From assembly GCA_028583605.1 (NCBI GenBank), contig CM053329.1, forward strand, positions 13,068,501 to 13,132,500: DNA of 64,000 bases, given 5' to 3'. Numbering within the stretch: position 1 is the first letter of the stretch; each line of letters starts with the position of its first letter. The position numbers and the translations under genes were made by a program. Shown here in pieces: positions 1 through 64,000 of the stretch. Below the pieces are notes generated by a model, which had not been told where the DNA came from, did not search any database, and saw only the letters and a list, made by a program, of their open reading frames with translations. Source of the DNA: Dastarcus helophoroides (Eukaryota > Arthropoda > Insecta > Coleoptera > Bothrideridae).

Positions 1-957
1 AGCGGCTTCTTTCTCTAATTCTACAGTGAATTTAACTGTTGGAAAACGTGAATTTAAAACATCAATGAAATTATCTAAATTTTGATTTTTTGTGTCAAAA
101 ATAGCAAAAATATCATCTACATATCTAATCCATACCCTAGGAAACAAACTACATTCATTTTTAAGACGACTTTCAAAAACACCCATGAAGAGCTCAGCCA
201 TGAAAGGTGACAAAGGATTTCCCATGGCTGCTCCCTCAAGTTGTTCATAAAATTCGTTATTAATTTGGAAATAATTTTGATCCATACATATTTTCGTTAA
301 TGAAATATATTCGTCAATAATTTTGCCTGAAAGGTTATTAGATTCCAACAGATCTCGAAGGTATAATAAAGTTTGAGGAATGGGTACACTGGGAAAGAGG
401 GAAGAAACATCAAAAGAAACCAGCATTTCACCTTCCAACAACTCTTCATTCTGAATTTTCTGTACGAACTCTTGGGAATTTCCCAAGAGTTCGTACAGAA
501 AATTCAGAATGAAGAGTTGTTGGAAGGTGAAATGCTGGTTTCTTTTGATGTTTCTTCCCTCTTTCCCAGTGTACCCATTCCTCAAACTTTATTATACCTT
601 CGAGATCTGTTGGAATCTAATAACCTTTCAGGCAAAATTATTGACGAATATATTTCATTAACGAAAATATGTATGGATCAAAATTATTTCCAAATTAATA
701 ACGAATTTTATGAACAACTTGAGGGAGCAGCCATGGGAAATCCTTTGTCACCTTTCATGGCTGAGCTCTTCATGGGTGTTTTTGAAAGTCGTCTTAAAAA
801 TGAATGTAGTTTGTTTCCTAGGGTATGGATTAGATATGTAGATGATATTTTTGCTATTTTTGACACAAAAAATCAAAATTTAGATAATTTCATTGATGTT
901 TTAAATTCACGTTTTCCAACAGTTAAATTCACTGTAGAATTAGAGAAAGAAGCCGCT
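1..957. repeat. Perfect head-to-head inverted repeat of a Penelope-like element
   Basis: Bases 1-478 are the reverse complement of 480-957, with a single base (479) between the arms; I compared both ends and the centre and saw no mismatch. The left arm therefore carries the reverse transcriptase coding sequence on the minus strand and the right arm carries it on the plus strand. The left arm is cut by the window edge, so the palindrome may be longer. Penelope-like elements are known for partial inverted copies at their 5' side, and a second head-to-head junction of the same family lies near 51,844. A fold-back sequencing or assembly artefact would look the same. Confidence 0.93.
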
Positions 958-1761
958 TTACCATTTTTAGACATTTTAGTTATTAGGAATAAAAATAGAT
1001 TAGAATTTGATGTATATAGGAAAGATTCCAGTACCTTCCGCTATATAACTTCCGATTCTAACCATTGCATACAGCACAAAATGGCAAGCTTCAACTTCCT
1101 TGCCCATCGCCTTCTGAGTCTTCCTCTTAGTAGGGAAAGATTCAGAAAGGAGTTAAAGACAATAAAACATATAGCTGAAGTTAATGGATTCGATCCAAAT
1201 ATTATTTATAAAATTATTAATAAGAAAAAATTTAAATGTGAATTGGTGAATACTACAACTTTCCGAGCTGATGAAAACAAAAACTTTAAATTCGTCTCAC
1301 TTCCATTTGAACCCTCGCTCACGCAGGGTTTGGGTGGAATTTTACGAAATCAGGGTTTTCGGGTTATTTATACTTCTAATGGAAAATTAAATTCGCTTTT
1401 AGGTAGTTTAAAGGATAAAGTAGAGCAAACAGATAAGTCTGGTATTTACCAAATTTCATGTAGGGATTGTCCTCAAAAGTATGTTGGACAAACTAGACGA
1501 TCTCTTAAAATCCGACTCAAAGAACATTTGGCTCATTTGAGGTACGGAAGAACTGAGAAGTCAAGTGTGGCTCGACATGCTTTTGAATTAGATCATAGGA
1601 TAGATAATGATATTAAATTATTAAGAGTAGTTAATAAGAATTATATGTTAAATGCATGTGAGAGCTTAGCCATCCATAAGGCCGGAAACAACCTTATGAA
1701 TGGTTGCGCTGGACCTTTAGGCCATTCATCCCTGTTAAAAATAGTTAAGGTTGATAGATAA
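481..1761 (+). pseudogene. Penelope-like element polyprotein, 5'-truncated: reverse transcriptase plus GIY-YIG endonuclease
   Basis: This open frame encodes a reverse transcriptase and a C-terminal GIY-YIG nuclease, the domain order that defines endonuclease-bearing Penelope-like retroelements. Visible RT motifs in order are DVSSLFPSVP, GNPLSPFMAELFM, the catalytic RYVDDIFAIF and LPFLDILVIR. About 230 residues later comes the nuclease core GIYQISCRDCPQKYVGQTRR, followed by LKIRLKEH and a downstream catalytic Glu candidate in NACESLAIHKA. The open frame extends upstream to 373, but the residues before about 481 come from the antisense arm of the palindrome and are not native. The N-terminal part of a full element is missing, so this copy is truncated although its remaining frame is intact, which suggests recent insertion. 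The element's 3' region with a ribozyme follows directly. Confidence 0.9.
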
Positions 1762-1764
1762 GAA

Positions 1765-2008
1765 ATTGTGACACAACGACGTGTATGATTGGATGCGCGT
1801 TCGGGTGCGGCCGATCACGCACGAAGTGAATATTCTTAGTATATAAGGGTTAATTTTAAGATTAGATGTTAGTTTCTCTCTGAAGATGACAGCTTGGCTG
1901 TCGAAACGCGTTAGAGCAACCTTTGTTGTGTTTTTTAATTTTTCTTGGTTTCAGGGGACAAGTTCTGTGTTTCAATTTTTGAAGATAACCAAGGACCAGT
2001 CCGTTCCA
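1765..2008 (+). mobile_element. Penelope-like element 3' region (unit U1)
   Basis: This is the untranslated tail of the element whose ORF ends at 1,761. It runs through a short GC-richer stretch, the hammerhead-like fold at 1,876-1,916, a tract reading GTTGTG, T-run, TTCTTGGTTTCAGGGGACA, and ends with CCAGTCCGTTCCA at 2,008. The same ribozyme-to-CCGTTCCA module recurs at roughly 15.7, 26.2, 33.5-35.3, 37.1, 48.0, 49.2, 55.1, 56.4, 57.1, 61.8 and 63.8 kb. It is the only copy here still attached to a coding ORF, so it ties the whole dispersed family to this Penelope-like element. Confidence 0.85.
1876..1916 (+). ncRNA. Hammerhead-type ribozyme in the Penelope 3' region
   Basis: Order of elements: stem I strand CTCT (1,876-1,879), conserved box CTGAAGA (1,880-1,886), one extra T, hairpin II GACAG-CTTGG-CTGTC, GAAA (1,903-1,906), a minimal palindromic stem III ACGCGT, then T and AGAG (1,913-1,916), which pairs with CTCT. 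Predicted cleavage is after 1,912. Hairpin II differs from most other copies, which read GATAG...CTATC: an A-to-G and T-to-C pair of changes that keeps pairing. Hammerheads with very short stem III are known from Penelope-like retroelements. The extra base between A9 and position 10.1 departs from the consensus, though a natural viroid hammerhead with an extra base at this place is known. Confidence 0.72.
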
Positions 2009-3640
2009 TCAAACATTTTTTTGTATAAATTTTGATATTCTCTAGACTTTTTTCAAAGTTTAAAGTTTAACATTCGGCATTTTTTTCTTTGCCAATTTTG
2101 GTATTCTTGAAAATTTGACTCTTTTCTCAAAATTTCGGTCTAACACAAAGATTTCATTGTTTCTCCTAAAATGTCGACTTTAAATTTATTTTTTTCCCTT
2201 TCTCTCTATAATGTGAACCTTTAGCAAAAATTTTCTCTTTTTGCTCCCAAAAATGTTAAACTGAAACTAGAATTATCGAAGTTAAACTCAATATTCTGAT
2301 AAAAATTCGGAATGTGAAACTGAAATTTTGATTTAAGTCTCTTAATTTTATCTTTAACATTAAAATTTCGTCTTTGATCTGCACATTTGAACATTGAATT
2401 TAAAATCTCAATATTTTCGAATTCAGAGTGAAAATACCGAGATTTTTTGTTAAAGTGTCAAATACACAATATGTATGAAATTCCAAAAATTACTATCAAC
2501 CAGCAAAACTGGATGCCAATGAAGCTGAATTATAGTAAGTAACTTGTAAGATTTATTTAAATCAATTACCCTAATTTTAAAGGACTAAAGTTATACTACT
2601 AAATTATTAGATCAAATTGTCCAAAATGCAAATCCGCCCACAATTCAAAAATGAGATTCACTTCTCACAAAAGTAAAAACTAATTGTCTTAGAACCTAAA
2701 AATATTTTGTAATACAAAAGTACGTGCGCCACTAACTTTAGCACAACTCAAAGATAGTGGGTCCATTCTGGCAGTATTTATGGACGGAGAGGTACTTGTA
2801 TTATTTTATGATATTGCGTCGAGTCACTTTGTCACAAAGCACATGTTTTTATCCCTGGAATCCCGTAGTGCGAAGGATAACTGTACCACAGATTGTTTCA
2901 TGTTTTAGACTTAGGAAATTTTAAAATAATTTTTGTATTATATCATAAAATATCGGGGTTTCATTTTTAGGTAGGTAGCCAAATATTCTGAGGTGGGCAC
3001 CAGACAATTCTGGGGTGGGCACGGCCCACCCGGCCCCCCCCTGTATATACGCGCATGTTTGTAAGCTTACCTTGTTACTAGTCCAATAAAATTTCAACAA
3101 TATCGCAGGAACTGTTGAACTATTTTCTGAGGAGGAATTAATTTGGGAAACGTGTGCCCCCGTTTCTTACTCCCTATGTTTTGAATCTCCTTCCTTACTT
3201 CCCTTTCTATAAATTAACTCTTAAATCAGTCAACGTAAACTTAAATCTGTCCACTTTTTTATTATGTAATTATTTTCGAATCTCTTCAAAAGAAGAAGAA
3301 GTAACGTACACGTTTCTTACTTCAAAACTGACGCACTTTCCTTACACATTTTGTACCTTATCATAGACCCTCTTAGAGAACAGATTATCAAATACGCTGA
3401 TACAATTGATATTTCATTAAAAAAAGGAAGGAGCCTAAAGAGCAATTTCTACATTTCTAATTCAAAAAATAACAAACTGACAAATGTTCATCCTCTGTAT
3501 AACATGGTGACAATATGCAGCCTTGTCTTTAGTCCCTTTTTTACACTTATTTATCCAGTCAAATGACCTTTATACAGTAGTTGACAGAAAGTATCTGTAT
3601 ACATCATTTTGATCATTGTTATTATTTTAAGGGGTGTTCC
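2009..3640. other. AT-rich satellite fragment, then unassigned sequence
   Basis: From about 2,030 to 2,460 the sequence is the same degenerate TTTTTCTCAAAATTTCGA-type satellite that fills the large hAT element further on. From 2,460 to 3,640 I see no gene. A GC-rich patch near 2,990-3,050 (GGGTGGGCACGGCCCACCC) followed by a run of C has the look of a DNA-transposon terminus, but I found no partner end. The short open frames here have no recognisable motif. Confidence 0.5.
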
Positions 3641-3840
3641 AAAGTGTTCTAATATTTTCCAGAGCTTTTTATGATGTATACTGTTAAAGGCTCTCAGTAG
3701 TAGTTTTGTTTTTTTTCTAGTGTTTCTTCTATTAAAAATTTTCCTGTGGATACCTCATCTATACATGACTTTCCCCTTCTGTATCCTGCCTATGGTTTTC
3801 TCAAATTTCTTTCTGTCATCAGTTTAATTCTTTTGTTTAC
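3640..3840 (-). pseudogene. LINE reverse transcriptase fragment (RTE-like)
   Basis: Translated on the minus strand with frame changes, this stretch gives an RT-like segment with G-Y-R-R/K-G-x-S-C-I-D-E and a following I-E-E-x-L-E-K, resembling the region just before the catalytic core in RTE-type LINEs. It is short and broken. Just beyond it, at 3,846-3,880, TTGGCAAGAAAGTAATTTCG resembles a mariner terminal repeat. Confidence 0.4.
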
Positions 3841-3935
3841 TATATTGCGTTGGCAAGAAAGTAATTTCGGTTTTGTGGTATGAAAAAAAAACACATTTTT
3901 TAATGCAAAGAATAGACTTCAATCTTTTTTTTTAA

Positions 3936-5300
3936 TCCACTCGCAAAGGGTAACCCCATTAGGCTTTCAAAGCATTGCGAGTAGAATGCAAAAACAAGGG
4001 TAGATGACGATGAACCGCCTTCCTAAACAAGAATAGGTTATAATTTTTGGAGAAAATTCCTTTCGGTAACAAGTTTCATAACTTAGAAGTTTTATAGAAA
4101 AAAGAGTCTCCGTAGACAAAAGTTCATCCATGATAGTACTTGTAGAAAAGGGACAAGTCACCAACCATACGCCTGTGTTCTAATGTTACGAGAAAATCGG
4201 TTAGACTCTCGTCATCAATTAGGTAAATCGCTCTCCTTTGAATTGAATCCAAGAGAGCTAAAATGTGTTTTGAGGCTAAACTCCAAACATGAGAACAGTA
4301 TTCTAGTGTTGGCCCAACTTGAGCTTTGTATAGGGTTAATAGCTGATGAGATGTGAAGTACTTTCTAGCTCGAAAAAGAAAGCCTAGCTTCTGAGAGGCG
4401 GATTTGGCAATGGCGCCCACATAATCGTCCCAAGAGAAGTTAGTGCCCGCATTCACTCCTAGGATAGATAGATTAGATCCCATCGGAAGGATTTGACCGT
4501 CCATCAGTATGTTTGTTGCATTATCCCTTGATGTTTCTTAGAGAAAACCGCGGCCTAAGTTTTTGAAAAGTTGAAGTCGACCAAATTGTTCTTATCCCAT
4601 TCCAAAATAATCTCAAGATCCCGATTAATTGTCTGTATTTGCTGTTCTCTTAGTCGATCTGAAGCAGCGATAGATAATGGATTGTCGGAGAAAAAATATG
4701 ACAAAAGGTTACTACCATCTGCGTAGCTGTATATAGGATTGAAAGTTGAAACTAAGAGATCATTTATGTGTAACAAAAATAGAGAAGGAGACAGAACAGA
4801 CCCCTGAGGCACCCCTGCGTTAATCGCAAATATCTCGGATGAGATGCCCCATCAATGACGACAGAAGAGATCTGTCAGCGAGAAAACTGAATATCAAATG
4901 ATAGAGTCCAAGAGGAAGACCATAAGATGTTAATTTGGCGAGAAGAGATCGGCGCCAGACTGTCAAAAGCCTTTGAGATATCCAATGCCACAATCCCCAC
5001 CATATTTTTCCATAGCTGGGTTACAGATATGAGTAACATATGCCAGTAGATCGCCAGTGGAACGTTGTTGTCTAAAACCGTATTGCCTGTCAGAGATGAT
5101 TCAATTTTCCTCCAGATATTTGAGAATCTTGATGTTAATAGCCTTTTCCATCACTTTAGATATAACTGGTAACAAAGACATATGGCGATAGTTGTTAGCC
5201 AGATTCCTTTTTCCTTTTTTAGGGACAGACTGCACTCCAGATTTCCAGATGTTAGGGAATACACCTTTGTTGTAAGAGAGTGTTAACAATTTGAGAGGAT
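3936..5300 (-). pseudogene. Non-LTR retrotransposon (LINE family 1), 5'-truncated, broken ORF2
   Basis: Reading on the minus strand, fragments appear in the order expected for a LINE reverse transcriptase: VFPNIWKSGVQSVPKKGKRN with NNYR (5,101-5,289), then the PQGSVLSPSLFLLHINDLL and YADGSNL catalytic region (4,555-4,812), then a C-terminal part with LEYCSHVW and RRAIYLIDDESLTD (4,124-4,504). The 3' end reads GCGAGTGGATTAAA (complement at about 3,936-3,950). Frameshifts and stops separate the pieces. Five other copies of this family lie at 24.3, 31.0, 41.4, 46.9 and 55.4 kb. The SYADGSN reading replaces the usual YADD, so this copy is dead. Confidence 0.85.
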
Positions 5301-5562
5301 TTTATATTAAAAGATGTTTGCTGTGATTCATCCTTTTTTTGCCATCACTTCAATCATGATAATGTTTTTTTATTCTATTTATTCTAAAAGTTAGATTACA
5401 AACTTACAATTTCTGCATTTTCTAAAAATAATTGACTTTAAATTCAAAACTTCAACTTGAATTATTCCCTAAATTTCAGGGTTTATTTTTTTGAAATTGG
5501 GACTTTTGTTTCGAGATTACTTGAAATATTTTCTTTCTTTTAAATAAAAAATTAAAAATTAG

Positions 5563-5700
5563 TCACTCGGAGCTGAACCGAAAAGCGAAACCGGAAAAAA
5601 CCGTTATTTTTGTCGAACGAAAACCGGAACTAAACCGATATAATTTTTTTTGGAACGACATCCGAAAACCGAAACGAAAATAATTACGGTTTGAAGCCCT
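5563..5700. repeat. CGGTTTT-type dispersed simple repeat
   Basis: A stretch rich in AACCG and CGAAACCG words. Its reverse complement reappears at about 17,862-17,980, with the shared run of CGGTTTCGGTTTTTGG-like words. The family is unknown; it may be an internal part of a DNA transposon. Confidence 0.5.
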
Positions 5701-5808
5701 ACTTTTAACTGTAATATCTGTCTGCATTTGCTGGGTGATTTGTGCCAGTCGTGAGGTTTCTAGCATTGTTCTCACATTCCATGTACCGAATCTTATACGT
5801 TGTTTCAT
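5700..5808 (-). pseudogene. LINE apurinic-type endonuclease N-terminal fragment
   Basis: On the minus strand the peptide RFGTWNVRTMLETSRLAQI is typical of the first strand of the exonuclease-endonuclease-phosphatase domain at the start of LINE ORF2. The frame continues only about 25 residues before it runs into the CGGTTTT repeat. This is a fragment only. Confidence 0.6.
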
Positions 5809-5809
5809 T

Positions 5810-6077
5810 TTAACATGGTTTGTGTTATTTATGAGTTTTGTTTCTGTTTCTGGATGCTAAGGTTTGTGGGTAGGTCATTACCCTTCCGCACCAAAAATCT
5901 GATGAATAGGGTGGTTGAATTATGGCATTTTGCGTGTTTTGTGGGGTTGCCAGATGTGTCAGACTGTTCGATAATTAAACAAAGTGTTCGTGTCCGGTTT
6001 TTGGTGGTCAAGAATTATTTCTGAAGCTCAAACTAGGGACCTTTGTTCGGTAATCGAATACTAGCAAACTGGTAACC
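5810..6077. other. No gene seen
   Basis: Short overlapping open frames occur on both strands but none shows a family motif. The stretch sits between a LINE endonuclease fragment and a mariner fragment and is probably repeat-derived. Confidence 0.3.
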
Positions 6078-6560
6078 CTAGTTTTTAAATTCGTTTACAA
6101 TTAGGTGATGTGGTGATGCATTATCATCATGCAAAATCCACGAAATTTGTTTGCATAATTTTGGCCGCTTTTGATAAATCTTCTTACGAAAATGCTTCAA
6201 TACGGTCAAATTATCATCTTTGTTGATCTTTCGTCCTGCTAGAATAAATCTATTATACACCAAACCACGAATATCGAAGAAAACAAGTCTCATCTTTGGT
6301 TTTGAGCTAATTGGCAACTTTTTTTTTATTTGGCTCATTTTTTGTTCTCTATTCTGATGCAGGCTGATTTCTTTACATGTCAGACTTATAGACAAACCTC
6401 TTATAACATGTTATGAAGCGTTCCATCAACCTGGGGTAAGAATTGACGCGATGCAGCAAGTCCAAATAGACTTGTGCTTTTTTTGCACTAAATCCACCTC
6501 TTTTAGAACATGAGAACGGCAACTCATTCCAGACCCAAATTATTCGCCAAAATCTGATCG
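6078..6560 (-). pseudogene. Mariner transposase fragment
   Basis: The minus-strand translation contains MRLVFFDIRGLVYNRFILAG, K-R-P-K-L and WILHDDNASPHH. These correspond to the mariner catalytic region around the second aspartate (HHDNAxxH in most members). The first and third catalytic regions are not found in one frame, and the adjoining sequence up to about 6,560 keeps only broken similarity. Confidence 0.72.
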
Positions 6561-9500
6561 ACAGTTTCTGTTCGTGTACAATATAGTCATAAGGGATGGT
6601 GCTACAATCTTATCAACAACAAAAAATTTTGACAGACCATCGGCATGGACTTCTTAAATCATAAAATCCTGATACCTTTCTGACATAATGTATGTCTGTC
6701 GACTCTACCGGTTTGCTTAAATGCCAGTCTAAGTCTCTGTAAAAGTATTTGTCTCTGTATGTATCTGTTTTATTTGTGTGCATGCCTTTTCACCTGTTTG
6801 TCTGTATTTCTTTCCTCCTATCTGCCTATGCATTCATAAATAGTTATAAGCCATGGTGTAACCCAGGGGTCGACAAACTTTTAAGCCAAAAGAGCCACCG
6901 GCAATAAAAATAAATTGGTTTCATGAATTTCAAAGAGCCACAAATTTTTATTTCTGATTTTACATTTTATTTCAAAATCACATCAAATAAATCTGACCAA
7001 ATATGGGGCAGGGAGAGACCCCTCCGACTCATGTAGTCAAACGAAAACATATTCAGCCCAAAGACCTTTTATTTCTCAAAATTTAGAGCTTTATTTTAAA
7101 TTTTGCCTTTTTCTCGCAAATTCGACTTTTTTAACTATTGTCTGAATTCGTCTTTTTTTTTACTATGTATTTAGACTTTTTTCCATAAATCTACATCTCT
7201 TCTCAAAACTCGACAATCGGTGAAAATGTTTACTTTTTTTTTAATTCGACTTACTGGAAGATTCTACTTATTTCTCAAAAATTCATCTCTCTGTCGATTT
7301 CGTAATAAAAAAAAGTAAAAATTTGAACTAATAATTTGGAAATGTTAAATAAAATAGTTTTTGAAGATTTCGATCTTTTTCTCAAATTTGTTTTATTTTT
7401 TAAATTTAGATCTATTCTTAGAATTGACTCTTTTCAAAATTATATTTTTGTGACTTGGTTCTAAACTGCGACTTTTTCCTCGAAATTTCTATTCTTTTTA
7501 AATGACGTTCCTTTTCCAAATTTTGCTATTTCTCCCAAATATTGACTTTTACTAAAGATTTAAACTTTTATTTGTTTTCTGGGAATTTCAACCTATTTCC
7601 CAAAATTAGGTGTTTTTTGAAATTCCAACTTTTAAGTGAAAGTTCGACATTTTATTATGTTTCTGCAAACTGCGATTTTATTGACGAAATGCACCCACTT
7701 TTAGAATGTTTGACTTTATCTAAAAATTTGATTTTGTTCTTAAAATTTGACTTTTTCTAATAAATTTTGACCTTTTTTTTAAAGTGCAATACTTTTTTCA
7801 AAACTGGAATTTGGATACAACGTCTCCACATTCTTTTTATTTAGAAATTAGTTTATCCATTGTCTCAAAATTCGAATTTTTCTGAAAATTTTAAAGTTTT
7901 TTATATTTGTCTTGTTCTCGAAATTTCAAATTTATTCTCAAAATTTAATTTTCTCTGGAAAATTGCAAATTATTTATTTTTTTCTTCTCTGAAAAACTTT
8001 GACTTTTTAAAGTGCGACAACTTTGTCTAAGCTTTAAGTTTTTTACAATTTATTTTTTCGAGATTTTACAATTTTTCCCAAAATTCAAATTTGTCTAAAA
8101 ATGTTAGTTTTTTAAATTTGTTCTGGGATTCAATCTATTGACAAAATGCGACGTTTTTTTTCTAACATTTTGCTTTTTTGATAATTACTGACAAATTCAT
8201 ATTTTCTGAAATCTCTCTTTTCAAAATTCGGATTTTTCCGGAAATATTAACTTTTATTTCAAACGAAATTCAACTATTTTTAAATCTCAAACTTTGATTT
8301 TTTTCTTAAAATTTGACCTTCTCTGGGAAATTTTGACATTTTTCTTAAAGTTTAACACTTCTCAAAATTGGAAATTTTATTAACATTCCCTTTCCTTTAT
8401 TTCCTTATTTTCTTAAAATTTTAACTTTTTCCTTGCAATTTTTTCTAAAATTTGATTTTTTTCTACTCCTCTGAAGAACTTTGACCTTTTTGAATTTCAA
8501 CAATTGTTTTCTGAGCTTTCATTTTTATTGTTGCAATTTCTCTTTTCAAAATTTTGCAATTTTTCCAAAAATTTCAAATTGTCTATGAATTTCAGGTTTT
8601 TAAATTTGTTTTGGGTTTCAATCTATTGTCGAAATTCGACGTGTTCTTTCTTATATTTTGCCTTTTTTGAGAATTTTTGATAAATTCATGTTTTTCGAAA
8701 TTTCTATCTTTTTCCGAATTAGACAAATTTATTTTTTTAATCTCTTAATTTTTCCCAATTTTTTTCGAAATATCTTTCTTTTTCTCAAAATTTGACTTTT
8801 TCTGGGAAATTTTGATGTTTTTTTAAAGTTCAATGTTTCTCGAAATTTTCTTGGAATTTCCTTTAGAAATTATTTTACCAATTTTCTCAAAATTCGGTTT
8901 ATCTAAAAATTCGGGGTTTTTTTAATTCGTCTTGTTTTCGAAATTTCAAATTTATTCTCTCAATTTAATTTTCCCTGGAAAATTGCAAATTTTTATTGAA
9001 ATTTGGAACTTTTATGAAAATGGTGACTGTTTCCTTCAAATTTTTCCTAAAGTTTGACTTTTTTCTACTTCTCTAAAAAAACTTCGACTTTTTTAAAGGC
9101 CGGCACTTTTTTAAGCTTCCAGTTTATTTTTACAATTTCTCTTTTATCTAAACATTTCAAGTTTTTTAAATTTGTTTTAGGTTTCAATCTATTGTAGAAT
9201 TTCGTTTTTTTTTCCTGAAATTTTGCCCTTATTTGAGAACTTTAGACAAATTCATTTTTTTTAAATCATTTATTCCATTTTTTTTTAAATCTCTTCCTTT
9301 TTCTCAAAATTAGGCTTTTTCTGGGAAATTCTGACCTTTTTTTAAAGTTAAAAACTTTTCTCGAAATTTTCTTAGAATTTTCTTTTGAAATTATTTAACA
9401 AATGATGTCAAAATTCGAATTTATCTGAAAATTTGGATTTTTTTGAATCGTCTTGTTCTCGAAATTTTAAAGTTATTCTCAAAATTGAACTTTCTCTCGA

Positions 9501-11390
9501 AAATTGTAAATTTTTTGTCGCAGTTTGGAGCTTTTCTTAAAATTTTGAGTTTTTCCTTGAAATTATTACTAAAATTTGACTTTTTTCTTCTTCTCTGAAA
9601 AACTTTCACTTTTTTAAACATTAACAATTTTTTTCTAAGCTTTCAGTTTCATTGTTATTATTTCTCTTTTCGAAATTTTGCAATTTTTCCAAAAATTTCA
9701 AATTGTCTACAAATTTCAGGTTTTTAAATTTGTTTTGGGTTTCAATCTATTGACGAAATTCGACGTGTTTCTCTTAAATTTTGCATTTTTCGAGAATTTT
9801 CAAAGAATTCATTTTTTTCGAAATTTCTTCCTTTTTCCGAATTAGACAAATTTATTTTTTTAATCTCTTTATTTTTGCCAATTTTTTTCGAAATATCTTC
9901 CTTTTTCTCAAAATTTGACTTTTTGTAAAAAATTTTGATGTTTTTTTAAAGTTCAACACTTCTCGAAATTTTCTTGGAATTTCCTTTAGAAATTATTTTA
10001 CCAATTTTCTCAAAATTCGGTTTATCTAAAAATTCGGGGTTTTTTTAATTCGTTTTGTTTTCGAAATTTCAAATTTATTCTCTCAATTTAATTTTCCCTG
10101 GAAAATTGCAAATTTTTATCGAAATTTGGAACTTTTATGAAAATGGTGACTGTTTCCTTGAAATTTTTCCTAAAGTTTGACTTTTTTCTACTTCTCTAAA
10201 AAACTTTGACTTTTTTAAAGTCCGGCACTTTTTTAAGTTTCCAGTTTATTTTTACAATTTCTCCTTTATCTGAAAATTTCAAGTTTTTTAAATTTGATTT
10301 GGGTTTCAATCTATTTTAGAAATTCGACGTTCTTTTTCCTGAAATTTCGCCCTTATTTGAGAACTTTAGAAAAATTAATTTTTTTAAAATTATTTATCCC
10401 AATTTTTTCGAAATCTCTTCCTTTTTCTCAAAATTAGGCTTTTTCTGGAAAATTCTGACCTTTTTTAAAATTAAAAACCTTCCCGAAATTTTCTTGGAAT
10501 TTTCTTTCGAAATTATTTAACAAATGTTGTCAAAATTCGAATTTATCTGAAAATTTGGATTTTCCTATCCGAAATTTTCTTGGAATTTTCTTTCGAAATT
10601 ATATAACAAATGTTGTCAAAATTCGAATTTATCTGAAAATTTGGATTTTTTTAAATCATCTTGTTCTCGAAATTTCAAATTTATTCTCAAAATTTAACTT
10701 TCTCTGGAAAATTGTAAATTTTTTGTTAAAGTTTAAAGCTTTTCTTGAAATTTTGACTTTTTCCTTGAATTTTTTACTAAAATTTGACTTTTTTTTCTCC
10801 TCTGAAAAACTTTGACTTTTTTAAATGTCAACAATTGTTTTCTAAGTTGTTAGTTTTATTGTTACGAATTCTCTTTTCGAAATTTTGCAATTTTTCCAAA
10901 AATTTCAAATTGTCTACAAATTTCAAGTTTTTAAATTTGTTTTGGGTTTCAATCTATTGTCGAAATTTGACGTGTTTTTTCTAAAATTTTGCCTTTTTTA
11001 AGAATTCTCGATAAATTCTTTTTTTTTAAATCACTTTTTGCAATTTTGTTTTAAATCTCTTCCTTTTTCTCAAAATTCGGCTTTTTCTGGGAAATTCCGA
11101 CGTTTTTTTAAAGTTAAAAATTTTTTTAGAAATTTTCCTCAAACTTTCTTTTGAAATTATTTAACAAATGTTCTCAAAATTCGAATTGATCTGAAAATTT
11201 GGATTTTTTTTTAAATTGCCTTGGTCTCGAAATTTCAAATTTATTCTCAAAATTTAACTTTCCCTGGAAAATTGTAAATTTTTGTCGAAATTTCGACTTT
11301 TTCTTTGACATTTTTTCTACAATTCGACTTTTTTCTTTTATGAAAAACTTTGACTTTTTTAAATTTCAACAATTTTTTTAAACTTTCAGT

Positions 11391-12137
11391 TTATTTTTTT
11401 TCAATTTGTTTAACATTTCTTCGGCCCAGTTTGGAAATATTTTAATTTTTATGGTCAATAAGGGTCTACCATGAAGAATAAACCTATTCCTCTAACGGAA
11501 CGAACGGACTCCGCAAATGGTGAGTGCTTCTAACTACCAAGCTGAATAGATTTCAGCGGTTAGGAACAGTAGTCACCAAGAGCATGTAAGTTCGACCCAC
11601 AAGTGTAGTTCAATGCCGGAAGGGGTATTAGCCCTCGGAGTAGTTGTTTCTTGTGAATTGGGCTTCAAATATTTAAATTTTTAACACAGTAAATTAATGA
11701 TGAAACGTCTATTCATGTAAAAATTTCTTTATTTTTCTTTTTTATATTAAAAAAAAAATTATTTTTAAGTATTTCTTCCCCATTGTTCCCTTTCCATGTT
11801 ATGCACTGCTGACGAGCTCAAATGAGAGCGAAACATCGATGTCCAGTGCTACAACCTCTTTTATGTATTTTTTTATATTTTCCTAATTTATCAAAAAAAT
11901 AAAATTTTTATTTTTTCCATATCTAATTTTTGGTCTCCTATTTTTCATTATTCCTATTCTATGTAAAATAAACTAACCTTTTAATTTGTAAACTGTCATG
12001 AAGTGACGTTTTCAATAAATTTAAATATCACGAAGTCGCATTTCAAAAACTGTTTATAAAATTGTCAACAAACCATAAAAATTAAAATATTTCCAAACTG
12101 GGCCGAAGAAATGTTTAATAAATTGAAAAAAACATAA
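11391..12137. mobile_element. Fold-back element carrying a hammerhead ribozyme
   Basis: Bases 11,412-11,455 and 12,072-12,115 are perfect 44-bp inverted repeats, and weaker pairing continues outward to about 11,391 and 12,137. A separate 26-bp direct repeat starting GGTCAATAAGGGTCTACC lies just inside the left arm (about 11,453) and just outside the right arm (about 12,147). The interior is GC-richer than the surrounding satellite, has no long ORF, contains a weakly tRNA-like stretch near 11,545-11,610, and carries the ribozyme at 11,803-11,849. It interrupts the satellite inside the hAT element, so it arrived later. I know no named family with this exact structure; it may be a retrozyme-like or Penelope-derived non-autonomous element. 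Confidence 0.78.
11803..11849 (+). ncRNA. Hammerhead ribozyme, type I, complete consensus core
   Basis: Elements in order: GCACTG (11,803-11,808, stem I), CTGACGA (11,809-11,815, the CUGANGA box), GCTC-AAATGA-GAGC (stem-loop II, 11,816-11,829), GAAA (11,830-11,833), stem III with ACA (11,833-11,835) and TGT (11,840-11,842) around loop TCGA, cleavage base C at 11,843 within a GTC triplet, and CAGTGC (11,844-11,849), which pairs all six bases with GCACTG. Every invariant core position is satisfied with no insertion. The ACATCGATGT segment is self-complementary, so two molecules could also pair through stem III. Self-cleavage in the element's RNA is expected from the known mechanism but is not shown here. 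Confidence 0.9.
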
Positions 12138-13593
12138 TATTTCCGGTCAATAAGGGTCTACCATGAAGAATTTCAGTTTATTCTTACAATTTCTCTTTTC
12201 GAAATTCTGCAGTTTTTCAAAAAATTCAAAATTGCCTAAAAATTTCAGGTTTTTAGGTTTGTTTTGAGTTTTAATCTATTGTCAAAATTCGACGTGTTTT
12301 TTTAAAATTTTGCCTTTTTTGAGAATTTTCGATAAATTCATGTTTTTCGAAATTTCTCCCTTTTTCCGAATTAGACAAATTTATATTTTTAATCTATTCA
12401 TTTTTCCCATGTTTTTTCGAAATATCTTCCTTTTTCTCAAAATTTGGCTTTTTGGGGAAATTTTGATGTTTTTTTAAAGTTCAACACTTCTCCAAATTTT
12501 TTGAAATTTTCTTTCAAAATTATTTTACCAATTTTCTCAAAATTCGAATTTATCTAAAAATTTGGAGTTTTCTTTAATTCGTCTTGTTCTCAAAATTGCA
12601 AATTTATTTTCGAAATTTAGCTTTCTCTGGAAAATTGCAATTTTTTATCGAAATTTCGGGTTTTTTTAAACTTTTTCCATGAAATTCTTCCTAAAATTAA
12701 ACTTTTTTCTTCTTCACTGAAAATCTTTAACTTTTTTAGAGGTCAACAATTTTTTTTAAGCTTCCAGGTAATTTTTACAATTTCTCTTTTCGAAATGTTA
12801 CTATATTTGAAAGAATTCAAAATTGTTTAAAAATATCAGGTTTTTAATTTGTCCTGGGTTCCAATCTACTGTCGGAATTCTACGTTTTTTTTCTAAAATT
12901 TTACCTTTTCTTGAGAATTTTTGATAAATTTCTTTTTCTCGATTTTTTTGAAATCTGTTCCTTTTTCTCAATTTTTTCGAAGTCTCATTCTCAATTTTTT
13001 CGAAATATTTTTTTCTGAAAATTCGGCTTTTTCTAGAAATTTCAGCTTTTAGTTCGAACTTTGATATTTGCCGTTTCTGTAAATTTAGATTTTTTTCTCA
13101 CAAAAAGTAATTCGCCTTTTTTTCATGAAATCTCAAGGTTTTAGAACATTTACAAATAAAAAAGTAAAAATCATGAGAATAATATTTTTTAGAAATTTCG
13201 ACTCCTTAAGTTGGTCTTTTACTAGAAATTTCAAATTTCATGTGTTTTTTCAAAATGTTAATACAAATCAATCAAAAAGTTCGGAAAAATATCATTTGAA
13301 ATCATAACTTTTTGTCAAAATTTAAAACGTAAAAATTCCTAGAAAAATATTTTTGGAAATTTCAACTTCTGTAGGTCATTTGTTTAATGAGTGTCTGGGT
13401 GTCTGTCCGCTTTATCTTTTATTTACTTATTTTTTTAGGGGAATTTAAAGAGCCGCAATTTTTTTTTAAAAGAACCGCATGCAGATCGCGAGATGCGGTT
13501 TGCCGACCCCTGGTGTAGCCGATTCGTTACCTCTAAACACAAAATCGAACTAACCATACAACGATTTTTATATAATTTATTATCAAATCGCAG

Positions 13594-13716
13594 ATTATGA
13601 CTTTGATTCTTTCAAAGGCGAATTACGTAAAGTTGTGGCTCAAGTTCCCATTCAGAATAGAAAAATTGGGCAAATGTTCGAATTCTATGATGACAACCAC
13701 GACGTCTCATCAACCG
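13594..13716 (+). CDS. Exon 1 traced: acidic/aromatic N-terminal segment
   Basis: The acceptor follows TCAAATCGCAG and the donor is GTATGT. The 123-base exon is open in phase 1 and encodes YDFDSFKGELRK..., with VPIQNRKIGQMFEFYDD and a C-terminal DDNHDVSST. It is less repetitive than later exons. It begins in mid-codon, so at least one upstream exon is missing from view; the 6.65-kb hAT element lies directly before its acceptor. Confidence 0.65.
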
Positions 13717-16700
13717 GTATGTTTAAAAAGGAAAAACGTCCAACTACCAATTAACTGATTTTTATATTTTATGACAAATTACTAGAGGAACAGAGTACGT
13801 TAGATACTTCAGACGAGGATAGCTATGAAGAAAGAAACAAAGAATTAGGCTATGAAGCTCAAGGAAAAGAACTCAAAATAGCTTCGAAAAGCGACGAATT
13901 GCACAACTCTGACGACGTCTACAAAGAAGAAGAAGACGATGCAAAAATTCAAAGACATGCAACCTTAGCAAAGTCCGAAATATCCACTGTAGTAGATGGG
14001 AAAATAATCGAGAAAATCAAAGATGATTTTAATGTGGACAATCAAGGGACACTTTTATCACACAACGTTCCAATGAAATATGAAAAAATGTCTTCAGGTA
14101 AAAATTTTCTATTGGCTAATGTTTTTTTTCCATCACCTTCACCTTGCTACCAGTGGCGGCTGGTCTTAAAGAGGGCAAAAGCGCGCGCTCCTCGTGAAAT
14201 GAGCGATCTATTCTTTGCGTTTTAATATAAAAGACTTGGATTTATCAGATTTTTGAACACAGAATAAATGATATACTAATTAACTAATAATACTTGTGAG
14301 TGACTTATAATAAAGTACTCAAACGTTTTATTCCATTATATTTAATATTATAAAAAAATTTAAATAAGTTGGTGCGCGCAAAGTTATTCACCTAGCGTGA
14401 CTGCGGCACGATGTACGATGCGAATCAATGGCCCAATGGCCTTCACGGGATACCGAGAAATAATTTAGAAAACACCACGTTAAAGCTAGCCCGAGGTACG
14501 CCGCTCCGCGCTTGTGCGCTATTGCCAAATGGTGAATAAGAGTCAGAGTTTGCGAGTGTGTATTTACGGTTTATGATGCTAAATGCGGAGGTGCCGGCTG
14601 ATCTGATTGCGATTGCTAATTGTGCCGCTTACAGACCTAACTGCCAACAGTACCGCTATTCACAGAGATAGCAGTACCCATTCTAGGGTCTAATTATTAA
14701 TTTGTAAATTTGGATTGAAACAATTTTGATGATAAAGTAATGAACACTTTATTTCTTTAAAAAATCGTAGAGCGGGTTTTGTTTAAAAAAATATTTTTCT
14801 TGTGTTTTTATAGAGTTTAATTGGAACATTGTAATAAAACAGATTTTATTTTCAAACGCAGTTTTCATGAAAAAGTGATATAATTTTATTCCTATGAAAG
14901 CAAACAATTTTAATCAAGTAACCCAGAGCCGTAACGACGTGCAACCGTACAGAGTACTTTAAAGGGGCTCAGAAATGTCGATAATGTTTTTTTTTTGTAC
15001 TCGATGAAAATAATTTAGAGATGATAACCCAAAAATATTTTGGAGGTTATAAGATATTAATTAAATTTAATTCGTAAAAATACTATTAAATATCACACCT
15101 TTTGTATCACTTTTGTTTCTCTTAAATTTAATGCCTTGCTATGTCACTGGAGTCACCTAAACTCTTAACTACTAATATTTTTGCATCTGCGCACCCCCTG
15201 TCAAAAAGTCACCAGCCGCCACTGCTAGCTGCTGTCTTTTTAAAAGATCTTAGCCAATTAGGCCAAACAGTTTTATTTTATACATAATTTTTTTCTACTA
15301 TTGTTACTTTTTTTTAATTAAAAATGACTAATGCTATATTCCATAACAATAAGACATAATGTCAAAATTTTTCATAGTGTCCTAGTGATTTAAATGTTTC
15401 GATTAAAGTGATTATTTAGTTGTAGAAACTCAGACAACTCCTTACACTTATTCAACCAGTTCACAAGCTACTGAAGCAGAAGAAGACGATGATGACTTTA
15501 AGGATGAAATGGGAGAAATAGTAAGCGATTGGGAATACGCCTATCAGGATAAACGTTGGCGACCACGTCACCCCAAACTTCACAAATACAAGAACCGCAC
15601 TGAGTCATCAAGTAATAAGACTTATTTGGATGAAATCAACTTGGATTGTCAAATATTAAGACTTCAAAAATTGACATACAAATCTTGTCCCCAAAACGCA
15701 ACACAGGTTGCTCTAACACGTTTCGTTAGCCAAGCTATCATCTACAGAGAGATATCTCTCAGAGTATCTCTCCTAAGATGATAACTTGGCTATCTAAACG
15801 CGTTAGAGTAACCTCTGTTGTGTTTTTTAATTGTTCTTGGTTTCTGGGGGTAAGATTTGTATTTCAATTTTTGAGGATAACCAAGGACCAGTCCGTTCCA
15901 GCAAAAAAAAATATATATACAGGGTTAGGCAAATGTGTGAAAACCCCTGATTTCTTGCTAAACTATAATTTGGACTAAAAAGTACCCCTAATAAAAGTTT
16001 TTGTAGTATTCTCATTCTATTCAGTGACGTTATTTGTTTTTTAACAGCTACCCTATTTTTTGAGATATGACGTCATCGGTAATTTTTTTAAATAAAAGAC
16101 CCTGTTTATTTTTAAGTTTTAAGATACACTTTTTTATTAAATATAATGCTGTAGGATTTGGTGAGCGTGCGATTTATGCTCTTCTAAATATTAAATAAAA
16201 TAATAAAATAAGATCTTTTCCAATGAAGCAACATTGGTTTTGTAAATGGGCATTACTGACGTTACTGGTCTGATCAGAATCCTCAGTGGATGGAACAAAT
16301 GCACACCCAGTACCCCCAAAAATTAAATATGTGGGTGGGGATAATCAAAAGACACATCATTGAACCATTCTTTCTTAAAGAAAATTTAAACTCTTATCGT
16401 TATTTACAACTTTTGCGTGAAAAAATTGTTCAAGCATTAAATCGTTTATTTCCAAATCAGACGAATCCTGAACAAGTCTCAGATGAAATTTGGTACAGCA
16501 TGATGAAGTTCCGCCTCATTGTGGAGTTGATGTGCGTCCAATACTTAAATGAAATAGTCCCACGGAGATGGTAGGTCGAAGAGTATACAGTGAATGGCCA
16601 TCGCGATCGCCAGATTTAAGTCATTTAGACTATTTTGTTTGGCGTCATTTAAAATCCGCTGTTTATAATATCAAACCCCAATCCTTAGAAGAGTTGGAAG

Positions 16701-19700
16701 ATCGAATTAGGATGGATGTTCAATAAATATCACAACATGCTATTCAAAACTCCTTAAGAGCCTTCCTTGATCGATTGGGATATTGTCAGGCTGCTGAAGG
16801 TCTCCAGGTCTCAAAAAATAGGATAGTTGCTACAAATCAAATAACATCATTGAATAGAATGAAAATGCTACAAAGGGTATTTTTTAGTCGAAATGATATT
16901 TTAGCGAGAAATCAGGGGTCTCCACACATTTGCCCAACCTTGTATATTAAGACTTATTTAGCCGAAAATAGCTTCCAACAGTTTTCGATTATATTAAGTG
17001 TAAATTCTTCCCAACTTTAAATTTAAAATTTCTGACTTTAAATATGATAACGAAGGCTTCCACGGCCAGAGTCAGTACAGGATATACTTCTTCCGGGATT
17101 GGACCGTATCAAAGAATTACTAAAAGTGTCCAACGTTTTGCCCACCATCATAGGGGGCTTGTTCGGCAATGGCTGACTGCGAAAATAAACCAGATCTAAG
17201 ACATCGTTGTGCTCGGATATTCGCGTCTTCAATGATCGCCCCGTTTCTCCGATGTACACTAAACTACAAGAACAAGCAACCCTGTACATACCATTAAAAC
17301 AAAAGGATAAAGTTTTATCTTTGGGAGATGAGAGGAGCTGTTGGATCTTCGAAGATGATGAAAAAATAGGTTTAATGGGTTTAATAATTTTGAAATTGGC
17401 TTTTCATTTTTTCATTTTTGCATATTCCCTCATATTCTTCTTTTCATTTATTTTTTCTTTTCTTTGTTCCTGAAGAAACCCCCTACGATGGTGGACGAAA
17501 CGTCAAACACTTTTAGTAGTTCTTTGACACGGTCCAATCCCCGAAGAAGTATATCCTGTACTCTAACTTCAAAATTGCAATTTATTCAAATGAGTTACCA
17601 AATTTTTTACAAAGTTCTCAAGGTTAAATTTAAAACTTTTATTTTGTCCTCGAATATTAACCTGAAGCTAAAAGTGTGAAAGTTTTTATTTTCGAAATGT
17701 TGACATTTTGACTTATTTATTTCATATATAATTTTGAAATTGCAACTTGAAAGTTTTCCTATACATTACTAGACCCAAAATTTTCCCTTTAATCTTCAAT
17801 TTTTCTTTCAGTTTAAACTGGAAATATCCAAATTTTATTTCGAATTTAGAGTTAAAATCATGGCATCGAACCGTTTCGTTTCGGTTTTTGGTTTCCGTTC
17901 AAGGAAAACTCATATCGGTTCCGTTCCGATTTTCATTCCAACAAAAATAGCGGTTTTTTCAGGTTTTCGGTTTAGTTCTGGATGACTTCTTTTTTTATTT
18001 TTCAAAAGATTTTATTTGATTTAAAAATTGATTTTCTAACCTAATTTAGAAAATGTTTTCTCTCTTTTTTTCAATATTACAGCTTAAAATTTCAACAAAA
18101 TATTTCTCGATTTTTCGAGTTTAAAAATTTCACGCTGTAACTCTGAATTCTGGGTTTGTTTTGAGTTCAAACTTCAAAAAAGCTCGGAATTTTATGAAAA
18201 AAATTAGCTGATACCCGTGCTTTCACCAAGGTGAAAACAGAGAAGGGATCCTTTGGTTATATACTTTTTTGAAAGTTTCGACTTTTCTAAAGAATTCAGT
18301 TGTAATTGAAAATTTTTGCTTACTTGGAAAATTTCGACAATAAAAACCTGTTTTTTCACAGAGTCGATCTTTTCTCGTTCGACTTCCAAAATGTCGAAAT
18401 TTTAACTTGATTTTGAAAATTTCGACTTTTTTCAAAATTTTGATTTTTTTAATGCTCCAAATTCTTCAAAATTCTGTCGTTTTTAGGTGGTTTTAATTTT
18501 TTTGGACATTTTACTTTTTTTATAACTTTTGTCCTTGTTAAAGATTTTATTTTTTGAAAATTTTAAATTTTTTTGAATATTTTGAATTGATCTTGAAGTT
18601 TGAACGTTTGACCTTATTTTTGTAATTATTGACCACTTCTGAAATTTCAGACTCGAAATTTCATTCTTTTTTGAAAATCTAACTAGTTTTAAAATCAATT
18701 TTTTAAAACATTTCAATTCTTTTCAAAGGTTTGAATTTTTTCAAAGTTTTAACTTTTTGCAAATATCGACTCTCTCGAGTGTTTGGTTTTTTATTCAACT
18801 TTTTTTCAATTTTTCGCAAAATTCAGACTCTGAAAATGATTACTATTTGAAAAGTCCGCCTTAGATTTTTATTGAATATTCTTAAACATTTTTCGACTTC
18901 GTCTTTATATTTTGCAAACTTTGAAATTCAAATATTCTTTTTTTTTTAGCTTCCACTTTTTTCAAATGTTTACTTTATTAATCGCAAGAATTTTTCAGTT
19001 TGGCCTTTCTTTAGAATTTTAATTTATTTTCCAAATTCTGAATTTTTTGCAAATGTTTACACGTAATTTCAATCTTTTCCCAAAAAGTTTGAATTTTTTC
19101 AAAGTTTTAACTTTTTGAAAATATCTACTCTCAAGTGTTTGTTTTTTTTATCGAACTTTTTTTCAATTTTTCGCAAAATTCTGACTTTCTGAAAATGATT
19201 ACTTTTTGAAAAGTCCGCCTTAGATTTTTATTGAATATTCTTAAACATTTTTCGACTTCGTCTTTATATTTTGCAAACTTTGAAATTCAAATATTCTTTT
19301 TTTTTAGCTTCCACTTTTTCAAATGTTTACTTTATTAATCGCAAGAATTTTTTAGTTTGGCCTTTCTTTAGAATTTTAATTTATTTTCCAAATTCTGAAT
19401 TTTTTGCAAATGTTTACACATAATTTCGATCTTTTCCCAAAAAGTTTGAATTTTTTCAAAGTTTTAACTTTTTGAAAATATCTACTCTCAAGTGTTTGTT
19501 TTTTTTTATTGAACTTTTTTTCAATTTTTCGCAAAATTCTGACTTTCTGAAAATGATTACTTTTTGAAAAGTCTGCCTTAGATTTTTATTGAATATTCTT
19601 AAACATTTTTCGACTTCGTCTTTATATTTTGCAAACTTTGAAATTCAAATATTCTTTTTTTTAGCTTCCACTTTTTTCAAATGTTTACTTTATTAATCGC

Positions 19701-22700
19701 AAGAATTTTTCAGTTTGGCCTTTCTTTAGAATTTTAATTTATTTTCCAAATTCTGAATTTTTTGAAAATGCTTACACATAATTTCGATCTTTTCCCAAAA
19801 ACTTTGAATTTTTTCAAAGTTTTAACTTTTTGAAAATATCTACTCTCAAGTGTTTGTTTTTTTTTTATTGAACTTTTTTTCAATTTTTCGAAAAATTTTG
19901 ACTTTCTGAAAATGATTACTTTTTGAAAAGTCCGCCTTAAATTTTTATTGAAAATTCTTAAATATTTCGCGACTTCATTAAAGCATTTCGTCTTTATATT
20001 TTGAAAACTTTGAAATTCAAATATTTTTTTTTTTTAGAGCTTCCACTTTTCTTAAATGCTTACTTTATTAATCGCAAGACTTTTCTAATTTGGCACTTCT
20101 TTAGAGTTTTAGTTTATTTTCCAAATTCTGAATTTTTTGAAAATGCTTACACATAATTTCGATCTTTTCCCAAAATTGTTATTTTTTTTCAAAATATTGA
20201 TTTTTTCTGTAATTTAATGATGTTGAAAAACTGACTTTTGAAAACTTCTATTCTGCCTTTTTAGGTTTTCACCTTGGTTCAAGGTTTGATTTTTTTTCAA
20301 ACTGGGATTTTTTTTTAAATTTCAATTGTTTCTCGAAGTTTCGGCTTTTATGTAGTAAACTAAACTTTTATTTAAAAAATCAGATTCTCCTTTAATTTTT
20401 GAAAAACTGAATTTTTCTCAAAATTTTTTCGAACCTTTTTCAACATTTATACTTTTTTTGAAAATTTCGACCTTTTATCATCAAAATTTCGACTTATTCT
20501 GTAACTTTTTCGGAATTTGATTTTTTTTTAATTTCCTTGTTTTCAAAATTTTGACTTCTTGTAAAAAATCTGGCACAAACTTTTTTTCTCAAAATTTCGA
20601 TTTTTTTCAAAATTTTGATTTTTTTTTATACTGTGCTTATGCTGAAACTTTTTTTGTACACATTTACCTTTTTATTTAAAAATTTCCACTTCAGCTTAAA
20701 CTTTTTACTGTTTTTCGAAGTTTAACTTCTTTTTTTTATAATTCCGACCTTTTCCAGAAAATTTACTTTTTTAAAAAATTCAATTTGTTTTCAAATTGCG
20801 ACTTTTTGAAATCTTTGAATTTTTTTAGAATTGTAATCTTTTTTTTAAAAAAAATCTAAATTTTTTACCAATAAAATTAGAACTTTTTTCAGAATTTGGA
20901 TTTTTTTTTGAAAATTTCGACCTTTTATCATCAAAATTTCATCTTATTCTCGAAACTGCAACTTTTTCAGAATTTGATTTTTCTTGAAAATTTCCTCCCG
21001 TTTTCAATATTTTTTTCTCAAAATTTCGATTTTTTCAGAATTTTGTTTTTTTTATAATATGCTAATGTTTAAAATTTTTTTGAAAACCTTTACCTTTTTT
21101 CCACTTTAGCTCAAACTTTTTACTGCTTCTTGAAGTTTATCTTCTTTTTTTGATAATTCCGACTTTTTCCAGAAAATTTAGACTTTTTTAAAAAATTCGA
21201 TTTGTTTTCAAAATTGCAACTTTTTGAAATCTTTGAATTTTTTTAGAATTGTATTCTTTTTTAAAAATCTTTACCTTTTACCATTAAAATTATAACTTTT
21301 TTCAGAATTTGACTTTTTTTGAAAATTTCGACCTTTTATCCTCAAAATTTCGTCTTATTCTCGAAACTGTAACTTTTTCAGAATTTGATTTTTCTTGAAA
21401 ATGTCCTCCTGTTTTCCAAATTTTGACTTCTTGTAAAAAATTTGACACAATATTTTTTTCTCAAAATTTCGTTTTTTTTTTCAGAATTTTGTTTTTTTAT
21501 AATATGCTTATGTTAAAACTTTTTTTGAAAACCTTTACCTTTTTTCCACTTTAGCTCAAACTTTTTACTGCTTCTTGAAGTTTATCTTCTTTTTTTAATA
21601 ATTCCTACTTTTTCCAGAAAATTTAGACTTTTTTAAAAAATTCGATTTGTTTTCAAAATTGCAACTTTTTAAAATCTTTGAATTTTTTTAGAATTGTAAT
21701 CTTTTTTGAAAATCTTTACCTTTTACCATTAAAATTAGAACTTTTTTCAGTATTTGGACTTTTTTTTGAAAATTTCGACCTTTTACCTCAAAATTTCGTC
21801 TTAATCTCGAAACTGTAACTTTTTGAGGATTTGTTTTTTCTTGAAAATTTCCTCCTGTTTTCAAAATTTTGACTTCTTGTCAAAAATTTGACACAACGTC
21901 TTTTCTCAAAATTTCGATTTTTTCAGAATTTGTTTTTTTTTATAATATGCTTATGTTGAAACTTTTTTTGAAAACCTTTACTTTTTTCCATTTTAGCTTA
22001 AACTTTTTACTGCTTCTCGGCGGTTAACTTCTTTTTTTGATAATTCCGACTTTTTCCAGAAAATTTTTACTTTTTTGAAAAATTCGATTTGTTTTCAAAA
22101 TTGCGACTTTTTGAAATCTTTGAATTTTTTCAGGATTTTAATCTTTTTTGAAAATCTTTATCTTTTATCATTAAAATTAGGACTTTTTTAAAAGTTTAGT
22201 AGAATTCTCTACTAAACTTTCAAAATTTGACGTTTTTTTCCAAATTTCCATTTTTTTTCAAAAATCGACTTTTTGTAAAGTTTTTATTATTGTTTTTTAT
22301 TTGTCTAAAAATTCCTCCAAACCTTGATTTTTTCTTTATTATTTATTATTTTACATTAAAATAGAAATTTTACTAAGGCATAATTTTGTTTTGAAAGTGA
22401 ATCCAGTCCCGAAATTGTTACTTTTTTTTCGATGTTTTAAGTTTAAACATAAGTAAAAACTTAGACATTTTTTCACAATGCGCCCGTTCCAAAAATTTTT
22501 TTCAATTTTTCTGAAGAATCTAATTTTACAAATTACGAATTTTTAAATTTTGTAAAATTCAACAAAACGAATTCAAGACCAAAGTTAATTTTGATTTTGA
22601 AGTTGCCTAAATTTAAAACAATCTAAATTAAGTCTCGGCTTCGAGGCTAAGGTCGAAATTTTAAGAAAAAAGTCAAATGCAGCGTAAACAAAACCAGATA

Positions 22701-25700
22701 AAAACTAGAAGTTTAAATTAGACATTTTCCAACGTGTCATCGTTTCAAGTTTACCCTCAAAAATTCGACTTCTATTTCAAGATTCCGGCTTTAAATTGGA
22801 AGATAAGTGTTGTATCTTTCTCTTGAAATTTTGACTGAAATTCCCAATTTCTAGGAAAAATTAGAAATAGCGCCATTTTATTAAAAAATTTAAGAAAAGA
22901 AGCCAAATACTGGAATTTTGGGAAGCTTTAAGAAGTCGACTTCGAAAATATCATTAGAATTTAAAATTTCGAGAAAAAAATGGCATATTGAAATTAAAGT
23001 GAACTTTGAAGAAAAAAAATCAAAAAACTCGAAAATTTGTTCATAGCTTCACAAATCAGATTACAAATGGGAAAATCCAAATTTAAGAAAAAAAAACAAA
23101 TTTTGAGTGTTTGTTCTGAAGAAAAAGAGTTCTATAAACTTTCTTGCGAAAATTATTTCTTTAGGAGTTAAAGACTTTTAAAATTTTTTGTCGAAAAGTG
23201 AAAATTTATGAAAATCAAATCGAATACGAAAACAGCAAAACACGGAAGCACAACGTCTTACAGCATTCAAAAAAACACTAATTCAAGACTGTGCTAAGAC
23301 GTTATGACACAACACTGTGCTTCAATAATTAAGACTTCACTGCTTTAGTCCAAATTTACAACAACACATAAAATTTTTATTTTAAACTCAAAATTTTATG
23401 AAAAGAGAAGAAATTTTTTGAGAAACAGGTCAGAATTTCAAAAATCTAATCTAAGGCGCTTATCCGCCGTATAATTTATTATCGCGGCCACTTCCCATTA
23501 TTAATTTTTTCTAGAGAATTCCTTACTAATACAAATTTTATAGCTACAATTTGCTACAATATTTTTTCCTTTTAGCTGGGACCACACGAAGTAGAGTAAA
23601 CACATCAGATAACCAGCTTGTTTTTGACGAATATACATTACAAGATGAAAAAACTGGAAGAATCCCAACTTTGGTTACTAATTCATACGAAAAGGATAAA
23701 TCAAGAACATCTCCTGTAAAAAACAAGACAAAGGCAGCAACTGGAGCAGCGGGTCGGTATCTGATCGAATTAATTGTTAGTAAATCTTGATTAATTACAT
23801 TTATTGCACCACAGCAAAAACAGTGGAAGACTATGAGTATTATGCAGATGACGAGGAGTCTGATGATGATAAAGCTATTTTTACCAAACCTACAAAACCA
23901 GGAGCAAAAATTGGTATCAACCTTGCTTTTGTTTAATATTTTCTTTGTTCCCGAAACCTATCTGTGCAAATACGATTATATATTATTTTACCACAGATAA
24001 AAAACAAAAACGAAACAAAGTGAAAGAGCACGTTCAAAGTTGGGATAAAGATTATCGTGTTGCAGCCAAAACCATTGGTAAATTCTTTGATTCTGACTAC
24101 GAAGATGATGAAGAATCCGATGATGAACCAGGTATAAAGCATGGCGCAGTTGGAGATGCCTTAATTGCCAAGCCTCCCATAAACTACTACCCAATTTCAC
24201 CTTCAAAATATTCACATCAGGATTTCAAAAAATAGAAATCTATGAAAAATTGAAATACAAATCTAGTCCTCTTAAACCAAGAAGGTGATTTTGATTGTAA
24301 AATGCACTAGAGGCTTATCAACTGTCAGAACGGTTCCAGGTCCTTTTGGGGATTTGCATAGTCCATTGGAAAGAACTTTACATCTTTAAATTTTCCACCT
24401 TTACTCGAAGAAAACAGCAATATTGCTACTACCTCCAAGGAAAAGGCTAACATGTTAGCCTTAATGTTTGCCGAAAATTCCAATCTTGATTCTCGAAACG
24501 CTGAACCTCCTATTCTCCCTAAGGTTGGCACTTTGATGCCTGAAGTTGTTTTCAGCCAACGCACAATCAGGAAAATTCTCCTTGAGCTCGAAAGCTTCTG
24601 GCCATGATGGTATTCCTGCTATTGTTCTTAAGAAGGGCGCCCCAGAGTTGACTCCTGTCTTAAGCAAATTGTTCACAGTCTCTTACAACAAAGGTGTATT
24701 CCCTAACATCTGGAAATCTACTAGGGTGTAGCCTGTCCCTAAAAAGGGATAAAGAAATCTGGCTAACAACTATCGCCCTATATCTTTGTTACCCGTTATA
24801 TCCAAAGTGATGGAAAAGGTTATCAAAATCGAGTTTCTCAAATATCTGGAGGAAAATACAATCATCTCCGACAGACAATAGGGTTTTAGACAACAACGAA
24901 CCACTGGCGATCTACTGGCATATGTTACTCATATCTGTAACTCAGCTATGGAAAAACATGGTGTAACTAGGATTGTGTCATTGGATATCTCAAAGGCTTT
25001 CGACAGAGTCTGGCAACGATCTCTTCTCGCCAAATTAAGATATCATGGTCTTCCTCCTGGACTCTGTCATTTGATACCCAATTTTGTCGCTGACAGATCT
25101 CTTCAGGTCGTCCTCGATGGCATTTCATCCGAGACATTTGCGATTAACGCAGGGGTGCCTCAGGGGTCTGTTCTGTCTTCTATTCCATTTCTGTTACATA
25201 TAAATGATCTCTTAGCTTAAACTTTCAATCCTATATACAGATAGGCAGATGATAGTAACCTTGTTTCATCTTTTTTCTCCGACAAACCATTATCTATCGC
25301 TGCTTTAGATCGACCCAAGGCCGCGGTTTTCTCTAGGAAAACATCAAGGGATAATGCAACAAACACACAAATGGACGGTAAAATTTTTTCGATGGGATCT
25401 AATTTATCTATCTTAGAAGTGAATGCGAGCACTAACTTCTCTTGGGATGATCATGTGCACGCCATTGCCAAATTCGCCTCTCTGAAGCTAGGCTTTCTTT
25501 TTAGAGCTAAAACGTACTTCACATCTTATCAGCTATTAACACTGTACAAAGCTCAAGTTGGGCCAACACTAGAATACTGTTCTTATGTTTGGAGTGCAGC
25601 CCCAAAACACACTTTAGCTCTCTTGGATTGAATTCAAAGAAGAGAGATTCGCCTAACTGATGACGAAAGCCTAACTGATTCTCTCAAAACACTAGAGCAC

Positions 25701-28700
25701 AGGCGTATGGTTGGTGACTTGTCTCTTTTCTACAAGTACTATCACTGAAGATACTCGCTGGAACTAATAAAATTAATCCCCCTAATGGCAAGGTTCTTGA
25801 AGCATATTAGACAGTCGGAGCAAATTTCTGTGCGGTCCAGCTTGACACAGTGACGAGAGTCTAACTGATTCTCTCGAAACATTAAAGCACAGGCGTATGG
25901 TTGGTGACTTTTCTCGTTTCTACAAGTACTATCATGGAAGATTCTCGCAGAAACTAATAGGCGTACTAGACAGTCGGAGACAGCAAATTCCTGTGCGGTC
26001 CAGCTTGACACAGTGAGGACTTCTATCTATGGAGACGGTTTTTTCTATAGAATTTCCAAGTTATGAAACTTCCCCAAAAATTACAACCTATCCTTGTTTA
26101 AGAAGGCAATTCATCGCCATCTATCCTTGTTTCCGCATCCTACTCGCAGTACTTTGAAAGCATATTAAGTTTACGCTTTGCGAGTGGATTAAACTTTAAA
26201 AAAAAGAAATATTAAAAAACACAACAACAACAACAGAGGTTGCTCTAACGCGTTTTGATAGCCAAGCTATCATCTTCAGAGAGATAGATCTTTCTGAAGA
26301 TGATAGGGACAAAATTTGTATTTCAATTTTTGAAGATAACCAAGGACCATTTCGTTCCACAAAAAAAAGAAATCCATGAAAAATAATTTAAGCTAAATCT
26401 CTAAAATTTCTATAAAGAGTCAAAATTTCGGATTTCAAATTATTTACAAATAGAAAATGGGCTAGAAATACGAACAAATAAATTAAAATTTGAGAAGAAA
26501 AAGTGAAAATTCATATACACGACGAGCACCAATTAACACATTTAAAAAATTAAATTTTGTTCATTTATAATGATATAATTCAAAGAAAACTGGTCATTGT
26601 TTTCCAATATATTTTTTATTTTAGTTCTGCATTTCTTTTAGAGGTGACAACTCAAAAGGCGGTTGAAGAGCCAAATAAAAATTTGGCCGTCAATAAAAAT
26701 GAGGAAATCGAAGAAACCCTACCGTTGATTAATAATACAAAAGCAACGGTGTTTGTTGTACCAAGTATGACAAAAACAACGACTGGCGACGAAGGTCAGT
26801 ATCCTAACTGAACTACTTACATGTAAATGACTCATTATCTATGTTACTCTATAATAGAAATAGAAGATGACGATGAATATGAGGAGGAAGAAACTGAAGA
26901 ATCCAACCCTCTTTTTAACAAAACTAACAAATCAGGTATAGAAATTTGTATCAATATTAGTCTAATTCTTATTATTATTTTTTTTATGAAGAGAACCAGC
27001 AGAAAAAAGTTCGAGACAAAGTGAAAGATCATATGCAAAATTGGGAAAAAGATTATCGCGTTGCAGCAGAAGTGATTGATGAATTGTTCGATTATAATAA
27101 TCAGAGTGATTATGAATTCGAAGATCAGACAGGTACAAAGAGCTGAATATTATGTGATCAAATAATACGATGAATAATTTTAATACGAGCAAAGTAATAA
27201 CATTACATGACATTTTTAATCTTCTTCTAAGTACTTTCCCTTATTAGTGATGCACATATCCCAACCTCGATTCCATGATTGGAAGTATTTCTGGAAGGTT
27301 CTTTTCGAAGGGTTTTGAGCTGCTCTGTCAAGCCCTCTTAATATCGATAATGATGTCAAAACGTTAACGTTTTCCTTTTAACACGGTTTTTATTTAAGGT
27401 AAAAGCTGAAAGTGGCATGATGCCAAATCCGAAGAGTAAGGCGAATGTGAACAAAATGTGGGCCAAAATTTGGCCACTCAGAAACGAATTGTGACACGAC
27501 GCTTTGTCGTGATCGAGGAAGAAGCCATTAGCCCATTCTTCTAATCTTTTTCTTCGTATATTGTTTTGCAAAAGTTGCTGTATTGAGTTGGATATAAACG
27601 ATAGAATAGCAGAAAATAAAATTAAGTGGAAAGAACAGGTAGAACGAATAAATGAAAAAAGGTTGCCTGCCAAAGCAAAATTTTATAGATGTATTGAAAG
27701 AGAAAGTATTGGTAGGCTAAGAAAAAAATGGGTATAGTAACAGGCAATAAAGTAGGGCGGGGCTAGTTGATCACTTTTTGATTTGACCTCCCATAACTCT
27801 AAGACGATGCATCGTATTCATTTAGGCCATATGTAGTTAGGTTCGTTATTTAGTCCTCTTCAAACGGTCTAGCGACACAAAAACGATTCGAGTAAAAATT
27901 TGGAAGTTATTCCTTGAATAGCGCGAGCGCTCCAAATCGCACAACATGCCCCACTAGTGGGGCACGTTGTGCATGGGTCGGTGCTAGTTGTGCAATGGCT
28001 AGAATAAACGGATCGGCTCTATAAAATGATATAAGCATAAAATAAAATTGTTATTAACTAGCAATTATTTATTTAATATTATTATAACATTCTTATATTA
28101 TTATTATTACTCTGATAATTTAGATTATTATTACACTTTTAGTATTTTAACTTCTATATTTAAAAATAATTATAAAGCAAATAAATATCAAATTAAAATA
28201 GTGTCTAATTATGAGGTCAGAAATATTGCTAGATGATTAACAATTACAAATTATTAATCATCGTTGTCACTATTACAATTAATACAAACAAAAGTTAGAC
28301 CAACGTTTGGCACACATTTAATGTGGGACCACTGTTTGCAAATCTGGCACTGAATCCAGTTTTCCCCAGGTAAACTCTCAGAGAATTCTTCATTACAAAG
28401 CAAACAGCTATACTCGTCCTCTTCTGAGTTTGTCTGCAGAATTTTTTTAGAGATTCGTTATTTTTTTTATTATATTCAATTTTGGGTTTTTTAACTTTTT
28501 CAGTTTTTTCTTATTTTATTCTTCTTCTATTGAATTTTTTTCTGGAGTATCTGTCAAAATGGCAGATTTTCTCTTTCTTCTTTCAGTTTTAGAGATTTTT
28601 CTTAGACCTGCTTTTGGATAAGGTCGAACAACTTCAGGAGAAAATTCTCCTGGTACTTGAGCAAGAACCAAAACGTTTTCTTTGTTTTGATTATTTTGAC

Positions 28701-31700
28701 ACGTGGATGCAACAACGGTTGCACCAGGTTGATTAGTAACAATTGAATTACTTGCATCAGGTTGACCAGTAACAACTGAAACACTGGCATCGGATTGACT
28801 AGCAGTAGCTGGATCACTTGCATTGGATTGACTAGCAGCAGCTGGATCATTTGCAACGGGTAGACCAGTAAGACGTAGATCACTCACATCAGGTTGCTGG
28901 TCTAGTTGCTGACATTCTATTTGTACTAGTTCTGGACGATCGGTCACAAATGATGGAGAAAAATCTTCTTTGGTAAAATTGTTTGGATTAAATGGATAGA
29001 CGCCGGATTTTTTAAAACCATTCGTTATATTTGTAACCACCGTAGCTAATGGCAGAGAGTATGCTACAATTTTCAGGACATCGTATATTGTTAAGGTCTT
29101 CCCTGGATTATTCTTTAACCATGTATCTTGCGCAGTAGCACAATATTTTTTGAAGGGCCCAAAAACAGACACATCTAGTGGTTGCAATTTATGGCTCCAG
29201 TGGGGCGGGTATGTCAACATGACAACTCCCTTTTCTTTAGCCAAATTTAACGTTTCAATGTTCTCATGAGAGGAATGATTATCTAAAACCAGTAAAACGT
29301 AAGATTCTTTTGATGGTCTTACATGCTTGATAAAATGCTGCATAAATTTAAAAAATTCCGCATCTGTTACTCATCTACTGGGATTGCTTGTCCCGATACA
29401 ATCTGGAGGTCCGCCATTAATAAAATAATCTTTGTAATTTTTGCGAGGAAATACAAACATGGGAGGAATTGTATTTCCAGATGCCGACACAGCAGCTACT
29501 ACGGTTACATTAGTACCTCGTTCTCCTGAAGTCATCGTACCAACATTTTTTCCCCTTTCCAGCTATAGTTTTATTGGGTTTCAATACTGTTAATACTCCA
29601 GTCTCATCTACGTTTCATATCTGACAAGCAGTGACATTATATTTTGCCATTACTGCAGCCAATTTTTCAAAATAACCTCTAACATTTTTGGCATTGAAAG
29701 ACGTAGCTCTGCCGAGACTAGTAGCTTCAGGTTTCCTGATAAATAAATCTGGGTTTCTAGCCATGAACTTTGTGAGCCAATCCTTACCTGCCATTTTGTT
29801 TTCGGACCAGGTAACTGGCATTTTAACCTTAAACTTAACGGCACACTCGTAGGTAAGACGACGAGCATCTTTAGGCGTATACCTAAAGAACATCGTTGAC
29901 ATTTGAAGCAAATACTCCTTTAAAGAAATTTCTTGTTCATCAGAAAATACTTGTCTGGGTTTTGTACAACCCATGGATGAAGCATTGCCTTTGGACTTCA
30001 ACTTAGATATATATCTCTTCATGGTCATCCTGTTAATATTAAATTGTTTGGCTGCACCATTTACACTCATTGCTTCCTCCGATACAGCCTTTGCCGAATC
30101 GTTCAATTGCTGACTTGTAGCTAAACCTCTTGTGGTCTTCCTTTTATATGTACGCATCCTAAAATGTAATAATAATAATTAATATAAGTTATTTTAATTA
30201 TTACACATTCTGTAAGATCATCACACGATACGAATTAATTGATAATTATTAATTTAGTAAAGCAAAATTTAATTTTCTACAATGAACATGTAGTGGGGCT
30301 AGCTGAGCAAGCGCTTGGCGCGCCTTGATCAACTAGTTCCAAATCAGGCAACAAATTAAAAGTGAGGTTATAAAAAAATGACAGGAATTAAAAATAAATG
30401 ATCATACATAATTGAAACAGCAATAATTAAATAATATTTAAACACTTACTTAATCACGAAAAAGTGTTTTCATGCGAGTGTTGAAACAAAAGTATAAAGA
30501 CAAGTCAAGCGCAAAAAAAAACAATGCGTTGTGTTCGTAAGTCTAAGCACCGGACGGCAATTGACAGTCGCGCGATGTGTTCTCCTCCCGTAACCCCTTC
30601 TTTGCGTTATTTAAACTTTTATTGTAAGTTGTGTAGTTTTCGAGATATTTCGATTTCACAACTTGCCCCGCTGATCAACTAGCCCCGCCCTACCCTAATG
30701 CCAAAACCTAAAGTGAGAAAGAACCAGAAGAAGAAGAAGAAGAAAAAGAAAAAAAGTTGCTTCTTGTTATATTCGGAGTTTACAGTTGCTTCCCTACGAG
30801 CAAACCCAGATTCCATAATGCCCTCAATATCAAAAAAATGAGTATGATCTTGATGCTCGACCTGCACTGACGTACCTTCTAAGGGCGAAGGAAGCTACTC
30901 GTTTTCCATTGGGAACTCTGAATTTTCGTCTCAGGGTGGTAACCATACACCCAACTTTCATCTTCTATTACAATATAATAATATTATAAAGTGCGCTCCA
31001 GAGTTGACTCCTCTCCTAAGCAAATTGTTTCCTTTCTTACGACAAAGGTGTATTTCCTAATATTTGGAAATTTTCTATGGTGCAGCCCATCTCTAAAAAG
31101 GGGAAAAGAAATTTGACTAACAACTATCGCCCTATGTCCTCGTTGCCCATTATATCTAAAGTATTGGAAAAGATCAAGATTCTTAAATATCTGTCCCTAA
31201 AAAAGGAAAAAGGAATCTGGCTAACTACCATCGCCCTATATCTTTGTTACTCCTTATATCTAAAGTGATGGAAAAGGTAGTCAACATGGAGATTCGCAAA
31301 TATCTGGAGGAAAATAGGATCTTCTCCGACAGGCAATACGGTTTTAGACAACAACCTTCAACTGGAGATCTAACGGCATATGTCACTCATATCTGTAATG
31401 CAGCTATGGAAAAAACATGGTGAGGCTAGGATTGTGGCATTGGATATCTGAAAAGCCTTCGACAGAGTATGGAACCGATCTCTTCTCTCCAAATTAATAT
31501 CTTATGGTCTTCCATCTCGACTCTTTTATTTGATATTCAGTTTTCTCGCTGACAGATCTCTTCTGTCGTCGTTGATGAGGCATCTCATCATGATGGCATC
31601 TCATCAGGATGGCATCTCATCATGATGGTATCTCATCATGATGGCATCTCATCATGATGGCATCTCATCATAATGGCACCTCATCATTTGCGATTAATGC

Positions 31701-34700
31701 AGGGGTGCCTCAGGGGTCTGCCCTATTTTCTACCCTGTTTCTGTTGCACATGAACGATCTCTTAGCTTCAACTTCCATTTCGATATACACGCAGATGATG
31801 GTAGCCTGATGTCATCCTTTTTTCCCAACAAACCATTATCCGTCGTTGTTATAGATCGGCTAAGGAAACAACAGATACAGATGATGAATCGGGATCTCGA
31901 AACCGTTCTGAATTGGGGTAGGAAAAATTTGGTCGACTTTAATGCCTCAAAACCTCAGGCCGCGATTTTCTCCAAGAAAACATCAACAAACATAGTCATA
32001 GGCAGTAAAATCCTCCCAATGGATTTAAATATGTTTATCCTAGAAGTAAATGCAAGCATCAACTTCTCTTGGGGCGACCATATATGCGCCATTGCCAAGT
32101 CCGCTTCTCAGGAGCTAGGTTTTCTTTTAAGAGCTAAAAAGTACATCACATCTCATCGGCTACTTACTCTATTAAAGCTTAAGTTAGGCCATGCATATTA
32201 ATGGACGGTAAAATCCTCCCAATGGATCTAAATCTGTTTATCCTAGGAGTAAATGCAAGCACCAACTTCTCTTAGGGCGACCATGTGCACGCCATTGCCA
32301 AGTCCGCCTCTTAGAAGCTAGGCTTTCTTTTTAGAGCTAAAAAGTACAACACATTTCATCAGCTACTCACTCTATCAAAGCCATACATACACACTCATGG
32401 ACGGTAAAATCCACCCAATGGGATCTAATCTGTCTACCCTAGGACTGAATGCAAGCACTAACTTCTCTTGAGACGATCATGTGCACGCCATTGCCAAGTC
32501 CGCCTCTCAAAGGCTGAGCTTTCTTTTTGGAGCTCAAAAATACTTCACATCTCATCAGTTGCTCACTTTATTAAAGCTTAAATTAGGCCAACACTAGAAT
32601 ACTGTTCTCATGATTAGAATTATGCTCCAAAACACACTTTGGCTCTTTTGGATTCAATTGAAAGAAGAGCGATTTCTCTAATTGATGACAGAGTTTGACC
32701 AATTCTCTCGAAACACTTAGAGCACAGGCGCATGGTTGGTGACTTATCTCTTTTCTACAAGTATTTTTATGGAAGATGCTTCCAGGACTTAATAGGGTTG
32801 ATCCCCCCAAGAGCGGGGTGCGAGCCCGAACCAAGAGTACAAATTTTAAGGCATAAAAGACAGTTAGAGTCAGCAAATTCCTGTGTGGTCTAGCTTGACA
32901 CAGTGAGGACTTCTGCCTATGAAGACTTTTCTCTATAGAACTTCCAAGCTATGAAATTCATCACCAAACAGAATTTTCCCCAAAAATGAAACCTACCTTG
33001 GTTTAAGAAAGCAGTTCACCGTTATCTATCCTTGTTTCCTTATCCTACTCCTGGTGCTCTGAAGACACCTTTGCGAGTGGATTGAACTTAAAAATAAATG
33101 TCCATGAAACCTGGATTTGCATCAAAACAATTCTGCAAACTAACACAAATCTTCTTCTGCTGGTCAGTTCAAAGGTATGGGAACAAATTTCGCACTCAGT
33201 CGTCTCATTTGCAAATTATGGGTTAAAAAGCTGTGCACGGATCCATATGAGGATGTTCAGTTCTTGGAAAGCTTCCGAATAGTCAATTGCTGATTTGGAC
33301 GAATCATTTTTGCCACTTTTTGCAGGTTTTGGCTGTTTTTGAGATCGGAGGACGTCCTGGCCATTGCTCGTCTTCAACAGATTTATTTTGGCTTTTAAAT
33401 CACTCATACAGTCTTTAGAGTTACAATATCATTTTTATATACTGATTTTCATATTGCATGAGCTTTTTTAAATGTGAAGTACAAGTCTTGTCCCCTAAAA
33501 AGGGGACCAGATTTGAATTTTAATTTTTGAAGATAACCAAGAACCAATCCGTTGCAGCAAAAAAAATAAACTTGTGTAGCACTTTTTTCCAACTTGAAAC
33601 TTAATGTTAATGCATTGTTCGAAATCCATAATGTGCGACAGATACAGTAAAGACAACCTCACTCTTCCAGCTCTGAAAGTCGACTGATAAGTCACAACTT
33701 GTTCAAGCTTGGAACTAACTATCTCAAAGTATCAGGTTATCCGATGTGTTACTTCAAACAATAAACTGAAATACAAATCTTGTCCCCTGAAACCGAGAAA
33801 GATTAAAAACCCCAAAAGAGATTGCTCTAACGCGTTTCGACAGCCAAGCCATCAACTTGAGAGAGAATCTCTCTGAAGCTGTCGAAATGCGTTAGAGCAG
33901 CCTCTGTTGTGTTTTTAAATCTTTCTTAATTGCACGGGACAAGATTTGTATTTCAATTCTTGAAGATACCCAAGGACCAGTACGTTGCACCAATAAAAAT
34001 AACCTTCTTTCGTAGTTTTTTCCAACTTAAAACTTAAGGTTAATGCATTGTTCGAAATCCATGATACGCGACAGATACAGTAAACAAGACCTCACCCTTT
34101 CAGCTCTAAAAGCCGACTAATAAGTCACAACTTGTTCAAGCTTGAGAGTAACTATCTCAAAAGATCAGGGTATCCAATTTGTCACTTCAAATAAAAAACT
34201 GAAATACAAATGTTGTTCCCTGAAACCAAAAATGATTAAAAAAACCAACAAAGATTGCTCTTATGCGCTTCGACAGCCAAGCTATTATCTTGAGAGAGAA
34301 TCTCTCTGAAGCTGTCGAAACGCGTTAGAGCAGCCTCTGTTGTGTTTTTCAATCTTTCTTGATTTCAGAGGACAATATTTTTATTTTAATTTTTGAAGAT
34401 ATCCAAAGACCAGTACGTTGCCCAAAAAAAAAATGACCTTGTTTAGTAGTTTTTTCCAACTTAAATCTTCAGGTTAATGCATTGTTTAAAATCCATGATG
34501 CGCGACAGATGCAGTGAACAGAACCTCACCCTTCCAGCTCTGGAAGCCGACTGATAAGTCACAACTTGTTCAAACTTAAGAGTAACTATCTCAAAGGATC
34601 AGGCTATCGGATTTGTCACTTCAAATAAAAAACTGAAATACAAATGTTGTCCCCTGAAACCAAAAATGATTAAAAAAACCCAACAGAGATCGCTCTTATG

Positions 34701-37700
34701 CGCTTCGACAGCCAAGCTATTATCTTGAGAGAGAATCTCTCTGAAGCTGTCGAAATGCGTTAGAGCAGCCTCTGTTGTGTTTTTTAATCTTTCTTGATTT
34801 CAGGGGACAATATTTTTATTTTAATTTTTGAAGATATCCAAAGACCAGTACGTTGCACCAAAAAAAAAAGACCTTGTTTAGTAGTTTTTTCCAACTTAAA
34901 TTTTCAGGTTAATGCATTGTTTGAAATCCATGATGCGCGACAGGTGCAGTAAACAAAACCTCATCCTTCCAGCTCTGGAAACCGACTGATAAGTCACAAC
35001 TTGTTCAAACTTAAGAGTAACTATCTCAAAGGATCAGGCTATTGGATTTGTCACTTCAAATGAAAAATCGAAATACAAATCCTGTCTCAGAAACCAAGAA
35101 AAATTAAAAAATACAACAGAGGTTGCTCTAACTCGTTTTGACAGAGAGAATCTCTCTGAAGATGATAGCTTGGCTATCGAAAAGCGTTAGAGCAACCTCT
35201 GTTGTGTTGTTTAATCTTTCTTGGCGTCAGGGGGCAAGATTTGTATTTTGAAGATAACCAAAGAAAAGTCCGTTCCACCAAAAAAAAACGTTCAAATGAA
35301 TGCAGCGTTAGATATTGCTGCTATAAAAATTCATTTACTCTATTATTTGATCACATCTCGTGCATATACCGAAATATTTTTCTTTTATGCATATTACTTC
35401 ATCCAGTAATATGATGTAAGACCACCAGATCAACTTGACACAAATCCATCTAATTTCTGATGGGCACCCTTTTTTTTGTTTGACCTCTCTGAATTTTTCT
35501 TTAGTGTCGACCAGTGCAAAAATGGAAAAACCAGTCGTAAGTGGATCATACACTACGCCACATAAAGCAACTGAAAAGATTCAAATTTTGGCTAATGACA
35601 CATTTAAAAATAAAGAATCGATAATATCTACTGTACCAGAACAAAGTACAATGACGGCAACAACAGCTGGCGCTTCAGGTTAGTTTTAATTAAAATATTT
35701 CTTGTTAACTCATTACCTTTGTTATGCTGCAACAGAAGTAGAGAATGATTACGAAGATGACGAGGAAGATGAAGAAGCTGAAAATGTTTTTAACAAATCT
35801 ACAAAACCAAGCGCTGACACTGGTATCAATTTCCATTTCAATTCTATGTTTTTAGTAGTGGAAAATTGCCTGTTTGGTTTTTTAAATATAATAAGAAATT
35901 TGTAGATCATAAGCATCAAAAAGTTCGAGACAAAGTGAAAAGTCATATTCAAAGTTGGGAAGAAAATTATCGCATTGTAGCTGAAGCAATGGATGAATAT
36001 CTATATTCAGACGAAAAGACTGATGAAGGATTCACCGGTAAGTCAGGTACAAGGAGAAGGCAAGACACAAACAAAAATACATGTCCATATATTTTATACA
36101 TCTTACTGTATAGAGTATCTGATACAAGATCAGATAAAAAGAAATCGTGATGAAAAATAAGAACAATTAATTTAACATGCGTGTATTATTCTCCTAGTGG
36201 ACGCAGTAAGGATTAATTTACAATAATATATTTTTGATTTTTGTTTTTTACACTGTTTTCTAGTAGTGATCACTAAGAAAAGGAAAAACCCAACTAAAAA
36301 TGTCCTCATTATTGAAGAATACACTTTATCAGATGAAGAAGAAGAAGGAGAAGGAGAAGGAGAAGAAGAAGAAGAAAAAGAAGGGGGAGGAGGAAAAGAA
36401 GAAGAAGACGAAGACTTGAAAGTTGAAAAGATTTCATCTTCTACTAATAAATCGGTCACAACTGAAAAATCGACATCTGTTGCAGAAGAAATAAGTACGA
36501 TAAAGAAGACAACAGCTTACTTCGTAGGTAAGTATTAGAAATTGTGTTAATAACGTAATACCTCTATTCCATTACAAAAGATATGGAAGATTATTACGAA
36601 GACAAGAAAAAACCTGAAGAAGATGAAAATATTTTCAACGAATCTTCAGGATCCACTGCAGAAATTGGTATTAATTTGTACTTTATTTGCTTTAGTTTTC
36701 GTTGCTTGTCCAAGTACGACTATTTCTCACAATTAAATGTTCTGTACTGAAACAGTCAAACGTGCTACAGTTGAAAATATTTACAACCAACAACTAACGA
36801 ACCATGCAACTCTTCCTTGGCCGCACCACTATGGCTGTAAACATTTCCAAATTTATATACATAAGTTAGCCATATAATACTCAAGAGATTTAAATCATAA
36901 TTGAATCCTAATAGACTTGTAACTGTATTTTATAAGAAAAATGTTTTCGGAATTCTAATTGAAGCAATCTGGTTGCGTATGATGCAACTAAAATCACAAA
37001 GGTATCTAATAGTGAGGGACTACCTTGTATTGGGGTTGCATAACAGCATCAATTAATAAATACTAACGCCCTTGGCGTGACATGCATTTAGGTTTGTTAA
37101 ACTTTAAAATTTGAAATACAAATTTTGTCCCCTGAAACCAAGAAAGTTTAAAAACACAACAAAGGTTGCTCTAACGCATTTCGATAGCCAAGTTTTTTAA
37201 TCTTTCTTGGTTTCAGGGGACTAGATTTGTATTTCAATTTTTGAAAATAACCAAGGACCAGTCCGTTCCAACAAAATGTTAAACTTGAGAAATTATGTCA
37301 ACTAAACGTTCTGCAATGAAGCAGTCGAACACTTTAAGATGGTTGCAGCCAATAATTATAGACCGTTAGCCTATACCATACCGATGAGGCTAAAGAAGAT
37401 TTTCAACTATAACACGTTCGACTGTTTTTATTATGAAACATTCAATTAATATTGTTTTTATGCAAGTAGAATGCGACCTAGACTACAAATGCATGCAGCC
37501 CTCCATGCGTGTATAGTGAATCATAGGTAGCTGAACTACCAACAATTGAAACATTGCCACCTAGCGAAGCGGTTGCTCTCTGGGAAAAAGTTCCCAGAAG
37601 ACAAGAATTCTAATGCACACACCAATAGATTTGAACATTTATTAGATTCAAAGTTTGGAAACCAAATACCGGTTTCTATGTTGTTAGATCCCGTCAGTTT

Positions 37701-40700
37701 GGCATATCCAATCCTTGTCTTCTAGGAACTTTTTCCTAGAAAGCAACCACTTTGCTAGGTGGCAGTGTTTCAAGTGTTGGTACTTCAGCTACCTATGATT
37801 CACTATACATGTCTGGAGGGCCGCATGAATTTGTAGTCTAGGTTGCATTCTACTTGCATACGACATTGTTGGCGATGGCCATAGTTTCTCTATGGACCAA
37901 TAGGTGGTAGTGCTAAGAGTCACACGCTTGACGTCCGAGAATTCTTTAGTACTTGTCGAAACATTTGTTAGCATTCGAATTGTATATACCAAACTGACGA
38001 GATCTAACAAGATCAAAACCGGTATTTGGTTTCCAAACTTCGAATCTAATAAACCTATTGGTCTGTGCATTAGAATCATTGTTTTTTAGATTTGACATAC
38101 CTACACTCATGTCACGCCGAGGGCGCTTATATTTAATAGATGTTGCAACGCAACCGTTGATACATAATAATCACTGTACCACTAGTGAACTTTGTGACTT
38201 TAGGTCCTCGTACATAAGCTGACAAGAACTATTTCTTATTGTAGGTTATGATAGAGAAAAAATGCGGGAGAAAGTAATAGAACAAATTGAACATTGGGAG
38301 GAAGATTATCGAGTTGCGGTCGAATTAATCGATGAATATTTTGGTTCTGGCAACGGAACTGATGAAGAATACAAAGATGAGTCAAGTACGCTAGAATTTT
38401 TTATTGAAAAATTTCGACTTTTCTCCGAATTTTTATCTCGAATCCCATTTTGTTATCGTAATTCCGATTTTTAAGTCTCTATTTTGAAAAAATTGTTAGT
38501 TGATTCTTCTAGAAAGGTTGTATTTTCTAGAATGTTGCCTTCTCTATTTTGAATATATACCATTTACATTGTAATCTTAGGATTAATTATACTGTTGCGC
38601 GTTATCGATTCGAAAATTAATACTTCCTGAATCGTAACCACTTTATTTCCAAACTGATTTCAGAACATTACAATTAAAATTCACCTAACTGACTAATTAA
38701 CCAACTAACTAACTCACTGTTTAATTAACTAACTGAGGCAAAGGGGACCGAGTATGTATACCCTTCCGATTTTCTAGACCGATCTCCGTACAGATAAGAT
38801 CACTTCACCACCAGTGAACTTTGTGACTTTAGTTCCATACAGATAAGATTATAGCTTGCGGAAATTTCTGGAGCGCTTATCTGCCGTTTAATTCATTATC
38901 GTGGACGCTTCCCATTATCAAATTTTTCTAGAAAATTCCTTACTAAATTTTATAGCTACAATTTGTTACAATACATATTTAAAGTGATCTAAATAATTTT
39001 GCACATAAAGGATTTTATAAAGCTGTGTACCCTAATATATATTTTACTTTTTTCTTTTTATAATAATTTATATTTTTTAGCGGTAACTTCCAAAATAAAA
39101 TCAAACGACTCCAATGACAAAGTCGTCATAATTGAAGAATACACATTTCCAGATGAAATAATGAAAAAGATTTCACCTCTAGTTAGCAATTTCGAAAAGG
39201 AAAGATCGACTAAATATCTGATACAAGACCAAACTACGATCAAAAGTTCGACTACTCGCGTTACAGGTCAGTCCCTTGATTAAATCGTTTGATCAAATCA
39301 TTCACTATCTTAATTTATGACGTATGCGGAAACCGACATTATCTGTTAAGTTTAACATACCTAAGCGCATGTCACGCCGAGGGTGCTTGTATTCATTAGG
39401 AAGGATGGCAGAAGTTTTTGCAATCACTAGAATTCCTGATGTACCGGCAACTAATAAAGTTCGTGCGGTTTTTTTCTATTGTCTACTTTTATGAATTACA
39501 TTCAGTAAACAGGATGTAGTGGTGAAGTAATTTTAAATATAGATTAAAATTTATGTCAAGGAGTATCATTTAGAGTATTTGTTAAGTTAGATTACTTGGA
39601 ATTAAAGTGCTTTACTAGAGTATGACCGTGTCAAATGCAATAATTCGTGCTTGCTTACTTTATGAATTCACCCTTGGTACCAAGGATGCAGAAACTTATC
39701 GTGAGATATGCGTTGCTTTTGGGAAAGGTTCTGTAGCTAAACGGACGGGTCAGAAGTGGTTTAAGAAATTTGCCTCTGGAAATGAATATCTGGAGGATGA
39801 ACCTCGTTCCAGAAGACCATCAACGATCAACAACGACGATATCAGGCTGGCGATCGAGCAGGATTCAAGTCAGACAATGAAGCTCTTGCTTTAAAATTCA
39901 ATGTGAGTAATAAAACTATTTGCATACATTTGCAACAGTTTGGGAAATGATGGAAGTTAAGCAAGTTGATACCACATGAATTAAGTGAAACGAACAAGTT
40001 ACACCGCTTAACAATCTGTTCATCGTTGCTTTCCCGCCACAACATAATGTCGTTTTTTGACCGGATGTTGACGTGTGATGTAAAATGGATTATTCTGGAT
40101 TCATTGTAGGTTGCCCAAAATTTAGGCCAGCACTTAGGCCACTCTTTCCGGGCCCATTGTGCTATCCCATGATTGAGGTGTCCTTGGTCATTCATTTACC
40201 CACCCAACCTTGTGGAAAAACTGAAGAACGTCCCTTGGATGCGCCTCTCTCAAACTGGCCACACTAGGCCAGAAGCCTCTCAGCGTGGATCCCCTGATTG
40301 ATGCGAATGCCGGGCAGTGACACATCACGTGCTCGACACTCTTATCTTCTTCTAAACATCCTCTGCAACTCGGGTCGTTTATAATTCCCATTCTGTGGAG
40401 GTGTTTGTTTAATTGATAGTCACCTGTCCATATCCCTACAAGTTTCCTAAGATTATTCCTTGAGAGTTGTAGGCATAGTTTTGCCCTTTTCCTGCATGGA
40501 TTAAGTACTTCACAATAAGAGCTTATATATCTATATATCCAGTAAAAATCCGTTGCCGTTGACTGCTAAACCAAACATTTCGCAACAAAAGATTCTGTTA
40601 TGTGTATGGTGAACTGCAACAGATATAGTTTACTATGAGCTTCTGCCAAGTGGACAAACCATTACTGCTAAAATCTACTTAGCACAGCTTAACAGAGTTG

Positions 40701-43700
40701 CGGTCGCTCTAAGTCAAAAACAGCCTGCTTTGGCGAACAGAAAAAGTGTTGTCTTACATCATGATAACACAAGACCACACATGGCAAAAATCACGCAGGA
40801 AACTATAGCGCGACTACAATGGGAAGTTCTACCTCACCCTCCATACTCACCAGACCTGCAAGTGACTACCATCTTTTTATGGCCATGGACAATCACATGC
40901 GAAATCAGCGATTTGAAAATAGAGAGATTTTGGAAAACGAGGTGATACACTTCTTCAGTTCCCAAAAGCCAGATTTCTACAAAAATGGGATATATGGTCT
41001 TGTGTCTAGATGCGAAAGGGTAATACTCGCTAAGGGTGATAATTTTTTAGAATAAATCTACGTTTAACCCTTTTTTGGTGTTAACCTTAAAAAACGCATG
41101 AATTTTTTCGGTTGCAGGTAGATATTCATCAACCTTATCTACTCAACATTTTCCTGACAAATTCTTTAAATTTGTATAATTGTGTGACATAACTGCTTAA
41201 AAATTCGATCGCAAGCTTGTAGCAGCCTCTTGCTCGCTTTATATACCACCTTCTTATCACAGACAGTCCCGTAGGGTTTGGCACCTTAACTCTGCTAACT
41301 GTGGAATTTTTAAATTTTGTTGCGTTTTTCATCGTTAATAAAATTTATTATTTATGAATATTAAAGAATTTCACGAAGTAAGGGTTGGAAATGTCAATTA
41401 ACTGGGAAGAATTAGGAGATTTCTTTGCATCTTTCCTATGGCAAAACTCAGTCAACCCTTCCTCAGTCGCCGAATCCATCACTGAAACTATCCTGATTGG
41501 TATGGAATGCTCAATTTCTCACTCCCAAAAGAAGTGTGCCTCCACTAAATCTTGGTTCAGCAAAAAATGTGCTTTGGCTGTCTCCTGCAAAAATTGCGCA
41601 TATCGTCGTCGCTCGAGCTCGACACCACAAAAGCTTCTTTCCTTGATGGTATCTCTGCTAGTGTTCTTAAGAATTGCGCTTCAGAGTTGACTTCTGTCCC
41701 AAGCAAATTATTCACACTCTCTTACAAATAATAGTGTATTTCCTAACATCTGGGAATCTGCTAGAGTACAGCCTCTCTTAGGGAAAAATAAATCTGGCCA
41801 ACAACGATCTTCCTATATCTTTGTTACCCGTTATATCTAAAGTGATGGAAAAGGTTATCAACATCAAGATTCTCAAATATCTGAAGAAGAATAGAATTAT
41901 TTCAGGCAGGAAATACGGTTTCAGACAACAACACTCAACTGGCAATCTAATGGCGTATGTTACTCACATCTGCAACTCATCTATGGAAGAAGATTGTGAG
42001 GCTAAAATTGTGGCATTGGATATCGCAAAGGCCTTTGATAAAGACTGATACCGATCTCTTCTCGCAAATATAACAGCTTATGGTCTTTCTCCTGATTTGA
42101 TATCCAATTTTCTCGCTGACAGTTCTCTTCAGGCAATGGCATCTCATCCCAGACATTTGTGATTAATGCGAGGGTGCCTCAGGAGTTGGTCCTGTCGCTA
42201 CTCTGTTTCTGTTACACATAAACAATCTCTTAGCTTTAACTTCCAATCCAATATACAGCTACACAGATAATAGTAGCCTGGTGTCATCTTTTTTCTCCGA
42301 TAAACCATTATCCGTCGCTGCCTCAGATCGACTAAGAGAACAGCAAATACAGATAATTAAGCGGCATCTTGAAAACATTCTGGAATGAGGTAGAAAAAAT
42401 TTGGTCCATTTCAACGCTTGAAAAATCCAGGTCGCGGTTTTTTCTAAGGAAATTTCAAGGGATAATGCAACATACATACTAATGGTCGCTTAAATCCTCG
42501 CGATGGGATCTAATCTGTCTACTCTACGAGTGAATGCTAGCACTAACTTCTCTTTGGACGATCATGTGCGTGCTATTGCCAAGTTCGCCTCTCGGAAGTA
42601 AGGCTTTCTTTTTAGAGCTAAAAAGTCCTTTACATTTCATCAGCTACTTACACTATACAAAACTCTAGCACTAAAGTGCTGTTTTTATGGGTGGAGTTCA
42701 AGCCCAAAGCATACTGTAGCTCTTTTGAATTTAATTCAAAGAAAAGTGATTCGTCTAATTGATGATGAGAGTTTAACTGGTTCTCTTGAAACACTAGAGC
42801 ACAGATGGATGGTTGGTGACTCTACAAGTATTATCATAGAAGATGCTGGCAGGAACTAATACGATTGTTTTCCCCAAGGGCAAGATTTTTTAGGGCATAC
42901 GATACAGTCGAAAGCAGCAAATTCCTTTGAGGTCCAGCTTGACCCAGTGAGGACTTCTGTTTGGAGACTCTTTTTTTTCTATGAAACTTTCGAGCTATAG
43001 AACTCGTTACCAAATTTTTCCCAAAAATTGGAACCCATCCTTGTTTAAGAAGGCAGTTGATCGCCATCTATCTTCGTTTCCGCATCCTACTCGCAGATTG
43101 AAGGCATAATGGGGTTGCCTCTTGCGAGAGGATTAAACTTTAAAAAAGAACTCGAAGCAGATGATTGGCCACACTATTTTTTAAAATTACTTTTCTCTTT
43201 TAGTAATAGCGCTGCAGAAAGATAAGGAGTGTCGCTTCTGAAAACCAGTAAACTACTAGGTCATTCAACACGTCCGTAGGATAAGTAAAAAAAAAACAAA
43301 ATTTTGACAAAACTCGATTTTATTATTGGACATAATTGCCTTTGAAGGCGATACAACGAGTATAGTAATTTTCCAACAATTCGATATCACTTTTATAGTA
43401 CGATTTCTCTTTCTCGTCAAAAAAGGCCTCAGTTTTAGCGATTACTTCATCATTGGACTTAAATTTCTTTTCAACAAACATTCTCTTGAGATCTGAAAAT
43501 AGAAAAAAGTCTCTGGGGGCTAAATCTGAAGAATGCGTTGAGTGGGTAAGCTATTCGAAGCCCAATTCATTCAATTTTGCCATTGTTTTCATCGATTTGT
43601 GACACAGTGCATTGTCTTCGTGAAAAAACACTTTTTTCTTTTGCAAATGTGGCCGTTTCTTTGCGATTTTAGCCTTCAATCAATCCAAAAGTGCACATTA

Positions 43701-46700
43701 ATAGTCGCAGTTGATGGTGGTTCCTTTTTGGAGATAGTCGATGAATATTATTCCGTTCGCACCCGAAAATACAGAAGCCATCTCCTTACCGGCCGACTGT
43801 TGCGCCTTTGCTCGCTTTGGATTCGGTTCGTCGACTGCTGTCCACTCAGCTGACTGTCTTTTGGATTCTGGTGTGTAATAGTGAAGCCATGTCTCATCCA
43901 TTGTCACATATCGACGATAGAATTCCATTTTATTGCGATTTCACAGCGCCAAAAACTCCTCTGAAGCATCGATTCGTTGTTGTTTTTGGTCGACTGTGAG
44001 CTCACGCAGCACCCACTTTGCACAGAGCTTTCGCATACCCAAATGTTCGTGTAAAATGGTGAAAATAATATCATCTGATATTTTTACAATGTCAGCTAGC
44101 TCGTGCACCTTCAATTTGCGATCATTCATAAGCAATTTGTAGATTTTTTTGATGTTTTCTAGAATAACAGGCTCATTTGGGCGTCCACTGCGCTCTGCAT
44201 CATTTGTGCTGGTACGACCACGTTTAAATTCAGTAATCCACTTCTCTACCAATTGTCTCGATGGAACAGAGTTCGGATAATGTTTGGTTTCCACTGTATT
44301 TTTTTTCATCAAAGAGCAATGCTTTATCAAAACTCGAAATTCACTTTATTCCATTTTTTTTTCAATAACAAAAGTTGCTTTACACAAAATGCTATAACTC
44401 ACGAATCAATAGTTAAATTGCTGTCAAATTTATACACGTATCTTTTGAAGGTTAGTACTAAATAGAAATTACATGTAAAAAATTCTAGTAACGCCATCTA
44501 TGTGTCATCCTATGGACTTTTGAATGGACTATTACATTAAAATTGAATAAATGTCTTTTATAACAAAACTGCTTTTGTAAAAATCAATCTTTATAGACAC
44601 TTTTCATATTAATAGTAGCACAAGTACGATAAAGACGTGTGTTCCATTTACTCATTATTTTGGTGCAGTTCTGTAGAAACTTTGCTAGTTTAGGTGTTAT
44701 CGTAAATTAAATCCAACTATCCTCGTTTAATGAGGATACTCCAGCTCAACTTAGCCGGTTTCCATTCATCTGAGCTCCAGTCGACTCCCATTAAAGTTGC
44801 GCCCGTTAAAGTTGTCCGCTCGTTAAAGTTGACAGGATACGATCGTTGAAGTTGCGCGAATATTCCCCCACTCTGAATTTCGAACAACGAATCGGATTTT
44901 CGAGTTTTAGCGCCACTTTTGAATAACCCACTTAACTGCTTAAGGAACAATAAAAATATATTTTTCGACAATGGTAGGGATAACGGGGAGTAGCAACTTT
45001 GGCGGTCGACCCAGTATGGTGAACGCAACTTTAGCGAGAGTTTACTGTAATCTGATTCAGCTAAATAGACTTTGAATCTTTCAGAATTATTCAGCTTTAA
45101 TTCAGGAAACCAGAATATTAAAAGCAGTGGTGAAAAATTGGAAGCTATAGGTGGAAAAACCGAGGCAGTTATTACTCTAAGTGCTGAGGACAACAAATCA
45201 ACTAGTAATGAAGAAAAAACCGAAAAAGAAATGGAAGACGCATACCCAGAAGAAGAATATGAAGATGCAACTACAAGTAAATACGTAAAACATCCAATAA
45301 AAACATTTATGGACTAAACGTAGTCAATTTTTAACACTAGAAGTGAACCAGTTCGATAAATTGGGAAAATTTTTCAACGCTTTTGTGATATTTTGTTTTT
45401 TTCAATTTATTCATGTTTTATTTTTTTTTGTTTTTACTTTTAATAGAGTTTAAGACTGTACTAACTTAATTTTGACACTTTTTGACTTACATACACCTGG
45501 TATTTAAACTTCATAATAGTTTTCATTGGAGACTATCAAATACCAATAAATAAAATATTGTTGAGTGTTATCGGTTCGATAATTAAACGTGAATTGTAAA
45601 CACTTTATTTTCAACTAATTTCGAAACCCTACAATTATGATTCACTTAACTATCAAACTATCTAACTATCTGACTACCTGACTAACTGACTGATTAACTA
45701 ACTGACTAACTGACTTGATGGGAAGACGATCACGTACTTATACCATTCCGGTTTCTAGAACGGATCTCCGCAAAGGTCGAATTATCGCTCGCGAAAACGT
45801 CTAGAGCGAGTATGATTCATTCTCGCGGCGGCTTTCCGTTATCAAATGTTTCCATAGATTTCCTTACACTACACAATCACTAATACAACTTTTATAACTA
45901 CATTTTCTTACAAATTTTTCAACCAAATTCACACTGAGTTGCATTGGCAGTATCTACGGTTTGCCCAGTTAATTTCATTGAAAGCTATCCTATTTTGAGT
46001 AACTGCATCGAAAAAAACCTTTCACAATTTTTAAATTCTACATTTGCGTAGCTAATTTCAAAATATTCAAAAATAATACATATTCAACGTACTGATTTTT
46101 CGTCGCTATGTAAACATTTTAATTTTAATTATCCCGCAAATAATGAGTTACTCCAGTCTTCGTTGAATGAGACGTCACGTACGAAATATACTTCTTCCGG
46201 GATTGGACCTTGTCAAAGAACTACCACATGTATAACTACGTTAATTTTAGACATTGTCAAGAAATCAAATTAATATATAATCTATTTAAGCTGTGAAACC
46301 CAAAGAACAAGCACCAGAAAAGATCCAAACTGTTCAAAACTGGAAGGAAGATTACCTTGTTACTGTCGAAGATGAATACCCAGACGGCGACTACGATGAA
46401 TATGAGGAACCACCAACAACCCCAGGTTGGTAATCATTTCTTGGTTGCTTAATAGTGTAAGGTGTCATGGATTGAAAAAGCTATGATTAATAAATAAATT
46501 CAGTCGCAACTATTATTATTTTTTGCCACACGAGACGAATGATACAAAGTTCATGATATTTAAGATGGTTTGATTGTAGCTGAAACATCCAAGGATACAA
46601 TAACTCCAAAAAGTAGCATCAATATTTCGACTGTTTTGAAAAAAGATTACCTTACCACTACCAGCCCAGCAAATACAGATAAAGATGATGAAGATGAAGA

Positions 46701-49700
46701 TTCTGAAGATGAAGATTCTGAAGATGAAGACGATGATGAGAAAGTTAAAAAACCTCGAATAGCTTCAAGTTAGTACATTTAGACCTACTTTTTAATAATG
46801 TATCAAACTTAAGAGAATGTACTAGATGATTGTTCTGGAGGAATAATGACTCATTTTCAAGTTACGTGTTTAGACAATCGAAAGATCTGGAACGTGAGGT
46901 CATTTAAACATACACGCCCCCCTAATGGGGCTCTGTTAATTGATATCCAGCTTTTTAGTTGACAGATCTCTTCAGGTCGTTGTCGATGGCATCTCATTCG
47001 AGACATTTGTGGGTACCTCAGGGGTCTGTCATGTCTCCTACTCTGTTTTTGGTACACATAAACGATTTCTCAGTTTCAACTTCCAATCCGTTATACAGCT
47101 ACCCAGATGATTGTAGCCTGGTGTCATCTTTTCTCTCCGATAAATCACTATCCGTCGCTACTTCAAATCGATTAAGGAAACAGCAGATATAGATGATAAA
47201 TTCGTATCTTAAAATTATTCTGGAATGGGAAAGGCAAAATCTGATCGGCTTTGATGACTTAGATTTTCTCTAAGAAAACATCAAGGGATAATGCAACAAA
47301 CATGCTAATGGAGGGTAAAATCCTTCCGATGAGATCTAATCTATCTATCTTAGGAGTGAATGCGAGCACTAACTTCTCTTGGGACGATCATGTGCGCGCC
47401 ATTGCCAAGTCAGCCTGTGAAGAGCTAGGCTTTCTTTTTAGAGCTAGGAAGGACTTCACATCTTATCAGTTGCTCACACCATACAAAGCTCAAGTTATGC
47501 CAACAGAAGAATACTGTTCTCATGTTTGGAGTTCAACCCCAAAGCACACTTTAGCTCATTTGGATTTAATTGAAAAAAGAGCAATTCGCCTAATTGATGT
47601 AGATAATTTGACCGATTCTCTCGAAACACTAGAGCACAGGCTGATGGTTGCTGATTTATCTCTTTTCTACTAGTTTCTACAAGGGAGATGCTCACAGGAA
47701 CTAGCAGGATTGATCCCTTCCCAAGGGCGAGATTCTTGAGGCAAACAAGACAGTCGGAGACTGTGCGGTCCAACTTGACATAGTGAGGATTTCTGTCTAT
47801 GGAACTTTTAACCCATGGAAATTGTTATCAAAGTCCCCAAAACTTACAACTTATCCTTGCCTAAAAAGGTGTTTCATGGCCAGCTATCCTTGTTTCCTAC
47901 TCGCCGTGCTTTGAAAGTGTAACAGAATTATCCTTTGCGAGTGGATTCAACATAAAAGCAGGTGATATATGTAGCCAATTTTTATGAAATTTACTAAGAA
48001 AAATAGAACTAATTTAAATCTCTAAAATTGAAATACAACTCCTGTTCCTTGAAACCAAGAAAAATTAAAAACACAACAAAGGTTGCGCTAACGCGTTTCG
48101 ATAGCTAAGCTATCATCTTAATACTTCCTCCATCGCGTAAAGCTAGCTACACTACTGCTTTACGCTTGTAAAAGGGTTAATTCACTGATCTTATAAACAA
48201 ATTTACTGGAAAATACTGACGTAAAAGGTAATGAAAACAATTCTAAAGGCAAACTATGATTCTCTTTCAGCTGAACGATCTAATACTGAAGATGAGGAGG
48301 CTACCGAAAGTGATGAATCTGATACAGACGAAGAGGAAGATCGTCGTGTTGCTACCGAATCAGGAGATGAATATTCAGACGAAGGTATTTTAAGTAAAAC
48401 TCGTCATTAAAAGTAAAAATGGTCATTCGTAAATACACTAATATTTCCATTTTTGAAAATATTAGAACCCCTTTTTTTTCATTTGATAAGTCGAAAATTT
48501 ATCAGACGCAAATACGATAACCTTCTTTAACATCTTAATTGACGCATATTTTAATCTCTGGAATATTGCTTTCAGCGATTGACCATTTGTACCAAGTAAT
48601 ATATCTGCAACTAATAATACTAATAATAACACCTAGGTCCTTAATTTTACATATTCGTTCTATATCACAGTAAAACAAAGACTGATTCGTATACAGGGAC
48701 CAGCCTCCGCAGTGGTGACTTTGTTTACATTCAGCTTTTTGATTAAATTTTGCCAGATCAAAAAAGACACCAAAATCCTTTTAAAAAATCAGCCCTGCAA
48801 AAAAAATGATAATTTTTTCCATGGATTTACATGGACTACTAACTACTTTAACAATGTATAAAAAGGATTTAAATATATATAAAATGTTTTATTCCAATTA
48901 CAAAGTTAAAATCTTAACAACTCCATTTAGATGGAAGTGTGACCATTTTATTTTAGCATAAGTGGCAAAAAAAACATTTTTTAAAAGACTAACATAATTT
49001 GATTGTAGAATCCAAGACTGAAACCGAAGCAAATATTCATGATAAAGTGGATGAATCCATACTCAACTGGGAAGAGCAATATCGCGTTTCGGATGATGAT
49101 TTCGATGAATATATGGAAAATTTTATTGATGGAACAGACACAGAGCCCCCTGGTATGATCATCTTATATACTGCAATAATTATGTTTTGGTGGAACGGAC
49201 AGGTCTTTGGTTATCTTCAAAAATTTAAGTACAAATCTTGTCCCCTGAAACAAAGAAAGATTAAATACTTAACACAACAGAGGTTGCTCTAACGCGTTTC
49301 AATAGCCAAGCTATCCTATTCAGAAAGAAACTAATACCTAAAAAAAACTAAAAATCCCTAATTCTTTGGGCCGGGCACTTGGCCCCCAGTCCCTCCGTCG
49401 GAACAGTACAATAGTGCTGGAGCACTATTGTAAGCTGTTTTGCCTGAAACATAAAAAACAAACGAAACAAAAATTTTCGAAATGGAAGTCGTAGCCTAGA
49501 GGACCATGCTTGGTCTCCTAATCCTGGTTGGGATGTTTGGATCGTAATCCACTGCCTGTCGAACTAGCTCGTTGGGATGCGTTTCCGCTCTTACCATCAC
49601 CCTGGAATTAGAAAAATCTCTTACCAGGGATACCATGGCTTATCTTAGAAAGACGTTCTGGAACACTTGGAGTTTCTTTATCTGATTATCCGTCGCCTGT

Positions 49701-52693
49701 GACCAAACTACAGATGCGTAGGTCATCGCTGGTCTTATGATGGATTTGCATAGTAACCCTTTAAGTCCAATAGACAGGTTATTTTTCTACCAATCATCGT
49801 TTGCAGCAGTCCCTTCAGCATTTCGGCTTTGGACACTGCATAATCGATCTGTGCCTGAAATGTAAGTCTTTTATCCAGAATTACACCTAGATACTTTGCC
49901 TGAAGTCCCCAGTCGACGTTTTGCCTATACACATTAACATGTCCATATGATTGGAGTCTTTTTCGGGTAAAGAAGACTGCTTGGGTCTTGTCTGCGTTGA
50001 CTTGGATTTTCCATTGACTGAAGTAATCTAGTAGACAATCTGTTCCCTCCTAAAGTTGTCTGGTGACCAACTCTGGACTGAAAGAGTACGCCACCAAAGC
50101 TGTGTCATCTGCATAAGTTGCCAATAAGGTATGGTCGATTATCAGATTGGTTCTTGACATGTCCGCTGTGAACAGAGAATACAGCAGAGGTGACAAGGCA
50201 GAGCCTTGAGGCATTTCATACTGTAGCCTAAACTGGTTTGGTAGTTCCTGTCCCACCTTTGCTCTGAATAAGCACTGGTCCAGGAACGAAGTTACCATTT
50301 AAATCATTGTTAGAGGTATTCCAAACTGGCGCATCTTGTAAACTAGTCCTTGGTGCCAAACTATGTCAAATGTCTTGGAGATTTTGAAGAAAATAGCTCC
50401 AACTACCTGGTTCCAGTTCATGCCTTGAGTTATTGTTTTAACCACACTCAGCATCTGGTCTGAGGTAGCGAGCATAGGTTGGAACCCAATTTATTTCCTA
50501 GGAATGATGTCGCGATCGCTGATAATATTCTGCAGATGCTTCCTCAAAATCCTTTTCGCTACCTTACCCAAGTTAGATAAGAGGCTGATTGGCCTGTAAT
50601 TTTGGGAAAATTTGTCATCCTTACTTGACTTAAGAATGAAAATAACGTTTGTAGTGTTCCATCTTGTGGAAAAATACCAGTACTTAAACATGGAATTGAC
50701 TATGACTCCAAAGTATTTGACAGCTTGGTCCGGAAGAGACTTCAAAGTTTCGTTTGGAGCTTTGTTTGAAACTGGATCCTTTTTGACGTTTAGCTTGCGC
50801 AGAAAGCTTTGGATTTCTTCCTCGTTAGACGGTTGGATGACGTCGTTTTCTTCTGGCACTTTCTCCTAAAGAACTTGAACTTCTTCTTTCACCTCCTCTA
50901 CGAAATCTAAGTCCACTTAATTTAATTCTAAAATTAAACCTTATATACTAGGAATATTCACTTCGTGCATTCAAACGCGTATGCTTATCTAATCATACAC
51001 GTCACAAGTCACACGTCTAATCATCACAATTCCTTAACTTTTAACCTTAACTATTTTTAACAGAGATGAGTGGTCTAAAGGCCCAGCGCAACTATTTATA
51101 AAGTTGTCCCCAGTCTTATGGATGGCTAAGCTTTCACAAGCATTTAACATAGAATTCTAATTTAGTACCCTTAACAGTTTAATTTGTTGGGCGTTATCGG
51201 TTTGAATGATTGACACGTGAATTGTAACCACTTTATTTCAAAGCAGAACTCGGATCACAACAATTGTAATTCACTAACGCTGTTTAATTAACCAACTTAT
51301 TCATTAACCTCTAACTTACTTGACTGACTCTAAGGGAAAGTCGACCGCCTTACATAAGTCCCGCCTCGGGTTCTAGAAGAATCCAGCAGATAAGGCTTAT
51401 CGTTTGCCGAAATTTCTGGAACGCTTATCTGCCATTTGCGTGGCCGCTTCCACTTATTAAATTTCTTAGAAAATTCCCAACTAAACTTTATAATTACTTT
51501 TTGTTACAATATTATTACCTATCATAGGATCTAATTTAAAAGTACGTTGAGCCACACTTGCCTTCTCAGTTCTTCCGCACCTCAAATGAGCCAAATGCTC
51601 CTTCAGTCGGATTTGAAGAGATCGCCTAGTCTGCCCGACGTACTTTTGAGGACAATCTTTACATGAAATTTGGTAAATACCGGACTTGTCCGTTTGCTTT
51701 ACTTTATCCTTCAAATTACCCAAAAGCGAATTTAATTTGCCGTTAGAACTGTCAACAATCCGGAAGCACTGTTTTCGTAAAATTTCACCTAAAGCATGCG
51801 TAAGCAAGAGTTCAAATGAAAGTAAGGCGAGCTTTTAATAAAGACTTTCCGAGTTGACGAAAACAAAAACTTAAAGTTCGTTTCACTTCCATTTGAACCC
51901 TCGCTTTACTCATGGTTTAGGTGCCATATTTTTAAATTCTAACGCATATAGAGCAAGTTTTTTTATAGAATCACCTGAAGTGGAAGCTACAGTGACAGGT
52001 AAGCGGATTTGAGTTTTTAAGCTATGAAAAACCTTTTTTATCGTTTTCAAGAAGCCATAACACAAGTCACTGAAGATTTAGTAATGTCATCCACAGAAGA
52101 AGAATTGTATGAAGAAGAAGAATTCACGGACGAAGTTCGAAGAGTAACAGACCACGAAGGTAATAATATTTTTATGTATTTCACTTTTACCATTAAGCGA
52201 CTTTTTAAGAGTCTTATTTCACAGAATGCGAAGGTGAAGACTGCGTAAAAGAAACTCGACCAAAAGGCACATTTGTGAAAATTCCTACACAACCTACAAC
52301 GACGATTTGTAAGTCTATGGGGTGAGAAAGCCAGTAACATATTAACTATTTTATTGTTATACTTTTTAGCTAGTTACATCATTTTGAAGAACCTGCGATA
52401 TAAAAATGAGGGTAAGATGTTAGATTTTCTTTTTACTAGCGAAAGGTAAACCTAGAGGCATTGCAAACAGAAGTTGGAAAATCGATAGCTATGAAATATC
52501 GTTTTAAATGCTTGGAAGCAAATTCCAAAGATTCACCCACGGATTATAGAAGTAGGATGGTGCGTGCACTAACGTAGAAAGCGGTGTCGAAAAAGCGTCT
52601 AGAGAGTAGGTAGTACCTTCTCGTGATAGCAGGAGTGATGGATTTCTACTGCCAATGAGGAACGAAGTAAATGAATATGACTATTAAACAGTT

Positions 52694-52753
<60 letters not shown>

Positions 52754-54872
52754 AAAGAAATAGTCGGAGCTACTCCACTTTCTAGACGCTTCTCGGTCAA
52801 AGTTTTATACATGGCCAATATAGGGCGTGCACTATCCTTATTCTATAATCCGCGGTTTCACCAAAGAAAAAGTCCTCATAGCTAAAACTTTGCACTGTTC
52901 CAAGCTTCACTGCACACTAATTTGCTATCTTCGATTGTCTTATGTACCTAAGAATGTGTATGTATATGGGATAACACCACAGGGCTGGGATTCTGTATTT
53001 TGGATACGAAGTGGGTTGCCTAGAGTTTAGGCCAGTACGTAGGTCACCCTTTCCGGCCCCATTGTGCTATCACCGTGATTAAGGTGTCCTTGGTTATTCA
53101 TTCATTAAATGACCATTTGGTATTTTTTTGAAATATTTTTGTTTAAATTTTCAAATCACCACTGTGTCTTGAAATACCAAATTGCCATCTGGATTCTGAA
53201 TTCTGGATTCGTTGTGGGTTGCCTTAAGTTTAGACCAGCACTTAGGCCACCCTTTCCGGGCCCATTGTGCTTAAGGTGTTCTTGGTCATTCATTCAGCCA
53301 CCCAACTTTGTTGAGAAACTGAAGAACTCAACTCAAACTGGTCACACTAGGCCAGGAGTCCCTCAGCATAGATCCTCTGATTGATGCTAATGCCAAGCAG
53401 TGACACATCACGTGCTTGATACTCTTATCTTCTTTTAAACACCCCCTACAACTCGGGTCGTTTATAATTCCCATTCTGGCCACACTACGCCAGGAGTCCC
53501 TCAGCATAGATCCTCTGATTGATGCTAGTGCCAAGCAGTGACGCATCACGTGCTTGATACTCTTATCTTCTTCTAAACACCCCCTACAACTCGGGTCGTT
53601 TATAATTCCCATTCTGTGGAGGTGTCCGTCGACAGTGACCTGTCCGACACACACCAGAGGGCTATCCTCATATCTAAGACTCGTTTCCAAAACAAACTGG
53701 CTCCTTTGGATTCTATTCAGAGAGCACGATTGCTTTGTTTCAGTAATTTTTAGGGGCGGTTTGTAAACCAACAAACTTCGACGACTAGAAGTTGTCAACA
53801 TATAAGTCAGTTTGGGCTCGTGGTTTTTCTTTAGGCCGGAACGGAGCAGCACCGGAATTTTTTTTTTAAATACTTCGAAATGTTATCGAAAATTATATAC
53901 AGACAATAAATTGCCATAAAGCTTAATGCAGTGCAGTTTAATAATGCGATTACTGATGTAAATCTCTATTAAATACATCTTTGACTTGTTTAAGAAAAAT
54001 GGCCAGAAATCTGCAGTAAAGGCTTGATGCAATCCCCTATCTCTTTAACAGAAAGTAAAACGTCCTCGATGAAGAAGGAAGCACTACAGTTAATAAATTT
54101 CAACTACACAGTTAAAATCGCGTTGGACGTTACACCTAGAGGAAGTAAGTATAATTTCCAACTTTATCCACAAACTAGACTTCTTCCAGTTTCCATGTAC
54201 TTATACCAATATAACGCACTGAAAATTTTGGGTGGAGGCTTGATGGAAAACTACAATTTGGATCAAATCATATTCCGAGTACCCTCTGAACATATAATAA
54301 ACGGAATAAGGTACTCTAAGTAGTTCCACTCCAATGACTCTAACTCCTCGACTATAATTGCAGGTATCCAATGGAGATGCAACTGGTATCGTATCAAGAT
54401 GATTTTGCCAATACAGCAGAGGCACTAGCTTCAGGCTCCCTAGAGTCTGTCGCAATTTTAAGCGTCATGTTCCAGGTATTCAATCAAGATATTCTCTGTA
54501 TCTCTTTTTTGCAAAATAGTGTTATTTTCATTCATGTTTTATTGGCTTTTTCTCGCCAGTTTCTCCTTCCACGAAGAAATAGCCAATCAATTGAAACTCG
54601 ACAGGGAAAGGTTCTCAAAATTCATTTTATAGGAGGGAGGCTCAAGCAGCGATTCAATCGTAACGATGGCCAAATACATCAAAAAGATGACTTCGGGTTC
54701 ATCAACTTATAACGGCACCCGAACCACTGAATTTGATATACGAGTATCAGATCTGGTTCCCAATTCTTTGAAGTCTTATTATCGATATGAAGGTTCCATT
54801 ACGGATCCAACTTGCTCCGAGGTGGTACTGTGGAACATTTTCACTGATACTGTCTCTATTGGAACTGAGGAG
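13594..54872 (+). CDS. Acidic multi-cassette protein with C-terminal carbonic-anhydrase-related domain (28 exons traced)
   Basis: Spliced gene inferred from consistent GT-AG sites and reading frame: 25 phase-1/1 exons of 30-312 bases, all multiples of three, followed by three exons encoding most of an alpha-carbonic-anhydrase-like domain. The traced coding length is about 4,124 bases (about 1,375 residues). The extension is rich in Glu, Asp, Lys, Thr and Ser, nearly free of Cys, and built from recurring exon types (A, B, C). The CA part matches the family signature but lacks the zinc ligands, so enzyme activity is not expected. The start codon, any signal peptide and the end of the CA domain lie outside what I can trace. 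Introns hold nearly all the transposons. Long acidic extensions on CA domains occur in some biomineral matrix proteins; such a role here is only analogy. CA-related domains also occur in receptor phosphatases and secreted CA-related proteins. Confidence 0.8.
13786..14097 (+). CDS. Exon 2 traced: long Glu/Asp/Lys-rich segment
   Basis: The longest acidic exon: 312 bases, 104 codons, phase 1 at both ends, acceptor ATTACTAG and donor GTAAAA. It includes TSDEDSYEERNKELGYEAQ, a VYKEEEDDAKIQ block and a more mixed tail with IIEKIKDDFNVDNQG. It is 69 bases from exon 1. It does not fall clearly into types A, B or C and may be the ancestral, unduplicated part. Confidence 0.72.
14151..15224. mobile_element. 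Non-autonomous hAT-type element in an intron
   Basis: The ends are perfect 14-bp inverted repeats, CAGTGGCGGCTGGT at 14,151 and its complement ending at 15,224. Flanks CTTGCTAC and CTAGCTGC are 8-bp target duplications with two mismatches. The 1,074-bp interior has no transposase frame. It lies wholly within the intron between exons 2 and 3 and is independent of the larger hAT element upstream, with different ends. Confidence 0.8.
15426..15611 (+). CDS. Exon 3 traced: acidic block plus basic W-E-Y-A-Y segment
   Basis: 186 bases, phase 1/1, acceptor TTAGTTGTAG, donor GTAATA. It encodes TQTTPYTYSTSSQATEAEED followed by DDDFKDEMGEIVSDWEYAY and a basic stretch with RWRPRHPK. The DWEYAYQDKR portion resembles the W-E-x-D-Y-R core of type C exons, so this may be a diverged A-B-C fusion. 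A Penelope-end pair begins about 50 bases after the donor. Confidence 0.7.
15664..15900. mobile_element. Penelope 3'-end pair, head to head (U2)
   Basis: A minus-strand copy (about 15,664-15,750) abuts a plus-strand copy (about 15,755-15,900) that ends in CCGTTCCA. Both ribozymes are damaged: the plus copy reads CTAAGA and TAAA in place of CTGAAGA and GAAA, and the minus copy reads CTGTAGA. Confidence 0.8.
15920..16942 (+). mobile_element. Tc1/mariner-type element with 44-bp inverted repeats, transposase decayed
   Basis: The ends begin CAGGGTTAGGCAAATGTGTG and, complemented on the right, CAAGGTTGGGCAAATGTGTG, followed by matching CCCCTGATTTCT; TA dinucleotides flank both sides (15,918-15,919 and 16,943-16,944). 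The interior encodes broken transposase: NMWVGIIKRHIIEPFFLKEN with YLQLL (16,290-16,570), then, after a frame change, EWPSRSPDLSHLDYFVWRHL, the SPDLxxLDYFxW motif around the last catalytic residue. The N-terminal DNA-binding part appears deleted, giving only 1,023 bp. Confidence 0.85.
17038..17289 (-). pseudogene. GIY-YIG nuclease end of a second Penelope-like family
   Basis: The minus-strand frame begins YRVACSCSLVYIGETGRSLK with TRISEH, a GIY-YIG core clearly different from the family at 481-1,761. It runs into the element's 3' region, where rearranged hammerhead-like words (GCCCCC...GGTGGGC, AAAACGTT) appear on the minus strand near 17,120-17,170. Only the nuclease start and tail remain. 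Confidence 0.75.
17465..17575 (+). mobile_element. 3' region of the second Penelope-like family, inverted copy
   Basis: It shares with 17,040-17,170 (in inverse orientation) the words CACTTTTAGTA, TTCTTTGA and GGTCCAATCCC, then GAAGAAGTATATCCTGTACT. It holds a CTGAAGA box at 17,470-17,476, a CCCCC...GGTGG hairpin and GAAA at 17,497-17,500: a hammerhead-like layout with imperfect closing pairs. Another fragment lies at about 46,177-46,240. Confidence 0.6.
17580..18720. repeat. AT-rich satellite, irregular part
   Basis: T-rich strand words (TTTTGAAAATTTCGAC, TTTTTCAAAATTTTG) with no clear long period. The CGGTTTT dispersed repeat at 17,862-17,980 interrupts it. Open frames on either strand are low-complexity Lys/Phe/Ile peptides. 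Confidence 0.6.
18722..20170. repeat. Tandem satellite, four units of about 357 bp
   Basis: The phrase TTTGAATTTTTTCAAAG followed by TTTTAACTTTTTG starts units near 18,729, 19,088, 19,445 and 19,802; each contains the marker words GTCCGCCTTAGATTTTTATT and TTAATCGCAAGA. The units are very similar, with small indels in T-runs; the fourth is more diverged. Confidence 0.85.
20400..22200. repeat. Tandem satellite, four units of about 410-450 bp
   Basis: The phrase GAAAATTTCGACCTTTTA recurs near 20,465, 20,912, 21,325 and 21,765, each followed by TCAAAATTTCG and later ACTGCTTCT(TC)G. The unit differs from the 357-bp satellite next to it. The array ends at a short perfect inverted repeat AAAGTTTAGTAGA/TCTACTAAACTTT around 22,192-22,221. 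Confidence 0.75.
22222..23440. other. AT-rich sequence with satellite words on the opposite strand
   Basis: No gene is seen. From about 22,560 the satellite-like words switch to the complementary strand (AAAATTT, TCGAAATTTTAAG, AAAAAAGTC), as if the array changes orientation after the small inverted repeat at 22.2 kb. Confidence 0.45.
23441..23555 (+). repeat. Truncated copy of the LTR-like repeat (3' part)
   Basis: It shares GGCGCTTATC-GCCGTATAATT, CGCGGCCACTTCCCATTAT, TTTTCTAGAGAATTCCTTAC and TTATAGCTACAATTTGCTACA with the full copies at 38.6, 45.6 and 51.2 kb. It lies immediately before the acceptor of the first A exon. Confidence 0.75.
23576..24131 (+). CDS. Cassette 1: exons A (23,576-23,752), B (23,815-23,913), C (23,997-24,131)
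   Basis: Three phase-1/1 exons separated by short introns of 62 and 83 bases. A (59 codons) carries QLVFDEYTLQDEKTGRIPTL and a Lys/Thr tail; its donor GTCGGT is weaker than the others. B (33 codons) is the acidic DYEYYADDEESDDDK followed by IFTKPTKPG. C (45 codons) has KVKEHVQSWDKDYRVAAK, then a tail DSDYEDDEESDDEPG. The layout and motif order repeat in cassettes 2, 3 and 4. The intron after B starts GTATCAA, as in cassette 3. Confidence 0.8.
24303..26205 (+). pseudogene. LINE family 1 copy, broken, with an internal duplication
   Basis: RT fragments in order: YNKGVFPNIWKS (24,690-24,730), VSLDISKAFDRVWQRSLLAK (24,948 on), AGVPQGSVLSS with LLHINDLL, then ADDSN, and FSWDDHVHAIAKFAS to LEYCSYVW (25,371-25,630). 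Stops and frameshifts break the frame, and a stretch is deleted between the post-catalytic DRP and the next block (near 25,320). The C-terminal stretch with ESLTDSL-x-TLEHRRMVGD occurs twice (about 25,660-25,775 and 25,850-25,965), an imperfect duplication of about 190 bp. The 3' end is TTTGCGAGTGGATTAAAC and an A-run. It lies in the intron between cassettes 1 and 2. Confidence 0.85.
26216..26362. mobile_element. Penelope 3'-end pair (U3), plus copy internally deleted
   Basis: The minus copy (26,216-26,283) keeps CTGAAGA and hairpin II but has AAAA for GAAA. The facing plus copy goes from CTGAAGATGATAG directly to GGGACAAAATTTG, losing the rest of the ribozyme. Confidence 0.75.
26642..27132 (+). 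CDS. Cassette 2: exons A (26,642-26,794), B (26,858-26,935), C (26,992-27,132)
   Basis: Same architecture as cassette 1, with introns of 63 and 56 bases. A (51 codons) is VTTQKAVEEPNKNLAVNKNE and a Thr-rich tail ending in TKTTTGDEG. B (26 codons) is IEDDDEYEEEETEESN followed by PLFNKTNKSG. C (47 codons) is KKVRDKVKDHMQNWEKDYRV, AAEVIDELFDY, then NQSDYEFEDQTG; NQS is a possible N-glycosylation site. All exons are phase 1/1. The acceptor of C is ATGAAG, a little unusual but the only one that keeps the frame and motif. Confidence 0.8.
27225..27590 (-). pseudogene. Mariner transposase C-terminal part
   Basis: On the minus strand FFLDHDKASCHNSFLSGQIL corresponds to the mariner HHDNAxxH catalytic region, and further along TFQKYFQSWNRGWDMCI matches the usual C-terminal W-x-x-R-W-x-x-C-I. 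Frames are broken. A piece of what may be the same gene (FFDIEGIMESGFARREATVN) lies on the minus strand at about 30,755-30,960, so the pogo element and LINE debris between them may have split one mariner copy. Confidence 0.7.
27590..27752 (+). pseudogene. LINE C-terminal fragment split by the pogo element
   Basis: The plus strand reads INDRIAENKIKWKEQVERIN, RLPAKAKFYRC and GRLRKKWV, the typical last part of RTE-type LINE ORF2. The sequence continues on the far side of the pogo insertion at 30,693 with a basic tail. Confidence 0.55.
27755..30690 (-). mobile_element. Complete pogo-type DNA transposon
   Basis: The ends are perfect 19-bp inverted repeats beginning GGGCGGGGCTAGTTGATCA (27,755 and, complemented, 30,690), flanked by TA on both sides (27,753-27,754 and 30,691-30,692), the target duplication of the Tc1/mariner/pogo superfamily. 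Its 2,936 bp hold one transposase gene on the minus strand. GC-richer ends and the nearly intact gene point to a fairly recent insertion. Confidence 0.9.
28254..30157 (-). pseudogene. Pogo transposase with C-terminal PHD-like zinc finger, two stops and frameshifts
   Basis: From the N-terminus: a helix-turn-helix with NGAAKQFNINRMTMKRYISK (from 30,157), a second DNA-binding region with FSDEQEISLKEYL and GKDWLTKFMARNPDL, then the DDE catalytic core with first Asp in NVDETG (about 29,600), second in LLVLDNHSSH and third in LQPLDVSVFGPFK, then GFKKSGVYPFN. A Ser/Ala/Thr-rich spacer of degenerate 14-codon repeats (28,700-28,900) precedes C-x2-C residues reading CLLCNEEF...WIQCQICKQWSHIKC...FVCINC (28,260-28,420), a PHD-like finger. 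Breaks: TGA where Trp is expected at about 29,615 and again near 29,370, a one-base shift in an A-run near 29,555, and a frame change before the finger at 28,515. Confidence 0.85.
30755..30960 (-). pseudogene. Mariner transposase central fragment
   Basis: The minus strand has THFFDIEGIMESGFARREAT and VNSEY, matching the mariner FFD-x-x-G-x-x-x-x-x-F-x-x-x-G-x-T-V-N region after the first catalytic aspartate. An (AAG)n run at 30,727-30,760 adjoins it. See the partner piece at 27,225-27,590. Confidence 0.55.
30985..33100 (+). pseudogene. LINE family 1 copy with internal tandem expansions
   Basis: The usual pieces are present: FPNIW-like start, ISKKGKRNLTNNYRPMSSLP (31,077 on), a second partly repeated copy of that block, the VPQGS region (31,700), RLRKQQIQMMNRDLETVLNW (31,850), and the ILEVNASINFSWGDHICAIA region repeated three times (31,996-32,590, about 195 bp each). 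A 16-bp minisatellite occupies 31,573-31,687. The 3' end GCGAGTGGATTGAAC is at about 33,085. Frames are broken throughout. Confidence 0.85.
31573..31687. repeat. 16-bp minisatellite inside the LINE
   Basis: About seven copies of ATGGCATCTCATCATG. Other copies of the LINE have this word only once, so it expanded locally. Confidence 0.9.
33105..33485. other. Unassigned, possibly transposase debris
   Basis: No intact gene. Short frames on both strands contain no motif I can name with confidence. The stretch lies between a LINE 3' end and the Penelope-derived tandem array. Confidence 0.3.
33486..35280. repeat. Tandem array of ~433-bp units derived from Penelope ends
   Basis: The marker TCTCTCTGAAG followed by the ribozyme remnant recurs at 33,868-33,878, 34,301-34,311, 34,736-34,746 and 35,151-35,161 (offsets 433, 435 and 415). 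Each unit holds a head-to-head pair of Penelope 3' ends and a shared 200-bp spacer with AATGCATTGTT, GCGACAG and GACTGATAAGTCACAACTTG. In the first three units the plus ribozyme has lost hairpin II (CTGAAG joined to CTGTCGAAA) and the minus one reads CTCAAGA. The fourth plus copy is nearly intact. Confidence 0.88.
35152..35192 (+). ncRNA. Hammerhead-type ribozyme, near-intact, in the last array unit
   Basis: CTCT, CTGAAGA (35,156-35,162), extra T, hairpin GATAG-CTTGG-CTATC, GAAA (35,179-35,182), then AGCGTT and AGAG. The C-to-A change after GAAA removes the second stem III pair, so activity may be reduced. Confidence 0.6.
35505..36037 (+). CDS. Cassette 3: exons A (35,505-35,678), B (35,736-35,822), C (35,906-36,037)
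   Basis: Introns of 57 and 83 bases, all phase 1/1. A (58 codons) is STSAKMEKPVVSGSYTTPHK, later IQILANDTFKNKESI and a Thr/Ala tail. B (29 codons) is VENDYEDDEEDEEAENVF followed by NKSTKPSADTG. C (44 codons) is HQKVRDKVKSHIQSWEENYR, IVAEAMDEYLYSDEKTDEGF. An alternative donor for C 13 bases downstream (AAGTCAG|GTACAAG) also keeps phase 1 only if read through, and aligns with the donor position in cassette 2. The B and C sequences are closest to those of cassette 2. Confidence 0.82.
36264..38385 (+). CDS. Cassette 4: exons A (36,264-36,527), B (36,581-36,667), C (38,245-38,385)
   Basis: A is enlarged to 88 codons by a Glu/Gly run from GAA/GGA triplets (36,335-36,415); it keeps NVLIIEEYTLSDEE, which matches VIIEEYTFPDE of the A exon at 39,081. 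B (29 codons) is MEDYYEDKKKPEEDENIFNE. C (47 codons) is REKMREKVIEQIEHWEEDYR, VAVELIDEYFGSGNGTDEEY; NGT is a possible N-glycosylation site. The A-B intron is 53 bases, but the B-C intron is 1,577 bases because of a Penelope pair and a fold-back insertion. Despite that the flanking sites GTATTAA and TTATTGTAG are intact. Confidence 0.82.
37030..38165. mobile_element. Composite fold-back element with nested Penelope pair
   Basis: Outer inverted ends: GCGCC(C/A)TCGGCGTGACATG-type words at about 37,030-37,105 and, complemented, 38,085-38,165. Two further inverted pairs lie inside: 37,461-37,605 with 37,714-37,859, and 37,607-37,706 with 37,984-38,076, each around 85% similar by eye. A Penelope pair (37,111-37,270) sits just inside the left end. 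A related end occurs alone at 39,344-39,405. No ORF is recognisable. Confidence 0.7.
37111..37270. mobile_element. Penelope 3'-end pair (U5), ribozyme halves lost
   Basis: The minus part (37,111-37,193) runs from TTGAAATACAAATTTTGTCC to GATAGCCAAG, and the plus part (37,194-37,270) from TTTTTTAATC to CCGTTCCA. The central ribozyme of both halves is deleted. Confidence 0.8.
38593..38970. repeat. LTR-like dispersed repeat, complete copy
   Basis: It starts TGTTGCGCGTTATCG and ends TTTGTTACA, a TG...CA layout, with ATAC on both sides (38,589-38,592 and 38,971-38,974) as a 4-bp target duplication. It contains a run of AACTAACTAACTG words. Related copies lie at 45,569-45,912 and 51,185-51,508, with a fragment at 23.4 kb. 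A solo LTR is the simplest reading, but no internal retroviral-type genes are in the window. Confidence 0.65.
39081..39266 (+). CDS. Exon 16 traced: type A without partners
   Basis: 62 codons, phase 1/1, acceptor TATTTTTTAG and donor GTCAGT. It encodes VTSKIKSNDSNDKVVIIEEY, TFPDEIMKKISPLVSNFEKE and a Thr/Ser tail ending in TTRVTG. The following intron of 5.8 kb contains two mariners and LINEs; no B or C exon of this cassette is found before the next acidic exon at 45,085, so they may have been lost. Confidence 0.8.
39622..41055 (+). pseudogene. Mariner element transposase, interrupted by a LINE fragment
   Basis: The N-terminal part (39,622-39,894) has LLYEFTLGTKDAETYREICV, WFKKFASGNEYLEDEPRSRR and PSTIN, the mariner helix-turn-helix and linker. 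The catalytic part resumes at about 40,545 with YYELLPSGQTITAKIYLAQL and SVVLHHDNTRPHMAKITQE, then LPHPPYSPDLQVTT. Between them (about 40,090-40,540) lies a LINE 3' fragment on the minus strand. A stop ends the first frame at 39,894 and the third catalytic region changes frame. Terminal repeats were not found with certainty. Confidence 0.85.
40090..40540 (-). pseudogene. LINE family 2 C-terminal cysteine-rich fragment
   Basis: The minus strand encodes MGIINDPSCRGCLEEDKSVE then HVMCHCPAFASIRGS, a C-x2-C-x8-H-x4-C zinc-knuckle-like motif typical of the end of RNase-H-type LINE ORF2, and ends FHKVGWVNE. The 3' untranslated words CCGGGCCCATTGTGCTATC follow. The family recurs at 53.0-53.9 kb. Confidence 0.75.
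41385..43145 (+). pseudogene. LINE family 1 copy, longest 5' extent
   Basis: It starts with a pre-RT region, MEMSINWEELGDFFASFLWQ and AESITETILIGMECSISHSQ (41,385-41,690), then LPVISKVMEKVINIKILKYL and FRQQHSTGNLMAYVTHICNS with VALDIAKAFDKD (41,821-42,048). Later blocks are out of frame, and the 3' end GCGAGAGGATTAAACTTT lies near 43,130. It is in the same intron as the two mariners. Confidence 0.85.
43259..44529 (-). mobile_element. Mariner element, full length, transposase broken
   Basis: Inverted ends GGTCATTCAACACGTCCGTA (from 43,259) and, complemented on the right, GTCCATTCAAAAGTCCATAG, with TA on both sides (43,257-43,258 and 44,530-44,531). The 1,271-bp length is usual for mariner. 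On the minus strand: RQLVEKWITEFKRGRTSTND and DAERSGRP (43,941-44,330); YVTMDETWLHYYTPESKRQS (43,698-43,928), holding the first catalytic Asp; then KKVFFHEDNALCHKSM and SSDLAPRDFFLFSDLKRMF in further frames. One change replaces the usual HHDN with HEDN. Confidence 0.9.
44532..45080. other. Intron sequence with a possible pogo-type terminus
   Basis: Near 45,020-45,050 the complement reads CAGTAAACTCTCGCTAAAGT, which resembles the CAGT...CTCGCTAA ends of pogo/Tigger elements, and several GTTAAAGTTG words lie upstream (44,800-44,850). The opposite end was not located, so an element cannot be delimited. No gene is seen. Confidence 0.4.
45085..45276 (+). CDS. Exon 17 traced: A/B-like fusion
   Basis: 64 codons, phase 1/1, acceptor GAATCTTTCAG, donor GTAAAT. 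It encodes LFSFNSGNQNIKSSGEKLEA, a middle TLSAEDNKSTSNEEKTEKEM and an acidic end EDAYPEEEYEDATTS. The Ser/Thr/Lys start resembles type A and the acidic end type B, without the intron that separates them elsewhere. Confidence 0.75.
45569..45912. repeat. LTR-like dispersed repeat, second copy
   Basis: It shares TGTTGAGTGTTATCGGTTCG, the ACTAACTGACT run, GGTTTCTAGAACGGATCTCC and the TTTCTTACA end with the copy at 38.6 kb. I see no matching target duplication. Confidence 0.65.
45913..46290. other. Intron; fragment of second Penelope family tail
   Basis: No gene is seen. Bases about 46,177-46,240 match, in the complement, the GTTCTTTGACAAGGTCCAAT and GAAGAAGTATAT words of the element near 17.5 kb. 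Confidence 0.5.
46291..46425 (+). CDS. Exon 18 traced: type C variant
   Basis: 45 codons, phase 1/1, acceptor CTATTTAAG, donor GTTGGT. It encodes VKPKEQAPEKIQTVQNWKED then YLVTVEDEYPDGDYDEYEEP. It keeps W-K-E-D-Y-x-V in place of W-E-x-D-Y-R-V and an acidic, Tyr-rich tail, but the basic lead sequence is diverged. Confidence 0.75.
46580..46768 (+). CDS. Exon 19 traced: A/B-like with a DSEDEDSEDED run
   Basis: 63 codons, phase 1/1, acceptor TTTGATTGTAG, donor GTTAGT. It encodes ETSKDTITPKSSINISTVLK, then LTTTSPANTDKDDEDEDSED and EDSEDEDDDEKVKK. The GAAGATGAAGATTCT repeat shows local expansion. The alternating D/S/E pattern would be a target for casein-kinase-type phosphorylation if the protein is secreted or nuclear; that is inference. 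Confidence 0.78.
46920..47960 (+). pseudogene. LINE family 1 copy, 5'-truncated
   Basis: It begins at a LADRSLQVVVDG-like stretch, followed by VPQGSVMSPTLFLVHINDF and SYPDDCSLVSSFLSD (46,959-47,192), where YADD has become YPDD, then MRSNLSILGVNASTNFSWDD to IRLIDVDNLTDSLETLEHRL (47,302-47,673). The 3' end TTTGCGAGTGGATTCAAC lies near 47,950. Confidence 0.85.
48024..48120 (-). mobile_element. Penelope 3' end, truncated (U6)
   Basis: A minus copy from AAATTGAAATACAACTCCTG to GATAGCTAAGCTATCATCTTA. It stops within the CTGAAGA box, so the ribozyme is incomplete. Confidence 0.75.
48271..48384 (+). CDS. Exon 20 traced: acidic B/C-like
   Basis: 38 codons, phase 1/1, acceptor TCTCTTTCAG, donor GTATTT. 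It encodes ERSNTEDEEATESDESDTDE, EEDRRVATESGDEYSDEG. RRVATESGDEY keeps an echo of the D-Y-R-V-A-x-E core of type C, but the Trp is gone. Confidence 0.75.
48385..49008. other. Intron, nothing recognised
   Basis: AT-rich sequence with no repeat family or motif that I recognise from elsewhere in the window. Confidence 0.4.
49009..49152 (+). CDS. Exon 21 traced: type C
   Basis: 48 codons, phase 1/1, acceptor TTTGATTGTAG, donor GTATGA. It encodes SKTETEANIHDKVDESILNW then EEQYRVSDDDFDEYMENF and DGTDTEPPG. The W-E-E-Q-Y-R-V motif is clear. A Penelope end starts 35 bases after the donor. Confidence 0.8.
49187..49324 (-). mobile_element. Penelope 3' end (U7), full module, damaged ribozyme
   Basis: On the minus strand it runs from CTGAATAGGATAGCTTGGC through GAAACGCGTTAGAG and the GGTTGTG-like tail to GTCCGTTCCACC. 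The CTGAAGA box reads CTGAATA, and hairpin II has one G-C-to-mismatch change. Confidence 0.75.
49331..50917 (-). pseudogene. Jockey-like LINE, ORF2 reverse transcriptase, broken
   Basis: On the minus strand: SNEEEIQSFLRKLNVKKDPV with NYRPISLLSNLGKVAKRILR (50,491-50,859), then MPQGSALSPLLYSLFTADMS, ATYADDTALVAYS (50,050-50,298; intact YADD), then AKYLGVILDKRLTFQAQIDY (49,735-49,932). These are typical Jockey RT blocks and differ from LINE family 1. Stops separate the pieces. The GC-richer 3' tail reaches about 49,331. Confidence 0.85.
50918..51843 (-). pseudogene. Penelope-like GIY-YIG fragment, split by the LTR-like repeat
   Basis: On the minus strand SGIYQISCKDCPQKYVGQTR and LQIRLKEHLAHLR (51,481-51,807) is close to the nuclease at 1,440-1,560. 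The C-terminal coding and 3' region continue on the other side of the insertion at 51,185-51,508, down to about 50,918, and match 1,640-1,865. No ribozyme follows; the Jockey-like LINE begins there. Confidence 0.85.
51185..51508. repeat. LTR-like dispersed repeat, third copy
   Basis: It starts TGTTGGGCGTTATCGG and ends TTTGTTACA and interrupts the Penelope fragment, so it is the younger insertion. Flanks AATT and ATAT do not form a clean duplication. Confidence 0.68.
51844..51945 (+). mobile_element. Penelope fragment in inverse orientation to its neighbour
   Basis: It matches 1,260-1,345 (TTTCCGAG-TGA-GAAAACAAAAAC, CACTTCCATTTGAACCCTCGC) on the plus strand and abuts the minus-strand fragment that begins with the same CATTTGAAC words. 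This is a second head-to-head junction within the same element family. Confidence 0.75.
51969..52411 (+). CDS. Exons 22-25 traced: short acidic linkers before the CA domain
   Basis: Four phase-1/1 exons: 51,969-51,998 (ESPEVEATVT-like, 10 codons), 52,052-52,159 (36 codons, AITQVTEDLVMSSTEEELYE then EEEFTDEVRRVTDHEG), 52,225-52,308 (28 codons, CEGEDCVKETRPKGTFVKIP and a Thr end) and 52,370-52,411 (14 codons, SYIILKNLRYKNEG). Donors GTAAGC, GTAATA, GTAAGT and GTAAGA are good. The two cysteines in CEGEDC are the only ones noticed in the extension. The last two exons may correspond to the poorly conserved N-terminus of the CA domain. Confidence 0.65.
52536..52853. mobile_element. Small inverted-repeat element with a (GA)n microsatellite
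   Basis: The ends ACGGATTATAGAAGTAGGAT and, complemented on the right, CGCGGATTATAGAATAAGGA are imperfect inverted repeats, flanked by TTCACC on both sides (about 52,529 and 52,854). A GA run occupies about 52,696-52,752. There is no ORF. It looks like a MITE. Confidence 0.6.
52990..53870 (-). pseudogene. LINE family 2 fragments, with an in-frame 138-bp duplication
   Basis: The minus frame 53,328-53,852 encodes LETSLRYEDSPLVCVGQVTV then DGHLHRMGIINDPSCRGCLE and HVMRHCLALASIRGS, followed by a second copy MGIINDPSCRGCLKEDKSIK with HVMCHC. The repeat unit of 138 bp (46 codons) lies at about 53,339-53,476 and 53,477-53,617. The 3' untranslated part CACCCTTTCCGGGCCCATTG occurs twice (53,025-53,100 and 53,230-53,290), so the 3' end is duplicated too. 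Confidence 0.8.
54052..54310 (+). CDS. CA-like exon 1: N-terminal half of the carbonic-anhydrase-related domain
   Basis: 259 bases, enters in phase 1 and leaves in phase 2. It encodes ESKTSSMKKEALQLINFNYT, VKIALDVTP, then NALKILGGGLMENYNLDQII and FRVPSEHIINGIR. G-G-G/P-L-x-x-x-Y-x-L-x-Q followed by SEH is the CA core; active enzymes have QFHFHWG where this has QIIFRVP, so zinc ligands His94 and His96 (human CA2 numbering) are replaced by Ile and Arg. Glu106 of the SEH triplet is kept. The N-terminal SPI(D/N)I region is not seen. Confidence 0.82.
54364..54475 (+). CDS. CA-like exon 2
   Basis: 112 bases; the arginine codon is completed across the intron to read G-I-R-Y-P-M-E-M-Q-L-V-S. SEH-x4-G-I-R-YPMEMQLV fits the alpha-CA signature except that the third zinc ligand (His119) is Gln. 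It continues YQDDFANTAEALASGSLESV then AILSVMFQ, matching the VLGVFFEV strand. It leaves in phase 0 with donor GTATTC. The preceding intron is 53 bases. Confidence 0.85.
54633..54872 (+). CDS. CA-like exon 3
   Basis: 80 codons, phase 0 at both ends, acceptor CATTTTATAG and donor GTAAGA. It encodes EGGSSSDSIVTMAKYIKKMT, then FDIRVSDLVPNSLKSYYRYE and GSITDPTCSEVVLWNIFTDT. YYRYEGS-x-T-x-P-x-C-S-E-x-V-x-W is a hallmark of the alpha-CA fold; Thr199 is kept and Thr200 is Asp. The domain's last part, with the usual NxRPxQ, should be in a later exon that I do not find before the satellite. An alternative acceptor at 54,560 would break the frame and is not preferred. Confidence 0.87.
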
Positions 54873-55420
54873 GTAAGATGATAAGTGGCGTGTTCTCCAC
54901 TGACGCTAGGGAAGCACAGCTTCCCTTGAAAATGATTTGTTTGCAAGATACAATGTTTCTGAAGTTTGAATGCCCAAATTCAACCTATTTTTGGTTTGTT
55001 CTCGAAATTTCGAACCTTGTCTCAGAGTTTTCGTGCGCATTCTCTCCCTATTAGACCTAAGGAAGTAAGATGGACAGCGGCGTCTTCACCATGCAAAATA
55101 ACAAAGCACTGATTTTGGTAAACGGACTGGTCCTTGATTATCTTCAAAATTGAGACATATCTCTCTGAAGATGATAGCTTGGCTATCGAAACGGGTTAAA
55201 GAACCTTTGTTGTGTTTTTTAATCTTTCTAGGTTTCGGGGGACAAGATTTTTATTTCAAGCATAGATTCCCCCAAAAAATTATTTTTTTTACAAGATAGA
55301 ATCTTTGTAAAGTTTGAATTCTAAAATTCAACTTATTTTTTGTTTGTTTCTCGTATTTTCGAAACTTTTCTCAATCTTTTTCGTGCACGTTCAAAATTTT
55401 CTTCTATTTTTTCTTCAGTT
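54873..55420. other. Intron or flank with a Penelope end (U8, 55,113-55,258)
   Basis: It begins with the strong donor GTAAGATG of CA-like exon 3. A very similar 20-base phrase around AGGAAGTAAGATG recurs at 55,058-55,075, suggesting a local duplication of the splice-site region. The Penelope module here is chimeric: a minus 3' tip, then a plus ribozyme with intact CTGAAGA (55,165-55,171) and GAAA (55,188-55,191) but poor stem I pairing (TAAAG). Confidence 0.6.
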
Positions 55421-55720
55421 TAATCCACTCGCAAAGGGTAACCCCATCATGCTTTTGCGAGTAGGATGCGGAAACAAGGATAGATGGCGTTGAACCACCT
55501 TCTGAAACAAGGATAGATTGTAATTTTGGGGAAAATTCCTTCCGGCAATAAATTCCCTAATTTGGAAGTTCTATAAAAAAAAGAGCCTCCGTACACAGAA
55601 GTCCTTACTGTGTCAAACTGGACCGCACAGGAATTCGCTGTCTCCGACTGTCTACTACGCCTCAAGAATCTTGACCTTGGGGGGATTAATTCTATTAGTT
55701 CCTGCGAACGTTGACCTAAG
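55421..55720 (-). pseudogene. LINE family 1, 3' end only
   Basis: On the minus strand: RRSRQSETANSCAVQFDTVR, SVYGGSFFYRTSKLGNLLPE, FRRWFNAIYPCFRILL, and the GCGAGTGGATTAAAC end at about 55,421. The copy is strongly 5'-truncated. Confidence 0.8.
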
Positions 55721-56410
55721 AAATCGGGATTTTTTTGTTTTTCAAATTTTCGAATTTCGAATTTGTTATAGAAATTTAGGGATTCAAAATCAAGAATTTT
55801 AGGAAATAATGTTTAATTTTCAAATATTATGTATACTGTAAAACCGAGTTTGGAAAACCAAAGTATTGAGATGAAAGTAAACTTGAACTTGTGACTTGTT
55901 AAAGAAAATTCCCAATTTTAAGATTTTCTGAGTTTAAAGATAAAAATGTGTATGCTTCTAAAATCCTATTTCACTTTTTTCACAAAATATTGACGAGAAA
56001 TTTTAGGTTTAAACTGGAAATTTCGTCCCTTTCTTCTTGTCTTAGATAATTCAATTTTTTTTAAACTAGAATGAATTTTTCCTAAAAATTTAATTTTGTT
56101 TTCTTTAAACAAGTATCCCCAAACTGTTCTTCTAGTCTAGAGAAGAATTTTGGCAGGTTTTACACCCTCAACGGCAAGAAATTTAATAATAACGCGCTGC
56201 GCAACGTGCGGATGAACCTCTTATTCACTCATTGTATTTACAACTGACGAATGGCGAGAACGGAATTGGCTTGAGCTAAGGAAGTCACATGAATCCCCAC
56301 CTAACACGTCGAAGAGTATGCGCACAGTCCAGACGCCCTTATGGCGACATGATGGAAATCCGGGTTCATATTTGATTTACCCTCATACTCATCAAACAAA
56401 TTAATCAATA

Positions 56411-56637
56411 AGTCCTCCTGAAACCAAGAAAGAATACAAAAACACAACAGAGGTTGCTCTAACGTGTTTAAACAGCCAAGCTATCATCTTCAGAGAGATC
56501 TTCAGAGTTATCTCTCTGAAGATGATAGCTTGGCTATCGAAACGCGTTAGAGCAACCTTTGTTGTGTTTTTTAATCTTTCTTGGTTTAAGGGGACAAAAT
56601 TTGTATTTCAATTTTTGAGGGATCAGTCCGTTCCACC
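56411..56637. mobile_element. Penelope 3'-end pair, head to head (U9)
   Basis: A minus copy (about 56,411-56,493) with a damaged ribozyme (GTTTAAAC in place of the GTC-GAAAC part) faces an intact plus copy (about 56,508-56,637). They share a 30-bp centre with repeated TCTTCAGAG words. Confidence 0.85.
56512..56552 (+). ncRNA. Hammerhead-type ribozyme, intact
   Basis: CTCT (56,512-56,515), CTGAAGA (56,516-56,522), extra T, GATAG-CTTGG-CTATC, GAAA (56,539-56,542), CGCG, TT, AGAG (56,549-56,552). Predicted cleavage is after 56,548. The ACGCGT palindrome could pair between two molecules to form a stable stem III. Confidence 0.7.
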
Positions 56638-57077
56638 AAAAGACCTCCTGTAAAAAAAACCACAGCTTTCGACTTTCTATGAAAAATTCTGAATATTTAT
56701 CAACACTCCATATTTTTTAAATTTACGTTTCTTCAAAATCTTCTTTTTTTAAAATTAAGATTTTTCCAAAAGTGTCTAGTTTTTCAAAAATTTGATTATT
56801 TCAATATTTCAATGTTTCGACTTTTTGAATGTATCGGCTTTTCTCGAAACTTTGATTTTTTTGAAGATTTTATTCTTTTCAGAGAATATTTAATTTTGTG
56901 AGAAACCGTTTTGTTTTAACCAAGGACAAGTCCGTTCCACCAAAATGAATCCTCATGTAAAAAAACCATAACAGAGTTGATGATTTCTTATCTCATTTCG
57001 ACCTTCTTTGAACAATTCTGAACTTTTTTCAACATTCTATATTTTTTAAATTTTGACCTTATTTTTAAGTTTTTATT

Positions 57078-57720
57078 CAACAGAGGTTGGCTCTAACGTG
57101 TTTAAACAGCCAAGCTATCATCTTCAAGAAGAGTCTTCAGAGTATCTCTCTGAAGATGATAGTATGGCTATCGAAACGCGTCTAAGAGCAAACCTTTGTG
57201 TGTGTTTTTTAATCTTTCTGGTTTAAGGGGACAAAATTTTGTATTCAATTTTTGAGGGATCAGTCCGTTCCACCAAAAGACCTCCTGTAAAAAAAACCAC
57301 AGCTTTCGACTTTCTATGAAAAATTCTGAATATTTATCAACACTCCATATTTTTTAAATTTACGTTTCTTCAAAATCTTCTTTTTTTAAAATTAAGATTT
57401 TTCCAAAAGTGTCTAGTTTTTCAAAAATTTGATTATTTCAATATTTCAATGTTTCGACTTTTTGAATGTATCGGCTTTTCTCGAAACTTTGATTTTTTTG
57501 AAGATTTTATTCTTTTCAGAGAATATTTAATTTTGTGAGAAACCGTTTTGTTTTAACCAAGGACAAGTCCGTTCCACCAAAATGAATCCTCATGTAAAAA
57601 AACCATAACAGAGTTGATGATTTCTTATCTCATTTCGACCTTCTTTGAACAATTCTGAACTTTTTTCAACATTCTATATTTTTTAAATTTTGACCTTATT
57701 TTTAAGTTTTTATTTTTTCA
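57078..57720. repeat. Second copy of a ~637-bp tandem duplication (first copy 56,445-57,077)
   Basis: Bases 56,641-57,083 and 57,278-57,720 look identical at an offset of 637. The first 180 bases of the second copy (57,078-57,260), covering the Penelope pair, instead differ by many one-base insertions, deletions and swaps, for example GGTTGGCTCT for GGTTGCTCT and TTTGTGTGTG for TTTGTTGTG. That uneven pattern suggests unpolished long-read consensus. Confidence 0.85.
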
Positions 57721-60700
57721 AAATCTACTCCTTATAAATTTTGAATGTTTTCAAGGAATTTTAACTTTTTCTTAAGACGTAAGAAATTACACTACCTTTA
57801 TCAAAGTTCTTTTATGTCAACATTCTTGTCTTAACTCACAATTGCTATTTTTCTAAGAATTTGACTTTCTCCTAAAATTTTGACATTATTTTTTAAGTTT
57901 CAACATTTTTTCCAAATATTTTACTCTGGACTCAATAACTAAAGATATTTTTTTAATTTTGACTCAATATCCTGGTTCATATTTGATTTATCCTCGTACT
58001 TATCAAACAAATTAATCTATAAGTCCTCCTGAAATCAAGACCAGTCCGTCCCAACAAAAGTCCTCCTGTAAAAAAAACCATAGCAGAATTGATGATTTCT
58101 TATCCCATTTCGACTTTCTTTGAACAATTCTGAACATTTATCAGCATTCTATATTTTTTAAATTTTGACTTTTTTTTTAAATTTTCATTTTTTCAAAATC
58201 TACTTATAAATTACAAATGTTTTTATGTAATTTTTACTTTTTCTTAAGAGTTAAGAAATTACACTACCTTTATTAATGTTCTTTAAATTCAACATTTTTT
58301 TTAACTCACAATTGCTATTTTTTTAAAAATTTGACTTTCTCCTAAAATTTTGACATTATTTTTTAAGTTTTAACATTTTTTTCCAAATATTTTACTCTAG
58401 ACTCAATAACTTACAATTTTTTTTTTATTTTGACTCGAAATCCTGGTTCATATTTAATTTACTCTCGTACTTATCAAACAAATTAATCTATAAGTCCTCC
58501 TGAAACCAAGACGAGTCCGTCCCAACAAAAGTCCTCCTGTAAAAAAAACACAGCAGAGTTGATGATCTCTTATCTCATTTCGACGTTCTTTGAACAATTC
58601 TGAATATTTCTTAACATTCTATATTTTTTTAAATTTTGATTTCTTTTCTAAATTTTCATTTTTTCAAAATCTAATTTTTTCAAAATTTAGATTTTTCCAA
58701 AGGTTTCTAGTTTTTAAAAAATTTGATTATTTAAATGTTTAGACTTTTTGAGGGTATCGGCTTTTCTCAAAACTTTGATTTTTTTAAAGATTTTGTTCTT
58801 TTAAAAGAATATTTAATTTTGTGAGAAACTTTTTTTTTAATTCCGCCAGTTTTTTTTTCAAAATCCTGGTTTTCTCTGAACTTCGACTTATTTTTAAAAA
58901 AATCGACTTGTTTCAGATTTTTTGATTTGTTTCAGATTTTTCGACTTTTCAAGAATCTCCGTTTCAAAATTTACCCTTATTAGATTTCAAATTTTTTGAG
59001 CGTGTCTAGTTTTTTTAAAAGTGATTTTTTTTTATTTCAAGTTTATTTCAACGTTTTTTACTCCCTTTCAAATTTTATACTGGTTTAAAAATTTTTATTT
59101 CTTTGAAAATTTTGACACCTTAAATATTTTCAGCCTTTTAAAATATTTCTGCTTTTTTGGAGTATTTGAAAAGCTGGATTTTTATTAATTTCACGATTTC
59201 ACAATTTTATTTCAGAACTTCGAATTATTTTTAAAAAATCGACTTGTTTCAGATTTTTCGATTTGTTTCAGACTTTTCGACTTTTTAAGAATTTCCTTTT
59301 CAAAATTTACTCTTACTGGATTTCAGTTTTTTTCAGCATGTCTAGTTTTTTTCAAAGGTGATTTTTTTTAGGTTATTTCAACATTTATTACTCGCTTTCA
59401 AATTTTAAACTAGTTTTGAAAATTTTTATTTCTTTAAAAATGTTGACACTTTTTAACAATTTTCAGCCTTTTATAATATTTCTGCTTTTTTGGAGTGTTT
59501 GAAAAGCTAGATTTTTATTAATTTCGCGTTTTAAAAATCCCAACCTTTTTAGAAATTTCAACATTTCTTTTTTAATTTCGGCCTCTCTTAAAATTTCAAT
59601 TTTTTTTAGAAACTTTGGACGACTTTTCTTTATAATTTCCACGTTTATTTAAACCTAAAGCTGCAAATTCTTCTTCTTTAAAAAATCTTCTTTAAAATTG
59701 AAACTTTTTGGGAAATTTTCACTTATTTTAAATAGCAATTTTGCATTTTCTTCAAATTTTGATTTTTTTTTTTTGGAATTTCAACTTTTTCTAAAGAATC
59801 TTTATCAATGTTCTTTTTTTTCAAATTTTTTTTTCTAAACTCACAATTGCTACTTTTCTAAGAATTTGACTTTCTCTTTAAAATTTGACATTATTCTTTA
59901 AGTTTCAACATTTTTCTCCAAATATTTTACTTTAGATTCAATAATACTAGTATGAAAATTTTTATTTCTTTGACAATTTTGACACTTTAAACATTTTCAG
60001 CCTTTTAAAATATTTTTGCTTTTTTGGAGTATTTGAAAAGCTGGATTTTTATTAATTTCACGATTTCACAATTTTATTTCAGAACTTCGAGTTATTTAAA
60101 AAAAAATCGACTTGTTTCAGATTTTTCGATTTGTTTCAGACTTTTCGACTTTTTAAGAATCTCCTTTTCAAAACTAACTCTTATTAGATTTCAGTTTTTT
60201 TCAAAAGTGATTTTTTTTAGGTTATTTCAACATTTATTACTCGCTTTCAAATTTTAAACTAGTTTTGAAAATTTTTATTTCCTTAAAAATGTTGACACTT
60301 TTTAAAAATGTTCAGCCTTTTATAATATTTCTGCTTTTTTGGAGTGTTTGAAAAGCTAGATTTTTATTAATTTCACGTTTTAAAAATCCCAACCTTTTTA
60401 GAAATTTCAACATTTCTTTTTTAATTTCGGTCTCTTAAAATTTCAATTTTTTTTAGAAACTTTGGACGACTTTCCTTTATAATTTCCACGTTTATTTAAA
60501 CCTAAATCTTCTTTAAAATTAAAACTTTTTGGGAAATTTTCACTTATTTTAAATAGCAATTTTGCATTTTCTTCAAATTTTGATTTTTTTTTGGAATTTC
60601 AACTTTTTCTAAAGAACCTTTATCAATGTTCTTTTTTTTTCAAATTTTTTTTCTAAACTCACAATTGCTACTTTTCTAAGAATTTGACTTTCTCTTTAAA

Positions 60701-61770
60701 ATTTGACATTATTCTTTAAGTTTCAACATTTTTCTCCAAGTATTTTACTTCAGACTCAATAACCTACGATTTTTTTAATTTTGACTCGAAACCCAAAAAT
60801 CTAAAAATGTTGTAATTGTTGATTCGTTTAAAACATTATATCATGTTTTTCCAGAAATGTTCCTTATAAATTTCGAATGTTTTTTTTGGAATTTTAACTT
60901 TTTCTTAAGAGTTCTGAAATTACACTACCTTTATCAAGGATCTTTTTTTCAAAATTTTTCTCTAAACTCGATATCGCTATTTTTTTAATAAATTGACTTT
61001 CTCTTAAAAATTTGACATTATTCTTTAAGTTTCAACATTCTTCTCCAAATATTTTACCCTAGACTCAATAACCTACGATTTTTTTTTAATTTTGGCTCGA
61101 AACCCAAAAATCTAAAAATTTTGTAATTGCAGATTCGTTTAAAACATTAAATCTTGTTTTTTAGAAATGTTTCTTAAAACTTTCGAATGTTTTTTGGAAT
61201 TTTAACTTTTTCTTAAGAGTTCAGAAATTACACTACCTTTATCAATGTCTTTCTTTTCAAAATTTTTTCTAAACTCAATATCGCTATTTTTCTAATAATT
61301 TAATTTTCTCTTAAAAATTTGACATTATTCTTTAAGTTTCAACATTCCTTTCGAAATATTTTACTCTAGACTCAATAACCTACGATTTTTTTTTAATTTT
61401 GGCTCGAAACCCAAAAATCTAAAAATTTTGTAATTGTAGATTCATTTAAAACATTAAGTCTTGTTTTTATAGAAATGTTCCTTATAAATTTGGAATGTTT
61501 TTTGGAATTTTAACTTTTTCTTAAGAGTTTAGAAATTACACTAACTTTATCAATGTTCTTTTTTTTCAAAATTTTTTCTTAACTCACAATTGCTATTTTT
61601 TTTTAAATTTGACCTTCTTCTAAAATGTTGACATTATTTTTTAGGTTTTAACATTTTTCTCCAAATATTTTACTCTAGACTCAATAACTTACGATTTTTT
61701 TTTTAATTTTGATTCGAAATCCTGGTTCATATTGGCTTACCCTCGTACTTATCAAACAAATTAATCTATA

Positions 61771-61995
61771 AGTCCTCCTGAAACTAAGAAAGATTAAAAA
61801 ACACAACAGAGCTTGCTCTAACGCGGTTCGACAGCCAAGCTATCATCTTCAAAGAGATCTTCAGAGTTATCTCTCTGAAGATGATAGCTTGGCTATCGAA
61901 ACGTGTTAGAGCAAACACTGTTGTGTTTTTTAATCTTTTTTGGTTTCAGGGGACAACATTTGTATTTCAATTTTTGAGGGATCAGTCCGTTCCAC
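61771..61995. mobile_element. Penelope 3'-end pair, head to head (U11)
   Basis: The minus copy (about 61,771-61,857) has a damaged ribozyme (GAAC for GAAA). The plus copy (about 61,868-61,995) is intact and ends CCGTTCCACC. Confidence 0.85.
61871..61911 (+). ncRNA. Hammerhead-type ribozyme, intact
   Basis: CTCT (61,871-61,874), CTGAAGA (61,875-61,881), extra T, GATAG-CTTGG-CTATC, GAAA (61,898-61,901), CGTG, TT, AGAG (61,908-61,911). Stem III reads ACGTGT, keeping the two closing pairs with a changed loop. Confidence 0.7.
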
Positions 61996-63826
61996 CAAAG
62001 GTCCTCCTGTAAAAAAAAACCACAGCTTTCGACTTTCTATGAAAAATTCTGAATATTTCTCAACACTCCATATGTTTTAAATTTACCTTTTTTCAAAATC
62101 TTCTTTTTTTAAAATTTAGATTTTTCCAAAAGTGTCTAGTTTTTCAAAAATTTGACTATTTCAATGTTTCGACTTTTTGAATGTATCGGCTTTTCTCAAA
62201 ACTTTGATTTTTTTGAAGATTTTATTCTTTTCAGAGAATACTTAATTTTGTGAGAAACCGTTTTTTTTAATTCCTCCTGTTTTTTTAAAATCCTGCTTTT
62301 CTCAGAACTTCGACTTATTTAAAAAAAAATCCACTTGTTTCAGATTTTTTGATTTGTTTCATATTTTTCGACTTTTCAAGAATCTCCTTTTCAAAATTTA
62401 CCCTTATTAGATTTCAATTTTTTTTAACGTGTCTAGTTTTTTCAAAAGTGATTTTAATTTCAAGTTTATTTCAACATTTTTTACTCCCTTTCAAATTTTA
62501 AACTAGTTTGAAAATTTTTATTTCTTTGAAAATTTTGACACTTTAAACATTTTCAGTTTTTTAAAATATTTCTGCTTTTTTGGAGTGTTTGAAAAGCTCG
62601 GTTTTTATTAATTTCACGATTTCACAATTTCATCACAGAATTCCACTTATTTAAAAAAATCGACTTGTTTCAGATTTTTCGATTTGTTTCAGACTTTTCG
62701 ACTTTTTAAGAATCTCCTTTTCAAAATTTACTCTTATTAGATTTCAGTTTTTTCAGCATGTCTAGTTTTTTTCAAAAGTGATTTTTTTTAGGTTATTTCA
62801 ACATTTATTACTCGCTTTTAAAATATTTCTGCTTTTTTGGAGTGTTTGAAAAGCTCGGTTTTTATTAATTTCACGATTTCACAATTTCATCACAGAATTC
62901 CACTTATTTAAAAAAAATCTACTTATTTTAGATTTTTCGATTTGTTTCAGATTTTTCGACTTTTTAAGAATCTCTTTTTCAAAATTGACTCTTATTAGCT
63001 TTCAATTTTTTGAGCATGTCTGACTTTTTAAAAAAATATTTTTTTTCAAGATTTCGAGTTTGTTTCAACATCCCTTTCAAATTTTAAACTATTTTTGAAA
63101 GTTTTATTTCTTTGAAAATATTGATACTTTTTAAAAATTTTAAGCCTTTTAAAATATTTTAAGCCTTTTAAAATATTTCTGCTTTTTTGGAGTGTTTAAA
63201 AAGTTCGACTTTTATTAATTTCACGTTTTGAAAATCCCCACATTTTTGGAAATTTCGACATTTCTTTAATATCGGCCTTTTTTAAAATTTCAATTCTGTT
63301 TTAGAAACTTTAGACGACTTTCCTTTATAATTTTCACGTTTTTTTAAACATCAAATATTTCTAAGTTTAGACATATTGCAAATTTTTAATTTCGATCTTC
63401 TTCGCAAAATTGAAACTTTTTTGGAAATTTTCACTTACTTTATTTAAATGGCAATTTTGCATTTTCTCCAAATTTTTCTTTTTTTTTACTTTCATCTTTT
63501 TTTTTTAAATTGTGATTCTTAAAGATTTCAGTTTTTTCTTAAAAATTAGTTCAACTTAAAAAAAGATAGATTTATTTTGAAAACTTTTATTTTTCTGAAA
63601 AATACAACATTATTTATTTTTTTTTAGAATTTCTTCTTCTTGAAATCTTGAGTTGTTTAAGAATTTAAATTTTTGAAAATTTTTGGGGCGGCTTTCTTTC
63701 GAATTATTTAAAAAACATTTCAAGCTTTTCGAATTTTTCATTCATTCTTTTAAAATATCTCTTTTTTTAAAATATTCGACCATTTCTCAAAATTTCAACT
63801 TTCTTCGAACTTTTTTTGTATAACGA

Positions 63827-63908
63827 ACTATCAAAAAGCGTTAGAGCAACCTTTGTTTTTTTGGTGGAACGGACTGGTCCTTGGTTATCTACAAAAATTG
63901 AAATATAA
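63827..63908. mobile_element. Penelope end, chimeric fragment (U12)
   Basis: A plus-strand piece, CTATCAAAAAGCGTTAGAGC to ACCTTTG (63,827-63,856), is joined directly to a minus-strand tip, TTGGTGGAACGGACTGGTCC to TTGAAAT (63,859-63,904). The join removes everything between. Confidence 0.7.
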
Positions 63909-64000
63909 ATAAGAAAAAAATTTTGACATAAAAGAACATTAATAAAGGTAGTGTAATTTCTTAACTCTTAAGAAAAAGTTAAAATTCCTTTAAAACATTC

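Follow-up and report, generated by a model that had tools for sequence, protein, structure and literature searches.

The receptor tyrosine phosphatases gamma and zeta carry a carbonic anhydrase (CA)-like domain in N-terminal position, and inactive CA-like domains elsewhere are thought to bind partners. CA-related proteins (CARPs) are defined by the zinc histidines that they lack (PMC2873310). In CA IX a negatively charged and mainly disordered region, the PG domain, lies directly N-terminal to the CA domain, where it raises activity and, it has been suggested, buffers protons (PMC7432807). In mollusc shell CAs the CA domain shares a single protein with an extended stretch of low complexity, and nacrein without its low-complexity region inhibits the precipitation of calcium carbonate more weakly (PMC4023409).

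The locus described here, found in the beetle Dastarcus helophoroides within a window of 64,000 nucleotides (the whole stretch of DNA that was analysed), is real, coherent and unusual, with known parallels for each of its two halves. On balance, we favour reading it as a large and most likely single gene, in which a mostly acidic arm built of exon cassettes precedes an alpha-CA domain with none of the three zinc ligands, and whose product is probably a secreted, non-enzymatic scaffold.

The likeness to CA IX lies in an acidic, disordered region placed directly before an alpha-CA domain, the two being joined here by the gene model alone. The differences are several: the PG domain reaches to about residue 136, as against an arm of 1,152 residues; CA IX works as a zinc enzyme and possesses a transmembrane helix, whereas the modelled domain has no active zinc site; and exon cassettes, which are present in the model, are not described in the part of PMC7432807 drawn upon here. 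With CARPs VIII, X and XI the locus shares an alpha-CA fold devoid of zinc histidines. A CARP lacks at least one of these residues and the present domain, as read from its sequence, qualifies as one, but it differs in having all three replaced and in the very long acidic arm that stands before it. RPTP-gamma resembles the model in reading EMQ where the third zinc ligand would stand and in the DDF stretch that follows, while the phosphatase part of the gamma and zeta receptors has no counterpart in the window model. Finally, nacrein and the 1,028-residue shell CA of Cepaea nemoralis (Cnem25891) are described as joining, in a like manner, a long low-complexity region to a CA domain, but in the accounts given of shell CAs this region consists of Gly/Asn repeats interrupting the domain or of a Gln-rich C-terminal region. 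In the model, by contrast, duplicated exons encode an acidic arm on the N-terminal side, and no low-complexity repeat of the nacrein type lies inside its CA domain. The first-pass annotation of this DNA had held the architecture to be unlike known ones; set against the acidic arm of CA IX and the low-complexity regions of shell CAs, a parallel that the annotation had itself named, it is less so. Where it does differ is in having arisen from cassettes, in being so long and in having lost every one of the three ligands.

The gene model

Exons were collected by scanning for acidic segments that contain no stop and are flanked by AG and GT, and then by reading through the sequence. The resulting model (Table 1) has 30 exons at 13,594-54,872 of the plus strand, of which exons 1-24 form the arm and exons 25-30 the CA end. 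Joined, they give 4,145 nt, or 1,382 codons with zero stops, and AG precedes and GT follows each one of the 30, as the annotation had stated of the frame and its GT-AG sites, with the qualification that the exons were picked for being open. Phase 1 is found in 27 of the 29 introns (1-2 through 27-28), followed by one of phase 2 and one of phase 0, such that phases are compatible at all 29 junctions. The row of acidic exons seen at first stands, with its count corrected from 25 exons and about 1,170 residues to 24 arm exons and 1,152 residues.

Table 1. Exons of the model and neighbouring transposon-related reading frames; positions are those of the window.
Feature	Position	Strand	Character and basis
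Exons 1-3	13594-13716, 13786-14097, 15420-15611	+	acidic; frame and splice sites
Exon 3	15420-15611	+	C-like DWEYAYQ stretch, by eye
Cassette 1, exons 4-6	A 23576-23752, B 23815-23913, C 23997-24131	+	frame, exon-pair similarity, nucleotide homology
Cassette 2, exons 7-9	A 26642-26794, B 26858-26935, C 26992-27132	+	frame, similarity, homology
Cassette 3, exons 10-12	A 35505-35678, B 35736-35822, C 35906-36037	+	frame, similarity, homology
Cassette 4, exons 13-15	A 36264-36527, B 36581-36667, C 38245-38385	+	frame, similarity, homology
Partial fifth set, exons 16-18	A 39081-39266, exon 17 45106-45276, C-like exon 18 46291-46425	+	
Exons 19-24	46580-46768, 48271-48384, 49009-49152, 51969-51998, 52052-52159, 52225-52308	+	frame and splice sites; exon 21 (49009-49152) C-like
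Exons 25-26	52370-52411, 52471-52551	+	transition into CA domain; Pfam match starts inside exon 26
Exons 27-30	54052-54144, 54190-54310, 54364-54475, 54633-54872	+	CA domain: QIIFRVPSEH, YPMEMQLVS and YYRYEGSITDPTCSEVVLWNIF
Retroelement ORF, 463 residues	370-1761	+	reverse transcriptase and GIY-YIG domains
DDE_1 transposase ORF and nearby psq helix-turn-helix ORF	28516-30178	-	psq match just under cut-off

Several boundaries admit of alternatives. Exon 26 has three weak acceptors, with first base at 52456, 52471 or 52489, and exon 13 could also start 3 bases later; since the former are all in the same frame and the latter shifts the start by a whole codon, the frame is unchanged by either. A start of exon 26 at 52,440 was rejected, as it would leave an intron of only 28 bases and run into a stop. 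An in-frame TAG lies at 54,630-54,632, just before exon 30, and is skipped, its last two letters being the AG of that exon's phase-0 acceptor; reading exon 30 from further upstream hits this TAG and was rejected, while the phase-0 acceptor gives a normal domain spacing.

The scan was controlled by a strict version, with a higher threshold and without the bonus for phase 1-1 that the looser one had granted. It gave 18 non-overlapping acidic candidates on the plus strand, 14 of them in phase 1-1, and none on the minus strand, and 50 dinucleotide-preserving shuffles at the same setting gave a mean of 0.04 candidates and at most 1. The best score was 45.8, and that of exon 2 was 44.2, against 15.6 for the best shuffle. 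With the looser setting there were 37 candidates on the plus strand and 13 on the minus strand. The shuffles and the opposite strand together reject chance open frames as the origin of the acidic exons. Of the strict candidates, 14 of 18 are identical to exons of the model; three more (15,409-15,706, 26,961-27,132 and 35,859-36,037) each overlap an exon, 3, 9 and 12 in turn, but are bounded differently, and the last (39,685-39,868) lies outside the model. Seven of the 24 arm exons (1, 4, 7, 10, 16, 22 and 24) fall under the strict threshold and were placed by phase, by position and, for the A exons only, by similarity; exon 10, missed by the scan, came from reading through the sequence.

That the exons belong to a single transcript is suggested by the compatible phases at the 29 junctions together with the short introns (53, 65, 61 and 59 bases) that join exons 22-26, and so tie exons 22-24 to exons 25-26. 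There might instead be two neighbouring genes on the same strand, namely an acidic repeat protein ending near 52,308 and a CA-related gene starting from 52,370 or 54,052, in keeping with the ambiguous acceptor of exon 26, the 1,500 bases of intron 26-27 and the in-frame ATG that exons 26 and 27 contain, one in each. Against this, exon 24 ends without an in-frame stop, no junction breaks the phase, the short introns leave scant space for a terminator and a promoter, and scanning 49,153-54,051 revealed no ATG exon that combines a hydrophobic stretch with a phase-1 donor and with which a secreted CA gene could begin. Two genes are therefore unlikely, and the single-gene reading is the best one.

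The ends of the gene and the surrounding DNA

The annotation had proposed looking for a first exon with a signal peptide upstream and for the CA C-terminus downstream, and neither was found within the window. Positions 1-13,593 were scanned for a single ATG exon, shorter than 400 bases, that encodes a hydrophobic stretch and ends at a phase-1 donor; this returned no credible signal-peptide exon: one candidate appeared at the strict setting and four at the loose one, as compared with a mean of 2.0 and a maximum of 6 in loosely scanned shuffles. The best of them, 5,096-5,168, which was equalled in 2 of 40 shuffles, was rejected, since its antisense, judged by eye, repeats part of a reverse transcriptase that recurs near 41,867. 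The 9.1 kb left downstream (54,873-64,000) yielded no convincing C-terminal exon of the CA domain (best tblastn E 0.80), and the last 40 positions of the CA profile are absent from the window model. The first exon and the C-terminal exon of the CA domain may both lie outside the window.

The window is AT-rich and full of transposon remnants. Among ten of its open reading frames, four match Pfam at 0.01, these being the retroelement, which we take to be Penelope-like, the transposase and psq frames of what is presumably a pogo/Tigger-like element, and a fourth whose zf-RVT match is under the cut-off. The intron between exons 3 and 4 contains large AT-rich tandem arrays at 18725-20175 and 21005-22189, with units of 358 and 445 bases; other arrays are seen at 33501-35249 (433 bases), 57555-58673 (471 bases) and 60616-61719 (309 bases). 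An Rfam search gave no matches.

The carbonic anhydrase domain

Exons 24-30, when translated, match PF00194 at E 6.9e-33 (114.8 bits, cut-off 27) over profile positions 14-214 of 254, a significant match that places the domain in the family and bears out the CA-related assignment made at first. From exon 26 through exon 30 the match is continuous, with the arm N-terminal to it. In the PDB 237 distinct chain sequences are matched at E up to 0.001 (best 2.5e-14), CA9 and RPTP-gamma sharing first place and the CA of 4x5s following close behind. Exons 25-26 presumably represent a degenerate form of the usual C..N.KQSPIDI region of CAs, and the phase-0 introns after VMFQ and GTEE coincide, we believe, with intron sites of vertebrate CA genes.

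When the domain is aligned with 4x5s, QIIFRVPSEH stands in place of QFHFHAPSEH and EMQLVS in place of EMHLVH. In other words, the three columns that hold zinc-binding histidines in both 4x5s and P0001, a 282-residue CA, here hold I, R and Q. The three histidines of a catalytic alpha-CA are thus missing, and from these substitutions the domain is predicted to be without zinc and inactive.

The PSEH loop (54190-54310) is short, VPSEH as in 4x5s and P0001; in most animal CAs it is longer. The short loop may come from a short-loop ancestor or from a deletion.

The loss of the ligands bears on another explanation, that of a nacrein-like biomineral or matrix protein in which the acidic arm would control calcium carbonate and the CA part would be a remnant. 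It has a precedent in the shell CAs with long low-complexity regions, and in what has been reported of the effect of the nacrein deletion on CaCO3 (PMC4023409), but given a CA domain without zinc ligands and a window that shows no pointer to a mineralising tissue it is rather improbable.

The cassettes of the arm

Half of the 24 arm exons form four A-B-C sets (exons 4-6, 7-9, 10-12 and 13-15). All 276 pairs of arm exons were compared, with 200 shuffles per pair, and scored as z. The C exons (6, 9, 12 and 15) reach z 14.0-18.6 in all six of their pairs, and the C-like exons 18 and 21 give z 4.2-10.3 against them, the upper value belonging to exon 21; B pairs reach up to 7.8 and A pairs up to 7.7 (exons 4 and 16). 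Exons of different classes reach z 4.5 through common composition, and low values therefore carry little weight; the B pair 8-14 and all pairs of the A exon 7, whose z against other A exons is at most 2.5, are below this level. Exon 7 is called A from its position and because its 3' end is homologous, in nucleotide sequence, to that of the A exon of cassette 3. The latter exon (exon 10), when held out of the A profile, matches it at E 0.044. Judged from these comparisons, the cassette signal is clearest for C and weakest for A.

At the nucleotide level, blastn aligns 26,767-26,955 with 35,651-35,830, spanning the A-B intron into B, and 23,839-24,116 with 35,748-36,031, spanning the B-C intron. 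Homology that runs through these introns indicates that genomic units, and not single exons, were copied, and together with the z-scores of the C pairs it upholds the duplicated cassettes of the first-pass annotation. Introns within the sets measure 53-83 bases, with one exception of 1,577, and those separating the four sets 226, 2,510 and 8,372 bases. Between exons 16 and 18 no B or C profile match with E < 15 was found on the plus strand. The A exon of cassette 4 (36264-36527) has a purine-rich Glu/Gly insertion of 27 residues that is missing from the aligned A exons 4 and 16, possibly a length-variable site.

Differences between copies were counted for 3 of the 5 A exons (leaving out exons 7 and 10), all 4 B exons and 6 C or C-like exons. 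In all 24 distinct pairs pS exceeds pN, with pooled pN/pS of 0.61-0.72. By first, second and third codon position the differences are 0.39, 0.27 and 0.43 overall, and 0.43, 0.18 and 0.41 in B exons. Since the third position barely exceeds the first overall, and in B exons falls below it, constraint at the protein level is mild. In this regard the locus could be thought a decaying pseudogene that makes no protein, its CA end having lost ligands, N-terminal region and C-terminus, and the mild constraint, the degenerate N-terminal region of the CA domain and the want of a C-terminal or credible first exon within the window would suit it, but this is distinctly improbable in view of a frame without stop or frameshift and of the splice dinucleotides around every exon (the exons, again, having been chosen open), and of cassette pN/pS below 1, which speaks for the time since duplication and not for the present.

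Composition and predicted structure of the arm

Exons 1-24 encode 1,152 residues with 27.1% D+E, 12.6% K+R and 18.0% S+T, a net charge of -167 and a calculated pI of 4.3. A charge-hydropathy comparison classes the arm as disordered and the CA part as folded. Of the 24 exons, 21 carry a negative net charge, the A exons 4, 10 and 16 having +3, +1 and +1; with three of the five A exons slightly positive, the word 'acidic' suits B and C better. There are 15 N-glycosylation sequons, not clearly above shuffles (mean 9.1, maximum 19).

A database search of both parts had been recommended at the outset. It succeeded for the CA part, as set out above, and returned for the arm no Pfam match above the cut-off: exons 1-9 gave none at E 1, and exons 10-23 gave two, both below the cut-off (best 0.0071).

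The six C and C-like modules have an invariant K, W and Y in common. AlphaFold2 was run on single-exon modules, that of exon 9 being the query and the remaining five its alignment; it predicts a single helix of 34 residues (residues 2-35) followed by an acidic tail of low confidence; mean pLDDT is 78.1 (65.5-78.1 over five models) and pTM 0.42, and pLDDT in blocks across the first 30 residues is 90, 93 and 87. The hydrophobic moment is above shuffles (about 0.02) in two of the six modules, and not clearly so in the other four.

Relatives

Searches for homologues of the whole architecture gave none among 1,120 candidates at 0.001, one among 264 and one among 902 at 0.01, the sole match in both positive searches being P0001. 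This absence is weak evidence of novelty, since insect proteins may be scarce in the collection searched. In searches of open-licence literature directed to insects, the titles and beginnings of abstracts among the papers listed name no protein of such architecture; in the portion of PMC10591384 that was available CARP 10 is named once, as the neighbour of a gene of a venom family.

Implications

From the anatomy of the gene we infer its function; secretion of the protein, a binding role and the skipping of exons are likewise inferred. The CA fold would form a head for binding. Lacking zinc, it is predicted not to hydrate CO2, but its surface could still hold a partner. Along the arm, A modules would be less charged linkers rich in Ser, Thr and Lys, B modules acidic patches, and C modules predicted helices with acidic tails, and the whole may be a long polyanion, binding calcium or basic partners and keeping the head at a distance from its anchor. 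Moreover, because cassette exons begin and end in phase 1, the frame would survive the gain, loss or skipping of copies, and the length of the arm could be tuned in this way.

As a tentative suggestion, for which we would claim rather less than an even chance, the locus may represent a new class of arthropod extracellular scaffold, in which a zinc-free pseudo-CA head sits on a polyanionic arm that resembles an accordion, its length changing in evolution, and perhaps by splicing, through symmetric cassettes that bear helices. Should relatives occur in annotated insect genomes, this would be ordinary family biology. If expressed as modelled, it would show a CA fold that has become purely a binding head, carried on a giant disordered arm, and would offer a clear example of an arm lengthened by the tandem copying of phase-1 exon cassettes; what acidic extensions do, the PG domain of CA IX among them, could then be tested apart from catalysis.
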